This document shows positions 1 to 64,000 of a DNA stretch of 64,000 bases, in pieces. Numbering within the stretch: the first letter of the stretch is position 1; each line of letters opens with the position of its first letter. This DNA is from Paraglaciecola psychrophila 170 (GTDB lineage Bacteria; Pseudomonadota; Gammaproteobacteria; Enterobacterales; Alteromonadaceae), in contig NC_020514.1 in NCBI RefSeq assembly GCF_000347635.1, positions 4,154,001 through 4,218,000 of the forward strand, given 5' to 3'. A model generated the notes under the pieces. That model did no database searches. It was given only the letters and a program-made list of their open reading frames with translations, and was not told the DNA's origin. The translations under genes were made by a program, and so were the position numbers.

Positions 1-672
1 GAATGCAGCCCAATTTGCTCCTGAAGGCAAATTATCAACCATGGCTTTCATATTGGCAGTATTGCCTTCGGCCCCCCATTTCACTCCCATGCACAGCTGG
101 AAAAGTGGTGGTGCGTCAAGTATGCCTTCAGCTATCATCTGTTTGGCAAACCAAATATGCCCAAGGTCGAATACTTCAAGCTCTGGTTTTACACCCAGCT
201 TTTGCAATCGTTTAGCACCAGTACGAAGCATGTCGGTTGTTGAAACGTATACATAATTATTTACATCATAATTAAATGAACCGCAGTCAAGGGAACATAT
301 TTCAGGCAAAAGCAACTCTACATGTTCTTGACGTTTTACTTGCCCGACCAAATCAGTATGCTGACTAAGTTCTGTCGGATTGTCGTCAGGCCCTAAAAAT
401 AAATCCCCTCCCATTCCAGTTGTGAGGTTAATGATAACGTCTGTAGACTCCTGTCTTATCCTGTCTACAACTTCTTTGTAAAGACGAATGTCGCGAGAGG
501 CAGCACCGGTTTTTGGGTCACGGACGTGTATGTGAGCAATAGCTGCGCCGGCTTTGGCTACAGCAATCGCTTCGTCTGCAAGTTGTTTCGGAGTAATGGG
601 AAGATGAGGAGTTTTGTTTTCAGTCGGACCTGAGCCTGAAATTGCAGCAGAAATAATTATATTACGATTCAT
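1..672 (-). CDS. BKACE family (DUF849) beta-keto acid cleavage enzyme, cut by window edge
   Basis: The reading frame opens at an ATG at 672 and runs leftwards through base 1 without a stop, giving 224 residues of a protein usually about 270-310 long. The N-terminus (ISAAISGSGPTENKTPHLPI) and HIHVRDP at residues 47-53, whose His-x-His binds zinc in this family, identify a BKACE enzyme. The family transfers an acyl unit from a beta-keto acid to acetyl-CoA; known substrates include 3-keto-5-aminohexanoate and dehydrocarnitine. The substrate here cannot be told. It is transcribed leftwards, in the same direction as the LysR gene 315 bases upstream of it. Family assignment is firm, function is not. 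Confidence 0.85.
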   Translation of the reverse strand, partial: MNRNIIISAAISGSGPTENKTPHLPITPKQLADEAIAVAKAGAAIAHIHVRDPKTGAASRDIRLYKEVVDRIRQESTDVIINLTTGMGGDLFLGPDDNPTELSQHTDLVGQVKRQEHVELLLPEICSLDCGSFNYDVNNYVYVSTTDMLRTGAKRLQKLGVKPELEVFDLGHIWFAKQMIAEGILDAPPLFQLCMGVKWGAEGNTANMKAMVDNLPSGANWAAF

Positions 673-840
673 TTAACGTTAAGCTGAGCTGGATAAATTC
701 GGCGAAAATGATGAGATTTCGACAATAATAATGAAGATATCAACAACTCTAGCGTTTTCCTCCAAGTAAAATTTAATCCATAGCTTAACTAATTATTGTC
801 ATTATTTCAATTTTGAAGCACTTACTGCAATTATATGTAT

Positions 841-990
841 ATGTTAAAAAATAGCCATTACAGATGGTCTTTGCAATCAAGCGACACTTACAATATTTTG
901 CCTATAATTCACAAAGGGACCATTTCAGGCGATGTCGGCGGGCTTTTAGGCGGTCAATATGGATATATTGATGACAACAATAAATATTAA
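841..990 (+). CDS. possible 49-residue small protein
   Basis: An ATG at 841 opens 49 codons ending in TAA at 990. The product has a glycine-rich stretch (GDVGGLLGGQYGYIDDNNKY). It overlaps the last codons of the convergent LysR gene by four bases. I see no convincing ribosome binding site and recognise no family; it may equally be a gene remnant in an otherwise empty stretch (673-986). Confidence 0.2.
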   Translation: MLKNSHYRWSLQSSDTYNILPIIHKGTISGDVGGLLGGQYGYIDDNNKY

Positions 991-1928
991 AACGTTTGTT
1001 CACTTGTTGCTCTTCCTCGTAAAATGCTGAGCTCAGGATCTGCTTTTATTTGCTTAATTAACCAAGTTTCGAATAGTTGAATTTTTTTCTGTTCGAATTT
1101 CTCCTGACGATAAACAAAATACCAATAACTGTGGTGTTTAACACGCATTTCAGGAAAAGGTTCAATCAACAAGCCTGAGGATAACTCCTTGTCGACATAA
1201 GGTTGCATACCGAGTGCTACGCCCATGCCTTGTAAAGCGGTAGAAATTGAATGATCGTAGCTATCGAATTGCAGTCCTGATTCTGGATCAACAGAATTAC
1301 AACCCATTTCATCTAGCCAAATATACCAATCTCTATGGGAAGGATAAACCTGCAGTATAGTAAAATCGCTGAGTTGCTCTGGGCGCTCCAGTTGCTCTTT
1401 TGCGGTAAGTAAATTAGGACTACACACAGGAAATACATCGCTAGTAAATAAATATGAGTAATGCAGGCCATTGGAAGCGCGATTACCAATCTTGACACAG
1501 GCATCAACGTCACTTTTATTAAAATCAACATCAAACTGTGAGGTGTGTAGTCTAACACTGATATTGGGATACTTGCTTTGAAAGTCGGGTAGTCTTGGTA
1601 TCAACCAGCGAATAGCCAATGTTGAATATAATTGAATCGTTAATACATCTGATCGTGTGGGTGTTAAAATCAGATCGGTACCTTCAGCAATTTTATCAAA
1701 GGCATCACGAAGGATGGGGTAATACTGTTTACCAATTTTAGTGAGTACCACTGAGCGTGTTTTGCGGATAAACAATTCAACATTAAGTACATGTTCTAGT
1801 TGCTTTATTTGATGACTGATCGCCGAGACTGATACAAAAAGTTCATCGGCTGCATTTTTAAAAGAACCATGTCTAGCTGCCGCTTCAAAACTTTTTAAAG
1901 AATTCAAAGGTGGGATTTTTTTGCGCAA
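987..1928 (-). CDS. LysR-family transcriptional regulator, GcvA-like
   Basis: This 313-residue protein has an N-terminal winged HTH (residues about 6-65: PPLNSLKSFEAAARHGSF, then AADELFVSVSAISHQIKQLE), followed by a periplasmic-binding-protein-like effector domain. The PPLNSLKSFEAAARH opening is typical of the GcvA subgroup. Translation probably starts at the TTG at 1928, preceded seven bases upstream by AAAGGG on the minus strand. It is divergent from the TPR-sulfotransferase gene and upstream of the BKACE gene, so it may control one or both. The effector is unknown. Confidence 0.88.
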   Translation of the reverse strand: MRKKIPPLNSLKSFEAAARHGSFKNAADELFVSVSAISHQIKQLEHVLNVELFIRKTRSVVLTKIGKQYYPILRDAFDKIAEGTDLILTPTRSDVLTIQLYSTLAIRWLIPRLPDFQSKYPNISVRLHTSQFDVDFNKSDVDACVKIGNRASNGLHYSYLFTSDVFPVCSPNLLTAKEQLERPEQLSDFTILQVYPSHRDWYIWLDEMGCNSVDPESGLQFDSYDHSISTALQGMGVALGMQPYVDKELSSGLLIEPFPEMRVKHHSYWYFVYRQEKFEQKKIQLFETWLIKQIKADPELSILRGRATSEQTF

Positions 1929-2051
1929 ATTAATACCCTTTCAATCTTCTAATTCCAATTATAGTTGAATTAAACTCTACCATGGACAAATGAAATTAGT
2001 TTGTCAGAGCAAATTAGGCATGTCAATATTATGTCAAAAACGAGGCTCCAG

Positions 2052-4055
2052 ATGACTCAATATGAAGACCACAACAACCACAGCACAGGTGATATTCGTG
2101 TTGCGGTGCACCATGCCCAAGAAATGTTACAACACAACGCTTTTGCTGCTGCAGAACAACAAGGTCGAGAAATTCTAAAATCCTTTCCTAATGAACCCAA
2201 CGCACTTTTTATCGTTGGTATCGCACTCAAAGGCTTAAAACGCTTTAGTGAAGCTAAAAACATCTTACAAGTGTTGGTTAAACAAACCCCTGATTTTGCT
2301 TTAGCTCACCAGGAGCTTGGCTTAACATTGCATGCTTTAAAACAAATAAAACCGGCGATAGCATCATTGACCAATGCCGTTAAAGTTGAAGCTAACTTAA
2401 CTAATAGTTGGAGACTTCTATCTGAATTACTACTAGCGACAGGTGAAAGCAAAGCCTCTGAGCAAGCTTATAATAGTTATTTACGCTTCTCAGCGAAACA
2501 CCCTCTCTTAGGAGAAGCTCTGCAAGCTTTTATCGATGGCAAATTAGCATTAAGTGAGCGCCATTGTCGTGATTATCTAAAACAATCCCCCGATGATGTC
2601 AGTGCGTTAAGGCTATTGGCTGAAATAGCAATCAAATTGGGGGTATTTGAAGATGCAGAACAATTGCTTGTTCATTGTTTACGCATAGCACCGGATTATC
2701 ACCTTGCCCGTTTAAATTACGCCCATGTATTAAATAAACAAGAAAAAAGCCAACAAGCACTATTAGAAATAGAAACGTTAGAAAAGTACCAGCCCAATGT
2801 ACCACCTCAACAAATACTCAAAGCTGCTATTTTAGTAAGATTAGGGCAATTCGAAGAAGCAATCTTGCTTTATGATAAGTTGATTTCTACGCTGCCTGAC
2901 CAAGCAAACCTTCACACCAGCAGAGGACACGCACTCAAAACAATTGGAGAACAAGAGGCCGCGATTGCTTCGTATAGGCAAGCCATAGCATGTGCGCCGA
3001 GTTACGGGGAGGCCTATTGGAGTTTGGCTAATCTAAAGACTTTTTGTTTTACACAGTTTGAAATACAACAAATGAGAAAGCAGATGGAGATAAAACAGCT
3101 CCCTTCACTGGATAGGATCAATATATGTTTTGCGTTAGGTAAAGCTCTCGAAGACAACAAAGAGTTTGAACAGTCATTTCACTATTATAAATTAGGTAAT
3201 CAATTCAAACAGAGTATTGAACGCTACGACCCAGAAGAAACGACCGCAATAATTGCGCGAACGATCACAACCTGTCAATCCCCTATTTTTGAGAATAACC
3301 ATGATCAAGGTTGCAGTAAAGCGGATCCGATATTTATAGTTGGACTGCCTCGATCTGGTTCTACGTTGCTAGAGCAAATATTAGCAAGTCATTCTATGGT
3401 GGATGGTACCAAGGAGTTACCAGATATTATTGCGATGGTTCGAAAATTAAGTGACCGTAAAAAACGGCATGAAATATCAAAATATCCAGAGGTTATTGCC
3501 AAGCTTTCTGGGGAGCAACGCCTCGCTCTGGGTAACGAATATATAAGCAAAACCCAGATACACAGAGGTGGTGCACCTTTTTTCATTGATAAAATGCCCA
3601 ATAATTTTGCTCATATCGGATTGATTAAACTTATATTACCTAACGCAAAAATCATTGATGCTCGTCGTCAGCCAATGTCTGCTTGTTTTAGCGGTTTTAA
3701 ACAGTTGTTTTCCACCGGACAGGCTTTTAGTTATGACTTAGAAAATATTGCTCGCTACTATCAAGATTATATCCATTTAATGAATCATTGGCACAACGTG
3801 CTTCCCAACCAGGTACTGACGGTCTCCTATGAAGATGTAGTTAATGATTTTAAAAATCAGGTTAAACAAATTCTAGATTTTTGTGGCTTGCCTTTTGAGC
3901 AGAACTGTCTTGAGTTTTATAATAACGCTCGTGCAGTCAATACTGCTAGCTCTGAACAAGTTAGACAACCTATCAATACAAAAGGGCTCGATGCCTGGAA
4001 GCCTTTTGAAAAGTTCCTTACCCCATTACAAAGCAAACTATCATCAATATTATGA
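2052..4055 (+). CDS. TPR-repeat protein with C-terminal sulfotransferase domain
   Basis: The N-terminal two thirds (to about residue 420) consists of degenerate tetratricopeptide repeats (for example ALFIVGIALKGLKRFSEAKN). The C-terminal third is a Sulfotransfer_3-type domain: PIFIVGLPRSGSTLLEQILA is the P-loop-like site that binds the 5'-phosphosulfate of PAPS. The frame is open from a TTG at 2001, but the ATG at 2052 has GAGG six bases upstream and is preferred (667 aa). Such TPR-sulfotransferases often sit beside TonB-dependent receptors in Alteromonadales and alphaproteobacteria, as here. The acceptor is unknown. Confidence 0.85.
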   Translation: MTQYEDHNNHSTGDIRVAVHHAQEMLQHNAFAAAEQQGREILKSFPNEPNALFIVGIALKGLKRFSEAKNILQVLVKQTPDFALAHQELGLTLHALKQIKPAIASLTNAVKVEANLTNSWRLLSELLLATGESKASEQAYNSYLRFSAKHPLLGEALQAFIDGKLALSERHCRDYLKQSPDDVSALRLLAEIAIKLGVFEDAEQLLVHCLRIAPDYHLARLNYAHVLNKQEKSQQALLEIETLEKYQPNVPPQQILKAAILVRLGQFEEAILLYDKLISTLPDQANLHTSRGHALKTIGEQEAAIASYRQAIACAPSYGEAYWSLANLKTFCFTQFEIQQMRKQMEIKQLPSLDRINICFALGKALEDNKEFEQSFHYYKLGNQFKQSIERYDPEETTAIIARTITTCQSPIFENNHDQGCSKADPIFIVGLPRSGSTLLEQILASHSMVDGTKELPDIIAMVRKLSDRKKRHEISKYPEVIAKLSGEQRLALGNEYISKTQIHRGGAPFFIDKMPNNFAHIGLIKLILPNAKIIDARRQPMSACFSGFKQLFSTGQAFSYDLENIARYYQDYIHLMNHWHNVLPNQVLTVSYEDVVNDFKNQVKQILDFCGLPFEQNCLEFYNNARAVNTASSEQVRQPINTKGLDAWKPFEKFLTPLQSKLSSIL

Positions 4056-4520
4056 TCAATAATCGCCCACTTTTTATCTTTAAAATAAAGTGAACTCTCC
4101 GGTGACTTCGTTTCGTTCTAATCACGTGGTTTTCTCGGAAGATAGGATAAAGCACATATTGAGTGAATTAAGGGGTCGATTTTCTGATTAATCTTGGTTT
4201 AAAAAAACACACTTATTAACTAATATCAGACAACTACAAAACCATTAAAAAAAATAAATTATTCATTACAATTCATGAGGTTAGATTTATTATAAAATGT
4301 TTTTTGTTTATATTTTCTTGAATTTAACTTTTATTTTGATTTAGTTTAATTCAACTATGGGAGAAATATAATCGTTTGTTTCAAATCGTCCCCCCTTGTT
4401 AATATTACAACATTGTTAAAGGTATGTTGCGCGTTTTCTAACAATTGATATTGCGAGTCTAAGCCCTATGTTGTGGGGCTTTGTGACTTGTGTGATATAC
4501 ATATTATAAAGGTACACACA
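4056..4520. other. intergenic leader of the TonB receptor with a hairpin
   Basis: This AT-rich stretch of about 465 bases contains no convincing gene. A hairpin AAGCCC/GGGCTT (4461-4481) sits 40 bases before the putative receptor start and could be a leader structure or the end of a short transcript. A promoter for the receptor probably lies within 4300-4450, but I cannot place it. Confidence 0.35.
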
Positions 4521-6955
4521 ATGACGGATAACTATTTAAAGAACGAAAAAAATCTAATCGACTAAACCCGATAATTGCAGTGATAAGAGACTCCATTAAC
4601 GGCAAAAACATTCAAAGTATTGCTTTGTCAGCCTTGATGGTAAGCGGCATGGCCACAATGCCTGGCGCCAATGCACAGGACATGATTACCGCTCAGGCTG
4701 AAAAAAAGACTGAAAATTTATCTTCAGGAATCGAAAAAATAACCGTTACTTCACGTAAACGTGTTGAAAATCTTCAAGACACCCCCTTAAGTATTACTGC
4801 ATTTGGCTCCACTAAGCTAGATGAATTAGGGATCGAAAATTTCGATGATTATGCGTTAATGCTGCCGAGCGTCTCATATCAATCAGCAGGACCGGGTTTG
4901 TCCCAAATCTATATGCGTGGAGCTTCAGATGGTGGCAGTGGCAATGCATCAGGTTCTCAACCTGGGGTTGCCATTTATCTAGATGAACAACCGGTAACCG
5001 CTATTGGGCGGAATCTTGATTTACACATTTATGATATCGAGCGAGTTGAAGCACTTGCAGGACCGCAAAGTACGTTATTTGGCGCCAGCGCGCAGTCAGG
5101 CACTATCAGGATCATTACCAAAAAACCTAAAATGGATAGGTTTGAAGGTGGTTTTGATGTTAGTTACGGTACAACCAAAAGTGGCGATGCTAGCAACTCA
5201 TTAGAAGGGTTTCTTAATGTTCCGGTAAGTGAAAATGCCGCTATCCGCTTAGTCGCTTGGACCAAAAAAGATGGCGGTTACATTGATAATGTAGCCGGCA
5301 CCAGGACCTATGGATTGTTCACTGATGGTGGAAACTTCTCAACAGTCGAAGAAAACAATGATGATCTAGTAAAAGAGAACTTTAATGAGTTAACCAATAG
5401 TGGTGCTAGAGTCGCATTAAAAGTAAACCTTAATGATAACTGGACTGCAACAGCAAGTTACCTCACTCAAAAACAGGAAACGGAAGGGGTATGGTACCAA
5501 GACTCAAACAACCCCAATGGTGAAGTTAATGAGTTAGAGGTTCAGCGTTTTTTTCCTGATTCAATGGATGACGAATTTAATCAATCAGCACTGACAATAG
5601 AGGGTGATCTGGGTTTTGCTAGTCTGGTGTATGCGGGCTCATTTATGGACCGAGACGTTCAGTACTTTAATGATTACTCTGACTACGCAGACTATTTCTC
5701 TACGAGTTGGATCCAATATTATGGTTGTGAATATTACGGTACTGCAGATGCAGACTGTTCAAGTATGGCTATTTTTTACAATGATGATAATGAATATAAA
5801 CGCAATACTCACGAACTGCGTTTGCAATCAACAAACAATAACCCTCTGCAATATATCGTCGGCTTATATTACGAAGATGCCAGTCATGATTATCGCCAAG
5901 AATGGCAGATGAATGGTATGGCGCAAGGTGCTGACTTTAGACAGTTTGGTGAAGCGAACCTTTGGTATCTAACGGATCAAAAACGAGCAGATAAGCAGTC
6001 GGCGTTGTTCGGTGAAGTGAGCTATGAATTTACAGAGCAACTTACTACAACTTTTGGTGCCAGGTTATTTAAAAATGAAAGTACGTTAGAAGGCGTTTCC
6101 GGTTACGGACTGATTGCTCCTGGCTTCCCTATCATTAACGTTGATAGTAAAAATGATGACACTGATAGTATTTTTAAATTCAATCTATCGTATAAATTTG
6201 ATGATAAAAAGATGGCCTATCTTACCTGGTCAGAAGGTTATCGCCCTGGTGGCATAAATCGGGATGAAACGGACCTGGTGCCCCGTATCTATAAATCTGA
6301 CTTTGTCACAAATACAGAGCTAGGCTGGAAAACCATGTGGCTTGATAATAATCTTCGTTGGAATGGCGCTATCTACCATATGCAATGGGATGATATGCAG
6401 TTTACTCGCTTTGATTCATCATATGGTTCTCCTGTTGGTTTAACAGTCAATGCAAATAAATCTAGAATCGTCGGTATTGAGTCTGATCTTACCTACATGC
6501 TAACACCAGACTTATCTTTAACTGCAGCATTTAATTTTAATCAAGCTGAGTTAGCTGCTGATTTATTAGTAGGAAGTAACTTATCACCTGACGGCACTGA
6601 ACTTCCAAATGTACCGGATTTTAAAGGGAATCTGACCAGCCGTTATCACTTTACTGTTGGTGGATATCGAAGCTTCGCGCAAATCGTTTATTCCTATGTT
6701 GGCGAGTCATACAGCGATATCTACAAGTATAAAACCAGTGATTTAAACTTTGACCTACGTGATGTTAATCAAAGCTATAGCATTGTAAATTTATCTGCGG
6801 GTATAAATAGAGATGGCTGGGGAGTTAATCTTTATGTCAACAATTTGACCGATGAACGTGCTCAGTTGTCTCGTGGCAGCGCTAGTTGGGACAGCACAGT
6901 AACCGTTAATCGTCCACGAAATTTTGGGATCAGATATCACATGTTATTTGAATAA
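4521..6955 (+). CDS. TonB-dependent outer-membrane receptor
   Basis: The main frame runs from a GTG at 4580 to 6955 (791 aa). It has a signal peptide ending near GANAQ, a TonB-box-like KITVTSRKR around residue 55, a plug domain (SVSYQSAGPGLSQIYMRG; then GPQSTLFGASAQSGTI) and a 22-strand-type barrel ending in an aromatic-rich segment. The GTG lacks a ribosome site. The ATG at 4521 has AAAGG upstream and reads MTDNYLKNE before meeting a stop in its own frame. Adding one A to the A7 tract at 4546-4552 would join it to the receptor frame and give a natural N-terminus. The substrate is unknown; the SDR, MDR and esterase downstream suggest a small organic ester or polyketide. Confidence 0.85.
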
Positions 6956-7055
6956 ATATCTTTTGCGTGTTTTGGCAGGTTTAATAAATTTACCATGACA
7001 CGCACATTTATCTTCTTAATTTTAAAATTTATCTTTGTAATATGAGGACATTCTA

Positions 7056-7853
7056 ATGACTGTTGTTAATAACGGATTAGGCCCGGAGCATGTAGTCCTT
7101 GTTACAGCTGGGGCTAACGGAATTGGCCGTAAAATAGCCGAAAAATTTCTGGGGTATGGTTGTAAAGTACATGTATGCGATATTGATGAAAAGGTTATCG
7201 CTGACTTTCTTAAAGCAAATCCTAGCGCTACAGCATCGGTGGCTGATGTCGCAAATGTTGCTCAAGTTGAAGAAATGTTTGCTGACTTAATGACCCATTA
7301 TCAGCATCTGGACGTGTTAATAAACAATGCAGGAATTGCAGGCCCGACGGCATTGGTTGAAGATATTAACCCTGACGATTGGGCGCGCACTATTAATATT
7401 AATTTGAACGGGCAATTTCATTGCACCAAGTTCGCAGTGCCCTTACTTAAAGCAAATGGCTCTGGCAGTATTATTAATATTTCATCTAATGCTGGTTTGT
7501 TTGGTTTTCCAATGCGCTCGCCTTATGCAGCATCTAAATGGGCAGTTATCGGTTTAACCAAAACATGGGCCATGGAATTAGGACCGTATAATATTCGAGT
7601 CAATGCATTATGTCCGGGCAGTGTAAAAGGAGATAGGATCGACAATGTTATTCGTCTCGACGCCGAAAAACGTGGTGTTGCACCTGAGGTGGTGAGAGAT
7701 CTATACGCCGAGCAAAGTTCACTGCGACTTTTTGTCAGTCCGGATGATATTGCCAATATGGCAATATTTTTAAGCTCTGAACTGGGCGCTAGTCTTTCAG
7801 GACAGGCTATTGCGATTGATGGTCATACCGAAAATTTATCTAGCAAATTTTAA
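7056..7853 (+). CDS. short-chain dehydrogenase/reductase (SDR)
   Basis: This 265-residue classical SDR has the cofactor motif TAGANGIG (variant TGxxxGxG) near residue 17, an acidic residue after beta-2 (VCDIDE) favouring NAD(H), the NNAG motif (INNAGIAGP) and the catalytic Ser...YAASK. It oxidises or reduces a secondary alcohol or ketone; the substrate is not evident. It starts at the ATG at 7056, shortly after a GAGGACA sequence, and lies 100 bases after the TonB receptor and 52 bases before the MDR gene, suggesting one catabolic transcription unit. Confidence 0.88.
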   Translation: MTVVNNGLGPEHVVLVTAGANGIGRKIAEKFLGYGCKVHVCDIDEKVIADFLKANPSATASVADVANVAQVEEMFADLMTHYQHLDVLINNAGIAGPTALVEDINPDDWARTININLNGQFHCTKFAVPLLKANGSGSIINISSNAGLFGFPMRSPYAASKWAVIGLTKTWAMELGPYNIRVNALCPGSVKGDRIDNVIRLDAEKRGVAPEVVRDLYAEQSSLRLFVSPDDIANMAIFLSSELGASLSGQAIAIDGHTENLSSKF

Positions 7854-7905
7854 ATATTAGGTGCAGCTAAACCTAGTTCGATTAATTTAAAAATTGGAGA
7901 AAGCA

Positions 7906-8895
7906 ATGAAAGCAGCTTGGTTCGAAAAATTCGGTATACCAGCAGATACCATAATAATAGGTGAACAACCAAAGCCTGTGGCTGGTGATGGTGAAGTATT
8001 AGTAAAATTAAAAACCACAGGAATTAATCCTTCAGATGTTAAAAAACGCACAGGCGCTTTTCCTCATCTATTAGATAGCGGCCATGTTATTCCTCATAGT
8101 GATGGCGCAGGTATCATCGAAGCCGTTGGTAAAGGGGTATCTGAAGATAGAATAGGCGAACGAGTTTGGGTTTATCAGGCGCAGTATGCTCGTCTTTTAG
8201 GAACAGCTGCTCAATACGTAGCAATTGATGCATCTCGAGCAGCCACTTTACCTGACAACACATCATTTGAAATCGGGGCTTGTTTAGGTATTCCTGCAAT
8301 GACAGCTCATCGGGTTGTCTCATCAGATGGCTCTGTTAAAGGGCAAACAGTTGTTGTTACCGGCGGTGCTGGTCGTGTTGGTTATTATGCAATTCAATGG
8401 GCTAAACTCGCTGGCGCTAAAGTTATTGCAACAGCAAGTAACCCAACAGATGAAGCAAGCTGTATGGCAGCAGGTGCTGATTTAGTAGTTAACCATCGTG
8501 AAGCTAACTGGGGTGATAAAGTACAAGAAGTTAATGATGGCGAAAAGGTTGATCGCGTTATTGATGTTGAGTTTGGCTTTAACTTACCCGAAGTACTCAA
8601 GTGTATTCGCACTGGTGGTGTTATTGCCACTTATGGCAACACTCAGATCAAAGAACCAAAATTACCGTTTATGCAAATGTTGTTTATGGATTTAACTATC
8701 AAAATGACAATAGTGTATGCCATGCCAGAAACCGCCAAGCAGCAAGCAATTAAGGATATATATAGTGCCTTGTCTGCGGATCAATTAAAACATCGAGTGA
8801 CACACGTACTTCCGTTTAAACAAATGGCAAAAAGTCATGAATTAATTGAACAAAGTAACCTACGAGGTTGTGTCATAGTTGATATTGAACATTAG
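7906..8895 (+). CDS. zinc-independent MDR oxidoreductase (quinone reductase-like)
   Basis: This medium-chain dehydrogenase/reductase has a GroES-like N-terminal domain (KTTGINPSDVKKRTG) and a Rossmann domain with VVVTGGAGRVGYYAIQWAK around residue 148. The cysteine cluster of zinc alcohol dehydrogenases is absent, so it resembles NADPH:quinone reductases. The frame extends to a TTG at 7894, but GGAGA at 7896-7900 is a good ribosome site for the ATG at 7906 (329 aa). It lies directly after the SDR gene and probably shares its pathway. The substrate is unknown. Confidence 0.87.
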   Translation: MKAAWFEKFGIPADTIIIGEQPKPVAGDGEVLVKLKTTGINPSDVKKRTGAFPHLLDSGHVIPHSDGAGIIEAVGKGVSEDRIGERVWVYQAQYARLLGTAAQYVAIDASRAATLPDNTSFEIGACLGIPAMTAHRVVSSDGSVKGQTVVVTGGAGRVGYYAIQWAKLAGAKVIATASNPTDEASCMAAGADLVVNHREANWGDKVQEVNDGEKVDRVIDVEFGFNLPEVLKCIRTGGVIATYGNTQIKEPKLPFMQMLFMDLTIKMTIVYAMPETAKQQAIKDIYSALSADQLKHRVTHVLPFKQMAKSHELIEQSNLRGCVIVDIEH

Positions 8896-8943
8896 ATATA
8901 TCACGTCAATCGGCTGCTTTTTCACTAGAATGTAAAATATTTC

Positions 8944-8984
8944 AAAGGCCTGATTACCATATTTACAGGGATTTTAGGCCTTTT
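8944..8984 (+). terminator. hairpin with T-run after the MDR gene
   Basis: AAAGGCCT (8944-8951) pairs with AGGCCTTT (8976-8983) across a 24-base loop and is followed by T residues. It lies between the MDR and esterase genes, just before the esterase ribosome site. It may be a weak terminator or attenuator. Confidence 0.45.
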
Positions 8985-8995
8985 AGGAGTTGCTT

Positions 8996-10579
8996 GTGTT
9001 GTTTATTAAAACGTTTTTTTTGATGGTTCTGTTACTTGAACCTCATTACTTATCAGCAAAGACTAATGATGGTTTTCGACCAGAAGTCAGGGCAAATGGT
9101 GAAATAATCGTTGGAGAATACAGTAAGAGCACTGCGGGAGTTACTGTTTTTAGGGGGATCCCATTTGCTGCTCCGCCGATAAATGAACGTCGCTGGGAAG
9201 CACCACAAAAACATTCTCCGAGAGCAGGTAAGCAAGAGTCAATAAATTTTGCGCCTGCGTGTTTTCAAGATGACTACAATACCCAGTGGTATCAAAAAGT
9301 AGGAAAGGCGTTTGGGGTTTCCGCGGAACAATTTACCCAGCCAGAATATAGCGAGGACTGTCTTTATCTTAACATTTGGAAACCTGCTGTTGATAAAGAC
9401 AAAAAACTACCCGTAATGGTGTGGATCCATGGGGGCAGTAATAAAGGTGGTTGGTCGTACGAAAAAAACTATATTGGTGACAAACTTGCCACAAGAGGCG
9501 AAGTTATTGTTGTCAGTATTGCTTATAGATTAGGTGTGTTTGGTTTTTTTAGTCATCCCGAACTGGCTAATTCTGCTGCGCCAGCAAATTTTGGCCTGCT
9601 AGATCAAATAGCAGCATTAAAATGGATAAAACAAAATATTACTGAATTTGGCGGCGATAATACTAATATAACCGTATTTGGCGAATCCGCGGGGGCTGCC
9701 AACATTGGCAATCTAATGTTGTCACCGCTGGCTGAAGGACTTTTTCAACGAGCGATAAGTCAAAGTGGCGGATTCCAATTATGGCGCGATGTTTCATTAT
9801 CAGAGCAGCAAACACTCGGCGCTAAATTAAGTCATGCATTGGGCTCTAACAACAACAGCTTGCTTAAATTAAAATCGCGCAGTGCTGAAGATATATTTAC
9901 TGAGGCAAAAAAGCTGTTTCCAAATTATGCTTACGGTGCGGTGATTGATGGCAAAGTATTACCTGATTCAACAATGAATTTATTGTTTGAAGACCGTATA
10001 AATGTTGATTTATTGATTGGCAGTAATCAAGACGAATGGTTAATGTATTTAGATGATTCGCCAATCGCACTTGAGCAGACTATAAGTTCATACCCTAAAA
10101 ACATACAGGATGTATTGTTCGCAAGGGCGTCACAAGAAAACAGTATTATTCGAGGGCATGATCAGGTTTCTACCATGATAGACATGGTGTGTCCTGCCTA
10201 TGAGTATGCCAAGCAAGTGACGAAATCAACTAAAAACGCCTATATTTATCGTTTCCAGCGAGTACGCCACAATGATGGCGGAAAGCAATTACAAGCATAC
10301 CACGGTGCAGAAATACCCTATGTTTTCGACAGTCATGATGATTGGTTTGCTAGTGATAATGATGACCACACATTAACAACAGCCATGGTCACATATTGGA
10401 CGAATTTTGCTAAAAATGGCGATCCTAACAACTTAAATAATCCCGAATTACCTCAATGGCCAATATTTAACGAACATACGCCTATGGTGCAGGTTTTATC
10501 AGAAAAAATATCAGCCAAAGCTGCTACTGACTTTAAAATCTGTCAGAAAATTTCCCCATACCTCATACAAAAACCATAA
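8996..10579 (+). CDS. secreted type-B carboxylesterase
   Basis: This carboxylesterase/lipase (alpha/beta hydrolase) carries the nucleophile motif FGESAGA near residue 229, an oxyanion-hole WIHGGSNKGG near residue 143 and the late YHGAEIPYVF segment that contributes the catalytic histidine. An N-terminal hydrophobic stretch followed by YLSAKT indicates Sec export. AGGAG at 8985-8989 best fits the GTG at 8996 (527 aa); a TTG at 8990 would be too close. It presumably hydrolyses an ester in the periplasm, feeding the neighbouring dehydrogenases. The exact ester is unknown. Confidence 0.87.
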   Translation: MLFIKTFFLMVLLLEPHYLSAKTNDGFRPEVRANGEIIVGEYSKSTAGVTVFRGIPFAAPPINERRWEAPQKHSPRAGKQESINFAPACFQDDYNTQWYQKVGKAFGVSAEQFTQPEYSEDCLYLNIWKPAVDKDKKLPVMVWIHGGSNKGGWSYEKNYIGDKLATRGEVIVVSIAYRLGVFGFFSHPELANSAAPANFGLLDQIAALKWIKQNITEFGGDNTNITVFGESAGAANIGNLMLSPLAEGLFQRAISQSGGFQLWRDVSLSEQQTLGAKLSHALGSNNNSLLKLKSRSAEDIFTEAKKLFPNYAYGAVIDGKVLPDSTMNLLFEDRINVDLLIGSNQDEWLMYLDDSPIALEQTISSYPKNIQDVLFARASQENSIIRGHDQVSTMIDMVCPAYEYAKQVTKSTKNAYIYRFQRVRHNDGGKQLQAYHGAEIPYVFDSHDDWFASDNDDHTLTTAMVTYWTNFAKNGDPNNLNNPELPQWPIFNEHTPMVQVLSEKISAKAATDFKICQKISPYLIQKP

Positions 10580-10597
10580 TAATATTGGAGTTATATA

Positions 10598-10945
10598 TTG
10601 AAACAACGCATTGATAAAACGTGGTTTATAGCTACTATTGCCGTTATTCTCCTGATGACTGTCCCTTTGGTCATAGCCCCCAAATTTTCTGCTGATGTTA
10701 TGCAACAAGTTTACGAATATGTTACTAATAATTTTGGATTTTTGTACACTTTTCTGGCTTCCGCCATATTAATATTATTAATGTGGATTGCTTTTGATAA
10801 ATATGGCGCAGCTAAACTCGTTGATATCGATGATGAACCTATCCTAGCCAGTGCCGCGATCATGCATGAACGAAATAAATGTAGTGATGAGCTTTACACC
10901 CCTAAGCGGATGTTACTCATAATTTGCTTAATGGAATTGGTATGA
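10598..10945 (+). pseudogene. 5' stump of a resident BCCT transporter gene
   Basis: The 115-residue product begins like a BCCT carrier: a first membrane span (FIATIAVILLMTVPLVIA), a periplasmic loop (YEYVTNNFGFLYTFLASAI), then WIAFDKYGAAKL. This aligns by eye with residues 20-85 of the full BCCT protein encoded next. After about residue 85 the similarity stops and the frame ends at 10945. The stretch is AT-rich like its neighbours, unlike the following gene. Its stop overlaps the next start as ATGA (10942-10945), so translation could be coupled. I read it as a resident gene truncated by replacement. Confidence 0.7.
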
Positions 10946-12477
10946 CAGTAGAAAAACCCGATACAACACATCCAAAAACGGCCTCGGTAGATAAAGCCAT
11001 CTTCTGGCCGAGCCTTATCTGCATCGTCACCATCATCGTATGTATGATTGTGTTTGAAGCACAGGCAAAGACGGCGATCAGCGCTATTTTTAGCTTCGTC
11101 ACCGATCAGCTGGGATTCATCTATATCTGGGCCGGTGCCTCAGCCTTGGTTGCAGTCGCCTGGCTTGGGTTTGGCAAATACAGTCATGTACGCTTAGGCG
11201 GCCCCGATGCCCGGCCCGAGTTTAAACGTTTGAGCTGGATGGCGATGTTCTTCTGCTCCGGCATCGGCACTGCACTACTTTACTGGGCTACCATCGAGTG
11301 GAGTTACTACTACATGGCGCCGCCCTTTGGTATTGAGGCCGAAAGCGAGGCGGCAGCAGAGTACGCGGCGATGTACGGCATATTTCACTGGGGACCGATC
11401 GCGTGGGCATTCTATGTCCTGACCGCGTTTCCGATCGGCTACGCCTACTACAACCGCAAGAAATCGGCGTTACGCCTGAGCACCGCCTGTTCCGGCATCA
11501 TCGGTGACAAACGCGCCAACGGCAAGCTGGGCAAAGCGATCGATATACTGATGATCTTTGGGCTAGTCGGCGGCACGGGTACCTCTCTGGCTTCAGGTAC
11601 ACCGATGCTGGCAGAAGCGATAAGCCAGCAATTTGGCATCGAGCACACCTTTGCACTCGACGTCACAGTAGTCGCGATCTGGACCTGTATCTTCATCACC
11701 TCGGTAGTACTGGGTCTGAAGAAAGGTATTAAGGTGTTAAGCGACATCAACATGGTGGCGGTAATTATTCTCTGCTCGATCCTGTTTATCGGCGGGCCGA
11801 CCTTCTACCTGATCAACACATTCACCGATAGCATCGGCTTGATGCTCAGCGAGTTTACCCGGATGGCGTTCTACACCGATCCGATTCGCCGCAGCATGTT
11901 CCCGCAGTGGTGGACAATCTTTTACTGGGCCTGGTGGGTTGCCTACGGCCCGTTCATGGGGATCTTTATCGCCCGGATATCTAAAGGCCGCACGTTTAAG
12001 GATATCGCGCTGACGGTCACGCTGGCAGGCAGCACCGGCTGTGGCATCTTCTTTATGATCTTCGGAAATATAGCCATGCACAGCGAACTCAATGGCCTTT
12101 ATCCAATGCTGGATACGATCAAGAATGAAAGTGCCCCGGCCGCTATTCTGGGTATGCTGATGCAGATGCCGCTGAACTGGGTGATCCTTCCGCTGTTCAT
12201 CCTGGTGGGCTTTGTCTACTCAGGCACCACGGTCGATTCATCGGCCTATGTACTGGCATCGGTGACCTCTAAAAACTTGTATGAGGGCAAGGAACCCAAC
12301 GTTTACAATCGTCTGTTCTGGGCCATTACGCTCGGTGGGACAGCGCTGGTTCTGATGAACGCCGGTGGCTTAGAACCGCTTAAAACCGCCAGCCTGGCGG
12401 TCGGATTACCACTGGTCTTTTTGATGGGCATCTCTTTCTGCTCGTTGCTGAAGTGGCTCAAAGAAGATTACCCCTAA
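10942..12477 (+). CDS. BCCT family transporter (betaine/carnitine/choline type), GC-rich xenologue
   Basis: This 511-residue carrier has about 12 membrane spans. The tryptophan-rich WWTIFYWAWWVAYGPFMG in span 8 is the signature of the betaine-choline-carnitine family, and GVGGTGTSLASGTP-like and FVYSGTTVDSSAYVLAS segments also match. It would import a quaternary-ammonium compound by Na+ or H+ symport. The usual family length is 500-700 residues, so it is complete. Base composition is strikingly GC-rich compared with both sides, and the rise begins about at its ATG, which points to horizontal acquisition. The start at 10942 overlaps the upstream stump's stop. Confidence 0.9.
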   Translation: MTVEKPDTTHPKTASVDKAIFWPSLICIVTIIVCMIVFEAQAKTAISAIFSFVTDQLGFIYIWAGASALVAVAWLGFGKYSHVRLGGPDARPEFKRLSWMAMFFCSGIGTALLYWATIEWSYYYMAPPFGIEAESEAAAEYAAMYGIFHWGPIAWAFYVLTAFPIGYAYYNRKKSALRLSTACSGIIGDKRANGKLGKAIDILMIFGLVGGTGTSLASGTPMLAEAISQQFGIEHTFALDVTVVAIWTCIFITSVVLGLKKGIKVLSDINMVAVIILCSILFIGGPTFYLINTFTDSIGLMLSEFTRMAFYTDPIRRSMFPQWWTIFYWAWWVAYGPFMGIFIARISKGRTFKDIALTVTLAGSTGCGIFFMIFGNIAMHSELNGLYPMLDTIKNESAPAAILGMLMQMPLNWVILPLFILVGFVYSGTTVDSSAYVLASVTSKNLYEGKEPNVYNRLFWAITLGGTALVLMNAGGLEPLKTASLAVGLPLVFLMGISFCSLLKWLKEDYP

Positions 12478-12872
12478 CGCGCCCCGGCAGCTACATTGGT
12501 AGCGATTGATGCTGTAATTGAGGCTGTAGAATTGCGATACCAGTAAGAATCCGTCTTAGCTGACAGCAAAAGGCTAACACTTTTACGCTTGATTCTGGGA
12601 CGGTATTTATAGCTATACTCTATACTCATTGTGATTGTAAGTTATGACCCTTAGCTCTCGAACAAAAGAGTTATCCATAAAACTGTTTTTTGAATAGACC
12701 GAAGTATAATTCAAACTGACACTACGAAAAAGCTACATAACGTACTTGGCGTAATACTCTTTAAGGCGGAAAGTAACGCCAACCAGCCAATCAAGCCGAC
12801 GGGCAGGAATGAGCGAATTGCGGGCATAAGGAATATTCGGTTTATGATTGAATCACAGCTCTGAAGCAGACA
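12478..12872. other. intergenic stretch with a decayed attC-like half
   Basis: I see no gene here. TAACGCC (12774-12780) with AGCCAATCAA (12785-12794), and AATGAGCG shortly after, repeat parts of the attC-like site that follows, suggesting a second, degenerate copy. The GC-rich composition of the BCCT gene fades within the first 50 bases. Confidence 0.35.
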
Positions 12873-12990
12873 TTAACGCCGCCAATAACCGGCAGGCCGA
12901 AGTGGTGTCTGAATTGTGCATCAATGAGCGGAGCGAATGCACAATTCAAACGCAGCGTAGGACTGTCCAAGTTGATTGGCTTTGTTAGGC
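12873..12990 (-). repeat. orphan integron-type attC-like site
   Basis: On the minus strand it begins with GCCTAAC (12990-12984) and ends with GGCGTTA. The outer pairs TAAC/GTTA (12874-12877, 12984-12987) and GCCAAT/ATTGGC (12881-12886, 12975-12980) are each three bases apart, as in the R and L boxes of attC. In the middle GAATTGTGCAT (12911-12921) pairs perfectly with ATGCACAATTC (12937-12947). The layout and length (118 bases) fit Vibrio-like attC sites. It immediately follows the stop of the minus-strand gene at 12993-13319, as a cassette would. No integrase gene is in the window. Confidence 0.6.
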
Positions 12991-12992
12991 CT

Positions 12993-13319
12993 TTATTTAG
13001 CAAACTCAACATAAAACCATTCCTTCTCATCTGCGCTCTCAACTATATTAAAAAAGGATTCTTCTTTGAGTATTGGAGTACCTGAAGCTACGGGAGAAAA
13101 GTCAACGTTTTGACGAGGATAAGACACTACAACGATTACTTCACTTTGCAGCATAAAAACGAGGAGATTTATATCATCCCTAGCTTCAATATCTATTTCT
13201 TTAACCGTAACGTTATTAGCACCTAATTTCTGTTCAATATCATTGGTAGGAGTATATGGACCAAAAATATACAAATTGACCCACTCTACCGCCTGTAAAC
13301 TTTCTAAGTTAAACTTCAT
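12993..13319 (-). CDS. hypothetical cassette-borne protein
   Basis: This 108-residue protein (MKFNLESLQAVEWVNLYIFG...) has no signal peptide or membrane span and I recognise no family. It is rich in beta-like segments (LLVFMLQSEVIVVVSYPRQ). The gene ends three bases before the attC-like site, and its start lies 34 bases downstream of the stop of the DUF6973-like gene on the same strand. Small, unrecognised proteins followed by attC are typical integron cassettes. It may partner the gene upstream. Confidence 0.6.
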   Translation of the reverse strand: MKFNLESLQAVEWVNLYIFGPYTPTNDIEQKLGANNVTVKEIDIEARDDINLLVFMLQSEVIVVVSYPRQNVDFSPVASGTPILKEESFFNIVESADEKEWFYVEFAK

Positions 13320-13353
13320 GCCACTTTCAATTTATAAAAAATCTTCACGACAC

Positions 13354-13770
13354 TCATGGTTTAATTACCTTTTGTTCGCCTTTTAATAGGGTATTTTGAC
13401 ACATTTTCGCAAGCTCACTACCCGATGTATTTGGACTCTTCCGTCCTATCACGATACCTTTGCCATTATTGTAAAGATCCATTTCTTTTTCTTTCTTAGG
13501 GTTTCCGGGCTTTGATTCATGCGCAATAGTAAATTGTTGTGCATTATCTCCCCCGAGATCTCTTGCAAGCAAAGCAGACCAATAGCAATGCCGAAATGCA
13601 TCACCAGCGCCGTTATGAAGACTGCCACCTCCGAAGAGCACCTGAGCTTTTTTTAATGCATTTCATAAGTTTTCTTTAATTTCATCTATATGCCAAGGAT
13701 GCAATAATATATACCATCGCTCATCCTTAGTGAGCTTGTTCCAATCTTTACTATATTTTTCGTAACTCAT
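13354..13770 (-). pseudogene. DUF6973-like protein interrupted by an in-frame TGA
   Basis: The frame opens at the ATG at 13770 (ribosome site GGAG six bases upstream) and reads 35 codons to a TGA at 13665-13663. It then continues in the same frame to 13354. The C-terminal part carries HNGAGDAFRHCYWSALLARD, which resembles DUF6973-type domains. Resumption after the TGA could occur at the GTG at 13641, but the conserved-looking text on both sides suggests one gene of about 138 codons broken by a point mutation or read error. The core GCCTAAC lies 24 bases upstream of the start, where a cassette boundary is expected. Confidence 0.55.
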
Positions 13771-14397
13771 GGATTACTCCTGTATTTTCTGAGGCCTAAC
13801 GCTTATTAACGAGCCTTTCGCATATGTAATTGCTCAGTTTGATTTTTAATCGCCGCCGTTATCACTACTTACCATCTGATTTAATTACATATTTCTTTAC
13901 TTTTGTAGTTACAAAAACATGAAAACCTAAAAAGCAAAAGAAGCCTGACTTTAATACGACTTTTTATGCTTCCTATTAAATACTATGCGTAAAGAATTTT
14001 TCATAATTAGATGAATGGCTTAGCGTTATTGCGACAGGCTTGAAAAAACCAGCCTTTCAAATACAGCTTGGATAAATCCGTTTATCTGATATTCCGGTAT
14101 TTGGGATGGTTGTGAAAACGAATACACTTCCATCGCAGAAACAGCGGTAACTCAATACTTTATTCACTAAAACGCACTGGTTTGTGCGGTTTAATCCTGC
14201 ATCTGGGGTGTCTTTGTTGTTGTCTTTAACGATGACTATCTTCTTTATTTAACAAACTTAAGACAATTTGAATGGGCGGCTTAAGGTTTCTTTTTCCTGA
14301 CACTTTCGCACTAGCAGTATTTGTATCGTGAAGGGTTTCAGCTCACAAAGTCATGTTAGTTGCAGCCGAATGTGAAGTTTCCACGGCTGCCAATAGT
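13771..14397. other. intergenic stretch with a cassette-boundary core and inverted repeat
   Basis: GCCTAAC at 13794-13800 (GTTAGGC on the minus strand) matches an attC core at the presumed cassette boundary. ATATGTAATT near 13824 and AATTACATAT near 13883 form an inverted repeat that could be the arms of a degenerate site. I find no gene in the rest, although it is unusually long for this genome. Confidence 0.35.
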
Positions 14398-14685
14398 TTA
14401 TTTAAGTTGTGACTTAAAGTAGTTATAGGAATGAACAAAGGCATCCCGAATTTTTTTCGCTTCCTTAAGATACTCGTCCGTTTTCTCCTCACTTGCTTCT
14501 TTCCAATGGTCTAATTTATCAGTGAGCGGTTTAGCTTGTTCTTTTAACGATGAGATTTGCTTTTCGATTTCAGCTTTAGCCTCAGTTTGGGCGTGATTGG
14601 CCTTAACTTCAAGCACTGAGATTTTTTCGTTTAACTCATCAACGGTTTGCTTCAGTTTGGCTACATATTCATCGCGTTTACTCAT
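14398..14685 (-). CDS. small coiled-coil protein
   Basis: This 95-residue, highly charged protein is almost entirely predicted coiled coil by its heptad pattern (VDELNEKISVLEVKANHAQT). It resembles the small sll1863-like coiled-coil proteins described as stress-related, but the resemblance is weak. There is no signal peptide. It is isolated between the cassette region and the peptidoglycan locus. I do not assign a function. Confidence 0.6.
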   Translation of the reverse strand: MSKRDEYVAKLKQTVDELNEKISVLEVKANHAQTEAKAEIEKQISSLKEQAKPLTDKLDHWKEASEEKTDEYLKEAKKIRDAFVHSYNYFKSQLK

Positions 14686-14971
14686 TTTTCACCCCTATTA
14701 TGACTTGATTAACAGTTATATTTATAGCCAATAATAAAGATAAAAGTGCAAAAGTTTTTGACGCACATCAATTCTTGACTAAATACTTGCAAGGCGACAG
14801 CTAATAGTTTTGCAGTGGTAGTAAATGTTACGTGATCAATGTGGTTAAGAAAGTAATCTTTTGATTGGATAATTATCGGTAATCAAAGTAGGGGCATATG
14901 ATGAGGTTGTTTCACCCTAACGAGGTGTTAAAACGTAACTAACGATATTACAGCCATGCTGTAGATGGCAC

Positions 14972-16053
14972 TTAACCATCTACATAGCGCCGCTTGACAC
15001 GGGGAGAAACTCTACACAATAACTCATAAGAAATGGTCGAAGCACATTCGGCCACTTCTTCTACCGGCAGGTGTTCACCCCACAACTCTACCCTGTCATT
15101 GACCTTAACCTGTGCCAAGTCTGTTACGTCAAACGTTAACATATCCATCGAAACGCGACCTACTAGGGAGATTCTTTGATGCTGCAGCCAAGCTGGGGTG
15201 CCTACACGGGCATGGCGCGGGTAACCATCGGCATAACCTATGGCCACCGTAGCAATGGTCGTTTTCGTTGCGCGACCCAACTTTGTCCGTAACCTACACT
15301 CTCACCTTTTTGTAGACTGCGCAGCGCAATAATCGGCGCTGTCAAAGTCATCACAGGTTTCAACTTGAGCTGAGTATTATTTGCTGGTTGTGCACAGCCA
15401 TATAGTGCGATACCTAAACGATTCCAGCTACCATGCGACATAGGCCACTGTGATATACCGGCAGAGTTGGCCAAACTAAACACTAAACCGTGGGACACAG
15501 CCAACGCTTCAAGTTTTTGAGTCTGCTGTATATTGAACACATTATGTTGTTCATCGGCACAGGCTAAGTGACTGCATAACACGCTACCGTAAATAAGTAA
15601 GTCGGCAAACTCTCTCAATACTGAATTAATTTCAGCTAATCCAAAGCCTAAGCGGTGCATGCCAGTATCCACTTTTATCCATACCTTTGGCCGCTGTGAA
15701 GGTGCTAAAAAACGCAGCCACTCAAAATGTTCGCTGCGATGCAACATAACCCAAAAGTCTAGTTCAAACGCCAACGCCATTTCAGCCTCGTTCAACACAC
15801 CTTCAAGTAATAAAATCGGTTGCAGAATACCGTGTTCACGTAAGTGTATGGCTTCATCTATAAAAGCAACTGCAAATCCTTCAGCCTCATCCGACAATGC
15901 CTGTGCAATCGCGATTGCACCATGCCCATAAGCATCCGCTTTGATCACGGCCAAGGTTTTGCTGTTACCTGCTAAGGCTGACATCTGTCGAAAATTATCA
16001 ATTACTGCAGACACATTAATTTCGGCATAAGTAGGCCTTCCCAACACGTTCAT
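14972..16053 (-). pseudogene. alr: alanine racemase, single-base frameshift
   Basis: The N-terminal part (from ATG 16053, AAGG eight bases upstream) includes the PLP-lysine motif KADAYGHG, DTGMHRLGFG and SVGYGQSWVAQRK. The C-terminal part continues one frame over with TIATVAIGYADGYPRHA and VGRVSMDM. Adding one A to the minus-strand AAAA (bases 15262-15265) restores a normal racemase of about 360 residues. The enzyme interconverts L- and D-alanine. Placed at the edge of the peptidoglycan locus, it would feed D-alanine from stem peptides to L-alanine catabolism. A sequencing indel is more likely than a true pseudogene. Confidence 0.85.
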
Positions 16054-16235
16054 CCTTATGACCTTAGTTATCAATGTTATGGACTAAAAATATATCCCAT
16101 AGCACTCAGTACATTTACACCATTGAATAGATAAGCAAATAATATTCATCAACAGTCTGACACTATTTTTACGCATAAATGAAATTGCAGAAACAATCAT
16201 AAATCAATTATTATTTCTTATATACAAAATTTTAC

Positions 16236-16248
16236 GAATAATATATTC
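16236..16248. promoter_or_regulatory. putative operator GAATAATATATTC, copy 1
   Basis: The 13-mer GAATAATATATTC is identical to the copy at 26265-26277 and is the exact reverse complement of the copy at 37292-37304. It lies in the alr/murQ divergent region. Candidate operator for the RpiR-type regulator encoded at 18722; this link is inference. Confidence 0.5.
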
Positions 16249-16418
16249 TTTATTAAATCCAATGTTAAACCTTGAATTTATCTTTTGTGCTAGAGTGTTG
16301 ATCTGAATTGAACAGACTGTTTTTTTACCTGTTTGTGATTGTAATTGTACTTTAATTAGTACTTATTTTTTTACTTGGGAGTAGTTTGAATTGAGCGTCC
16401 GATAACACAAAATCAATT

Positions 16419-16469
16419 AATAATCTGTTATTAATCTGTTATTAATCTGTTATTAATCAGTATTTAATC
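16419..16469. repeat. 11-base tandem repeat upstream of murQ
   Basis: The unit TAATCTGTTAT occurs three times in tandem with a degenerate fourth, about 90 bases before the murQ start. An 11-base period keeps successive copies near one helical face, as expected for co-operative protein binding, but slippage alone could also produce it. Confidence 0.65.
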
Positions 16470-16554
16470 GGCCTAATTTTGGTGAGCAAAAGTACCATAT
16501 ACGTATCAAACACATAAGATGTGTCCAGCAAAGTGATAAGAGTAATAAATAAAT

Positions 16555-17484
16555 ATGAATAGTAATCCACTTTTAAGTGAGCTTAATACTATCTTGTCGG
16601 AATCGCGAAACCCCGACACCTTAAACATTGATTTATTGTCAACTGATGCCATTCTGCAAAAAATTAACGAAGAAGATCAGAAAGTGGCACTTGCCATAAA
16701 ACCGGCACTAAAAAATATAGGAATAGCGGTAGATACCATTGTTGAGGCCATTAAAAACAAAGGCCGTTTAATTTATTTCGGCGCGGGTACCAGTGGTCGT
16801 TTGGGTATTTTAGATGCAGTAGAATGTGTTCCCACTTTTAGTATCGAAAAAGATATTGTGATTGGTATTATCGCGGGGGGCGAAAAAGCTATAAAAGTTG
16901 CGGTAGAAGGTGCCGAAGACGACCAAGAAGCCGCCATAGAAGATTTAAAAGCAATTAACTTCAATGCCAAAGATGTATTGGTTGGCATTGCTGCCAGTGG
17001 TCGCACACCTTACGTCCTTTCAGGCTTAAAATATGCTCAACAGATTGGCGCCAAATCAGTTGCAGTAAGTTGTAATCCTAACTCAGCCATTGGCAAAGCT
17101 GCTGATGTGGATATTTGTGCTGCTGTTGGGCCAGAAATTCTGACAGGCTCTACGCGTATGAAATCAGGCACAGCACAAAAATTGATCCTTAATATGCTAA
17201 GCACAGCCAGTATGATCAAAATAGGTAAAACCTATCAAAATCTAATGGTAGATGTGCATGCCAGCAATAAAAAGCTATATGCCAGAGCACTGTTAATTGT
17301 CATGCAGGCAACTGATTGTGATGAAAAAATTGCCACTGATGCATTGCTGGCTGCGGGAAACGAAGCCAAGGTCGCGATTATGATGATACTAACGGATGTA
17401 AAGGCAACGGATGCAATAACTTTTCTGAAACAGAATGATGGTTTTTTACGTGCCGCTGTAGAGTCCAAAGGTGCTGTAACTTGA
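16555..17484 (+). CDS. murQ: N-acetylmuramic acid 6-phosphate etherase
   Basis: MurQ cleaves the lactyl ether of MurNAc-6-phosphate to give GlcNAc-6-phosphate and D-lactate in the cytoplasm. The 309-residue protein (E. coli about 298) has the SIS domain with FGAGTSGRLGILDAVE near residue 80, a second conserved glutamate in VEGAEDDQEA, and TGSTRMKSGTAQKLIL with MVDVHASNKKL in the C-terminal half. The two glutamates correspond to the proposed catalytic pair. Its stop overlaps the TTG start of the next gene (TTGA), so the two are co-translated. It is the pathway-defining gene of this locus. Confidence 0.95.
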   Translation: MNSNPLLSELNTILSESRNPDTLNIDLLSTDAILQKINEEDQKVALAIKPALKNIGIAVDTIVEAIKNKGRLIYFGAGTSGRLGILDAVECVPTFSIEKDIVIGIIAGGEKAIKVAVEGAEDDQEAAIEDLKAINFNAKDVLVGIAASGRTPYVLSGLKYAQQIGAKSVAVSCNPNSAIGKAADVDICAAVGPEILTGSTRMKSGTAQKLILNMLSTASMIKIGKTYQNLMVDVHASNKKLYARALLIVMQATDCDEKIATDALLAAGNEAKVAIMMILTDVKATDAITFLKQNDGFLRAAVESKGAVT

Positions 17485-18662
17485 ATCTTAGGCGCCGTGT
17501 CAGAGTATGCGGTTTAATCCTGTTAATGTGTACTTTAGGTGGATGTATTTCGAAGCCCCCTGCTAGCTCAATTCAGATAGGAGCAAATCAAATTGAACGT
17601 TACCTGCCGTTATTAAAAAACAAACGTGTGGCGTTAGTCGTTAATCAAACCTCGCGGGTTGCTAACTTACATCTAGTCGACTTTCTGTTATCAAGACAGA
17701 TTAATGTGGTGCGTATTTTTGCCCCAGAACATGGTTTCCGTGGAGACCATGATGCTGGCGCCCATGTCAGTGATGATATCGACAGTAAAACCGGGATTCA
17801 GATCACCTCGATATACGGTAAAAACAAGAAGCCGTCAAAAGACATGATGAGTCAAGTGGATATCGTCATTTTTGATATTCAGGATGTCGGTGTACGTTTT
17901 TATACTTATATTAGTTCTATGCATTACATGATGGAAGCTGCCGCACAGTCGTCGACTCAATTTATGGTACTCGACAGACCCAATCCTAATGGCGGGTTTA
18001 CTGATGGCCCTATTCTGGACACTGCTTATCAATCGTTTGTGGGCATGCACCCTATTCCAGTGTTACACGGTATGACCGTCGCCGAAATTGCCCTTATGAT
18101 TAAAGGTGAGCAATGGATAACAGACGCAGATAAACTAACCCTCGTCACCATTGCCAACACCCATTATCGCCGGGATATGCTCTATGATTTACCTGTTGCT
18201 CCCAGCCCTAACTTACCGAATAGCCAGTCTGTGCAACTGTACCCTTCGTTGTGTTTTTTTGAAGCCACACCGATCAGCGTGGGCCGTGGCACAGACTTCC
18301 CATTTCAGGTAATCGGTCACAACATTGTGCCTTTAGGAGATTTTAGTTTTAGCCCCGAGTCTATGCCTGGCGCAGCATTACGCCCAAAATTAGAAGAGCA
18401 GGTTTTGTTAGGCGTCGATTTACGACACAGTTCACAGCAAGGCTTAGATTTACAGATGTTTGTTAAAGCTTACCAGCAATTTACTGCGTCTGGCCTTAAC
18501 TTCTTTGAGCGTCCCGACTTTATGGACAAATTAGCTGGCAGCAACCAATTAAGGTTGGCGATTCAGCAAGGGCAAAGTGCTCAGCAGATAAAACAAAGCT
18601 GGCAGCCGGGCATACAAGCCTTCAAACAGCTACGTAAACCCTATCTGCTCTATCCAGAGTAA
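17481..18662 (+). CDS. namZ: NamZ-like exo-beta-N-acetylmuramidase lipoprotein (DUF1343)
   Basis: This 393-residue DUF1343 protein resembles B. subtilis YbbC (NamZ), which removes terminal non-reducing MurNAc from peptidoglycan fragments. The N-terminus ends in the lipobox LGGC, so it should be a lipoprotein. Conserved blocks include APEHGFRGDHDAGAHV, DIQDVGVRFYTY and VLDRPNPNGG. The start is the TTG at 17481, overlapping the murQ stop. With NagZ it would trim glycan chains sugar by sugar outside the cytoplasm, and its product MurNAc enters the kinase-MurQ route. In Bacillus the same gene lies beside nagZ, amiE, murR and murQ. Confidence 0.9.
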   Translation: MNLRRRVRVCGLILLMCTLGGCISKPPASSIQIGANQIERYLPLLKNKRVALVVNQTSRVANLHLVDFLLSRQINVVRIFAPEHGFRGDHDAGAHVSDDIDSKTGIQITSIYGKNKKPSKDMMSQVDIVIFDIQDVGVRFYTYISSMHYMMEAAAQSSTQFMVLDRPNPNGGFTDGPILDTAYQSFVGMHPIPVLHGMTVAEIALMIKGEQWITDADKLTLVTIANTHYRRDMLYDLPVAPSPNLPNSQSVQLYPSLCFFEATPISVGRGTDFPFQVIGHNIVPLGDFSFSPESMPGAALRPKLEEQVLLGVDLRHSSQQGLDLQMFVKAYQQFTASGLNFFERPDFMDKLAGSNQLRLAIQQGQSAQQIKQSWQPGIQAFKQLRKPYLLYPE

Positions 18663-18721
18663 CAAAATTAATAGGCTGTTATGTAAATGTTATTTTATCT
18701 GACCACGTTTCATCATCTCAT

Positions 18722-19570
18722 CTACGCCAGACGTCTAAAGTCACTCACCACTGCATTGGTCTTTTCAAGGATTTGACGTCCTTGACGTGATGACTGAGTG
18801 ATTGCAATAAACAAAATATCAATGATAAATTCTTGGGCTGTTCTGGCCAGAATAGATGACAAACGAGCTGATTCATCATCTGCCACCGAGTAGAGTTTCA
18901 CATCGGCCATATCAGAAATGGGTGTGCTGCCATATCGCGTCACAGAAATTATTTTGGATTTATTGCGTTTCGCCTCAGATACGACATTAATCATTTCTTT
19001 AGTATTGCCTGATTCACTGATAGCAAACACTAAGTCATTTTCACCTAAGGTAGCAGCAAACGCCAGTTGTGCGTGGGTATCAACTTCTTCGATAGCCATC
19101 ATGCCTAACTTTTGCAACTTATAAGAAAAGTCTTTACCTACTAATGCTGAACCACCTAGGCCACAAATCAAAATGCGTTTCGACGACTTAAGAAATTCAA
19201 CCGCCTCAATAAATGCTTTTTCATCGTTCAACGTCTGTGTCTCATTCAACACAGACACCTTGCTACTCAGTAATTTTTCAGACATCTGAGCGAAGCTGTC
19301 ATTAATCGTAATTTTACCGTGCAAGTTACTGTTAGTACTAGAATTATTTAATGCATCAATAATGCCCATTTTGAAGGCTGGATAGCCTTTATAGCCTAAT
19401 TTTTGAGAAAACTTAACCACACTGGATTGGCTAACACCGACCACATTGGCCAATTCTTGTGAAGACAACTCTCGAATAGCATTAGATGAGTCCAATGCAA
19501 ATTTTGCTAGTTTAAGTTCACTAATCGACAACGAGTCCTTAAGCGCTTTGATTTTTGTAAATGTTGACAT
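18722..19570 (-). CDS. RpiR/MurR-like transcriptional regulator
   Basis: An RpiR-type HTH (residues about 1-77; LSSQELANVVGVSQSSVVKFSQKLGY) is followed by a SIS sugar-phosphate-binding domain (ILICGLGGSALVGKDF; VFAISESGNTKEMINV). MurR of E. coli and Bacillus has this architecture and senses MurNAc-6-phosphate. Lying convergent to murQ-namZ, it is the obvious candidate regulator of the locus. ATG 19570 is preferred over GTG 19576, though both are possible. Confidence 0.88.
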   Translation of the reverse strand: MSTFTKIKALKDSLSISELKLAKFALDSSNAIRELSSQELANVVGVSQSSVVKFSQKLGYKGYPAFKMGIIDALNNSSTNSNLHGKITINDSFAQMSEKLLSSKVSVLNETQTLNDEKAFIEAVEFLKSSKRILICGLGGSALVGKDFSYKLQKLGMMAIEEVDTHAQLAFAATLGENDLVFAISESGNTKEMINVVSEAKRNKSKIISVTRYGSTPISDMADVKLYSVADDESARLSSILARTAQEFIIDILFIAITQSSRQGRQILEKTNAVVSDFRRLA

Positions 19571-19778
19571 TGTCACTCGTAAATATTTTATTTATAAATT
19601 AAGAATAATTGTAACCCAAAGACTCTTAGTTAATTAACATATTTTATAAAAACGTAAAGCAATACAGGCATTTAAAGCAAAGTATAAAAAATTATTCTAA
19701 ATTAATATTTTATTCACACTTTTATTTAGTGCTACTTTGTACTGACCACCTGTTAAAAAGCCTTAAGCAAAATGTGGC

Positions 19779-20981
19779 TCATACTTTCCAGAAAATGTGT
19801 TTACGATACATCACAAACATAACCAGATAAGACAGTATTAAAAAGCTAACAGCATAAGCTAAAGATGCATTGAGATCGCCCAGCCAAGGTCTGTAAAAAT
19901 GCGAATATAACCACGCTTTTACACTGACCTCACCTATATGCACCATGATCACTAACCGTCCAACCACACCGGCAAACATAAAAAAGGCAATACTGTTAGC
20001 GCCAAATACAACAAAAGGGGCCGCCCACAATCGCCACTGTTTGATATCCAACACATACATCAAACCGGCTAATATTAATGCGGCATATCCAGAGGTAAGC
20101 AACACATAACTAGAGGTCCACAATGCTTTATTAATGGGTAACCAATGAGCCCACATTTGCCCCAACAACAATGCAACCACCCCACAAATGGCCAGCCATT
20201 TGGCTTTATGACGCATAGAATGATGGCTAAACGACAACCACTGCCCTGCCAATACCCCGCTTAAACCACTAGCAATCGCCGGCAATGTACTTAAGACGCC
20301 TTCAGGATCGAACGCAAATGGCTGGGCGCTGGAATAATAGAGATGGGTTTTAGCAAATAAGTAGTTGTCCAACCAAGCACTCAAGTTATTAGCATATTCT
20401 AATAAGCCCACGTATTGATTGCCTAGGTCATCGTGATAAGGAATAAATGCCATTGCCAGCCAATAGGCAACCAAAATAGCGAGCATACAAATTACCAGCT
20501 GCAGGCGCGACAAAAATAGCCATAACAAGACACAAGCCATGTATACCAGTGCGATACGTTGCAACACGCCCATAAAACGCATTTGCATCAGGCGCTGTGT
20601 AAACCAGTCATAATCGGCAGCACTAAAATTGTAATAAAACAGTGCTAAAAAACAGCCCAATAGCAGTAGCTTAAACATACGCAGCAGAGCGTGGTGGATG
20701 ATATGCCCATGACCTAGCCCTTGCTCTTTTTGACGCTGCCCCGACAGCGAAATGGACACCCCAACAATAAAGATAAAAAAGGGGAAAATTAAGTCGGTTA
20801 GGGTCCAGCCGTGCCACTTTGCATGGGCTAAAGGCGAATAAATATATTGCCAGCTGCCAGGATTATTCACTAAGATCATAGCGGTAATCGTCATGCCTCT
20901 AAATACATCTAAAGCCAGCAGCCGATTGGCTGGCACATGCTGATAGATAGACTGACAATGCGCTTTAAGCGCTGACATCAT
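19779..20981 (-). CDS. nagX: NagX-like membrane protein (DUF5009/HGSNAT family)
   Basis: This polytopic protein of about 400 residues opens with LLALDVFRGMTITAMILVNN and has WTLTDLIFPFFIFIVGVSIS, both typical of the heparan-alpha-glucosaminide N-acetyltransferase-like family. In Shewanella and Xanthomonas its homologue NagX belongs to GlcNAc-utilisation clusters and is proposed, not proven, to be an inner-membrane sugar transporter or acetyltransferase. It follows nagZ by 12 bases, so the two are an operon. AAGGTGG precedes the ATG at 20981; a GTG at 20987 is also in frame. It is the only transporter-like inner-membrane protein in the locus. Confidence 0.85.
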   Translation of the reverse strand: MMSALKAHCQSIYQHVPANRLLALDVFRGMTITAMILVNNPGSWQYIYSPLAHAKWHGWTLTDLIFPFFIFIVGVSISLSGQRQKEQGLGHGHIIHHALLRMFKLLLLGCFLALFYYNFSAADYDWFTQRLMQMRFMGVLQRIALVYMACVLLWLFLSRLQLVICMLAILVAYWLAMAFIPYHDDLGNQYVGLLEYANNLSAWLDNYLFAKTHLYYSSAQPFAFDPEGVLSTLPAIASGLSGVLAGQWLSFSHHSMRHKAKWLAICGVVALLLGQMWAHWLPINKALWTSSYVLLTSGYAALILAGLMYVLDIKQWRLWAAPFVVFGANSIAFFMFAGVVGRLVIMVHIGEVSVKAWLYSHFYRPWLGDLNASLAYAVSFLILSYLVMFVMYRKHIFWKV

Positions 20982-20993
20982 AAACACACCACC

Positions 20994-22865
20994 TTATTGA
21001 ACCGTAACAGGCAAACTTCCTTGGGCTTGAATACGACCACTGATCACGTCTGCTAAAGCATTAAAAATCGGTCCGTCGTACTGCGTAATAGAACGACCAG
21101 AGTCGTCCATATACTCAGACTTGGTCAGCCGATAAGCAAAACTGGCTAAAATGGCATCGGCATAGGGTGCAAACAAACGGCTGTTGTATGGTGTACGCAA
21201 ACTGATAAACAGCGTCTTTTTACCTAGCTGTTGCGCCGCTTCTAACATCCTTAACTGTTGGCTAATTTGCTGCTGTTTAGTACTACGTTCACGCCTGTGC
21301 TGGATATCGTCCATGCCACCTAGCTCTGCTAAGCTTTGATCTGGGGTGATATCCGCTGTGATAACCATGTCAACTTGATCCAAGGCTAACAAGTTGACGT
21401 CAGCATCGACACTAGCCACGCTGTTGCACTTAATATTTAAGGTCGGTAAACGATTTTTTAGCGCAAGGGTTAATCCCATACACTTAGTGGTATCTGGCAT
21501 CACTAACAGCAGATTGGTCACACTATTATCAAGGGGTAACACACCGCTGTTTTTAATCATAACGATGGCGCTGTTGGCCAATTGCTGTTCAACCATTTTG
21601 TGAGCTAGCGAGTCCAAGGTTGCCTGTGCACTAACAATAGCCTGGTCAATCGGTAATGTTTGTGGTTTCGACAGTTGATAGCTTGCTTTGAGTGCAGCAA
21701 TACGCTGTGCCGAAACGTCAATCTCTTTGCGGTTTAAGCGCCCTTGCTGCACCGCGTTAGTCACATCACTGATAAGCTGTTTTAAGTTAGCAATATCTGA
21801 TGGACGCCTAATAGTTATTGGCATCAACGCAATATCTGCTCCGGCTGAAAAGGTTTGAACAACCGCCTCAGTCTGGTCAAAGTAATGAGCAATGCCCGCC
21901 ATGTTTAATGCATCAGTAACTATAAGGCCTTTAAATTCCATTTTATCTCTGAGTAAATCAGTCAGGATCTTGCGGGACATAGTGGCCGGTAAAATCACAG
22001 TGTTGCCGTCTTTAGCCATAAATTCAGTGTTATCTAATTGCGGATACTGAATATGTGCCGTCATGATCATGCCCGGTGCATCACGGTCTATGGCATAACT
22101 AAAGGGCTTTAAATCAACGGCTTCAATTTGTTGTAGATCGTGATCGACTCTGGGCAAGCCGGTATGACTATCGACACTGGTGTCACCGTGCCCCGGAAAA
22201 TGTTTTAGAGTAGCGATCATGCCCTGATGTTGCATCGCCGCCATTTGCGCCGTGCCCAGTTGCGCCACTATATTCGCATCTTCACCGTATGAGCGCACAT
22301 TGATCACCGGATTTAACGGATTAACATTTACATCTACAGTAGGTGCAAAATTAACATTAAAACCCAGTGACATTAATTCTTTGGCCATAATTTCGCCACT
22401 TTCACGGGCAAACTTGTCTCCGTGCTTAGCAAAGGTGGCACCAATCGCCATATTGCCCGCAAATGACGTGCCCAAGTTTTGCGGCAAACGCACCACCCGA
22501 CCACCTTCCTGATCGATAGCGATAAACAGCGGTAGATGCCCTGCTCTCTTTGCAGCTTGCTGCAAGGCATAATTTAAGGTCAGTATTTGTCGGGTATTTT
22601 GTAGGTTTTCAGCAAACAAAATGACACCACCGATACCTGTATCACTAATCATATCTGCTAATGGTTGAGGTAACTTAGTTACAGGTGTTCGGCACGTTTT
22701 TTCGAGATCAGCATCATCACAAAAATACCGTAAATCAAGCATTAATTTTTGAGCGACGATTGGGTTTAATATTGGATCTACTTTTGTTTTTACGGCACAA
22801 GATGCACTCAATAACATAACGCAGAAGGCGGAAAATTTAATCACTGTATACGGTACTTTAATCAA
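20994..22865 (-). CDS. nagZ: NagZ-like GH3 beta-N-acetylglucosaminidase lipoprotein
   Basis: A glycoside hydrolase family 3 protein of 623 residues. FIAIDQEGGRVVRLPQN, the NagZ catalytic histidine loop KHFPGHGDTSVDSHTG and the nucleophile aspartate region VTDALNMAG are all present. A C-terminal second domain makes it like two-domain Bacillus NagZ rather than the short cytoplasmic E. coli form. The lipobox SASC predicts an envelope-anchored enzyme, again as in Bacillus. It removes terminal GlcNAc from wall fragments and would alternate with NamZ. The start is taken as the TTG at 22865; no clear ribosome site is visible. It is first in a nagZ-nagX unit. Confidence 0.92.
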   Translation of the reverse strand: MIKVPYTVIKFSAFCVMLLSASCAVKTKVDPILNPIVAQKLMLDLRYFCDDADLEKTCRTPVTKLPQPLADMISDTGIGGVILFAENLQNTRQILTLNYALQQAAKRAGHLPLFIAIDQEGGRVVRLPQNLGTSFAGNMAIGATFAKHGDKFARESGEIMAKELMSLGFNVNFAPTVDVNVNPLNPVINVRSYGEDANIVAQLGTAQMAAMQHQGMIATLKHFPGHGDTSVDSHTGLPRVDHDLQQIEAVDLKPFSYAIDRDAPGMIMTAHIQYPQLDNTEFMAKDGNTVILPATMSRKILTDLLRDKMEFKGLIVTDALNMAGIAHYFDQTEAVVQTFSAGADIALMPITIRRPSDIANLKQLISDVTNAVQQGRLNRKEIDVSAQRIAALKASYQLSKPQTLPIDQAIVSAQATLDSLAHKMVEQQLANSAIVMIKNSGVLPLDNSVTNLLLVMPDTTKCMGLTLALKNRLPTLNIKCNSVASVDADVNLLALDQVDMVITADITPDQSLAELGGMDDIQHRRERSTKQQQISQQLRMLEAAQQLGKKTLFISLRTPYNSRLFAPYADAILASFAYRLTKSEYMDDSGRSITQYDGPIFNALADVISGRIQAQGSLPVTVQ

Positions 22866-22978
22866 GATATTTAACTACTTATTGTAAATTTATGCATTAG
22901 ATCAGATAAGAATGTAGCAGGCTCACCTAAAAATAAATTATTTAATATTCTAAAGTTAATATGGAAAATTAATATGAA

Positions 22979-23003
22979 AAATCCCCGCGTTTCGCGAGGA
23001 TTT
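22979..23003 (-). terminator. Rho-independent terminator after the Oar-like receptor
   Basis: AAATCCCCGCG (22979-22989) pairs with CGCGAGGATTT (22993-23003) across a three-base loop, 42 bases past the receptor stop. T-runs on both sides make it potentially bidirectional. It separates the receptor from nagZ-nagX. Confidence 0.85.
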
Positions 23004-23044
23004 AACACTTTTTTTAAGTTAATAGAACAATGCGATAGTGATCA

Positions 23045-26000
23045 TTAATAAGCAATACTCACCGACAATTGGACTCTACGAGGATTGATTAAGTTTCGGG
23101 CTTCACCAAATGTATCGTTACTAACATAGGGGTCATAGTTATATCCCGTTTGATTGTCAAATACGTTATAAACCTCGGCATTAAAGTTCAGTTCTAAATC
23201 ATCCGTTAACTGAAATCTTTGTGCGTAGTTTAAATCTAGCTGCCAATGACTTGCTTCGCGACGGCTACCTGCAGTTTCAGCATAACGAATGGTAGAGCTA
23301 GAGTAGCCATAAAGTGAACCATCCCACGCTTCCCATACATCACCAGATTGGTAAACAAAGTTAAAGCCAATATCGGCATTCCAATCGGTAGTATAATAAC
23401 CTAGAGCTTTTAAGACATGAGGCTTATCGCCATTTAGTGTTCCGTATTTGCCATCCCATAACTGACGACCCTTGCCATCAGCTAAGTTAGATGAGCCTAT
23501 AAACAAGTTACCATCAGAGGCACCACTGGTGATATCTTGGTCATAATTACCGAAATAATGACTCCATACATAAGAAACATTTAAATAAGTATTGTCGCCC
23601 ACATATTCACCTTCGATACTCCATTCATAATAAGTATTTTCAGAGCCATCCAGCTCAGCAATAACGTAAGAAGAACCACCCACTTCATCGCGATAAGCAG
23701 CTAAGTCTTCAATGTATAAACCTTTATCTGCTATATTGTCTGGCACACCACCAAAGGGGCTCTGATACTTTCCGTCAAGACGTGCAGTGTTAGGGGTATC
23801 TTCCCAAGCATGAAAGGCTTTACGTTGACGTACATGGGTACGTATTAACAGTTCGTTAGAAACGGCTTTGGTTGCACCTATAGTTATTTCGTCAGTACGC
23901 CGAGGCTTTAGACTGTCTTCAAAGAATTTACCCGACGAGCCGCTAGCAGGCTGGTCACTGAGGTAATTACCTGATTCATCAAAAAACACCTGCATGGATT
24001 TCTGACTATTACGTGCCCATGAAGCGGCACGGGCCAAAGATGAAGCCTCTGGATTGTAGCTCGCAAAGTTAGCAAACACGGTACTGTTTTCTGAATAGGC
24101 CCAAGTGATACCTAGACGAGGTTGGATCATGTCTAAAAAGTCCACTTCATACATTTCGTATTTATGACCCTCTGCCACTTCGTAGCCTGACACATTGTTA
24201 GTGTTTTTCTTCAAGCCTTGGCCATACAAAATATCGTTGCTTAACATTACTCCTAGGCTATAAGTAAAGTCACCATGAGTAATCTCATCGTTAACTTCAA
24301 TATTAAAGCTTTCTGATGAAGAAGTAATGGCTGGTACAACACCGCCTGAATCTGTTTCTAAACTCATCTGTTGCACAGTTGCCTGATAATACACTGGAAC
24401 AGTGCCTTCATAATTATCAGGTGTTTCTCCTCCAATAAAACTAATACTGCCCCAGCCATTAGACAAGCGAGATAAAATTTCTTCGTTTTCTTTCCATTGG
24501 AAACCAAGATGTATTTTGTGGCTAGTGTTGCCGATTTCCATGTCGTGATCTAATTTAACTTCAAAGCTGGTGCGGTTAAAATCTTGATTATTAATGGTGG
24601 AGCCAACCCCGACCGAACCACCTGCGATTAATACGCCATCAGCGTCTAAGTAACCGTACTGCTGTATTAAAGGTAAAGCGGCGGCGCTGTCGTAAAGTGG
24701 ATTATCTAAGTCAAATTTTGGCACATTAAACAACCCCAAGGTATCGAGCTGAGAGATATCCAGCGAATCACCTATTCGAGGTGAGATATTGGGTATCAAG
24801 TTATCAGGGCCACCTGCAGATTTCAATTTAAAGGAATTATATTGGAAACTTAAAACGGTCTCATCACTGATTAAATATGAACCATCAAAAGTGACAATAT
24901 CCTGATCGGTCTTACTTCCATTTGATGTTGAGTCAGCGTCAAATGCCCCAACTGATAGGCCTTTGTCAATTCTCTCAGAGGTGCGTAAACTGGCATTTAA
25001 CAGCAGTTGAGCAGTTGGTGCCCAAGTTAACTTGCCATAATATTCGTCACGAATGCTACTGAAATCTTTGACTGAGCCACGGCCATTTTCTTTATTAGGT
25101 TTGTCATCTTCAGGACGAAAATAGGATGCGTAGAAAAACAGCTCATCTTCAATGAGTGGACCACTGATGCTAGTCGTAATCCAGGTTTTATTGAAGTCAT
25201 ATTTTTCGCCATTAAGATTATCCTTATCCGCATAGAGACTTTTGGGTTGAATTTGGTATTTTACATCAGCATGAAATTCATTGGTGCCTGATTTAGACAG
25301 GGTATTAATAGACAACCCACCAGAACGATTGAAACCGATTGCCTTAGCACCACCACGGTCAATTGTGACACTACCAATATCGTGAGTTGAAGGTTCAGAG
25401 GCTAAATTACCAAACATAGGTAGTGATATATCGACGCCATCAAAACCGTATTTGTTATCACGACCAGAACCACCAGCTGATGGGCCTAAAGTTGTATTTT
25501 CTGAATATTGTACGCCAGGAATAACGGCTAACAAGTCGCGATAATTTTGGCCAGTGGGTATTTTTTCAATAACATCTTTACTCAAGGAGTTTGTTAATGA
25601 AGCATTACCCTCACGGATAATTTTTGAGGCAGTCACATAAATAATTTCTGTGCTGTCTACAGGTGCTGCGTTAAGGGCAATATTCACGTCGGAAGCTTGC
25701 TCTAAGAATACTTCGACCGTTGTTTCTCTTACAGTTCCGTCAGACGATATAAAGTTAAGTGTGTATTGACCGGGTAATAATGCAGGCAGTGTATAACTAC
25801 CGTCAGCCTTTGTGGTGGCAGTACGGGGCTTGGGCATTATATTACTAGAAGCAGTAACCGTTACACCCGCAACTGAAATACCGGCTACTTCAGTACTCAC
25901 TTTACCCTTGATACTACCCGATTGCTGAGCCATAACCGGCGCACTCATTAATGCACCTGTTAGCATGAGAGCTGAGATAGATGCTGCCGGAGTCCTTAAT

Positions 26001-26059
26001 GTTTTACAGACAGCCTGATGCAGGCGCTTTTTTATAAAATTTGTTTGCTGTGTTGACAT
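23045..26059 (-). CDS. Oar-like TonB-dependent receptor of the peptidoglycan locus
   Basis: This 1004-residue outer-membrane receptor has an N-terminal carboxypeptidase-regulatory-like domain (GSIKGKVSTEVAGISVAGVT; KADGSYTLPALLPGQYTL), a plug (ENTTLGPSAGGSGRDNKYGF) and a large barrel ending VQLSVSIAY. Translation starts at ATG 26059, five bases after AGGTGG. Its position inside the peptidoglycan genes, divergent from the amidase fusion, suggests uptake of wall fragments or muropeptides; this is inferred from context only. The upstream region carries operator-like palindromes. Confidence 0.88.
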   Translation of the reverse strand: MSTQQTNFIKKRLHQAVCKTLRTPAASISALMLTGALMSAPVMAQQSGSIKGKVSTEVAGISVAGVTVTASSNIMPKPRTATTKADGSYTLPALLPGQYTLNFISSDGTVRETTVEVFLEQASDVNIALNAAPVDSTEIIYVTASKIIREGNASLTNSLSKDVIEKIPTGQNYRDLLAVIPGVQYSENTTLGPSAGGSGRDNKYGFDGVDISLPMFGNLASEPSTHDIGSVTIDRGGAKAIGFNRSGGLSINTLSKSGTNEFHADVKYQIQPKSLYADKDNLNGEKYDFNKTWITTSISGPLIEDELFFYASYFRPEDDKPNKENGRGSVKDFSSIRDEYYGKLTWAPTAQLLLNASLRTSERIDKGLSVGAFDADSTSNGSKTDQDIVTFDGSYLISDETVLSFQYNSFKLKSAGGPDNLIPNISPRIGDSLDISQLDTLGLFNVPKFDLDNPLYDSAAALPLIQQYGYLDADGVLIAGGSVGVGSTINNQDFNRTSFEVKLDHDMEIGNTSHKIHLGFQWKENEEILSRLSNGWGSISFIGGETPDNYEGTVPVYYQATVQQMSLETDSGGVVPAITSSSESFNIEVNDEITHGDFTYSLGVMLSNDILYGQGLKKNTNNVSGYEVAEGHKYEMYEVDFLDMIQPRLGITWAYSENSTVFANFASYNPEASSLARAASWARNSQKSMQVFFDESGNYLSDQPASGSSGKFFEDSLKPRRTDEITIGATKAVSNELLIRTHVRQRKAFHAWEDTPNTARLDGKYQSPFGGVPDNIADKGLYIEDLAAYRDEVGGSSYVIAELDGSENTYYEWSIEGEYVGDNTYLNVSYVWSHYFGNYDQDITSGASDGNLFIGSSNLADGKGRQLWDGKYGTLNGDKPHVLKALGYYTTDWNADIGFNFVYQSGDVWEAWDGSLYGYSSSTIRYAETAGSRREASHWQLDLNYAQRFQLTDDLELNFNAEVYNVFDNQTGYNYDPYVSNDTFGEARNLINPRRVQLSVSIAY

Positions 26060-26093
26060 GTGTACCACCTGTTATTGTAAATTATTGATATAG

Positions 26094-26109
26094 GTGACAT
26101 TGCTGTCAC
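26094..26109. promoter_or_regulatory. palindrome GTGACA-N4-TGTCAC upstream of the receptor
   Basis: GTGACA (26094-26099) and TGTCAC (26104-26109) form a perfect palindrome with a TTGC spacer, 35 bases upstream of the receptor's ATG. It could be an operator in the receptor leader. The cognate protein is unknown. Confidence 0.4.
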
Positions 26110-26264
26110 AAATTCTGTTACTAACATTCTTATTGTTAATTGATGATTTCGTACAGGGCTCCCCATTATTTAACAAATTATAGGCAACAACGTCAAGAAT
26201 AATATTTTCCAAATATCACAATTAATAGTAATAATTTATATTTTAATGGATTACGCAAACATCT

Positions 26265-26277
26265 GAATAATATATTC
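26265..26277. promoter_or_regulatory. putative operator GAATAATATATTC, copy 2
   Basis: Identical 13-mer to that at 16236-16248, here in the divergent region between the Oar-like receptor and the amidase-fusion gene. Confidence 0.5.
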
Positions 26278-26378
26278 ATACGAGTAAAGACAACTTTAGA
26301 GGGATAAGGGTTGTATTCGTATTTTAAATCGGAAATATATGTATAAAATCACATGTTATTGCGTCATAAATATGTGTA

Positions 26379-26390
26379 GAATAATTATTC
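26379..26390. promoter_or_regulatory. putative operator GAATAATTATTC, copy 3
   Basis: A perfect 12-base palindrome of the same motif class, 50 bases upstream of the amidase-fusion start. Two copies in one divergent region would allow control of both genes. Confidence 0.45.
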
Positions 26391-26440
26391 CATATATTTC
26401 CTAAAATAATAATTATTTATTCTAAAAGGTGGAGTTTGTC

Positions 26441-28933
26441 ATGCAGCGCTGTGTTAAGTATCAATCAAAATGGCGAACCATTGGGTCATCATCACGTCGA
26501 ATATGCTTTATTAGCCTGCTGACAATATTTATTGTTAGCTGTAAATCATTGTCCTTGTCTCATATGCAGTCTAAAAACTATAGCCAACGGATCAAGTTTT
26601 TGGTGATGCATTACACCGCTATTGATTATCAAAAATCAGTGACGGCCTTGGTTGATGAAGGTGGCTTGAGTTCACATTACTTGATACCCGAGCGTAATGA
26701 CCCCAGCTATCAAGACAGTCAGTTAAAAGTGATTCAATTAGTCGACGAATCTAGCCGCGCGTGGCACGCGGGTAAAAGTTACTGGCAGGGTAGAGAGGAC
26801 TTAAATGATCAATCTATAGGTATCGAAATAGTCAATGTGCCTGAATGTATGCGTGACAATACGAGTGTCGATCTAAAAAAACGACAAAATGATCCAAGTC
26901 GACTCTGCATTTTTCCTGACTATGACCCCAAACAAATAGAACTATTAATCACCTTATCCAAAGACATTCTGGCGCGAAATCCTGATATATCGCCTACAGC
27001 AGTCATAGGCCATTCCGACATTGCACCTACTCGCAAGAACGATCCTGGCCCACGTTTTCCTTGGTATCAACTGTATCAACGAGGTATTGGGGCTTGGTAC
27101 GACAATGACACTCTGAAAACATATTGGGAAATGTTTAACGCCTACCCACCCAGTATTAGTTTGATACAACATGCCTTAGGCACTTATGGTTATGGCATTG
27201 TTGAAACCGGTATGGCCGACAGTGCAACCCTAGATACTTTGTCAGCCTTTCAAATGCATTTTTTACCTTGGTCGGTTAATGGCAAGCTCGACAGTAAAAC
27301 CGCTGCGGTTTTATTTTCATTAATTGACAAATATTTCCCGCAACACATCGATGCGCTATTAAAACGCTACGAAGCAGAAAAACAGCCGGTGCAACAATCG
27401 GTTACCTTAGGCTATTACCAAGTCAATGAGACATATCCCAATACAGATCGAAGTACACGTGAATGGGTCAACGATCGTAACGTTTTCAAAAGTTATGTAA
27501 ATGAAGGCAAGATCATTATTGATAATCATGATGCGCAAAGTGCTGATATTTATGTCAACGGCGAAAAACTCAATATCGACGATATCCTGCAGCCTTATCA
27601 GCGTTATAGCTATTCTTTAGCGCGACGCACTAAAACTGGCGAAAACACCCTACGGGTTGAAAATGTATTACCTCAGGGCAGTTCTATTCAGGTCATGATC
27701 CCCTTCCCTACCTTAAAGCTCGAAGAAGCAGCCAATAGTCAAACGTTTGCTAAAGTGGACAACCTCATAAACAGTGATATCGATGCAGGTTTCCCCGGCG
27801 CAGTATTGCTGGTATTGAAAGATGGAAAAATCATCAAACGCAGCGCCTACGGTTATGCTCGAAAATATGCCGACGGAGGGCAGTTATTAGAACATCCCAT
27901 TAAGATGCAAACCTCTCAGCTATTTGATTTAGCCTCGAATACCAAAATGTTTGCCACCAATTTTGCGCTAATGAAATTGGTGTCAGAAGGTAAGATTGAT
28001 GTCACTCGACCTATTAATGACTACTTACCAGAGTATCAAGGACAAGGCCGCGAAGGTAGGTTGATTCGCGACCTACTAACACACACCGCAGGTTATTCTC
28101 CTCAAGTACGTTTTTTCACTAAAGACAATGAATTGGGTCCACAGTTTTTTTCTCAAAATAGAAAGCGCACCGAACATTTACTATTATCCCGGGTACCTTT
28201 TGAAATGGGTCGACAAACCCAAGCCGTATACAGCGACACCGATTATATGTTGCTCAGTTTACTGATTGAACGCGTGACGTTTGAACATTTAGATTTATAT
28301 GTAGAACAACAGATTTATCATCCTCTTGGCATCGATAACACCCTGTTTAATCCATTGCAAAAAGGCTTTACTAAAAGCCAGTTTGCAGCCACAGAAATAA
28401 TGGGTAACACCCGAGGTGGCACTGTAGACTTTGAAAATGTGCGTACTCATGTATTGCAAGGTGAAGTACATGATGAAAAAGCCTTTCATTCTTTTGCTGG
28501 TGTCGCCGGACATGCAGGGTTGTTTTCCACTGTTGATGATTTAGCTGTATTGAGCCAAACCCTATTGAATGGAGGAGGTTATGGTAAAACCAAAGTTTTT
28601 GAGCACGCTGTACTCGATGAATTTGTTAAACCGGAAGAAGGAAACGGTAGTTTTGGCTTGGGCTGGCGCCGCGCGGGTCATGGGGAAAGTAAGTGGCACT
28701 TTGGTCCTTATGCCAGCCCTTATGCTTATGGCCATACTGGCTGGACGGGAACAGTGACAGTCATCGATCCTGAATATGACCTTGCCATTATATTACTCAC
28801 CAACGCTCGTCATAGTGAGATTGTCGAACAAGAAGAGGATAAAGGACCAGAATTTAGTGGCAAATTATTTGAAACGGGTAAGTATGGCAGTATTATTAGT
28901 TTGGTATACGAAGCCGTTTTAGATAATCAATAG
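26441..28933 (+). CDS. lipoprotein fusing zinc amidase (AmiD/AmpD-like) with AmiE/YfeW-like serine hydrolase
   Basis: The lipobox (FIVSC) is followed by an Amidase_2 domain: FLVMHYTAID supplies a zinc histidine, and GHSDIAPTRKNDPGPRFPW the second histidine and the aspartate. A peptidoglycan-binding-like helical segment (about residues 230-300) follows, as in E. coli AmiD. The C-terminal half is a beta-lactamase-fold hydrolase with SNTK (SxxK), YSDTDYM in the YxN place and HTGWTG. It resembles E. coli YfeW and Bacillus YbbE/AmiE, itself an N-acetylmuramoyl-L-alanine amidase. Both halves could therefore cut the MurNAc-peptide bond. AGGTGGAG precedes ATG 26441 (830 aa). Confidence 0.88.
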   Translation: MQRCVKYQSKWRTIGSSSRRICFISLLTIFIVSCKSLSLSHMQSKNYSQRIKFLVMHYTAIDYQKSVTALVDEGGLSSHYLIPERNDPSYQDSQLKVIQLVDESSRAWHAGKSYWQGREDLNDQSIGIEIVNVPECMRDNTSVDLKKRQNDPSRLCIFPDYDPKQIELLITLSKDILARNPDISPTAVIGHSDIAPTRKNDPGPRFPWYQLYQRGIGAWYDNDTLKTYWEMFNAYPPSISLIQHALGTYGYGIVETGMADSATLDTLSAFQMHFLPWSVNGKLDSKTAAVLFSLIDKYFPQHIDALLKRYEAEKQPVQQSVTLGYYQVNETYPNTDRSTREWVNDRNVFKSYVNEGKIIIDNHDAQSADIYVNGEKLNIDDILQPYQRYSYSLARRTKTGENTLRVENVLPQGSSIQVMIPFPTLKLEEAANSQTFAKVDNLINSDIDAGFPGAVLLVLKDGKIIKRSAYGYARKYADGGQLLEHPIKMQTSQLFDLASNTKMFATNFALMKLVSEGKIDVTRPINDYLPEYQGQGREGRLIRDLLTHTAGYSPQVRFFTKDNELGPQFFSQNRKRTEHLLLSRVPFEMGRQTQAVYSDTDYMLLSLLIERVTFEHLDLYVEQQIYHPLGIDNTLFNPLQKGFTKSQFAATEIMGNTRGGTVDFENVRTHVLQGEVHDEKAFHSFAGVAGHAGLFSTVDDLAVLSQTLLNGGGYGKTKVFEHAVLDEFVKPEEGNGSFGLGWRRAGHGESKWHFGPYASPYAYGHTGWTGTVTVIDPEYDLAIILLTNARHSEIVEQEEDKGPEFSGKLFETGKYGSIISLVYEAVLDNQ

Positions 28934-28943
28934 GAACACCTTA

Positions 28944-30572
28944 ATGCAGAGTTTATCACCCACGTTTTTAGTCTGCGGCCTGCTATTAATTGGATTAACT
29001 GGGTTCACTAAAGCTGAGTCTGCCACTTTGAATGAGAAAAAAGTACACCAAATTATGCAAATCTTGCAAATACCAGGTGCTGCTATTGGCATAGTCAAAA
29101 ACGGTAAAGTCATAACGGCCCGTGGCTTTGGGGTAAAAAAAATAGGGTCTAAAGAACCTATCGATAGCAATAGTATTTTTAAGATAGCCTCAAATACTAA
29201 GGCTTTTACGGCGGCGGCTTTAGCCATTTTAGTGGATGAAGGTAAAATAAGCTGGGACGGTAAAGTACAACGTTACTTAACTGATTTTAAACTTCATGAC
29301 CCTTGGGTCAGTGAACAGTTTAACCTCATCGACTTACTCACTCATCGCAGTGGTTTGGGGTTGGGAGCAGGCGACTTAATGTTGTGGCCCGAGCCTTCTA
29401 GTTTCACACGCCAAGAAGTGTTGCATAATTTACGCTATCTAAAACCCACTGGGGAATTTCGGGCTGACTATGCCTACGACAACTTGCTGTATATTGTGGC
29501 TGGCGAAATTATTCCAGCCGTTACTGACAACAGTTGGGAAACCTTTGTTGAGCAACGGATCATGCAGCCCTTAGGTATGACACATTGTTTTGCGGGTAAC
29601 GTCAGTGCACAAAGGCAAGCCGACATAGCCACACCTCACGGTATTGTAAATGGCAAACTTCAAACTATCATACGACCAATCGCCCCCGACAAACCCAGTG
29701 TGTCAGGACCGGCTGGGGGCATACAATGCAGCCTTAACGACATGCTGACATGGGTGAAAGTACAGCTTAATCAAGGAAAAACAGCTGCCGGTAAATCACT
29801 ATTTTCTGAAACGCAGCACCGCATGATGTGGACACCGCAGACTATTATGCCCGTGTCTTGGCGCAGTAAACGTTTCGACAATACCCACCTTAGCGCCTAC
29901 GGACTAGGCTGGCGTATTAATGATATGGATGGTTATTTGCAAGTTCACCACAGCGGCAGCTTAGCTGGCATGTATTCTTTTGTGAGTTTATTTCCAGAAT
30001 TAGACTTAGGTTTTGTGGTACTGACTAATCAGCAGTCGAGTGCCGCTCGTAGTGCTTTGATGTACACCGCCATGAAACCCTACTTAGGCGATACCAGCAG
30101 CGATTGGCTAGCTAAATTTAGCCCTCCACCCAAAAATCACTCTGCCACAAAACCATCAGGTACAACCGATAACGCTGATAACAGCCGTCCGGACAATACT
30201 ATAGCAAGCATAAATAATACCGACTTCAATGCTTATATAGGTACTTATGATGATCCATGGTTGGGACATTTTATTATTGAACAGACTCCTCATAGTTCCC
30301 CCGATAACAAATCAGCAGGGTTACAAATCCATTCATCACGGGTGGAAAAATTGGTAGGCACATTATATCTGCAAAACAGCAAAGATAACTTATTGATACG
30401 CTGGCACGACCGCAGTCTAGAAGCCGACGCGATTATTCATTTAAAACGCGATAATCAAGGCATTGTGATTGGCATGACACTCGCCCCTGAATCAAAAGAC
30501 ATCGATTTTAGTTATGATTTTCAGGATTTAGATTTTACTAAACTCACCTCGCCCAAAACGCCAGCCCACTGA
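28944..30572 (+). CDS. secreted serine hydrolase (beta-lactamase/D-aminopeptidase-like)
   Basis: This 542-residue protein has a signal peptide (LVCGLLLIGLTGFTKAES) and a class-C-type serine hydrolase domain: SNTK (SxxK) near residue 84, YDN (YxN) and HHSGSL. The C-terminal portion after about residue 400 is a DUF3471-like beta domain joined by a serine/threonine/asparagine-rich linker. Family members include PBP4*-type peptidases and D-aminopeptidases acting on wall peptides. It starts 10 bases after the amidase-fusion gene with AGGA as ribosome site, so they form an operon. The precise bond cleaved is not evident. Confidence 0.85.
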   Translation: MQSLSPTFLVCGLLLIGLTGFTKAESATLNEKKVHQIMQILQIPGAAIGIVKNGKVITARGFGVKKIGSKEPIDSNSIFKIASNTKAFTAAALAILVDEGKISWDGKVQRYLTDFKLHDPWVSEQFNLIDLLTHRSGLGLGAGDLMLWPEPSSFTRQEVLHNLRYLKPTGEFRADYAYDNLLYIVAGEIIPAVTDNSWETFVEQRIMQPLGMTHCFAGNVSAQRQADIATPHGIVNGKLQTIIRPIAPDKPSVSGPAGGIQCSLNDMLTWVKVQLNQGKTAAGKSLFSETQHRMMWTPQTIMPVSWRSKRFDNTHLSAYGLGWRINDMDGYLQVHHSGSLAGMYSFVSLFPELDLGFVVLTNQQSSAARSALMYTAMKPYLGDTSSDWLAKFSPPPKNHSATKPSGTTDNADNSRPDNTIASINNTDFNAYIGTYDDPWLGHFIIEQTPHSSPDNKSAGLQIHSSRVEKLVGTLYLQNSKDNLLIRWHDRSLEADAIIHLKRDNQGIVIGMTLAPESKDIDFSYDFQDLDFTKLTSPKTPAH

Positions 30573-31112
30573 AAAGTAGGCTAACAGTAGTGAACTTGAT
30601 GGTGAGCATGCAACTTATCCCGTGATGCATAATTGATTGGGTCAAACTCTCTATGACAGGTTCAATGTGACCCATGCTTACATCGGGCTCCTAGGGCCTA
30701 TTTAAACTCAATCAGGTTACTTGTGCCCTAATTCAACGACTCATCACCAACACTTTCTTCTTATTTTAAACTTGTGGAATTCACCCTCATAACATTCAAA
30801 ATATTCCAAACTCCACTAAATTTCAGAATGATTTATTGAAAGGTTATTTGATTTTTGATTATTCTATCCTTTACGCTGAAGGACTATAGGTAACACTTGT
30901 AATTTATAAGCTAACCTACTAATAATTATAAGTATAGTGGGGTTTATTTGAGTGAGCATCATTACCCAGTTATGGTGTATTAAATTACAAAACAAGCAAA
31001 TCTAGTTTATAAAACAATCTATTTTTTGGCTTTCAACAAATATTGACTTGTTGAAATAATTATTCTCATTATAATCTAAATTTTGGAATATAATATTAAA
31101 GGAGGTCGTGTG
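30573..31112. other. intergenic region before the kinase operon
   Basis: About 540 AT-rich bases without a convincing gene. It should hold the promoter of the kinase-peptidase-epimerase operon; an operator-like GAAATAATTATTC lies at 31053-31065, about 50 bases before the kinase start. Confidence 0.4.
31053..31065. promoter_or_regulatory. putative operator GAAATAATTATTC, copy 4
   Basis: Near-palindrome of the same class as the sites at 16236, 26265, 26379 and 37292, upstream of the sugar-kinase gene. Confidence 0.4.
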
Positions 31113-32000
31113 GTGAATAGCAGTAAACCTCTTTATATTGGTATTGATGGAGGTGGCACTAAGTGCAGCGCTAAGTTATTCAACGCCAAAAAAGAGGTGA
31201 TAGGCCACGGTATTAGTGGACCAGCCAATGCAGCAAGAGACTTAGCACAGACCTTAGACTCTATATTAAAATCTGTGCACCTAGCACTAATAGATGCTCA
31301 ACTTAGCATTAAGACTATCCCTAAACTAAAAGTGGCTGCTGGTTTAGCCGGTGCAACTATACCTAGCGTAAAAGCACAACTACTTGCATGGCAGCACCCT
31401 TTTGAGTGTTTTACAGCCGACAGTGACTTAATTACTAGCAGTTATGGCGCTCATGAAGGACGCGATGGGGCATTGCTGATTGTAGGTACGGGTTCATCTG
31501 CAGCCCGTTTTGAGTCAGGTGTTCTAACCCAGTTTGGTGGACATGGATTTACCTTTGGTGATAAAGGAAGTGGAGCATGGTTGGGCCGTTCAGCCATTGC
31601 TTCTACTCTTGAAGCCTTAGATGGTGTGACGGCTATTTCGGCCTTGCACGATAGAATTTTGACTCGACTATCAGTATCGTCAAGCGCTGGCCTTGTACAA
31701 AAGATGATCTTGGCTACCCCAACTCAATTTGCTACTTTAGCCCCTGATGTTGTTAGTTTAGCTAAGCAAGAGGATATTAATGCAATGACTTTAGTTGCTG
31801 AAGCGGCAGCATATCTAGATAAACTGTGTATGCGTACCTTGCAAAACACAGAGTTATCTTTAGTGTTGATGGGAGGCCTCGCACCCATTTACAAGCCTTG
31901 GTTTAGCCCCATCCTTCGCGCACGCATAGTCGAAGCTAAGTCGGGCCCTGAAAGGGGAGCACTGCATTTGCTGCATTCTCACTTACCTCTGATTTTCTAA
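31113..32000 (+). CDS. BadF/BadG-type sugar kinase (MurK/NagK-like)
   Basis: This 295-residue ASKHA-fold kinase has the phosphate-binding motif YIGIDGGGTKCSAKLF at the N-terminus, LIVGTGSSAARF, and FTFGDKGSGAWLGRSAIAS. The BadF family includes mammalian GlcNAc kinase and clostridial MurK, which phosphorylates MurNAc and GlcNAc. Here it would make the MurNAc-6-phosphate that MurQ needs, since the locus has no PTS and no AnmK. The GTG at 31113 is seven bases after GGAGG (31101-31105) and is preferred to upstream starts. Substrate is inferred from context. Confidence 0.85.
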   Translation: MNSSKPLYIGIDGGGTKCSAKLFNAKKEVIGHGISGPANAARDLAQTLDSILKSVHLALIDAQLSIKTIPKLKVAAGLAGATIPSVKAQLLAWQHPFECFTADSDLITSSYGAHEGRDGALLIVGTGSSAARFESGVLTQFGGHGFTFGDKGSGAWLGRSAIASTLEALDGVTAISALHDRILTRLSVSSSAGLVQKMILATPTQFATLAPDVVSLAKQEDINAMTLVAEAAAYLDKLCMRTLQNTELSLVLMGGLAPIYKPWFSPILRARIVEAKSGPERGALHLLHSHLPLIF

Positions 32001-32057
32001 TATGAAACGTCTATTTTATAACCTTTACCTCGCCTATTACCAAAATGAGTTATTACT

Positions 32058-33494
32058 ATGTTGAATATAACGAGAGTCCAAACTAGCCATTACCGTAAAA
32101 ACTATCGTCGCTTATCTCAGATAATCCTGTTTTTAGCTTACAGTACCTGCAGTAATTTGGCGTTTAGCAACAGCAATGTGCCAGATATTAGCAGCCACCA
32201 ATTAAACGCCCAGTATTGGCAGACTAAGCTAAAAAATAACGAGGTTATGTCGATGAAAAATCAAGACGTCGAAGCATTCAACCAACAACTATTCACAAGT
32301 AACCCATTCGTAGTCAACCCTTTAGCCAGCCCTACAAGTTTAGATAAAGCGGCCTTAATAGATAAAATACACAGCATCAGCTCCGTCCCAAGTAGTGCGC
32401 GTTTTTATGAGGATGGCGCCCAGCTAACGGAACAAAATTTTAAAGTCTATACCGACAATCTCAATATCCAAGGGGTCAAAGCCCATAACGAGGTTAAGTT
32501 TGGTTTAGTCACCCAACGCTCTTCACTGCGCACCTTTCCCACTTTAGACAGGGTATTTAACAAATCAATGGATTTTGATTTAGACCGTTTTCAAGAAACA
32601 GGCGTTTTTCCAAGTGAAGCGGTGGCCATATTACATAGCAGTGCCGACGGCAAATGGTTGCTGGTACAAAACTACAATTATTTGGCATGGGTGAGCCAAG
32701 ACGATATTGCCATAGGCACTAAGCAGCAAGTTCACACTTATTTAGATCATCAAGACTTTTTGTTGATCACGGGGGCTAAAGTACTCACCAGCTATGTGCC
32801 AAACGAACCTGAAATATCACAGGTACAGTTAGATATGGGCGTTAAACTCCCGCTTTTGAGCATTAATGAACAACATGGAGAACTCTACGGCCAAAGTACC
32901 GCCGGAAGCTATGAAGTAAAACTCCCAGTGCGCAACCTAGATGGTAGCCTAAGTATCAAAACGGCCTTAATCGGGCGTACCCAAGATGTGCACCAAGGTT
33001 ACCTCGAATACACTGCGCAAAACGTGATTGCACAAGCGTTTAAGTTTTTAGGCGAACGTTATGGCTGGGGTCATGATTACAATGGTCGAGACTGCACTGG
33101 ATTTGTAGGCGAAATTTATAAAACCTTTGGCATTTTGATGCCGCGTAATTCCGGGCAACAGGGTAAAGGCGAGTATGGTACTAACTTTAGGTTTGATAAA
33201 AACAGCGATAGCACCAGTAAATTAGCGTTCATTAAAAATATGCAAATAGGGGATCTTATCTATATTCCGGGTCATGTTATGCTGTACCTAGGTAAAGAAA
33301 ACAACCAACCTATAGTGATCCATGACGTCAAAGGTTTAGCCTACTGGACCCCTGAAGGTGAATATTATCAAGGCGTATTAAATGCAGTCTCAGTTACCCC
33401 TTTGATCACGTTGCATTTGAACGAAACGACGACTTATGTCGATAAAATTTACAATATTAAACGCCTCACGCTAAACAACATTGAAAGAGATTAA
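32058..33494 (+). CDS. NlpC/P60 peptidase with SH3 region (YkfC-like)
   Basis: The 478-residue exported protein has a hydrophobic signal ending near LAFSNS, central SH3-like segments (KFGLVTQRSSLRTFPTLD) and a C-terminal NlpC/P60 domain. Its catalytic cysteine lies in NGRDCTGFVGEIYKTFG, one histidine in PGHVMLYLG and another polar residue in VIHDVKG. Bacillus YkfC has the same plan and cuts the gamma-D-Glu-diamino acid bond in peptides with a free N-terminal L-Ala. Directly followed by an L-Ala-D/L-Glu epimerase, as in the Bacillus ykf operon, it probably releases L-Ala-D-Glu dipeptides. Confidence 0.88.
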   Translation: MLNITRVQTSHYRKNYRRLSQIILFLAYSTCSNLAFSNSNVPDISSHQLNAQYWQTKLKNNEVMSMKNQDVEAFNQQLFTSNPFVVNPLASPTSLDKAALIDKIHSISSVPSSARFYEDGAQLTEQNFKVYTDNLNIQGVKAHNEVKFGLVTQRSSLRTFPTLDRVFNKSMDFDLDRFQETGVFPSEAVAILHSSADGKWLLVQNYNYLAWVSQDDIAIGTKQQVHTYLDHQDFLLITGAKVLTSYVPNEPEISQVQLDMGVKLPLLSINEQHGELYGQSTAGSYEVKLPVRNLDGSLSIKTALIGRTQDVHQGYLEYTAQNVIAQAFKFLGERYGWGHDYNGRDCTGFVGEIYKTFGILMPRNSGQQGKGEYGTNFRFDKNSDSTSKLAFIKNMQIGDLIYIPGHVMLYLGKENNQPIVIHDVKGLAYWTPEGEYYQGVLNAVSVTPLITLHLNETTTYVDKIYNIKRLTLNNIERD

Positions 33495-33500
33495 GCCGCA

Positions 33501-34604
33501 ATGAAAATCACCGCCATCCGTTTTGCGAAGTTAGAGGTGCCATTAATTACTCCTTTTAAAACAGCCATGCGTACTGTGCAAAACATTACTGATCTTGTGG
33601 TGATAATTGAAACAGACAAGGGTGTATTGGGTTATGGCTCAGCACCTTCTACGCCTATTATCACCGGGGATACCCACGGCTCGATATGTTATGCCATTAA
33701 TAACGTGATTGGCCCCCACATCATCGGTATGGACATTGAAGATTTAAATGCTATTTGTCATAAAATCCAACATGCGATTGTGGCTAATAGCAGTGCTAAA
33801 GCGGCTCTCGAAATTGCTATTTACGACCTCTGGGCTAAACGTTTTGATGCACCACTGTATAAAATGCTTGGAGGCGGTAAACCCATCTTAAGTACTGACG
33901 TGACAATCAGTGTCGATCACATCGAAAAGATGCTGGCTGATGCTAATCTTGCTATTAGTCAGGGCTTTGAAATCCTTAAAATTAAAATCGGTACTGACAT
34001 CGAAAATGATATCGAACGAATATATTCAATTCATCAAGATGTGGCTAAGCGGGCCACGCTTAGGTTAGATGTTAATCAAGGTTGGACCGCTAAACAAACC
34101 GTTTACGCCATGCAAAAACTAGAAAACATAGGTGTTGAGCTTGAGCTGATTGAGCAACCGGTCAAAAGTAATGATATTAAAGGCCTGCGCTACATCAGCG
34201 AACGTATTACCACCCCCGTTATGGCTGATGAAAGTGCGTTTTCACCACTACAAGTTATTGACTTAATTCGCAGTGGTGCTGCTGACATTATCAATATTAA
34301 ATTAATGAAGTGTGCAGGTCTCAGTCAAGCGATTAAAATTGCCGACTTAGCCGAATTACATGATATTCCTTGCATGATAGGCTGCATGCTCGAAGGCAGT
34401 ATTGGCGTAGCTGCTGCAGCGCATTTAGCTGCAGCCAAAGCCTCTAGCATTTCTTTAATAGACTTGGATGGCCCAGCACTGGGTCAATATGATCCGGTTG
34501 TCGGGGGTGTAGATTTCAACTTATCTAACATAACATTAGGTCAAGGCGCTGGCCTTGGCATTGAGAGAATTAACGATTTACAGGAGCTAACTTGGCCATT
34601 TTAA
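33501..34604 (+). CDS. L-Ala-D/L-Glu dipeptide epimerase (YkfB/YcjG-like)
   Basis: An enolase-superfamily enzyme of 367 residues. The acid/base lysine lies in KIKIG near residue 164, metal ligands in LDVNQGW, IEQPV and MADES, and the second lysine in INIKLMKCAG. These match muconate-lactonizing-subgroup dipeptide epimerases that turn L-Ala-D-Glu into L-Ala-L-Glu so ordinary peptidases can finish it. It lies six bases after the NlpC/P60 gene, and its 3' end overlaps the next gene by 13 bases. Context makes the murein-peptide substrate likely. Confidence 0.9.
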   Translation: MKITAIRFAKLEVPLITPFKTAMRTVQNITDLVVIIETDKGVLGYGSAPSTPIITGDTHGSICYAINNVIGPHIIGMDIEDLNAICHKIQHAIVANSSAKAALEIAIYDLWAKRFDAPLYKMLGGGKPILSTDVTISVDHIEKMLADANLAISQGFEILKIKIGTDIENDIERIYSIHQDVAKRATLRLDVNQGWTAKQTVYAMQKLENIGVELELIEQPVKSNDIKGLRYISERITTPVMADESAFSPLQVIDLIRSGAADIINIKLMKCAGLSQAIKIADLAELHDIPCMIGCMLEGSIGVAAAAHLAAAKASSISLIDLDGPALGQYDPVVGGVDFNLSNITLGQGAGLGIERINDLQELTWPF

Positions 34605-35368
34605 ATTCACGTCACATCATCACGGGCGCACTCATACTATTAACGAGCTTACTCAGCTCTTGCGCCTCAAATTCTGACCCTGTTGAGCCTTTACTACAAC
34701 GTCTCGACACTCAACAACTGGTGGTGGTGGTATCAGATAACTGGGACGCAACAACGGCAACACTGCAAAAATTTGAGTGGGTAAATGCAAAATGGCAAGC
34801 AGTAGATCAGGCCTTCCCAGTCAATTTGGGCCGAACCGGACTAGCATGGGGCTTAGGATTACATCCTGCACAACAAGGGTATTACAAGATAGAAGGCGAC
34901 GGTAAAGCCACAGCTGGGATATTCAATTTAAGCAGCACGTTTGGCTATTTGCCCAAAGCCATTACCGACATGCCATATCAACCGATGTCGGCTAATCACT
35001 ACTGTATAGACGTTAACGGATCGCCATTGTACAACCAAATTGTTGATGAAAGCATCGTGGGCAATAATGCTGTAAAAGGCTCGACAGAACCGATGCGCCG
35101 CGATATTCACAATGGTGGCCAAACAATATATAAAAAAGGTATCTTGCTTGATCACAATCCAGCAAACCTTAGCGGTAAAGGCAGTTGTATCTTCTTACAT
35201 TTATGGTTTGGCCCAGATGTTCCCACCGCAGGCTGTACTTCTATGCAAGAACCTAAAATGGATGCACTGTTAGCTTGGTTGAACCCAGCCAAAAATCCAC
35301 GTTACTTGGCTTTGCCAAAAGATGAATATAAGAAAAAACAGCAACAATGGGGCTTGCCAGCTCTTTAA
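34592..35368 (+). CDS. YkuD-fold lipoprotein (L,D-transpeptidase-like)
   Basis: A 258-residue lipoprotein (lipobox LLSSC) with a YkuD-like active-site pattern: histidines in RRDIHNGGQ and CIFLHLW and the cysteine in PTAGCTSM. Such enzymes cross-link, trim or hydrolyse meso-DAP-containing stems. The TTG at 34592 has GGAG six bases upstream and lies inside the end of the epimerase gene, indicating tight coupling. In a scavenging operon an L,D-carboxypeptidase or endopeptidase role is more plausible than wall building, but the sequence does not decide it. Confidence 0.8.
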   Translation: MAILNSRHIITGALILLTSLLSSCASNSDPVEPLLQRLDTQQLVVVVSDNWDATTATLQKFEWVNAKWQAVDQAFPVNLGRTGLAWGLGLHPAQQGYYKIEGDGKATAGIFNLSSTFGYLPKAITDMPYQPMSANHYCIDVNGSPLYNQIVDESIVGNNAVKGSTEPMRRDIHNGGQTIYKKGILLDHNPANLSGKGSCIFLHLWFGPDVPTAGCTSMQEPKMDALLAWLNPAKNPRYLALPKDEYKKKQQQWGLPAL

Positions 35369-35426
35369 TAAGAACGTATTCAAAAGTCCATTTATAAGTG
35401 CTCAGCTGCGAACATTACATCCCAAT

Positions 35427-35455
35427 AACAGCCCCTTGGTGTAGGGGCTGTTTTA
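35427..35455 (+). terminator. Rho-independent terminator of the kinase-YkuD operon
   Basis: AACAGCCCC (35427-35435) pairs with GGGGCTGTT (35444-35452) across eight bases and is followed by TTAT. It lies between the convergent YkuD and dld genes. Confidence 0.9.
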
Positions 35456-35482
35456 TATCGGAGGCTGAAATATACCAATACA

Positions 35483-37184
35483 TTAATGTTGGCAACTACA
35501 ATTACGTTGGGTTTTGTCGGTTTTGCCAATACCAGGATTGAACGTATTGGTTGGGTCGAGAGTTAAATAAAATTCCTTTAGACTTTGTTCAGCCGCATAC
35601 AAATGCCCCACATTATGTTCGGCTGGGTATTTAACCCCTCGCTTATTTAGCAATTTAAGCATGCTGTTTTTGACTTTTTACAGGATCTGCGCCTTTTTTC
35701 AAAATGTAATCCTGATGAAAAACATGACAGAAAAAATGTCCATAGTAGAGCTTCATTTCAAGCTGGTCTTGCAAAGCTTCAGGCAGCGCTTCTAACCAAT
35801 CAATATCATCGCGTCTTAAGGCAATATCCAACGATAATAATTCGCCTACGTCTTTTTGATATAAAGTGTGATAGCGCATTGCGGCCCCCGCAGCGGCAAA
35901 ACGGTTTAACACCGCAGCGGCAGTTTCTTGGGTATCACATTCAAAAAAAGCCCCTTCTTGCTCAGTAAAAAATGTGGCTAGATGGGCTCTCGCTTCAGCA
36001 ATACCTTGCTCACTCATTTTCAAAATCAAATGATGATCGTATTTGGCACGATATTGCAAAATACGTGCAGGTAAATGCTGCGGGAAAAATCGACTGGCCG
36101 TTTGCATCACCCAATCACTAAGATGTGCAGACACAAAAGGTAAAGATTTGCAGATTGCATCGACTCGCGCTTTTAAGGCAAACAACTTAGGTAAACGGTC
36201 AGTACCTAAATGTTTTACACTCAAAAACGTGTCTTTTCCGTACTTGGCAGAAATATCAAAAATATCTTTGTGTAAGTATTCACCTACCTCAGGTAAATGT
36301 TCATATTGTTGTAAAATATCCCGTCTGAGACGGCCCAACACTAAGGGGTCATTAGTACCAATATAAAATGTCTGCTCTTGCTCGGCCACCGCAAACGTAT
36401 CGAGCCTAACGGCAAAAACAGCCAACTTACCTGCACAGCCACTGGCTTCAAATAAACGCCGGGGATCGGCGTTATAACGGCTAGGACTATTTTCATCTAC
36501 CTGACGTACACGCTGCTGATACTCTTTATCTGAGCACTGAGCATCGCTTGGCGTTAAGTCGTCTTTAGCAAAATTCCCGGTCATCAAGTTGCTTAATATC
36601 TCCTCAGGCGTCTCACCCAACTCAATACCTAAATGATTAACCAGTTGTAATTCACCCTGTTCATCAACCCTCGCAAACAACGCCATTTCAGTATAGGCAG
36701 GACCACGTTTCACTAACGCGCCGCCTGAATTATTGGCGATGCCACCCACCACCGACGCACCTAAACACGAAGAACCAATAACCGAATGAGGACTGCGCTT
36801 TATAGGCTTAAGTACCTTCTCTAAGCTGAACAAGGTCGCCCCAGGGAAACTCAACGCCTGCTGCCCTTGTTCAAGCAAATACACCTGATCCATCGCCAAC
36901 GTATTGATGATAACAATAGGCCGGTCATAGTCATCACCATTAGGCGTGGAGCCCTCGGTTAATCCAGTATTAGCGGCTTGCATTATAATAATAGCCTGGT
37001 GATTAACACACACTTGTAAAGCCTGATATAACAGCAGCAGAGTCTGCGGTTTGACTACAGCAAACGCAGCACCTCCCCCGGTGCGCCAGCCAAAGCGATA
37101 TCGTTGCGACTTTTTCTTATTTGTAATGATGTGATTTTGACCGACAACGTCTTGAAGTTGTTGCAGTAATTGCGGATGGTGCAT
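35483..37184 (-). pseudogene. dld: respiratory D-lactate dehydrogenase, single-base frameshift near the 3' end
   Basis: This FAD/quinone-dependent D-lactate dehydrogenase resembles E. coli Dld (571 aa). It has PQTLLLLYQALQVC, the FAD-binding PGATLFSLEKVLKPI and GSSCLGASVVGGIANNSGG, and the membrane-binding Dld domain. The main frame ends at 35655, but the next frame continues with KRGVKYPAEHNVGHLYAAE and DPTNTFNPGIGKT to a stop at 35483. Removing one base from the A5 run (bases 35675-35679) restores a protein of about 566 residues. It would oxidise the D-lactate released by MurQ to pyruvate and feed electrons to quinone. A read error is likely. Confidence 0.88.
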
Positions 37185-37660
37185 GATGTTAATTTCCTAA
37201 CATTCGTTCAACAGTTACCAGCAAAAACACTCGGTGTTGAAACAAGAAAATAGAGATACATCGATTGTAGATAAATAAATCAAAAATACCAGAATATATT
37301 ATTCCATAATACTCGATTTATATAAAATAAATATTAACATCTCGTTATGGATTATTCGATATTAACAAACAACAGTATGCCAAAATACGTCTGCAACAAA
37401 ATCTAGCAGAACCAGTTCACTGACAATTTAGGACTTGAGTGTTCAGATAGGGATCCTCAGATGATTAATAAGACGTTCGACCTCACACTTCATCGTCTAT
37501 GTTTAGGGACCGCAAACACTAGAAGTGTAATTTACAGTTTATCCCCATAAATTGCGAAACTCTCTTAGGTTATGAATACATCATTTACGATAAAAATTTT
37601 TACCGCTGATGATTTTTGCACTAGGCTTTAAGGTATTCACCGACATGGAATGTAACGAAT
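37185..37660. other. divergent dld/ligase intergenic region
   Basis: About 475 bases separating divergent genes. It holds the operator-like site at 37292-37304, about 110 bases upstream of dld. I see no gene or RNA structure in the rest. Confidence 0.4.
37292..37304. promoter_or_regulatory. putative operator GAATATATTATTC, copy 5
   Basis: This 13-mer is the exact reverse complement of the copies at 16236 and 26265. It lies upstream of dld, linking D-lactate oxidation to the other peptidoglycan genes. Confidence 0.5.
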
Positions 37661-38605
37661 ATGAGCTCGCCTATACCCCTCTCTGGTTTGTTGATTATTG
37701 TATTGTTGTCTAATGCTTCTGGGTTTTGTTTTGCCAATGAGCTCAGCCCATCTCAAACTAAAAAAATATATGTCTCCCAACAATTAGCCAATGTGTACCA
37801 GGATGACATAACGGTACAAGATTACTGGATCAGCGAAAAACTAGATGGCATACGCGCCCGCTGGAATGGTTCTGCACTGGTTACACGCAATGCTAATATT
37901 ATTTACGCACCAGCCTGGTTTGTGAAAGATTTTCCGCCGCAAACTTTAGATGGCGAGTTATGGTTAGCCCGCAACAGCTTTGAGAAAACCGCTTCTATTG
38001 TGTTACGCAAAACGCCGAACTCAGACTGGCAAAACATTACATTCATGTTGTTTGATTTACCTGAAAACACGGGGACTTTTAGTCAGCGTTTAATTAAGAT
38101 GCAGCTTTTAGTTGATGCGGTTACCAGCCCTTATTTACAGGTGATCCCTCAATTCAAACTGGCGAATCAAAAACAACTGATGCTCAAGTTAGATACATTA
38201 GTCGCACAAGGCGCAGAAGGCCTAATGTTGAATCATCATGGTGCTTACTATGAGGATGGTAGAAGCGCAAATTTGCTTAAATTAAAAAAGCATCAAGATG
38301 CCGAAGCTAGAGTGATCGCGCATAATTCAGGGAAAGGTAAATACAAAAACATGATGGGGTCAATGCTGGTTGAGCTGATTGAGTTGGGTGAGTCTGACAG
38401 AGGCCTACAATTTAAAATTGGCTCAGGGTTTTCTGATATGCAGCGCCAGTCGCCACCATCAATAGGCACAATAATTACCTTCAAGTATTACGGCCTTACG
38501 GCAAGAGGTATTCCACGATTTGCGAGTTTTTTACGGATTAAACCTACAGTTTTGGATAAAAAAGCAGTAATGACTAAAAGCAACATACAAAAAACATATT
38601 ACTGA
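37661..38605 (+). CDS. ligE: periplasmic ATP-dependent DNA ligase (LigE type)
   Basis: This 314-residue minimal ATP-dependent DNA ligase has the adenylation motif SEKLDGIRARWNG (lysine nucleophile), TLDGELW, GAEGLMLNHH and LLKLKKHQDAEARV, followed by an OB domain. A clear signal peptide (LLIIVLLSNASGFCFANE) predicts periplasmic location, the hallmark of LigE/ADL proteins in proteobacteria. These seal nicks outside the cytoplasm and have been linked to extracellular DNA or competence. No ligase partner gene lies beside it. Confidence 0.9.
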   Translation: MSSPIPLSGLLIIVLLSNASGFCFANELSPSQTKKIYVSQQLANVYQDDITVQDYWISEKLDGIRARWNGSALVTRNANIIYAPAWFVKDFPPQTLDGELWLARNSFEKTASIVLRKTPNSDWQNITFMLFDLPENTGTFSQRLIKMQLLVDAVTSPYLQVIPQFKLANQKQLMLKLDTLVAQGAEGLMLNHHGAYYEDGRSANLLKLKKHQDAEARVIAHNSGKGKYKNMMGSMLVELIELGESDRGLQFKIGSGFSDMQRQSPPSIGTIITFKYYGLTARGIPRFASFLRIKPTVLDKKAVMTKSNIQKTYY

Positions 38606-38623
38606 ATTCTTTATTTACCAGAA

Positions 38624-38646
38624 GAGCGCTGCGCTTCACAGAGAAA
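38624..38646. repeat. partial copy of a dispersed repeat
   Basis: A 23-base stretch beginning GAGCGCTGCGCTTCACAGAG nearly matches the core of the MITE-like element at 41917-42037 (41938-41961). It lies in the spacer between the ligase and Crp-like genes. Confidence 0.5.
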
Positions 38647-38724
38647 TGCTAAACACTGATTACAAACTGCATTTTAACCACAGTAGTCAACGAGCGGTTT
38701 AACTTTATTTGTTGCGATAAGTGA

Positions 38725-39504
38725 TTAACGTTTATTCTGCGGTTGATAATTCATCAGAGCAGCATTTGGTAACGTTTGGGTGTATTTTGCTTCTTTTTCT
38801 AATGCTTCTACATCCTTGATAATAAGTTGATTACGCTTTTTATCCAAAATGCCGTCTTTTTTCCAACGTTGTAATTGTTTGTTCACGATCTGACGGACAG
38901 TACCGGACATTCGCGCTAAGGTCTCATCGTTTAAACCTTTGGCTATATGCTGTTGTTCATCTTCTTTTCCGCTAATATAAAATTTAATTTTATTTATATG
39001 TTTTAAAATAATCCGACTCAATCGAGTGGTCACATTGTGTAAAATTAAACTACTGGCTAGTTCTTCTTTTTCTCGCATTTTTTGCGCTAAATAGGGCATG
39101 AATTGTTGATTGAATTCTGGATAGCTCCACAACCACTGGCGCATTGTTTCAAGTTTAACTGAAAGCAATTTTATCGTTGTTAATGGCGACACAATCACAT
39201 CATGAGGCTGGTCATCTAAGAGCACAATCAAGTCGAAACAATCACCTGCATACAGCATATCTAGTGTTACTTCTCTGCCTGTTTCAGGATTACTTTGCTT
39301 AATTTCTACCTGCCCTTCTATTACCACAAAAAAGCGTTGTGTTAATAAAGCACAGTCAAAGTAGTCACCTTTGTGCCATTCGTTAAGTTGAAATTCTTGT
39401 TGAAAATCTTCAATTAACCTTACCGGTAAATCCGCAAATATACTAGCTTGTTTAACTAAAACTGGGCTGGCTTTGTGAGGTAGATGAGAAATGTTTTTCT
39501 CCAT
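38725..39504 (-). CDS. Crp/Fnr-family transcriptional regulator
   Basis: The 259-residue protein has an N-terminal cyclic-nucleotide-binding-like beta roll (KGDYFDCALLTQRFFVVIEGQ) and a C-terminal Crp-type HTH (LNDETLARMSGTVRQIVNKQ). There are no N-terminal cysteines of the FNR iron-sulfur type, so it is not an oxygen-sensing FNR. It is divergent from dnaK, with a CTGTCA-N6-TGACAG palindrome between them. The ligand is unknown. Confidence 0.85.
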   Translation of the reverse strand: MEKNISHLPHKASPVLVKQASIFADLPVRLIEDFQQEFQLNEWHKGDYFDCALLTQRFFVVIEGQVEIKQSNPETGREVTLDMLYAGDCFDLIVLLDDQPHDVIVSPLTTIKLLSVKLETMRQWLWSYPEFNQQFMPYLAQKMREKEELASSLILHNVTTRLSRIILKHINKIKFYISGKEDEQQHIAKGLNDETLARMSGTVRQIVNKQLQRWKKDGILDKKRNQLIIKDVEALEKEAKYTQTLPNAALMNYQPQNKR

Positions 39505-39664
39505 AGTAAAAGTGATTTGGGTTCTAGCTTAAGCCTAACAAGTATTTTTATTCTACCTCGTTGTGACTACATAACAAAAGCGAATGTTGCTTTTCAGTTA
39601 CCTGCCAGACCGCTAATTCATTGAATTTTAAATTTAAAAACAAATAAAAATAATATTGCGATTA

Positions 39665-39682
39665 CTGTCATATTTGTGACAG
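39665..39682. promoter_or_regulatory. Crp/Fnr-like palindromic operator
   Basis: CTGTCA (39665-39670) and TGACAG (39677-39682) are separated by TATTTG. The five- or six-base arms with a six-base spacer match the geometry of Crp/Fnr sites. It lies in the divergent region between the Crp-like regulator and dnaK and could serve both. Confidence 0.55.
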
Positions 39683-39807
39683 AAACATTTCTTCACCCTA
39701 AGTATTATCGCCCCACTAACCAAACAGCCAAGGTTAAACCAGCAAAGTTAGTCGGTTTATACAAGGTTGTTTATGAGGTCAAACTGCTTACTGGGTAACT
39801 ACCATAA

Positions 39808-41729
<1,922 letters not shown>

Positions 41730-41796
41730 TCATTAAATGATTGATAAAAAGCTAAGTTAATTTTTAATACACCTTTATTATCTAAGCTAAAACCAA

Positions 41797-41828
41797 AACC
41801 TCTAACATTCATTATTAGGGGTTTTTTA
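41797..41828 (+). terminator. Rho-independent terminator of dnaK
   Basis: AACCTCTAA (41797-41805) pairs with TTAGGGGTT (41815-41823), with one G-U pair, followed by TTTTT. It lies about 70 bases after the dnaK stop. Confidence 0.85.
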
Positions 41829-41916
41829 TTGCTTAATAAAAAGACTCAACAAGTCAAAAAGTAGTAACCACAAAAACCACTTTAACTGCTAAAAGTTGTG
41901 CACTAAGAACACAAAG

Positions 41917-42037
41917 TTTTGCACCACTGAGGAAAAGGAGCGCTGGCGCTACACAGAGAAAAGACGACTCAAGACTCTTAAAGCAGTATGCTTTTTGCTT
42001 TTCCTCGGTGCTCTCATCTTTCCGCTGTGGTGCAAAA
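41917..42037. repeat. MITE/REP-like palindromic element
   Basis: Outer arms TTTTGCACCAC (41917-41927) and GTGGTGCAAAA (42027-42037) are perfectly inverted, and inside them GAGGAAAAG (41929-41937) pairs with CTTTTCCTC (41998-42006). A segment at 41938-41961 recurs at 38624-38646. A 74-codon open frame across it is probably not a gene. This looks like a non-coding dispersed repeat. Confidence 0.55.
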
Positions 42038-42199
42038 TATCTTTTGCTTTTATTAACATAATCAGTGAAGTTTCAGGAATTATTAAACATCTTCATTGTA
42101 CAATTATCCTAATGCACTAGATTTTGATAGCTTGATGTAAACTATCGTTTATTTACATAGTCTGAAAGCGATGATTATGTAAACAACCTCAGGAAATCA

Positions 42200-44734
42200 A
42201 TGACACATTCGTTTTGGCAAAAGCGCCCAAGTAAAAAAATGACTGCAACGTTGTTGTTTTTTGTTGTGCTGGCTACAATATTTTTATTCCGTCGCCCTAT
42301 TGCTATCAAAAGCATCGAACACTTTACTCAACCCCACGATGTATCTATTACCTGCCTACATTTTTCATTCAATTGGCAACTTAATATCAACCTTAAACAA
42401 GCATGTATCACCTCTCCTATAGGCACCATCGAAGTACACGATGCAATTTGGCAGCCTTGGTCCAACATTTTAAATATTCAACAGATAAAAGTTAAACACC
42501 TTGCACAACTCCCAGCAGTTACCAAAACTGATAATGAATCTCTCGGTGAGCAGCAAAAAAACAACTTAGATTTACCTGGCTGGTTGCCAAAGCTAGGCAT
42601 CTCAAGTCTTAAAGTCGACTCTTATGAACTGCTTCAGCCCCTACATTTAAGTGTAAACACCATTTCGAGCAACAAGCTGAGCATCACCGGTGATGTGAAT
42701 GCTGACGTCAAAATTTCCCCAAATGTATTAGTCGCAAATATAACCTGGAGAATATCCGATCTCGTAAAATGGATACCGCAAGTACACACATTAACCCAAG
42801 ATAATGCTGAATTATTAAAGGAGCTAACCTTTGATGAAAGTGCAATCAACAGCCGTTTAACCTTTGATGGCGAAATACTTAGTGCAGATAGCAGCTTAGA
42901 TATAGCCAGCCGTTTTTATATCTCAAACTGCCCGATTGATGCGGTATTTGTGGGTAATATATTAGTGGATGTAAACGTGAGTAGCCTTGACCTCAGTGTA
43001 GACTTAACCCAACTTTCAAATGACATTTCATTGGTTAACTGCCCATTATTACTCGATTATTTTGCACAAGATGATATGCCACAGCTGTCATTTGTGTTCC
43101 CGCAAATAATAGCAATAAACAAAACACACATTAAGCTACCCACATTACAAATTGTAGACAAGGGCAATACACATCGCAGTGTCGTCCTTAACGATGTGAA
43201 TTATAAAACGACAGGTGAGCTTGAAGTTAGTTACAAAATTGTACTTAAACAGCCTATTAAGACAAAGCAAATAACCGCAGACATGTTTGACTTGCAAGCT
43301 CAGGGTACACTTTCCACACATCTCTCTGCACAGGCTACAGAGCTGCCAGTAAGCTTTAAAATAACCAATGATAACAATCGACTCGTTGTAAAAAACGTAA
43401 AGATGGACACATTGCTTATCGGTAACTTAAGCAGTGAATTTTCTTTCCACGACACTCAGACTAAACAACTTCAAATGAAGGGTGTAGTTAATAGCTCAAC
43501 GATAAAAATAGGCGAGCTTAAATTGGCAAAAACGAGTAGTGACTTTTCTCTATCAGGGGCAAGTTTTAATGATTTGCAATTGAGCGTAGATAACCAACTT
43601 TTTAATACGGTTCACCCCGAGCTCAATATTCAGAAAATTACCAACCACATAGATGTAAATATAAAACAGCTTGAAGCGCTGAGTTTTTCTGGAAACTCAA
43701 CCGTCACAAAATTACTGACGCAAAACATTAATTTTATGCCAATCAATATGACCCATACAGGCCAGGCAAGTTTAGCAAATATGACCCTATCCAGTCAGCA
43801 TGACGTTTCACTAGAAAACAATTTTATGGTGCAGCTGACACACCAGCAAGCTGAGGTAAAATTACAAATAAACCAACAAAACGTTAGTCGTTTACAAAAA
43901 TTAATTTCACAGTTGCAAGATGCACTGCTGATTAAAGAAGGTAACCTTTCAGCCAATATTGAATTAACGTTGCCGCAAAAAACAGAACCGCTTATCGCAA
44001 AAGGGAAAGCAAACTTTCTGGGTCTATCCGCAAAGTATCAAGACTATGTGCTTAAAAACATCACTTACCAAACCCCACTCACGTTTGATTCAGCTGGATT
44101 TCAGTTAGCCGAATCTACTCTACGCATCGATTCAATTGATGCGGGGGTGATGATTCAACAACTTGAAGCAACTGTTTTTGCACAAAACAGCGTGTTTCGT
44201 TTAGAACAAGTTCAAGGTGAAATCTTCAATGGAAAGTTTTTATTGGGTGGCTTATGGTTAGATGGACGCGAGCAGCAGTTCAATATCAATATTCAGAATA
44301 TTGATTTGGCTCAGGTTATAGCACTTCAAAAACAACCTGGGATCAGTATTACGGGGAATATTAACGGCGACATACCATTGATTATAGGCAAGCAAGGAAT
44401 AAGGATAGATAATGGTCGAGTTTCCAGCTTAACAGGAGGAAAGTTAAGCATAATAGGTAATCCGTCTTTTGATTCTATTAAGGTCCAACAACCTGAATTG
44501 GCATTGTTGGAGAACCTTGACTTCACTCAGCTTAAAAGTAACGTGAAGTTCACTCCTGATGGCTGGGTGTTTTTTGACTTTGCCATAAAAGGTAACAATC
44601 CTGATAAAAAACAGAGCGTTAATTTTAATTATACTCATCAGGAAAATATATTTACTTTGCTAGAGTCGATACGATTAGTTAAATCAGTAGAAAATAAAAT
44701 TGAACAGAAAATAACCCAAGGTGATAAAAAGTGA
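42200..44734 (+). CDS. ydbH: YdbH-like AsmA-family envelope lipid-transport protein
   Basis: This 844-residue protein has one N-terminal membrane anchor (TATLLFFVVLATIFLF) and a long beta-rich periplasmic body typical of bridge-like AsmA proteins. YdbH, with TamB and YhdP, moves phospholipid between the inner and outer membranes in E. coli. The C-terminal region (QGEIFNGKFLLGGLWLDGRE; ISITGNINGDIPLIIGKQGI) matches the conserved part of the family. The gene overlaps the following ynbE-like gene by four bases (GTGA), and a ydbL homologue comes next, reproducing the E. coli operon. Confidence 0.88.
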   Translation: MTHSFWQKRPSKKMTATLLFFVVLATIFLFRRPIAIKSIEHFTQPHDVSITCLHFSFNWQLNINLKQACITSPIGTIEVHDAIWQPWSNILNIQQIKVKHLAQLPAVTKTDNESLGEQQKNNLDLPGWLPKLGISSLKVDSYELLQPLHLSVNTISSNKLSITGDVNADVKISPNVLVANITWRISDLVKWIPQVHTLTQDNAELLKELTFDESAINSRLTFDGEILSADSSLDIASRFYISNCPIDAVFVGNILVDVNVSSLDLSVDLTQLSNDISLVNCPLLLDYFAQDDMPQLSFVFPQIIAINKTHIKLPTLQIVDKGNTHRSVVLNDVNYKTTGELEVSYKIVLKQPIKTKQITADMFDLQAQGTLSTHLSAQATELPVSFKITNDNNRLVVKNVKMDTLLIGNLSSEFSFHDTQTKQLQMKGVVNSSTIKIGELKLAKTSSDFSLSGASFNDLQLSVDNQLFNTVHPELNIQKITNHIDVNIKQLEALSFSGNSTVTKLLTQNINFMPINMTHTGQASLANMTLSSQHDVSLENNFMVQLTHQQAEVKLQINQQNVSRLQKLISQLQDALLIKEGNLSANIELTLPQKTEPLIAKGKANFLGLSAKYQDYVLKNITYQTPLTFDSAGFQLAESTLRIDSIDAGVMIQQLEATVFAQNSVFRLEQVQGEIFNGKFLLGGLWLDGREQQFNINIQNIDLAQVIALQKQPGISITGNINGDIPLIIGKQGIRIDNGRVSSLTGGKLSIIGNPSFDSIKVQQPELALLENLDFTQLKSNVKFTPDGWVFFDFAIKGNNPDKKQSVNFNYTHQENIFTLLESIRLVKSVENKIEQKITQGDKK

Positions 44735-44913
44735 AAATAACATGTTTGGTGCTTATGGCGACAGGGTTTCTAAGTGCTTGTACACACACAGTACAAGTTG
44801 AAACTAAGGAGCCTATTACGATCAATATTAACGTGAAAATTGATCATGAAATTCGGGTGAAAGTTGATAAAGAACTTGATGATGTATTTAGTGACGACAG
44901 TAGCTTGTTTTAA
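44731..44913 (+). CDS. ynbE: YnbE-like lipoprotein
   Basis: This 60-residue lipoprotein has the lipobox LSAC followed by VETKEPITININVKIDHEI, matching the YnbE family. In E. coli YnbE is an outer-membrane lipoprotein that extends the YdbH bridge. The start overlaps the ydbH stop by four bases. Confidence 0.88.
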   Translation: MKITCLVLMATGFLSACTHTVQVETKEPITININVKIDHEIRVKVDKELDDVFSDDSSLF

Positions 44914-44933
44914 GCCAATTAAGGAATAACTTC

Positions 44934-45281
44934 ATGAAAAACATAATATTTAAAACCATTATTATCGTCAGCTTCGTTTTCAGCAGTGTTGTTTTTGCAA
45001 TAGATTTAGATGAAGCGAAAGACAATGGTCTGGTAGGCGAAAAAGACAACGGTTATTTAGGTCTGGTTGTAATTCAAACAAACACCCAAAATAATACACC
45101 AAGTGAAACGCAATTATTAATTGATGATATCAATGCAAAGCGCAAAGCGGTGTATATCGAATTAGCTGTAAAAAATGGTATTACCCTGCAGCAAGTAGAA
45201 AAGCTAGCAGCTGCGAAGGCTTATGAAAAAACCAGTTCTGGTCATTATCTGTGGATGAATGGGCAGTGGACTAAAAAGTAA
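44934..45281 (+). CDS. ydbL: YdbL-like periplasmic protein (DUF1318)
   Basis: This 115-residue protein has a signal peptide (FKTIIIVSFVFSSVVFAIDL) followed by LDEAKDNGLVGEKDNGYLG and a C-terminal HYLWMNGQWTKK, the DUF1318 pattern. YdbL works with YdbH and YnbE and is thought to modulate their assembly. It lies 20 bases after ynbE and ends the operon before a clear terminator. Confidence 0.9.
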   Translation: MKNIIFKTIIIVSFVFSSVVFAIDLDEAKDNGLVGEKDNGYLGLVVIQTNTQNNTPSETQLLIDDINAKRKAVYIELAVKNGITLQQVEKLAAAKAYEKTSSGHYLWMNGQWTKK

Positions 45282-45308
45282 CGCTGAGTTGAATTCATAA
45301 AAATACAG

Positions 45309-45344
45309 CACAGTCTTGTTTGATTTTTTACAAGACTGTGTTTT
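45309..45344 (+). terminator. Rho-independent terminator of ydbH-ynbE-ydbL
   Basis: CACAGTCTTGT (45309-45319) pairs perfectly with ACAAGACTGTG (45330-45340), followed by TTTT. The rest of the spacer to 45602 shows only a weak ATTGGTA/TACCAAT hairpin. Confidence 0.92.
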
Positions 45345-45602
45345 AAACTTATCTCAGATACGCCTGGTATTAACAGCCTAAACCCATGATCTAATTGGTA
45401 CCAGTGGTATTTTTCGATACCAATCACCTAGAAACCTGCGGACACCCTAAACTTAATTTAATTGATTAAATAATGAGCGCGACAGGTAGTCTGACAAAGA
45501 GGGTTTGCACTAGACTTTTTTTAGGTTTAAAAAACAACATTTGCAAAGGGATTATAGGGCTAAAATAAACCAATACCCTTGATTCACTAAACAACTAAAA
45601 CT

Positions 45603-46286
45603 TCAATCGATGGATGGTCTAGCAGTCGACTGAGGTGACTCATTTGTATTTTCTTGGGTTAGCATAGATATACCCAACCAAATGAACCAAGCAATTTGGG
45701 TAATACCAAATATTTCAGTTAATGTTTCGTTAGGATAAACAGTAGAAATACCTGCTACGCCAACAATTAAACCAAGATAATTAAGGGATTTTGAAAACTC
45801 TCCCGCTTTTAAAGCAACCACACTGACTAATAAAACCCAAAGTCCACCAACCAACTCATTTCCTCCACCGATACTTTCTGTAATTAAGGAAATGATGATC
45901 CATAAATCCAGTGCTTTTTCGGGACTGCTATCCATAATACCAATTGCATGAGCCAGACCAATATTTGAGATCATGCCACTCGCAATCACTAGACCTACCC
46001 AGATAGCGCCAAATAAGGAGCCGATTGCCATTGCTGGATGTTTGGTGTCTTTTAACCTCTCGTGTAACCCAATAACTAATACCGCTAGTAAAACACCAAA
46101 CACGACATACATTAGAAAATAGATTGATGAAAACATGAGATGATTTTCTGCCATGTAGGCCATTTTTTCTGTTGCACTACCCGCTGATGGATATGACCAA
46201 AAAGCCCCAAAATATATAAATGCAATAATATAAATAAGCGCTTCAGAAATAGCTGAAAATCCCGCTAATTTTTGTATGTTTTTCAT
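45603..46286 (-). CDS. DUF4386 membrane protein
   Basis: This 227-residue protein has about six membrane spans (for example YFLMYVVFGVLLAVLVIGLH). The opening KNIQKLAGFSAISEALIYII and internal GMISNIGLAHAIGI fit DUF4386. No function is known for this family. It stands alone, 75 bases from the next gene on the same strand. Confidence 0.75.
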   Translation of the reverse strand: MKNIQKLAGFSAISEALIYIIAFIYFGAFWSYPSAGSATEKMAYMAENHLMFSSIYFLMYVVFGVLLAVLVIGLHERLKDTKHPAMAIGSLFGAIWVGLVIASGMISNIGLAHAIGIMDSSPEKALDLWIIISLITESIGGGNELVGGLWVLLVSVVALKAGEFSKSLNYLGLIVGVAGISTVYPNETLTEIFGITQIAWFIWLGISMLTQENTNESPQSTARPSID

Positions 46287-46360
46287 TCAATACAACTCCT
46301 GTTTATGATGAAAACTTGTTATCTTTGGCCTCGATTGACTTATTAACTCAATGAGTTCAA

Positions 46361-47272
46361 TCAATAAGCGCACATGTCATTTTTAATCAATTCAGCTCGT
46401 TCATCAAAATGCAGGTTGAGTAGCTTAGTTAAATCACTAGCGGCAGCTTGTGCCTGAGTGACTTCTTCGAGGGATACCGTCTTATCAATTTTGAGGTATT
46501 GAAAACCATAAAAATTAATACCCGCTTTTTTCAGAGCGTTCGCCATATTATCGATATTGTGCGTTTTATCATCTACAAAAACCACCGCATCATAGGTTCG
46601 CCCAACGCGCGACAACAAATCGAGTAACAAAACGCCTTTATCCATGCCTTGCACCATAAAAACGCCATCCACATAACTCATATTGGCGCTGCGTCCATCA
46701 TGGGTAAAGTTATAGTGATAACCCACATCCTTAGGCGTTAAAGCCTTATCACTAAATCCCAGACCGTTGCGGCTTAACTCTCGCATGGTGGCAGCACGAT
46801 AGTTGCCTGAGCGTGCCGTTAACATCAATAGGTCGTTATTCACCTGATTGACCAAAGAAGCCATATTGTCTTGAGTAGGACGGTTAGTGGCGATTTCATA
46901 AGTGATGCCCAAAGTATCAAATAAGCAACTTACCTTATCTGCTTCAGCAATAGCTAAAGGCTGGCCATTTGGACTCAACGCTCGTCCACGTTGCCAGTCA
47001 TACCACTTATCACTACCAAAAAATTCAGTGGCGGTAAGCAAGGTATCATCAATATCAAATACCACCAGCGTTGAGCGCAATGGAAGCGCCTTGGCTTGCT
47101 CGATGGCAGCAGACAAATCTTTAACCTCTACAATCTGACTGAGTGGATGTTGATCGCTGCGATGTTCGTTGCCGCTGTTTCGAATCGAACAAGCACTTAG
47201 AGACGATAGAACAACTGCAGCAATCAAAAACCGACGGAACATGACAGGGTTTAAAAAAGAAGGGCGAAACAT
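46361..47272 (-). CDS. HAD-like DUF2608 lipoprotein
   Basis: The protein carries the HAD nucleophile motif VVFDIDDTLL, and FVDDKTHNIDNM near the C-terminus supplies the late acidic motif, as in DUF2608. A lipobox (LSAC) follows a hydrophobic segment, so it is probably a lipoprotein facing the periplasm. The frame extends upstream to 47353, but the ATG at 47272 (MFRPSFLNPVMFRR) gives a normal lipoprotein signal. It may be a periplasmic phosphatase; the substrate is unknown. Confidence 0.8.
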   Translation of the reverse strand: MFRPSFLNPVMFRRFLIAAVVLSSLSACSIRNSGNEHRSDQHPLSQIVEVKDLSAAIEQAKALPLRSTLVVFDIDDTLLTATEFFGSDKWYDWQRGRALSPNGQPLAIAEADKVSCLFDTLGITYEIATNRPTQDNMASLVNQVNNDLLMLTARSGNYRAATMRELSRNGLGFSDKALTPKDVGYHYNFTHDGRSANMSYVDGVFMVQGMDKGVLLLDLLSRVGRTYDAVVFVDDKTHNIDNMANALKKAGINFYGFQYLKIDKTVSLEEVTQAQAAASDLTKLLNLHFDERAELIKNDMCAY

Positions 47273-47623
47273 CGGTATAACTGCCTTACAAAGAAAAAGT
47301 AAACATAGGATACAACAGACGTATTGATAATCGAATCTTAACTGCATTGACATAACTAATTTAGTTATCTAGGCAGTCGACTCGGGGAAATTGAGACTAA
47401 GAAATATAAAAAACACAAGCCAAAAATAATTAACCAATATTTGGTCAAAATCACGAAAACATGCGTCATCTTGATTTGCACTTCAGTAAAAAAATATCAA
47501 AATAACAATAAGCCATTGATTTAATTGAAAAATAAAATTTGGCATCGTCATTGCTATAGCTAATGTAAATCGGTGCAAGTCACAACGACTACTCAAACTA
47601 AGTAATATAAATAGGACACAACC

Positions 47624-47956
47624 ATGAATACATTAACTAAAGCTTTCGCAATTACAACATTAGCCCTTTGCTCTATCGGACTAGCAAGCGCATCAAATGT
47701 AATAGTGCCCGCAGATAACTATGTCACCACAAAACTCTGCGTTGTCGCGAGTGAGGGAAGTAAATTAAAGTTATTTAGAGCGATAAAAAAAGCAGGCCTG
47801 AGTAAAAACTTTGTTACTGAGAACGTGAAGTGTAATGAGCTAAACTTCATTGCCTTTATTGAGAAATACGGCAGTAATGTTGAAAAAATGAATAAATTTC
47901 TGACAAACGGTAAATATAGTAACAATGCTGAAGTGGCAAATGTAGCTTCTCTGTAG
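47624..47956 (+). CDS. DUF3718 secreted protein
   Basis: This 110-residue protein has a signal peptide (TTLALCSIGLASAS) followed by LCVVASEGSKLKLFRAIKKA and a two-cysteine body (LCVVAS; VKCNELNF), fitting DUF3718, common in Alteromonadales and Shewanella. AGGA lies shortly before the ATG. An inverted repeat TTTAGCTCAAA/TTTGAGCTAAA (47982-48042) follows. Function is unknown. Confidence 0.8.
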   Translation: MNTLTKAFAITTLALCSIGLASASNVIVPADNYVTTKLCVVASEGSKLKLFRAIKKAGLSKNFVTENVKCNELNFIAFIEKYGSNVEKMNKFLTNGKYSNNAEVANVASL

Positions 47957-48083
47957 TCATTAGAATGATGTTATTAACCTGTTTAGCTCAAACCTTTTGG
48001 CCTACTTCAATCTGAGTAAAACCATAAGGTATTTGAGCTAAATTAACGTATCTGACTCCAGATACTTTAATTCGAGAGAATGC

Positions 48084-48329
48084 TTAGATAGATATACCGA
48101 GTTCCAATTGATGTTTTAAGGCACAAACTTTACATATACATTTTTTGTTTCTATCTACGTCAGATACTTGGCTTAACAAGCTATCTGGAAACGTTATTTT
48201 ACTATCAACACACCAACAAACTGCACCGTTGTCACTGGGTGGTGCGTTACTGCAAAAATTATTTTCACCGCACAAAGTGCAATCACTCTGAGTGGCATTA
48301 TTTTCTAAGTTCAAAACTATCTCCAACAA
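48084..48329 (-). CDS. cysteine-rich CWC-family protein
   Basis: An 81-residue protein with the pattern CTLCGENNFC ... CWC ... CICKVC, matching the cysteine-rich CWC family. The paired cysteines suggest metal binding. No signal peptide. Function is unknown. Confidence 0.78.
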   Translation of the reverse strand: MLEIVLNLENNATQSDCTLCGENNFCSNAPPSDNGAVCWCVDSKITFPDSLLSQVSDVDRNKKCICKVCALKHQLELGISI

Positions 48330-48451
48330 AATTATAGGTGTAAATTCAGATACGATTTAACGCCGCATTCATAGGTTAAAATAGTCGCTGCAAATTGAGA
48401 AACACATTAAAAAAGGGAATGCGCCAACTGTGTTTTAGCCGTTTAAGTGTC

Positions 48452-48902
48452 TTATCCCTTATGGTGTTTGTTTTTTAGTACCCTATAGATGTATACAACA
48501 ATGACGCTATTTACCAAAAGCAGTGAAAAACTTAGAACGTTAAAATTTACAATAAATTTGTAAAGTTCAAATGGCAAATAAACTGCACCACTTATTAAAG
48601 CCAACCATTCTGTCCACTTGAAGCCATGCCATAGACCATATGCTTCAACAAATCGAACGATTGAATATAAAAGCGCACCCAAAGCAACCAGAACAAGAAT
48701 TGAATGACTCAATTCACCAAGAGTGTTTATAAATATACTTGGATAATGGCTTGCGGGATTAAGGTGTAAGTGGGTCAATATTTTCTCAAATGATTGCTGA
48801 ATATTCTCCTCAGCAAGCTCATGGATACCAAGCCCTATTAAAAGTGCTATCAAGCCTTTTGAGGCCAAAAATTGCAATAGGCTTCAACCCTTTTGGGTCC
48901 AT
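48452..48902 (-). CDS. DUF2127 membrane protein, probable frameshift near the start
   Basis: The body (EAYGLWHGFKWTEWLALISG, with several spans) is DUF2127. The open frame begins only at a TTG at 48877, but the ATG at 48902 reads MDPKGLKPIAI in another frame. Removing one base from the five-base run at 48867-48871 joins them as PIAILASKGLIALLIGLG, the expected N-terminus. The intact protein would be about 149 residues. Function unknown. Confidence 0.75.
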
Positions 48903-49275
48903 ATGTTTTAAATTCCAGTTTTAAATCAGCAAAAAAATGTAATGTCTATGAAACTTGAGACCTTGTTAGCTGTATTTGATAACTTTTGAAATACAGATAC
49001 TAATTTGAAGTTTCAAAAATAGAATAAATTAAAACTGTACATTATCTTTGTAAATCATCTCATTACAATAAAAAATCAAGAAGCCCGTTCATTATTTGCA
49101 ATATCGCAAAATCCCTAGCATAACTTTGAGCATCAATATTATCCATGGCTATAAAGTAGACTTTTATGAACACCCTTCAAAAATAAATGAAGTGAAACAA
49201 TAAAAGTGCAATTTAATTGATTTTTACAGCTAATGCCTAGAGCAGCGCGCACTGTTTACGTCTGCTAACTGTGTT

Positions 49276-49283
49276 GTTATAAC
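49276..49283. repeat. GTTATAAC direct repeat, left boundary of toxin-antitoxin segment
   Basis: GTTATAAC occurs here and at 49853-49860, flanking the toxin-antitoxin pair. Such repeats are expected where an integron cassette was inserted between attC cores. Confidence 0.4.
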
Positions 49284-49340
49284 TCATTGCCAGATTTGTA
49301 GCGAAGCACTAATGTAAATTCAAGTAACTGGAGAAATATT

Positions 49341-49572
49341 ATGGCAACGGCAAGTATTCGATTAGATCAAACACCGAAACTTAGTTGAGGAAGCAAAGAT
49401 TATGACTAAAGCCCTAAATAGAACGACCCCAAAGCAAATTGAACATTGGCCTAAGATAGGTGAAATGATGGAAGATAAACCTGAGTTACCTTACGAATTT
49501 GTTAAACAAGTCATCATCGCAAAAGCGGAAAAAGAGGCTGGGAAGCAAGAGGAATATACTTTTGGTTTTTAA
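49341..49572 (+). pseudogene. ParD-like antitoxin, single-base frameshift
   Basis: The ATG at 49341, with GGAGA upstream, reads MATASIRLDQTPK and then stops. One frame over, LVEEAKIMTKALNRTTPKQI continues to EEYTFGF and a TAA at 49572. Dropping one base around 49380-49382 joins the parts into a ParD-like antitoxin of about 76 residues. It would neutralise the overlapping toxin and repress the operon. If the break is real the toxin would be unguarded, so a read error is more likely. Confidence 0.75.
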
Positions 49573-49852
49573 AATAAAAGTATTACAATCCCCAAGTTTT
49601 AAAAAAGCAGTAAAGAAACTGCGTAATGACCAAAAGTCTGATTTAGATGGTGCAGTCAAAACGTTATTGGAATCGCCATCTATCGATGAACAAAAGAAAG
49701 ATGACCTTTCTTTTATGAAAGTGTACAAATTCAAGATGGCAAAACAACTCACTCTTCTTGATTACAGCTGCGAAGACGGAGCTTTAGTTCTCGAATTGAT
49801 GGCTTTAGGAACACATAAAAATTTCCAAAGAGATGTTAAGAAATTATTTTGA
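49562..49852 (+). CDS. RelE/ParE-family toxin
   Basis: This 96-residue toxin (VFKIKVLQSPSFKKAVKKL ... VYKFKMAKQLTLLDYS) is of the RelE/ParE type. It starts at a TTG at 49562, eight bases after GAGG, and overlaps the antitoxin stop by 11 bases, the usual coupling. The frame extends upstream to 49499, but that part is antitoxin in another frame. The target, gyrase or ribosome, cannot be told from sequence. Confidence 0.85.
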   Translation: MVFKIKVLQSPSFKKAVKKLRNDQKSDLDGAVKTLLESPSIDEQKKDDLSFMKVYKFKMAKQLTLLDYSCEDGALVLELMALGTHKNFQRDVKKLF

Positions 49853-49856
49853 GTTA

Positions 49857-49952
49857 TAACGCCTCGTTAAGATGCAACAAAATAGTTGGTTGAAATAAGC
49901 GACGTACGAGCAAAAGCCAACTGTATTTTTCCGTTTGAAGTCTTTGTTAGCA
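49857..49952 (-). repeat. attC-like site beside the toxin-antitoxin pair
   Basis: TAAC (49857-49860) and GTTA (49946-49949) are the outer pair. AAGATGCAA near 49870 pairs imperfectly with TTGAAGTCTT near 49937, and AGTTGG (49884-49889) pairs with CCAACT (49917-49922). Read on the minus strand it starts GCTAACAAAGACTTCAAACGG, typical of marine chromosomal-integron attC sites. It directly follows the minus-strand zinc-ribbon gene. No integrase is nearby. Confidence 0.6.
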
Positions 49953-50252
49953 TTTATTGAAACCTGCAATAAAAAACTCAACTTTGCCGCAAGATTTACA
50001 AGCATACATGTCGAAGTTTTCTTTATTTACAAAGAACTCCCCCAGCTCACCTAAAACACCCCAGCGAGTGCCTTCATGGAAGTTTTTAGTACCAATAAAA
50101 GTTAGACTTGCTTGACATCGAATACAATCAGGGAATGAATTACTGGACTTGCGATCTGGCACTGATTTACCTTTTTCACAATTGCAACTCCAACAAACTT
50201 CAAACTCATCATCGTCAATTTTTGTATTACAGTTTTGACATTTCCACGACAT
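49947..50252 (-). CDS. zinc-ribbon protein in a cassette-like unit
   Basis: This 101-residue protein has an N-terminal double CxxC (WKCQNC; CWSCNC) and a second pair (CIRCQ; CKSCGKVEFF), suggesting two zinc ribbons. It has no signal peptide. An attC-like site begins at its stop, and TGCTAAC at 50269-50275 marks the other boundary, so gene plus site make up a cassette of about 420 bases. Function unknown. Confidence 0.7.
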   Translation of the reverse strand: MSWKCQNCNTKIDDDEFEVCWSCNCEKGKSVPDRKSSNSFPDCIRCQASLTFIGTKNFHEGTRWGVLGELGEFFVNKENFDMYACKSCGKVEFFIAGFNKC

Positions 50253-50323
50253 CGATTCACTCCTTAAATGCTAACCAGTATGTTAGCCAGAGATCGGGTT
50301 AGATACATTTGATGTTGTCAGAA

Positions 50324-50650
50324 TCAACTCGACACTCCGGTAAGTTTTTTACAGCATTTCATAAAGTTAACCATTTGAGAAGGTAAATCTATATTTGATA
50401 TTTTATGATCAAGAGAAGCCATGTATTTATCAGGACTATTAAGTCTGGATAAATACAAACTATAAACATTATTTCTATATTTAACAGAAGGGGATGAAAA
50501 AGTGCGCAAAAAACATGACCTAATTTGCCTATTATGCCCATTGGAACTGACGGTTTTTGTGATGAATTTATCATAACTATGTACAACCCCATGAATCACA
50601 ACCGCAGAGCGGTTGATTTTCTGACCTGCGTTGAATAGATTTTGGTTCAC
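50324..50650 (-). CDS. hypothetical protein, weak
   Basis: An open frame of 108 codons from a GTG at 50650. The product (VNQNLFNAGQKINRSAVVIH...) matches no family I recognise and lacks a clear ribosome site. An overlapping 67-codon frame on the same strand is no better. It may be a decayed cassette gene. Confidence 0.3.
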   Translation of the reverse strand: MNQNLFNAGQKINRSAVVIHGVVHSYDKFITKTVSSNGHNRQIRSCFLRTFSSPSVKYRNNVYSLYLSRLNSPDKYMASLDHKISNIDLPSQMVNFMKCCKKLTGVSS

Positions 50651-50745
50651 AACTGGCTTAACTTAATCCAACTAATTACCTCACCAATGTAAAAACGTCC
50701 CTAAGGTTTTTATAGCCATCGTTACGCCAGTAACAGGAGTTATTT

Positions 50746-51315
50746 ATGACCTTTTCATTCCAAACTAAACATGCCATTAAGGTTATGTCTGTCATATTGG
50801 CAGCAGCATTTATCAGTGCGTGTTCTTCCACAACCTCAAGTGAGCCTCACTTGAGGTTAAGCAACAGTGCTAAAAATAATGATATGAGTAATGATTTTTA
50901 TCAATCGATCGATGCGGCTTGTGAGCAACAGGCTATCAAAATGGACAGTTTTGCTCAGCAGTCAGGGCAAGCAGCACAGTATTTGGCTTCTGCTAAGGCG
51001 ATGTTACGTTGTGTGAACGGCATTCAGTTCCCTAAGGGCCATCCAGACGCCGATAAAGCGCTACGTTTAATGGCACTCTCGGTAATGAACTTTGTCAAAG
51101 GGGGCGACATTGATGGGGCACAAGTTGCACTAAGGAAAACCCAATCTAAGTTCCCTGATAAAGATTTGTATTTTGCTGATTACAGCTCCTTTTTCGATAC
51201 GGCTACCGCCTTACTCGAACAACAAACATTATCTCGCCACCAGCTTGCAGCCTTAAATATCAGTGCTGATCTGCGGACTGAGATTGAGCGTCATCAATAC
51301 TGGCTAAGCCACTAA
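50746..51315 (+). CDS. lipoprotein, first gene of the ExbB-like operon
   Basis: A 189-residue lipoprotein (lipobox FISAC, start ATG 50746 with CAGGAG upstream). The mature part is helical, with two cysteines (IDAACEQQ; MLRCVNGIQF) and a helical-repeat feel (DADKALRLMALSVMNFVKGG). I recognise no family. It opens a run of six same-strand genes with spacings from about 15 bases to slight overlap. It may be the outer-membrane component of an envelope complex. Confidence 0.75.
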   Translation: MTFSFQTKHAIKVMSVILAAAFISACSSTTSSEPHLRLSNSAKNNDMSNDFYQSIDAACEQQAIKMDSFAQQSGQAAQYLASAKAMLRCVNGIQFPKGHPDADKALRLMALSVMNFVKGGDIDGAQVALRKTQSKFPDKDLYFADYSSFFDTATALLEQQTLSRHQLAALNISADLRTEIERHQYWLSH

Positions 51316-51329
51316 CAGGAATCTGTGAT

Positions 51330-52193
51330 ATGAAAACACGTACAATTATGTCGTCCCTAATTTTAGCTATAAGCTTGGGTTGCACCCATTTTGGGTTGGC
51401 CAGTGAAGGTCGAAATTGGGATCCCGTTGCTAGTGACAAATTAATCAAATTGCCCGCCAACATTATTGAAAAACGTATTCAACAAGACTTCGAAGCATCA
51501 CCGATGGCGTTGCATATAGTTGAGCTTGAGCAACACATGCAAGACAAACTTTCCCAGCTAAAGTCCTTGAGAGAATTGATGGCTGACAGCGAAGGCGAGG
51601 ATTTAATTAATCAACGCTTTGAGTTGGTGCAGCAAAAGTCTGAATACTTAGACTTGATGCAAGAAGCACAAGGTTTGCGCCAAAACGCGCTTGCAAAAAA
51701 ACAAGGGTTATATCAGACCGTACTAGGCAAATTACGCAATAAAAATGGACGTATTTCTCAGGGCGAAGTTTATCTGCTGCAACAGAAACAAGCCGAAGCT
51801 CGGCACAGAATGCAAAAAGTACTGGCTCAAGTAGACAATGGCTTAATGCATTCAGGCCTTGATCAACGCTCTCCTTATGCCGATGAATTTGCTTTGAATC
51901 TAGCCAAAGTAGAAGACCTAAAAAATGCCATATCAAAGCATAAGGCGAATGCATCACCCACTTTAGGTGACGTAGAAGTCACCAGTGAGGAATATGTTCG
52001 CCAGCTGTTGATGCAAGCGTCTACTGAGCAATCACTATTAGATCAAGAAGCCCTGATGTTTAGTTACATGGCAAAGTTGGTTGCACTAGATGCTCAATCA
52101 CTGGAATACGAAATCAGCTATGGCGATGAAAATACTGATTTAACTCAACGTAATCGCACTAAACCCGCAGCAGTCGCCAACTTGTTTTTATAA
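51330..52193 (+). CDS. exported coiled-coil protein
   Basis: This 287-residue protein has a signal peptide (LILAISLGCTHFGLASEG) and a largely helical, glutamine- and leucine-rich body with heptads (IVELEQHMQDKLSQLKSLRE; EVYLLQQKQAEARHRMQKVL). It would lie in the periplasm. It begins 14 bases after the lipoprotein gene. No family recognised; it could form a periplasmic shaft or scaffold. Confidence 0.75.
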   Translation: MKTRTIMSSLILAISLGCTHFGLASEGRNWDPVASDKLIKLPANIIEKRIQQDFEASPMALHIVELEQHMQDKLSQLKSLRELMADSEGEDLINQRFELVQQKSEYLDLMQEAQGLRQNALAKKQGLYQTVLGKLRNKNGRISQGEVYLLQQKQAEARHRMQKVLAQVDNGLMHSGLDQRSPYADEFALNLAKVEDLKNAISKHKANASPTLGDVEVTSEEYVRQLLMQASTEQSLLDQEALMFSYMAKLVALDAQSLEYEISYGDENTDLTQRNRTKPAAVANLFL

Positions 52194-52216
52194 CTCATAT
52201 TTATAAGGAAAACAGC

Positions 52217-52612
52217 ATGAAAATCACACGTGTTATTTCCGTTACTACCATTATTGCCGGCTTACTGAGCACTCAAATTTTTGCTAACAGTTTATTTAGT
52301 TTAGAAAATTTAGAAAGGGAACGTGCTGCATTGTTAAGTGTTCAGTTTGATAGTGCGTTGGACTTGAATCAACGCCAACAAAAGGTGCAGAGTATTTATC
52401 GCCGTTTAGTAGATATTGAGCGCATGGTGTTGCGTGATGACAGAGTTACCTCGAGTAATAGTTCGCTGGCACAAAATGCCTTTGCTAAATACGAGCTAAC
52501 TTTTTTAGTTCACTCAAGTGCTGAAAAAAACCTTCCCACATTGTCTCATTGGATGTCTGAATTACATTTGACCACAGCCACAATTTTATCAGCCAAAGCG
52601 GGCCACAGATAA
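52217..52612 (+). CDS. small exported helical protein
   Basis: A 131-residue protein with a signal peptide ending TQIFANS, then a helical body with coiled-coil features (NLERERAALLSVQFDSALDL; SIYRRLVDIERMVL). Its stop overlaps the next start (TAATG), so it is translationally coupled to the channel-like gene. No family recognised. Confidence 0.72.
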   Translation: MKITRVISVTTIIAGLLSTQIFANSLFSLENLERERAALLSVQFDSALDLNQRQQKVQSIYRRLVDIERMVLRDDRVTSSNSSLAQNAFAKYELTFLVHSSAEKNLPTLSHWMSELHLTTATILSAKAGHR

Positions 52613-53094
52613 TGTTTGCCCTCAAGGCGCTGCCTTCAACCAGCAATGCTATTGGCATATTTTTTGGCACCGGTATTATTTTGTTAGCCGCAGCCAGTTA
52701 TTTAACCCAAATGCCATTGATAGATTTAGTGACTTGGCTACAGAAGGTTTTTAGTTGGAGTTTTGTGATCATCTTCAGTGGGTTATGTTCCATGGCGGTG
52801 GTGGCTGGCGCAGCGATTAAGCCAGGTAAAAACAATGATTTTTTATATGATGCTGGCATGCAAGCAGCCAATGGTATTTCGACATTAGCCCTGACCTTTA
52901 CCTTACTTGGTATCAGCTTAGGTATCGGCACGTTGTCAGAACAGCCACTCACACCAAGCTCTGTTAATGAGATTATTGGCGAGTTGACTAAACAATTTTC
53001 TATGGCGTTTATGACCACAGTAGTGGGTCTACCTAGCTCGGCTATATTGCGTGCTTGGGTCAGCTTGCGATATACAAAAATTGAGAAGGAGTAA
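52612..53094 (+). CDS. ExbB/MotA/ZorA-like proton-channel subunit
   Basis: A 160-residue membrane protein with about four spans: GIFFGTGIILLAAASYLTQ, FVIIFSGLCSMAVVAGAA, ISTLALTFTLLGISLGIGTL and FSMAFMTTVVGLPSSAILRA. The last two, joined by VNEIIGELTKQ, resemble the conserved channel core of TolQ/ExbB/MotA and especially ZorA-like proteins, where an AF-TT-VGL segment lines the pore. It is shorter than TolQ and lacks the large cytoplasmic loop. Family membership is inferred by eye. Confidence 0.65.
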   Translation: MFALKALPSTSNAIGIFFGTGIILLAAASYLTQMPLIDLVTWLQKVFSWSFVIIFSGLCSMAVVAGAAIKPGKNNDFLYDAGMQAANGISTLALTFTLLGISLGIGTLSEQPLTPSSVNEIIGELTKQFSMAFMTTVVGLPSSAILRAWVSLRYTKIEKE

Positions 53095-53097
53095 CCT

Positions 53098-53646
53098 ATG
53101 AAAACCCTATTTTTTATTGCCGCTTTAGCTGGTGCAGTCTATCTAATCATGCAAACGCCGGCAGGTAAGGCGTGGTTAGAAGAAAGCGAACCTGAGTTGA
53201 GCATTCAACAAACGGCCCAACAAGAAATTAAAAAAGTAGAACAACTCAGCACCCAAGTTGCCCACTCACCCAAAGACAAAACACTCGAAGACCTCGAACA
53301 TAAAATAACTGAATTCGCCCAGCGCTTCAATCAAACACAACAAGTGCAAATTGACCAGCTAGAAAATCGCATTGCTGAGCTAGAGAATGAGCTAGTCATC
53401 GGGCGTATTGCAAAAAAACAACCGCTACAAACTGTACCTAATAGCAACGTGACTGTGCACCCCTACCAACAGCCAGATGCAGACGATGCTGCCCAGCCTT
53501 TATCTCAAGGTTATACTGTAAACACACCCACTCAAGATACATCAGTAGCAACCACAGATAACCAGTTGCAACGTATTCGTCAGGCTAGATTACAAGACAT
53601 AGCAGAAAAAATGGAAATGTCTTCATTACAAGCTTTGGTTAACTGA
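53098..53646 (+). CDS. membrane-anchored coiled-coil protein
   Basis: This 182-residue protein has one N-terminal span (LFFIAALAGAVYLIMQ) and then a periplasmic coiled coil (LEHKITEFAQRFNQTQQVQI; IDQLENRIAELENELVI). A glutamine/proline/threonine-rich linker follows, then a helical tail (LQRIRQARLQDIAEKMEM). It starts three bases after the channel gene. There is no acidic residue in the span, so it is not an obvious ExbD/MotB. Confidence 0.7.
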   Translation: MKTLFFIAALAGAVYLIMQTPAGKAWLEESEPELSIQQTAQQEIKKVEQLSTQVAHSPKDKTLEDLEHKITEFAQRFNQTQQVQIDQLENRIAELENELVIGRIAKKQPLQTVPNSNVTVHPYQQPDADDAAQPLSQGYTVNTPTQDTSVATTDNQLQRIRQARLQDIAEKMEMSSLQALVN

Positions 53647-53651
53647 GTTAG

Positions 53652-54410
53652 ATGTTCCCTTTGCAAAATAAAAACTGGCCAGCAACCGCTGTATTGCGGG
53701 GCGGGTTGACTATTGTTTTTATACTGTGGCTGGCAACAGTGATGTCACGATATGACGATAACCCAATTGAAAAACAGCAAAAAATTAACGTAAAACAAGC
53801 ACCTAGTAATATTGTCATCGAACAACTAATACTGCCGCCCGTTCCTGTACCTAAAGCGAAGCCACAAGCATCAGCAGTTTCAGAGCTGGCTAATCAACCA
53901 CCAGAATCCGCAATTAAACAAGTCAAACAGTCACCACCAGTAAACAAGCAACAAGTAGAACAGGTCTACAAACAACTTAGTGATCAAGGTATAGATATAC
54001 AAATTGCCTGGCCGCAACAGGTACACCAACAACAAGGGGCATCAGACTTTATGTACCAGTGTGCGGGTATGCAGTTTGCAATGTTAAACGGTAACAAGAT
54101 CACCAAAGTTAATCAGTTTGCTTTAAGTGATTACAGTGACTGGATACGTGTCGCCCAAGGTAACTTGTCGAAAAAAGAGCAACACTGGATAACGGCTTAT
54201 TCTCTAGCAGGCACGCCGATAAGATTGTTTCCTCGTAACATTGATTTACGCTTAGCCCAACACTTGGCTAACGCCCTTAAGGGTGCGCTATTAGTTAATT
54301 TAAGAGCAAACTACCAAGTGAGTAATCAAAGGTTATATCTGACGAAAATCCAGCTTAACAACCAAGCTATAAAGACGAGTTGGGAGCTTTATATAGGCGA
54401 ATGTATTTGA
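53652..54410 (+). CDS. TonB-like single-span periplasmic protein
   Basis: This 252-residue protein has an N-terminal span (GGLTIVFILWLATVMSRY) followed by a proline-rich stretch (LPPVPVPKAKPQ ... PPESAIKQVKQSPPVNK) like the TonB or TolA spacer. A folded C-terminal domain with two cysteines (FMYQCAGMQ; LYIGECI) ends the chain. The layout is TonB-like but the C-terminal domain is not one I recognise. An ExbD-like aspartate in the span is absent. It ends the operon before a strong hairpin. Confidence 0.7.
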   Translation: MFPLQNKNWPATAVLRGGLTIVFILWLATVMSRYDDNPIEKQQKINVKQAPSNIVIEQLILPPVPVPKAKPQASAVSELANQPPESAIKQVKQSPPVNKQQVEQVYKQLSDQGIDIQIAWPQQVHQQQGASDFMYQCAGMQFAMLNGNKITKVNQFALSDYSDWIRVAQGNLSKKEQHWITAYSLAGTPIRLFPRNIDLRLAQHLANALKGALLVNLRANYQVSNQRLYLTKIQLNNQAIKTSWELYIGECI

Positions 54411-54556
54411 CCTGAATCATTATAAGCCATAGCGTCCAGCACCGTTATTATCACGCCTATCTTTGTTGATCATGATCATAATAAAGCGCTATTCCTTCAC
54501 AAGCTCGCCTTGATAAACGCAATAAAAACAGCTCAGAATGTGTTCGATGCCCTAAT

Positions 54557-54603
54557 AAAACAATTATAACTATTTAACATACTGTTTTTGTTATAATTGT
54601 TTT
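54557..54603 (+). terminator. Rho-independent terminator of the ExbB-like operon
   Basis: AAAACAATTATAAC (54557-54570) pairs perfectly with GTTATAATTGTTTT (54590-54603). It is A/T-flanked on both sides, so it can act in both directions. It lies about 150 bases after the last gene. Confidence 0.88.
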
Positions 54604-55402
54604 GAGGGTGGCGGCATGTTTCATCCAGGGTTCAGGTTAATTAAAAAACTCTAATTTGTCATTTTGCTTAAGCGGAATTTTCAACATTCAAGCCGAAATT
54701 TTGCAAAAAGAAAGCGCGACTAATTCTGACAATCATGTCGACACGTTAACTTATTAACACCAAGAGACTTTGTTTCGGTGGGATATTTCTTAAATCAGCT
54801 CTATTTTATCCGCTTAGTGAAAAGCTCAAGTTGGCAAATTAGAGACTATTCTATTTACATCTTGAATTACCCCTTTGGCGATCTACGCTCATCGACCTAT
54901 CTCAGCCGAACGACTCCTATGTCCAACTTTGCACACGGTCAAGCAACGAGTGTCTTAGACGGCAATGCCACCAAAGGAGACTTTCAGTGCTTAATCAATT
55001 CAAGGGAGGGAAAGACTAAGTAGTGCGCACTAGTATTGCTAACCCAAAGATAACAGCTAACCAATGTTCATAATGAATGTCTGCGCAGTTAGTACAAATC
55101 TCCCAGACTCACTGTGTATAAGTTTAAGTTGACCCTGCGCTAAATTTTCTTATCCCTCCGCGGTCCTGAGGGGTCACCTATTAGCCAGCCGATATCTATC
55201 TGAGGCCTAGGCAAGAATAAAGTTATCTGATTCTGCTTCGGTGTACCGGTTATATTATTCACAGCATTTGTTTTCTATTGATCATGCTGGCTAAATATAC
55301 CCATCATTCACTCATCTGCATCTAGGTCAAGAAATACCTCCCCTTCCCCCACCCTGCTCAACTGAATGACCACGTCAAACCCATCACACAATGAATAAAA
55401 GT
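54604..55402. other. long intergenic stretch without a recognised gene
   Basis: About 800 bases. An 81-codon frame at 54778-55023 has no ribosome site and no recognisable product. Nothing else stands out. Confidence 0.4.
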
Positions 55403-55798
55403 TCACAAACGTTCTGATGAAGATAAACTCAACACTCTCTCTACCTCGTTTTTTAATTCTTCTTTGTTAAATGGTTTAACGATATAACCGATGCCGTCTG
55501 GTATCGGAAGTTTACCGGATACGGATACCGTTTTGTCTCCATAAGCAGTCACATAAATGACAGGTATATTGTCTCTTTCTTGGATTATTAAGGTAGCCTG
55601 TAGACCATTCATATCACCGCTCAACTTAATATCCATTAAGATCAAGTCTGGCAAATCTCTGTGGGACTGTATAATCGCCTCCTCAGCGGACATGGCGATA
55701 CCTGTTACCTCATAACCAAGCTCACGCATGATCTCCGATTCATCAAATGCAGTTATGGCTTGGTCTTCCACGATAAGCACACGTTTCTTGGTCATCAT
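55403..55798 (-). CDS. single-domain response regulator
   Basis: A 131-residue receiver domain: the acidic pair in VLIVEDQ, phospho-acceptor aspartate in LILMDIKLSG, threonine in VIYVTAY and lysine in YIVKPFN. No output domain, so it probably acts in phosphorelay or by protein contact. It overlaps the upstream kinase gene by ATGA, so the two are partners. Confidence 0.9.
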   Translation of the reverse strand: MMTKKRVLIVEDQAITAFDESEIMRELGYEVTGIAMSAEEAIIQSHRDLPDLILMDIKLSGDMNGLQATLIIQERDNIPVIYVTAYGDKTVSVSGKLPIPDGIGYIVKPFNKEELKNEVERVLSLSSSERL

Positions 55799-57247
55799 TG
55801 TTTCCCCTCAAAAGTAATCCAAACCGAAGTGCCACAGCAACCGTCTATACTAATTTCGCCATTAAGTTGTGTTGTCAATGCACCTATCAATTTCATGCCT
55901 AGAGTCGCGCTTTTATGAAGGTTAAAGTCCTCTGGAAGCCCAATACCATCATCAACAACCTTCAATTCCATCCTTCCTTTATCAGCTCGTCGCATAGTGA
56001 CTTTAATGTTTCCAGAACGTTCGTCAGGGAAAGCGTGTTTGATACAGTTAGAGTACAATTCACTGAAAATTTGTCCACAAACAATCGCGGTGTCTATGTC
56101 GATATTTATTTTATCCACTTCGACGAGAGTCTCCACCTTTTGACTATTAATCCGGCTGCTATCAACTGTGTCTGCTGCAATCGCATTAATGTAGTCCCTG
56201 GCATCAACAGCCGTAACATTATTGGATTGATGAAGGCTCTCATGAATACGAGCCTTAACCTGATAGGGGCCGTGACAACTCTTCTAGCGCTTTTCGAGAG
56301 GGTACGTCAGGGTCGGCTCGTGCCTGTAGTGACGACATGCTGGAAATTATGTGTAGGTTATTGGTAGGTCGGTGATGGATTTCTTTAAGCAGTACCTCTT
56401 TTTCTTTAAGTGAAGCTTTGGCCTTTTCACCAGCACTTTGTAGTTCAACCGCACGTGCTTCTTTTTCATCGTTTTGGTAGGCGAGCTCTTTGTTCGCGAT
56501 GACCAGTTCAGCGTCACGTGCATCTTTTTCTTTGTTTTCCGCGACGAGTTTTTCTTTGGCTATGACTAGCTCAGCTTCGCGTGCATCTTTTTCTTTGTTA
56601 GCGATGACTAACTCAGCAGCACGTGCATCTTTTTCTTTGTTGGCGATGTCTAGCGCCGCCAAACGTGCATCTTTTTCTTCGTTTTCAGAAACGAGTTTTT
56701 CTTTGGCTATGACTAGCTCAGCTGCGCGTGCATCTTTCTCTTTGTTAGCGATGACTAGCTCAGCAGCACGTGCATCTTTTTCTTTGTTGGCGATGACTAG
56801 CTCGGCCACACGTGCATCTTTCTCGTCGTTATCAAATATGAGTTTTTTGTTAGCGATAGCTAGCTCAGCTGCTCGTGCACCTTTTTCTTTATTAGCAATG
56901 ACCAGCTCAGCTGCTCGTGCACCTTTATCTATATTGGCGACGTCTAACTCTTCGGCAGTAGCCATATATTCTTGATTAGCTGTTTCTAACTCCTCAGCAG
57001 TGGCTCTAAGTTCTGCGTAGTTGGATTCAACATTTTTGAGTTGATCTCGATTAATTCCTCTCGTTCTATCCAATTTCGTTTCTAAGACTATAATTTGTGC
57101 TTCTAATGCTTGTTCTTTCTTCTTTGCAATGTTGGCAACAGTTTCTGCTTGCAAAGTAGCATATTCAGAGGCTATATGAGCATCTTTAAGCTGACCACCC
57201 AGTTCGCTTATTCGAAGAAGTAATTCATCATTTTTAGTCTTATACAT
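55795..57247 (-). pseudogene. HisKA_2-type histidine kinase with 14-residue coiled-coil repeats, frameshift
   Basis: The N-terminal 220 residues are coiled coil built from near-identical 14-residue units (AAELVIANKEKDAR) encoded between about 56480 and 56950. The phospho-acceptor block LLKEIHHRPTNNLHIISSM follows (usual form HHRVKNN). The frame then breaks near 56266-56269; one C fewer in the minus-strand CCCC joins it to VKARIHESLHQ and an ATPase domain (FSELYSNCIKHAF; VVDDGIGLPEDF). It lacks membrane spans and PAS domains, so it should be cytoplasmic. A read error in the C-run is plausible. Confidence 0.8.
56480..56950 (-). repeat. 42-base tandem repeats in the histidine kinase
   Basis: Roughly ten units of 42 bases (with 21-base-shifted variants carrying KEKLV) encode the 14-residue coiled-coil repeat. 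Near-identity at base level suggests recent expansion. Confidence 0.75.
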
Positions 57248-57779
57248 AAATTTTAACACCAGGTTCAAATGATATTATGAAATGCCGTAGACGAGATGAT
57301 AATGATTTAGTTATTTCACAAAGTAAGGTTAGACCAATTCTATTTAATTTGAGATCTAATCATATTTATTTTATGACATTATCTGATGGCAGACCGATGC
57401 AACGCTGTTATCTCAATAAATCCATTACTAATAAACGACCGTCATTAACGCCTAAATGGTCTTTTTAGCCTATAAATCGTTACTTTAAATGGAATTAAGC
57501 TTCTTTATGACATAACAATGTCATCAGCAAACGTTACTTGGCGTTTTTCAAACAGTGGTTCGTCAGGTAGATAAAAAAAAGCTCAGTTGTTAAGGGTCCC
57601 CACGAATATTCAAGCATTAAAATTGCCAGCAATCATAATTCTAAGTTTTAACACTGCAGTTTCAAATTGCACGCAGAGCAATTTGAAACTGCTTGTATAC
57701 GAAGCCTCGCAACCCTAAATAGTGAAACGATAATACTCGCCTTGTCTTAAGTTAACTTAACTGTGTTCGCTTGATAACG
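57248..57779. other. intergenic stretch before the IS remnant
   Basis: About 530 bases with no supported gene; a 63-codon frame at 57277-57468 has no ribosome site or family. Confidence 0.4.
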
Positions 57780-58800
57780 ACGGTGCAAACCAACCATGAA
57801 TATGACCAAGCCTATAATGTTAGCCAGAATACTAGCAAGTATGGCGAACAGAATGAGTACTGCATGCGCTTTACGTATCGGCTTTTATGATGTTCAAAAC
57901 CCAGTCCAAATAAACTACTTTTGATATCCCTAAACTCTTGATTCGAGGAAGTGAAGTGACAATTAACCAAGGGTTTGTAGCGCATATTACATGGACATTT
58001 GAACACTTAGATTGTCGGGCAATGTTATGCTGCGTTAAACTAAGTCGCCCTTTGCTTTCACCTTTAAATAGCACCAAGGTACATGCTAAAGGTTGGCTGC
58101 TGCAAATATAGCTAGTGAAACCTTTCGGTTGACTGGTAGCTCGCTTATATAACTCAGAGGTATGCTCCCAGTCCTATTTCTGATTAACATACCTCATCGG
58201 CTTTCGGACTCTTACTGCAAAGTCACACCCCAATGCGATGACGTCTCTAAACCAAGTGGTCTTATAACCGGCATCTGCCACTAATATCGGTTTAACATCG
58301 TCATCGATAATCGTCTTTAATTTTGCCAAAACACCTTGTGTGTAACGTTTTTCTTTTGTGCTCATACTATGAACTTCTTGATAAATAGCCACTCCTCGAC
58401 CATTAAAAACCACGGGAGCCCTCAGCAAAAGCAACTTTTATGCGTATCTAAATCCGACCAGTCAATCAGAATCATAGGACGTGATGAAGCATTCGCATAT
58501 CGCGTATATATTGCTTGATAGGTAAGTAGGTAATTAGGTAATTAGGTAATTGTTCATTCACAATATGTCTATTAGACAACAAACGGTCGGCTTTTAAAAT
58601 GCGATTTTTTTCATATGCTAAAGATGAAATCCCACGTCTAATAACGGTTACACTGACTTTAGTTCCATTTAACAAACTGCTCACACAACTTGTTAACGAC
58701 GCTCATCTCACTTTATGTATTTTAGGCGTGACAGCTGTAAGGAACGTCTTCAAAATAACAACTTCACTCATGGTATGGGTCTTTAGTGATGTTTAGCGAG
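57770..58800 (-). mobile_element. decayed IS4-family transposase
   Basis: Fragments in several minus-strand frames align in order with an IS4-type transposase. They are an N-terminal SLLNGTKVSVTVIRRGISSL with KADRLLSNRH, the catalytic segment MILIDWSDLD, LRAPVVFNGRGVAIYQEVHS with LVADAGYKTTWFRDVIALG, and a C-terminal EFRDIKSSLFGLGFEHHKS ending GLVIFMVGLHRRYQANT. Multiple frameshifts and stops show a pseudogene. I could not find confident terminal inverted repeats. Confidence 0.8.
58520..58551. repeat. 8-base tandem repeat in the IS remnant
   Basis: AGGTAAGT followed by three exact AGGTAATT units lies inside the transposase remnant. Confidence 0.8.
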
Positions 58801-59096
58801 TGATCTGCTTACCGAATACCGTGAATGTTCCACGTTTTTTAAAATGACTTACCTGTTTATTTCGTGGGGATACCTCAGACTCTGACAGCCATTTCCCACT
58901 ATTTTTAGAGCGTCAGCTTTCCAGACTGGTTAACCACTTGTAGACCCCCCCTGTTTTCTTATTTTATCGATGATAGTCACTACGACGGTTAGTGGAACTC
59001 GCGCCAAAAAACAAGGGGATATTCGACTGTCTGGTTCGATTATTGGTTATCTGGATTTTGATTCATTTTTCTACCGCTTGGCTCGCCCTGATTAGC

Positions 59097-60776
59097 CTAA
59101 TCTGGATTGCTCTGGTGATGTATAGTGGGTAGGGTGATTTCGAACCTGGCGCCGCCGCTGGTATTCACCACAACGATCTTGCCACCCATCTCATTAACTA
59201 TACCGTAGGACACCGACAACCCTAATCCGGTCCCTTTACCCACCTTCTTGGTGGTGAAAAACGGTTCGAAGATATTCTCAAGTAGCGCCACAGGAACTCC
59301 TGGGCCATTGTCTTCAACGCTGATACTCACCTGTCCCTGTGGCTCAAATACCACAATAATCTGAATGCGTTTTGGCGCCACCCCAGAAGGATGCGCAATC
59401 AGTTCGTCGCGCGCGTTGCGGATAAGGCTCAGCAGCACCTGCTCGAACCGAAGCGCATATCCGAACACCTGCGCATCTGCCTCGGTGGGCAGAGCCAACA
59501 CCAACTCAATGCTAGACAACTTTAACTGCTCACCGATCATGCCGATCGCGCCTCTCACGGCATCACGAGGGTCGAATGGCTGAGCCGCCTCATTAGCATC
59601 GCGGCCGAACGATCTCAGATGGCCTATGATTTTCGACGCGCGAACAACATTTTCCTTGATGCGCTGCATCTTCTCCAACTGGTATTCTGGGCCAAATTCG
59701 CCACGCTTGAGGGTTCTCTCAACGTTGCCTGCCGCCATTGATATTATGTTGAGCGGCTGGTTGAGTTCGTGCGCCACTCCGGTGGCCATATCCCCCAGGC
59801 TGGCGAGCTTGCTCGAGTGTACCAGTTGCGCCTGCAATTTTTTCTGCTCGCTGATCTCCCTGATCACCATAGCGATCCCACCGCTATGAGTAAGCTGCTC
59901 ACGAATATTGAGTGTCTTACCCCCAGCTATGACTATCTCAAATTCGCTTGGCAAAGAGCGATGAGCTATCAAGCGTTTGGCTACCCATTCTTCGCGATCT
60001 ATGATGTGCGTGATAATCTCGCCAGCGTCAAACAAAACCCTTAGATGATCCTCAAACAGCACACCAATTTGTACCGAATCGATGACTTTCTCGTGCATGT
60101 GCAGGTATTCCGGGTTGGTGAATACAAAGCGGTCATCACTGTCTAGAAATGCAATTCCCAGCTCAAGCTGGTTAATGGTATCAACCACCTCAGCCATTTC
60201 ATCGCGGCTTCGGAGCAGTTCGGAAGTCAGCTGCTGCGTCTTCGCTTCCTGCTTTTTCAGGTTTTCGTTGGCTAACCGAAGTACACCTCGCTGGGCCGTC
60301 AGTTTGCCGGAGAGCTTATTCGCGTCTTCGAGAGCCATCTTATTTACCTGGAATAGCTGGAGCATGTCAACGGCCACATCGTGGGTGGCGAAATCTGCGA
60401 AACTCAGTTTATGTATGGCGATCTCGGAAGCGTCGATAAACCAGGGAGATCCGAGAAACAGCAACACATTCTCGCTAGGTAAAAATACGAACTCGCCGCG
60501 CAACTTGAGATCACTGGCACGGTGTTTAAGAAGGAAAAATGAACCGGCATTTTCGAGCACCCAGTCGACACAAAAAACACCCTCTGGTCGGATCGATTCG
60601 AATAGCTTATCTATACTCACACTGGGGAGGATATCAGCACAAATACGTTGTAGTGTTGTTCCAACCTGCAGTATTTCCATCTGCATGTTCAACACTAAGT
60701 GGAAAGGGAACGCTGTGGAGAACTGCTGCGGCGGAAGACCAAACTGAGATGTTGAGCGCGGGTTATCTTGTTTCAT
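59097..60776 (-). CDS. HNOBA-type histidine kinase, H-NOX partner (HnoK-like)
   Basis: This cytoplasmic kinase of 559 residues has an N-terminal H-NOX-associated (HNOBA) domain ([34 protein letters not shown]), a coiled coil, a PAS domain ([20 protein letters not shown]) and a kinase core. The core has the phospho-histidine in [18 protein letters not shown], then the N, G1 and G2 boxes ([27 protein letters not shown]). The ATG at 60776 overlaps the H-NOX stop (ATGA). In Shewanella and Vibrio such kinases are inhibited by NO-bound H-NOX. The gene is GC-richer than the downstream regulators. Confidence 0.9.
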
Positions 60777-61333
60777 TCGATAGCGTCGTTCGACCACTTG
60801 ACATCAAAAACATCGTGATCTGCACCTTGTTCTTTAGATTCGACGAGGTGAACAGTAACCGGCGTATTGAACAACTTGCCCAGTCCTTGCATCAAACCAA
60901 TGACAAAATGCACCAAGCCTGCGCGGTGCGTCCGATAGTGCAGCTTTAGTGAGTTTTCCATTACGTCCGTACACTCGAAACCGGGCGGTTGCAACTTCGG
61001 AAACAGCATTTGCACTCTTGAATGAAAGCCCGGCAGGTTGGCCAGGAACTCGGGCAAGGTGCTACCGTTGGCCTGCATCAAACCGCCGTAACCTTTCTGC
61101 GCTGTATGCAGCACCCAGTGCTCACCGAATGCCTCAAGAACCGCCTCTGCGGGAATTTTCAGTACCTCACTTGCCGCGCTCACCAACTGGAAAGTCATTT
61201 CGTCTGGGTACGCTTCGTTGCTCATGAACACGTCTATGTCGACCCCAGCACAGGACTTAATATCTTCCCATACCGACTCGCCAAATTGCGTGCAGACCAT
61301 ATCTTCCACTGCTTTATTAACCATTCCGTACAT
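60773..61333 (-). CDS. hnoX: H-NOX heme nitric-oxide sensor
   Basis: A 186-residue H-NOX protein. MYGMVNKAVEDMVCTQFGES opens the fold, the proximal heme histidine is probably in LPGFHSRVQMLFP, and HYRTHRAGL is a YxSxR-type heme-propionate motif with S replaced by T. The C-terminal beta sheet follows. It binds NO and possibly O2. The ATG at 61333 has AGAGG seven bases upstream. It is co-translated with its kinase and is visibly GC-rich. Confidence 0.92.
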   Translation of the reverse strand: MYGMVNKAVEDMVCTQFGESVWEDIKSCAGVDIDVFMSNEAYPDEMTFQLVSAASEVLKIPAEAVLEAFGEHWVLHTAQKGYGGLMQANGSTLPEFLANLPGFHSRVQMLFPKLQPPGFECTDVMENSLKLHYRTHRAGLVHFVIGLMQGLGKLFNTPVTVHLVESKEQGADHDVFDVKWSNDAIE

Positions 61334-61380
61334 AATACATCCTCTTACCTTTAACACCTGATAAATGTTTTACCCTGTTT

Positions 61381-62454
61381 TCAATCAGCAAGACCTTTAT
61401 AAATTGCATCGAACTGTTCAGAATTATTACGTAAAATGTCCAACATTTGCGGGTCAAAATGCGACGGATCAGTTCGTCCGTCACCATCAAGCATGATTGA
61501 CAACGTTTTCTCTTGATCAAACTCCGGTTTGTAAGGACGTTTTGACCTAAGCGCGTCATAAACGTCAACCACAGCAACAATACGAGCTTCAATAGGGATT
61601 TCTGTTCCTTTGAGACCTCGAGGGTAACCACCTCCATTCCATCGTTCATGATGATTTCTTGCAATCGTTGCTGCCATTTTCATGACTGAATGTTCTGCAT
61701 GAGACAAAATATTAAAACCATTTTGTGAATGCTCTTTCATAATTTCGACTTCATCAGGGTCGAGTTTTCCAGGTTTTAATAAAACAATTTCGGGCGTGCC
61801 GATCTTGCCTACGTCATGCAGTGGCGCCGCTAACAACATCATATGTTGACGCTCTTCTGACCAGCCAAGTTGATGAGCCATAAATTTAGAATACTCACCA
61901 ATTCGCTGTATATGATGACCCGTTTCAGGATCTTTGAATTCGGCTGCCACAGCAAGGCATGTCAACGCTTCGTCATACGCATCTTCAACATTCTTCAGAA
62001 GGTTGCGAACCTTAATCGTTTTTGCATGTACATCAGCTTCAAGACTAGCTTGGTAATGCTCTTTGGTGCGCCTCAAAGTGACCAGTTCTTCTGCTCGACG
62101 GACGACATGGCAAAGGTGTTCAATATCAATCGGCTTTTCAATAAAATCCAAAACACCCAACTTCAATGCAGAAATAGCTTCTGCTGACCCACCGTGCCCT
62201 GTCATAATAATAAACTCAATATTACGATTTTTGCAGCTTTCTTGTTTAGCCTCGCGGATCATTTCAATACCGTCCTTCCCCGGCATTTGAATATCTGTAA
62301 GGACAATCGCAATCTCATTATCACTTCGAAGAATATTGAGCGCTTCTTCTCCATTGGCTGCTTCACAACACTTATAGCCTTCCGCGTTGATCGTTTCGAG
62401 CAGTTCTTCACGAATATATGCTTCGTCGTCGACTATTAAAATTTTTGTTATCAA
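61381..62454 (-). CDS. REC-HD-GYP response regulator, putative cyclic-di-GMP phosphodiesterase
   Basis: The 357-residue protein has an N-terminal receiver (ILIVDDEAY; LTDIQMPGKDG; IIMTGHGG; EKPI), a linker and a C-terminal HD-GYP domain (GHHIQRIGEY; APLHDVGKIGTPE; NHHERWNGGGYPRGLKG). The usual HHExxDG has N for D, so activity may be altered; Shewanella's HnoD is also a degenerate HD-GYP. It starts at a TTG (62454) eight bases after AAGGAG. It lies just upstream of H-NOX and probably connects NO sensing to biofilm control. Confidence 0.9.
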   Translation of the reverse strand: MITKILIVDDEAYIREELLETINAEGYKCCEAANGEEALNILRSDNEIAIVLTDIQMPGKDGIEMIREAKQESCKNRNIEFIIMTGHGGSAEAISALKLGVLDFIEKPIDIEHLCHVVRRAEELVTLRRTKEHYQASLEADVHAKTIKVRNLLKNVEDAYDEALTCLAVAAEFKDPETGHHIQRIGEYSKFMAHQLGWSEERQHMMLLAAPLHDVGKIGTPEIVLLKPGKLDPDEVEIMKEHSQNGFNILSHAEHSVMKMAATIARNHHERWNGGGYPRGLKGTEIPIEARIVAVVDVYDALRSKRPYKPEFDQEKTLSIMLDGDGRTDPSHFDPQMLDILRNNSEQFDAIYKGLAD

Positions 62455-62472
62455 GGTGAATTCTCCTTAGAT

Positions 62473-62841
62473 TTAATTTTCAAGCCTTAATTTAATTATT
62501 TCTGTCAGCTCATCAATATCTAATGGTTTTCGTATAAAAGCAAAACCTTGCTTTATGACACTATCTTCAACATCAGAGCTGCCATGCCCAGACATGACTA
62601 TAAAACAAAGCTTATTATTAAACTCTTCTTTTAGGATTTCGACTAAATCTAACCCTGACTGTCCAGGCATTTTTAAGTCTGTTAAGATTAGTGCAATATC
62701 AGGATTGTTACGCACTATTTTTAGTGCGTCCGTTACATTGCTTGCAGTTATAGGATCATACCCTTCAAATTCCAATGCTTCTGAGGCTTCTTCAAGTATG
62801 AATGGTTCATCATCCACAATTAACATTTTTATTCTTTTCAT
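62473..62841 (-). CDS. single-domain response regulator
   Basis: A 122-residue receiver with MLIVDDEPF, LTDLKMPGQSG (phospho-acceptor), VMSGHGS and RKPLD. It starts directly at the stop of the upstream PAS kinase gene and ends 18 bases before the HD-GYP gene, so kinase, receiver and HD-GYP form one operon. Confidence 0.92.
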   Translation of the reverse strand: MKRIKMLIVDDEPFILEEASEALEFEGYDPITASNVTDALKIVRNNPDIALILTDLKMPGQSGLDLVEILKEEFNNKLCFIVMSGHGSSDVEDSVIKQGFAFIRKPLDIDELTEIIKLRLEN

Positions 62842-64000
62842 TTAAATCCCCATCAGATCTATTTTTTGAATTATGTTATTTGTTGTCGGAAGTGTGATAG
62901 AAAATTTTGCGCCATCAGTAATATTTTCCGCAATGATAGTGCCGCCCATTTCCAAGATAATTCCGTAGCTCACAGATAAGCCTAAGCCGGTTCCTTTGCC
63001 CATTTCCTTTGTTGTAAAAAAAGGTTCAAAAATTCGAGAAAGTATATGTTCAGGAATTCCGCCACCAGTATCTTCAGAAGAAATGGTAATCATCCCATCC
63101 TTTTCAGTAATACTAAGTGTGATCCTTGAACCCGATATATTGTCTTTCATCGCATCTCTTGCATTGGCCAAAAGATTCAGAATAACTTGCTCCATCTGAA
63201 TAGTATGTCCCATCACTTTGCTGCATTTTTCAGGGAAATTAGTGGCTACCTGAATACCCGCTAGTTTGAGTTGTGCTCCAAGTAGACCAAGGGCATTAAA
63301 AACAACCTCGCGAGGATCCACCATTTCTGATTTTTCCTCGGCCCTACGACCAAACATTCTCATATGATCAATAATTGCAGCTGCGCGAGACGTCTGCCCT
63401 TCAATACGCACTAATTTTTCAAGTATATACTCAGTGTCTTTGTTACTTTTTTGGCCTTTAATTCTTCGACGACTATTGCCTGCAGCCATACGTATCACAT
63501 TAAGAGGTTGATTTAACTCATGAGCAACAGAGGTTGCCATTTCACCAAGCGTGGCCAGTTTTGAAGCCTGAACTACCTGAGCCTGAGATTTCTTAGTTTC
63601 TGTAATATCTTGTCCAACACCCACGACCCCGATAATTTGGCCATAGGCATCCCGTCGAGAAGTGGAGTTCAACAACACATCCACCCGATCGCCAGTTTTG
63701 GTATATAGAGGAAATTCATAGTTAGCCGACTCTTCACCTTGAAGGGCTTTATCCAATACCCCTTTAACCGAGGCCTTGTAATCTTCGGTGATAAACCCGG
63801 CCACCAGATCTTTTCCCATGACATCAATTTTAGCAAAGCCAGTGAGTTGCTCGGCGCACTGGTTCCATTCGTTCACCAGACCTGCGGCATCAATCCCAAA
63901 AATCGGGGCATTGGCCGTATCTATTAACTGAGTTAAATCATTGGCAACACTTTCCTGCTCAAGGCGGATCTTATTGAGCTCGGTGATATCTTGTCCAACC
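62842..64000 (-). CDS. PAS-containing hybrid-type sensor histidine kinase, 5' end beyond window
   Basis: The frame stays open to base 64000. It ends a PAS/PAC unit ([10 protein letters not shown]), then has another PAS ([34 protein letters not shown]) and a kinase core ([49 protein letters not shown]). It resembles the HNOBA kinase core closely. The signal sensed and the N-terminus are outside the window. Confidence 0.9.

Follow-up and report, generated by a model that had tools for sequence, protein, structure and literature searches.

The ykfABCD operon of Bacillus subtilis is a murein-peptide operon in which a YkfB-type epimerase adjoins an NlpC/P60 endopeptidase, and gammaproteobacterial TonB-dependent carbohydrate utilisation loci have a dedicated receptor, exported hydrolases, and a local regulator; both arrangements are found in the locus analysed here. 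The ybbC gene of B. subtilis is one that we take to be namZ. As described in the accessible part of one source, the B. subtilis cluster murQ-murR-murP-amiE-nagZ-ybbC and the Escherichia coli cluster murQ-murP-yfeW follow the same logic (PMC5061867).

The locus of Paraglaciecola psychrophila 170 occupies 16.5-37.2 kb of the window (the whole 64-kb stretch of DNA that was analysed), with alr frames just before it, from position 14972. We read it, with a probability of roughly 0.8, as catabolic for imported peptidoglycan fragments, based on gene identities, conservation, linkage, and a sequence motif. An earlier note on this DNA had proposed that a Bacillus-type MurNAc gene set is merged here with enzymes of the ykf type and combined with a TonB receptor, and this was upheld by the families, the synteny, and the shared motif. 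Curated models and Pfam recovered the families it had named where it had placed them (YkuD weakly), and profile searches gave every family listed below from MurQ to Dld.

Gene content of the locus

14972-16074, minus strand: alr/dadX-like second alanine racemase, broken into 15238-16074 and 14972-15280 (TIGR00492, 211.2 and 104.3 bits)
16555-17484, plus strand: murQ, MurNAc-6-phosphate etherase (above cut-off for NF009222, 438.7 bits against 255, and TIGR00274, 399.9 against 302)
17481-18662, plus strand: namZ, exo-beta-N-acetylmuramidase (PF07075 and PF20732)
18722-19576, minus strand: RpiR/MurR-type regulator (HTH_6 and SIS)
19779-20987, minus strand: NagX, HGSNAT-like membrane protein (NF046061)
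20994-22865, minus strand: nagZ, two-domain GH3 of the B. subtilis YbbD type (PF00933, 296.8 bits)
23045-26068, minus strand: Oar-like TonB-dependent receptor with CarboxypepD_reg domain, plug, and barrel (PF13620; predicted structure)
26429-28933, plus strand: Amidase_2 - PG_binding_1 - PBP4B/AmiE-like fusion lipoprotein (PF01510, PF00144, PF01471, PBP4B model)
28944-30572, plus strand: second PF00144 serine hydrolase with a DUF3471-like tail (profile searches)
31083-32000, plus strand: BadF-family amino-sugar kinase, NagK-side paralogue (PF01869; NF046058; tree)
32058-33494, plus strand: SH3_6-NlpC/P60 gamma-D-Glu-diamino-acid endopeptidase, YkfC-like (SH3_6 and NLPC_P60; best solved match 3m1u, 79.3 bits)
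33501-34604, plus strand: L-Ala-D/L-Glu epimerase, YkfB-like (MR_MLE; 1jpm, the B. subtilis Ala-Glu epimerase, 324.2 bits)
34592-35368, plus strand: YkuD-like lipoprotein, candidate L,D-carboxypeptidase (PF03734, weak; lipobox-like LSSC)
35507-37184, minus strand: dld, D-lactate dehydrogenase, frame broken near the C-terminus (NF008387, 811.1 bits, cut-off 391)

Among the sugar-side enzymes, NamZ matched NamZ_N at 255.5 bits, together with NamZ_C, and the NamZ-family structure 4jja_A at 375.7 bits; its N-terminus is lipoprotein-like by eye and does not match the strict lipobox pattern. Nor does the nagZ product match this pattern, whereas YbbD, its best solved-structure match (3bmx, 318.9 bits), is a lipoprotein. 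The labels MurR-like and NagX-like hold as family matches and fall short of the curated equivalog cut-offs: NagX, the only such match in the genome, scored 193.9 bits against a cut-off of 480 for NF046061, and the regulator scored 160.3 against 408 for the MurR model NF012026 and at best 235.4 against 355 for NF008590.

The kinase is nearest to NagK (NF046058, 277.7 bits, below the cut-off of 370), and its true start is probably downstream of the called TTG. In a tree it falls on the NagK side, outside the clade of murQ-linked BadF kinases of relatives, with 100/100 for the outer split and weaker values within. It carries a Ser before the catalytic Asp and a GGHG loop common to both NagK-type paralogues of the genome; in MurK, certain residues make space for the lactyl ether (PMC10465942). 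The substrate may be MurNAc, GlcNAc, or both. The candidate sugar permease is a sodium symporter encoded about 24 kb from murQ; its gene falls some 8 kb beyond the window, next to anmK and a further, single-domain nagZ. In relatives a symporter stands beside murK or murQ, and MurNAc would probably enter by this route.

The receptor model (pLDDT 77.5) has a predicted plug-in-barrel transporter fold, and Foldseek matched it to TonB-dependent transporters (best 6ofr, E=2.1e-28, TM 0.53/0.69); Pfam found no barrel in this receptor and OMP_b-brl_4 in 4 of 26 aligned members. No full-length paralogue of the receptor turned up in the genome (the best match reached 31% across 344 residues), and when 369 genomes of the class were searched with the receptor as anchor, only this genome was recovered. 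Its ligand may be wall fragments. The fusion lipoprotein, with a lipobox-like IVSC, scored above cut-off for PF01510 and PF00144, just under it for PF01471, and at 500.8 bits for the PBP4B model (cut-off 385), by which it is a predicted AmiE/PBP4B-type serine enzyme; H61, H195, D205, and S503 are invariant across 7 aligned sequences. The double amidase and two serine-hydrolase units described before overlap, since the second half of the fusion is one of the serine hydrolases. The second serine hydrolase has an N-terminus that is signal-peptide-like by eye.

For the stem peptide, the epimerase remained below the curated cut-off (NF041118, 256.4 against 500). The YkuD-like protein matched PF03734 at E=0.005 (17.9 bits, cut-off 23.4), with H203 and C215 invariant in 13 aligned sequences; its predicted structure is of moderate confidence (pLDDT 71.9) and its best match, Campylobacter Pgp2, is weak (TM 0.37). 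Genes for D-lactate oxidation and D-Ala racemisation, claimed previously, are indeed of the Dld and Alr families, and both frames are broken. The main dld frame spans 35655-37184 and the remainder lies in another frame at about 35507-35707, this C-terminal piece being the only PF09330 gene found in the genome; a complete alr is present elsewhere.

The scanned ORFs of the locus included no dipeptide importer, dipeptidase, lysozyme, transglycosylase, or M23 enzyme, which points to soluble fragments, and not intact sacculi, as the probable food. The same ORFs included no PTS protein (MurP), no SusD-like family, and hence no SusC-SusD pair. Given these absences from the scanned ORFs and the distance of the candidate permease from murQ, the description of the locus as near-complete was too strong.

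Recurrence in relatives and a shared palindrome

The co-occurrence check in related genomes that had been suggested for this reading was run, and the genes were again found clustered in Alteromonadales, with subsets in Microbulbifer, Woeseiaceae MAGs, and Robiginitomaculum MAGs. The catabolic reading was not refuted. We fetched 80 relative loci by anchoring on the fusion or on the amidase half of it, and the frequencies given here apply to that sample. At least 3 of 15 partner families were present in 59 of the 80, murR in 40, and alr in 18. Adjacency was frequent: murQ adjoins namZ in 25 of 27 loci with both, ykfB abuts nlpC in 20/20, the second serine hydrolase abuts the fusion in 10/12, and the receptor lies less than 800 bp from the fusion in 15/20 and from a stand-alone amidase in 6/7. 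A different, FAD-oxidase/Fe-S oxidoreductase, which may act on D-lactate, occurs in 13/80 loci and a Dld homologue in 1/80; these lend D-lactate handling some independent support. The closest named relative (L060) has its alr homologue in one frame and carries a decaying copy of the locus, in which a transposase ORF separates pieces of nagZ; the trait is thus dispensable.

The second test that the catabolic reading passed was a palindrome before the predicted transcription units, as follows:

16236-16248: predicted operator GAATAATATATTC between alr and murQ (exact genomic motif; matrix score 17.5)
19581-19593 and 19703-19715: two predicted operators 5' of murR (13.6 and 14.4)
22931-22943: predicted operator 5' of nagZ (17.2)
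26197-26209: weaker second site in the receptor/fusion divergent region (12.2)
26265-26277: predicted operator in the receptor/fusion divergent region (exact genomic motif; 15.3)
31086-31098: predicted operator where the kinase gene starts, within the called ORF (15.6)
37292-37304: predicted operator 5' of dld, GAATATATTATTC (exact genomic motif; 17.6), in a gap that is also 5' of a divergent ligase gene at 37661

Exact GAATANNNTATTC occurs at 8 places in the 5.41-Mb genome, 3 of them within the locus; a reversed control pattern has 6 copies genome-wide, and the telling part is the concentration in the locus. Using a matrix built from non-Paraglaciecola loci, with strong sites defined as scoring at least 14, each of the six promoter gaps of the locus held one strong site (6 against 0.13 expected in all), for gaps chosen after earlier scans had shown matches and with the kinase gap stretched 38 bases into the called ORF to include its site. 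The top matrix match of the whole window, at 4250, is outside the locus and 5' of a siderophore-type receptor. Motif discovery and counting both drew on overlapping relative loci that share descent, and in the 40 loci with murR the 120 gaps upstream of partner genes held 42 sites and the 154 gaps upstream of non-partner genes alone held 2 (shuffles gave 1.3 for each), with 9 in 52 partner gaps of the 40 loci without detected murR. The gene set, which looks suited to taking up and consuming wall pieces of other bacteria, is apparently under shared control, and linkage and motif suggest that the RpiR/MurR-type regulator reads the palindrome.

Proposed mechanism and alternatives

In the scheme that we propose, including its substrates, direction of transport, pairing of regulator with motif, and inducer, the TonB-dependent receptor would take soluble wall fragments across the outer membrane. 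The peptides would be stripped and trimmed by the second serine hydrolase together with the fusion lipoprotein, which combines a zinc amidase with a serine amidase/carboxypeptidase. NagX, with cytoplasmic acetyl-CoA, would re-acetylate glucosamine ends where the wall is de-N-acetylated, and NagZ and then NamZ, alternating, would release GlcNAc and MurNAc from the non-reducing end. The sugars would pass to the cytoplasm and be phosphorylated by the BadF kinase, MurQ would convert MurNAc-6-P to GlcNAc-6-P and D-lactate, and Dld would oxidise the latter. Stem peptide, presumably imported into the cell, and D-Ala would be handled by the YkuD lipoprotein, the NlpC/P60 endopeptidase, the epimerase, and Alr. 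The regulator, acting on GAATANNNTATTC-like sites, would turn the set on, responding to MurNAc-6-P by analogy with E. coli MurR.

We consider it improbable that the locus serves to reclaim fragments from periplasmic turnover of the cell's own wall, with the receptor an unrelated neighbour or serving other import. Most of the hydrolases could act on such fragments, and MurQ, the only copy above cut-off in the genome, would also be used by AnmK-derived MurNAc-6-P. Since anmK, the single-domain nagZ, and the symporter sit together elsewhere, however, the locus is not merely a recycling pathway; in relatives the receptor lies near the fusion or stand-alone amidase, and here it shares a divergent, motif-bearing region with the fusion. 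To our knowledge, recycling through AmpG and AnmK needs no NamZ, YbbD-type NagZ, NagX, or TonB receptor. A chitin/GlcNAc utilisation locus in which murQ is present by chance seems very improbable indeed, as we know of no chitin substrate for NamZ, the amidases, NlpC/P60, the Ala-Glu epimerase, or MurQ. Nag-type clusters also lie in two other genome regions (NagP, NagB-II, and two NagK-type kinases by model, other names by eye). In favour of this reading, chitin/GlcNAc loci typically carry NagX and kinases of the NagK type (PMC9007349).

The remaining alternative concerns one component, is compatible with catabolism of imported fragments, and appears unlikely: that NagX is a MurT-like MurNAc permease and not an acetyltransferase. 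NagX proteins are distant relatives of Tannerella forsythia MurT according to the available portion of PMC9007349, the scanned ORFs of the locus yielded no other sugar permease, and nagX abuts the fusion rather than nagZ in 5 of 12 nagX loci. Against this, H55 of NagX aligns with the catalytic H297 of HGSNAT (alignment to 8vkj), the residue behind the acetyltransferase proposal in that same portion of PMC9007349, and the SSS symporter, not nagX, abuts murK (8/8 relative loci with both) or murQ (9/19), while nagX abuts nagZ in 6/6. The kept histidine and this adjacency suggest that NagX re-N-acetylates before NagZ cleavage.

More tentatively, marine Gammaproteobacteria may have dedicated peptidoglycan foraging, with a wall-fragment-specific Oar-like receptor family, one GAATANNNTATTC-reading regulator over all modules, a sodium symporter for MurNAc, and NagX re-acetylation ahead of NagZ cleavage of N-deacetylated walls. 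If so, NagX and then NagZ would correspond in bacteria to the lysosomal pair of HGSNAT and a glucosaminidase acting after it. Peptidoglycan has been proposed as a significant deep-sea nutrient, in the accessible part of PMC11044484, and in the literature searched (titles, abstract starts, and passages, with few subscription journals) we found no outer-membrane receptor for it. The locus supplies a candidate receptor family, permease, regulator with operator, and order of enzyme steps that are testable in culturable Paraglaciecola, Pseudoalteromonas, and Alteromonas; NagX would gain a peptidoglycan role, and the genes are possible metagenome markers of wall-debris consumption.

Comparison with known systems

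A glucosaminide N-acetyltransferase of Clostridium acetobutylicum, reportedly described by Reith and Mayer in 2011, is presumably not an HGSNAT-type membrane protein, unlike NagX. PMC4680927, which cites that work, itself describes an enzyme in which a fungal GH3 carries a fused GNAT region. With the T. forsythia ampG-murTKQ cluster the locus shares a NagX/MurT relative, a BadF kinase, MurQ, and the use of exogenous fragments, but T. forsythia imports through AmpG and is a MurNAc auxotroph, and the term TonB is absent from the text of both papers (PMC5388701, PMC7670621).

As far as the accessible part of PMC5061867 extends, MurQ, the RpiR/MurR regulator, the AmiE/PBP4B-type serine enzyme, two-domain NagZ, and NamZ are common to the B. 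subtilis MurNAc cluster and this locus, in which, unlike that cluster, no PTS MurP was found among the scanned ORFs and a TonB receptor, Amidase_2 fusion, NagX, ATP-type kinase, peptide enzymes, and Dld are added. The same part of that source gives the E. coli murR / murQ-murP-yfeW divergon a MurQ, a MurR-type regulator, and a PBP4B homologue, as here, but with PTS uptake of MurNAc, PBP4B unfused, and a cluster without NamZ, outer-membrane receptor, or peptide module (PMC5061867). Unlike in ykfABCD, the peptide enzymes are here joined with a sugar pathway, and the scanned ORFs included neither a YkfA-type carboxypeptidase nor a Dpp transporter. Compared with TonB-dependent carbohydrate loci, the substrate class would here be peptidoglycan instead, with amidases, peptidases, and D-lactate/D-Ala handling. 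The individual enzymes are of known kinds; their combination looks new.

Gene content of the locus and its broken frames

Family scans bore out the gene list that the earlier note had drawn up for positions 14,972-37,184, and its proposal that the locus serves peptidoglycan utilisation is supported, with the correction that alr and dld are frame-broken. Two of the genes serve as reference points:

26429..28933, + strand: Amidase_2-PBP4B lipoprotein ("fusion"), the anchor used to fetch related loci
23045..26068, - strand: Oar-like TonB-dependent receptor ("receptor")

The sugar module comprises MurQ, NamZ, NagX, a BadF kinase and a two-domain NagZ, for which B. subtilis YbbD was the top solved-structure match (318.9 bits). 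To the peptide module belong the fusion, an SH3_6-NlpC/P60 enzyme (top match 3m1u, a putative gamma-D-glutamyl-L-diamino acid endopeptidase), an epimerase (top match 1jpm, the B. subtilis Ala-Glu epimerase), a second serine hydrolase of family PF00144 and a YkuD lipoprotein with a weak family score. The remaining members are alr, Dld, a regulator of the RpiR/MurR type and the receptor. Pfam detected no barrel domain in the window receptor and gave no match for the NagX protein; the AlphaFold model of the receptor (pLDDT 77.5) resembles TonB-dependent transporters (top 6ofr, E=2.1e-28). Chance clustering of these genes and a chitin locus were both considered as readings and rejected.

The locus alr is spread over two frames and is regarded as an extra copy because an intact alr is present elsewhere in the genome, while dld, the sole PF09330 gene found in the genome, shifts into another frame close to its C-terminus. 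A second dnaK at 39847-41729 is likewise split over two frames, with an intact dnaK elsewhere in the genome. These breaks may be sequencing errors or true decay, which are indistinguishable from the present sequence, and we do not hold that they mark a dead locus, since all genes from murQ through ykuD are open. In Paraglaciecola sp. MB-3u-78 (L060), the closest named relative by anchor protein among the matches listed (91%), the dnaK copy is in one frame as far as the contig piece extends. The locus copy of that strain (L060:1578-16338) is visibly decaying: its nagZ pieces are separated by a DDE transposase ORF, several of its genes are short, and it yielded no match for nagX, the kinase or dld.

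Conservation of the locus in relatives

A near full-length fusion was found in 7 of 197 genomes of the order, the present genome included, and an alignment of those seven sequences was the query for the scan of named genomes. The best 80 of at least 539 confirmed places were sampled, from taxa including Paraglaciecola, Neptunicella, Colwellia, Thalassotalea, Bowmanella, Lacimicrobium, Pseudoalteromonas, Alteromonas, Pseudidiomarina, Glaciecola, Microbulbifer, and MAGs of Woeseiaceae and Robiginitomaculum. ORFs of at least 110 aa were clustered at 35% identity and 60% length in flanks of at most 10 kb, and with these settings and contig ends the counts out of 80 are lower bounds.

Table. Gene families at the best 80 of at least 539 places, by ORF clustering (minimum number of loci out of 80)
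Fusion: at least 62
Amidase half alone: at least 14
murR: at least 40
namZ: at least 33
murQ: at least 31
nagZ: at least 30
Receptor: at least 30
Epimerase: at least 27
nlpC: at least 23
alr: at least 18
Second serine hydrolase: at least 15
ykuD: at least 13
nagX: at least 12
Kinase: at least 12
Families at relative loci, not found in the window's locus
NhaC-like antiporter: at least 35
SSS sodium symporter: at least 22
M14 peptidase: at least 20
FAD-oxidase/Fe-S oxidoreductase: at least 13
Gamma-glutamyltransferase: at least 12

At least three of the 15 partner families were present at no fewer than 59 of these 80 best places and none was detected at four; one Halieaceae MAG locus has the amidase alone. 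When the receptor served as the anchor instead (369 genomes of the class, E<=1e-80), the present genome was the sole match, perhaps owing to an even draw with few near relatives and few candidates scored, and the linkage of the receptor therefore rests on the fusion-anchored loci. Plasmids yielded separate halves of the fusion alone; none of the 258 matching records had 80% of it at a single site. Unlike the window protein, the fusion homologue of genome G090 (L007:1501-3969) has neither the HTG motif nor the lysine of SxxK in its serine-hydrolase half, which may therefore be inactive.

A predicted shared operator

Raw dyads were counted in relatives, followed by gap-based controls and then by a weight matrix built without Paraglaciecola. 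The dyad counts pointed to AATANNNTATT. The 40 murR-bearing loci held 42 sites in 120 gaps 5' of partner genes (shuffles, 1.3), 2 in 154 gaps 5' of other genes only (shuffles, 1.3) and 1 in 69 convergent gaps (shuffles, 0.2), and 30 of the 40 had at least one site 5' of a partner gene. As counter-evidence, however, in the 40 loci without a detected murR the 52 partner gaps contained 9 sites and the 155 other gaps contained 1. GAATANNNTATTC was not enriched genome-wide (8 places versus 6 for the reversed control); three of the eight copies lie inside the locus, four within called ORFs and one before an aspartokinase-like ORF, named by eye from its N-terminus. The gap before dld, which is also upstream of a divergent ligase gene, has one of the eight exact copies.

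The matrix, built from 71 non-Paraglaciecola sites, gave seven window matches scoring at least 14: a single one at 4250 and six in the locus, where the promoter gaps of alr/murQ, murR, nagZ, receptor/fusion, kinase and dld have one apiece. In 300 first-order randomisations of these six gaps the mean was 0.13 matches and the maximum 3; the gaps had been chosen after earlier scans had revealed matches, and the kinase gap was stretched 38 bases into a called ORF. The own-genome control gave three matches in 76,066 bases, all in pieces fetched for containing the motif, and none scoring 12 or more appeared in L154, L155 and L173 (46,001 bases), the three pieces chosen on other grounds. By inference, these predicted sites are targets of the linked RpiR-type protein.

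The top-scoring predicted copy in the window (4250-4266) is outside the locus, 5' of a siderophore-type TonB receptor (4580-6955). A TPR-sulfotransferase protein (Sulfotransfer_3) is encoded at 2001-4055.

Sugar handling, re-acetylation and known systems

The SSS symporter adjoins murK, the murQ-linked BadF kinase of relatives, in all eight loci having both, and adjoins murQ in 9 of 19, which makes it the best candidate for a MurNAc permease. Its orthologue here (69% identity) is encoded about 8 kb ahead of the window start and shares a strand with anmK and a single-domain nagZ. The locus kinase clusters with NagK-type paralogues in a tree with some weak forks, the murQ-linked kinases of relatives forming a separate clade, and its residues at the MurNAc-selectivity positions given in PMC10465942 do not discriminate between MurNAc and GlcNAc as the substrate. 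The kinase substrate is the weakest enzymatic link of the proposed pathway. In Rheinheimera, a single ORF of about 626 aa (L131:5636-7516, domains scanned; L135:5619-7499, recognised by equal length) joins a BadF kinase to a MurQ-like SIS part, which supports a linked kinase feeding MurQ. MurQ releases D-lactate. A Dld homologue occurs at one or more of the 80 relative loci, the position of dld beside the locus not being conserved, and from its domains the FAD-oxidase/Fe-S protein of at least 13 loci would be a candidate D-lactate oxidiser.

A second amino-sugar locus lies 5-17 kb beyond the window end (L155:5084-16917), with model-assigned NagP, NagB-II and NagK and a phosphodiester glycosidase (NAGPA). 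Inspection by eye added NagA, a TonB receptor, a ROK-like regulator and an ORF resembling a phosphatase; the locus could serve GlcNAc-1-phosphodiesters.

For NagX, passages of Price and colleagues propose a transmembrane glucosamine acetyltransferase distantly related to T. forsythia MurT (PMC9007349), and H55 of NagX aligns with HGSNAT H297. In the window nagX begins 6 bases after nagZ and also follows it in genome G072 (L046); wherever a relative locus has both genes (6 of 6) they adjoin on the same strand, and nagX adjoins the fusion in 5 of 12 nagX loci. For a Clostridium acetobutylicum enzyme, re-acetylation precedes glucosaminidase cleavage, as cited in a passage of PMC4680927. We lean towards re-acetylation as the role of NagX.

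The searched titles, abstract openings and selected passages held no description of the combined locus, which does not prove its absence, and the parts seen of PMC13046382, PMC2996990 and PMC5507952 contained nothing resembling it. The enzymes are of known kinds; their arrangement, which is conserved and apparently co-regulated, is one that we did not find described. Marine use of peptidoglycan is proposed from transcripts in passages of PMC11044484, and passages on chitin oxidation in Pseudoalteromonas report tests of growth with MurNAc and an RpiR-type repressor acting on a different cluster (PMC9537276). According to the sections consulted, T. forsythia imports fragments via AmpG and MurNAc via MurT (PMC7670621, PMC5388701). 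In E. coli, murQ is paired with the PBP4B gene yfeW, and the sugar module described here resembles the B. subtilis murQ cluster, as both are presented in excerpts of PMC5061867.
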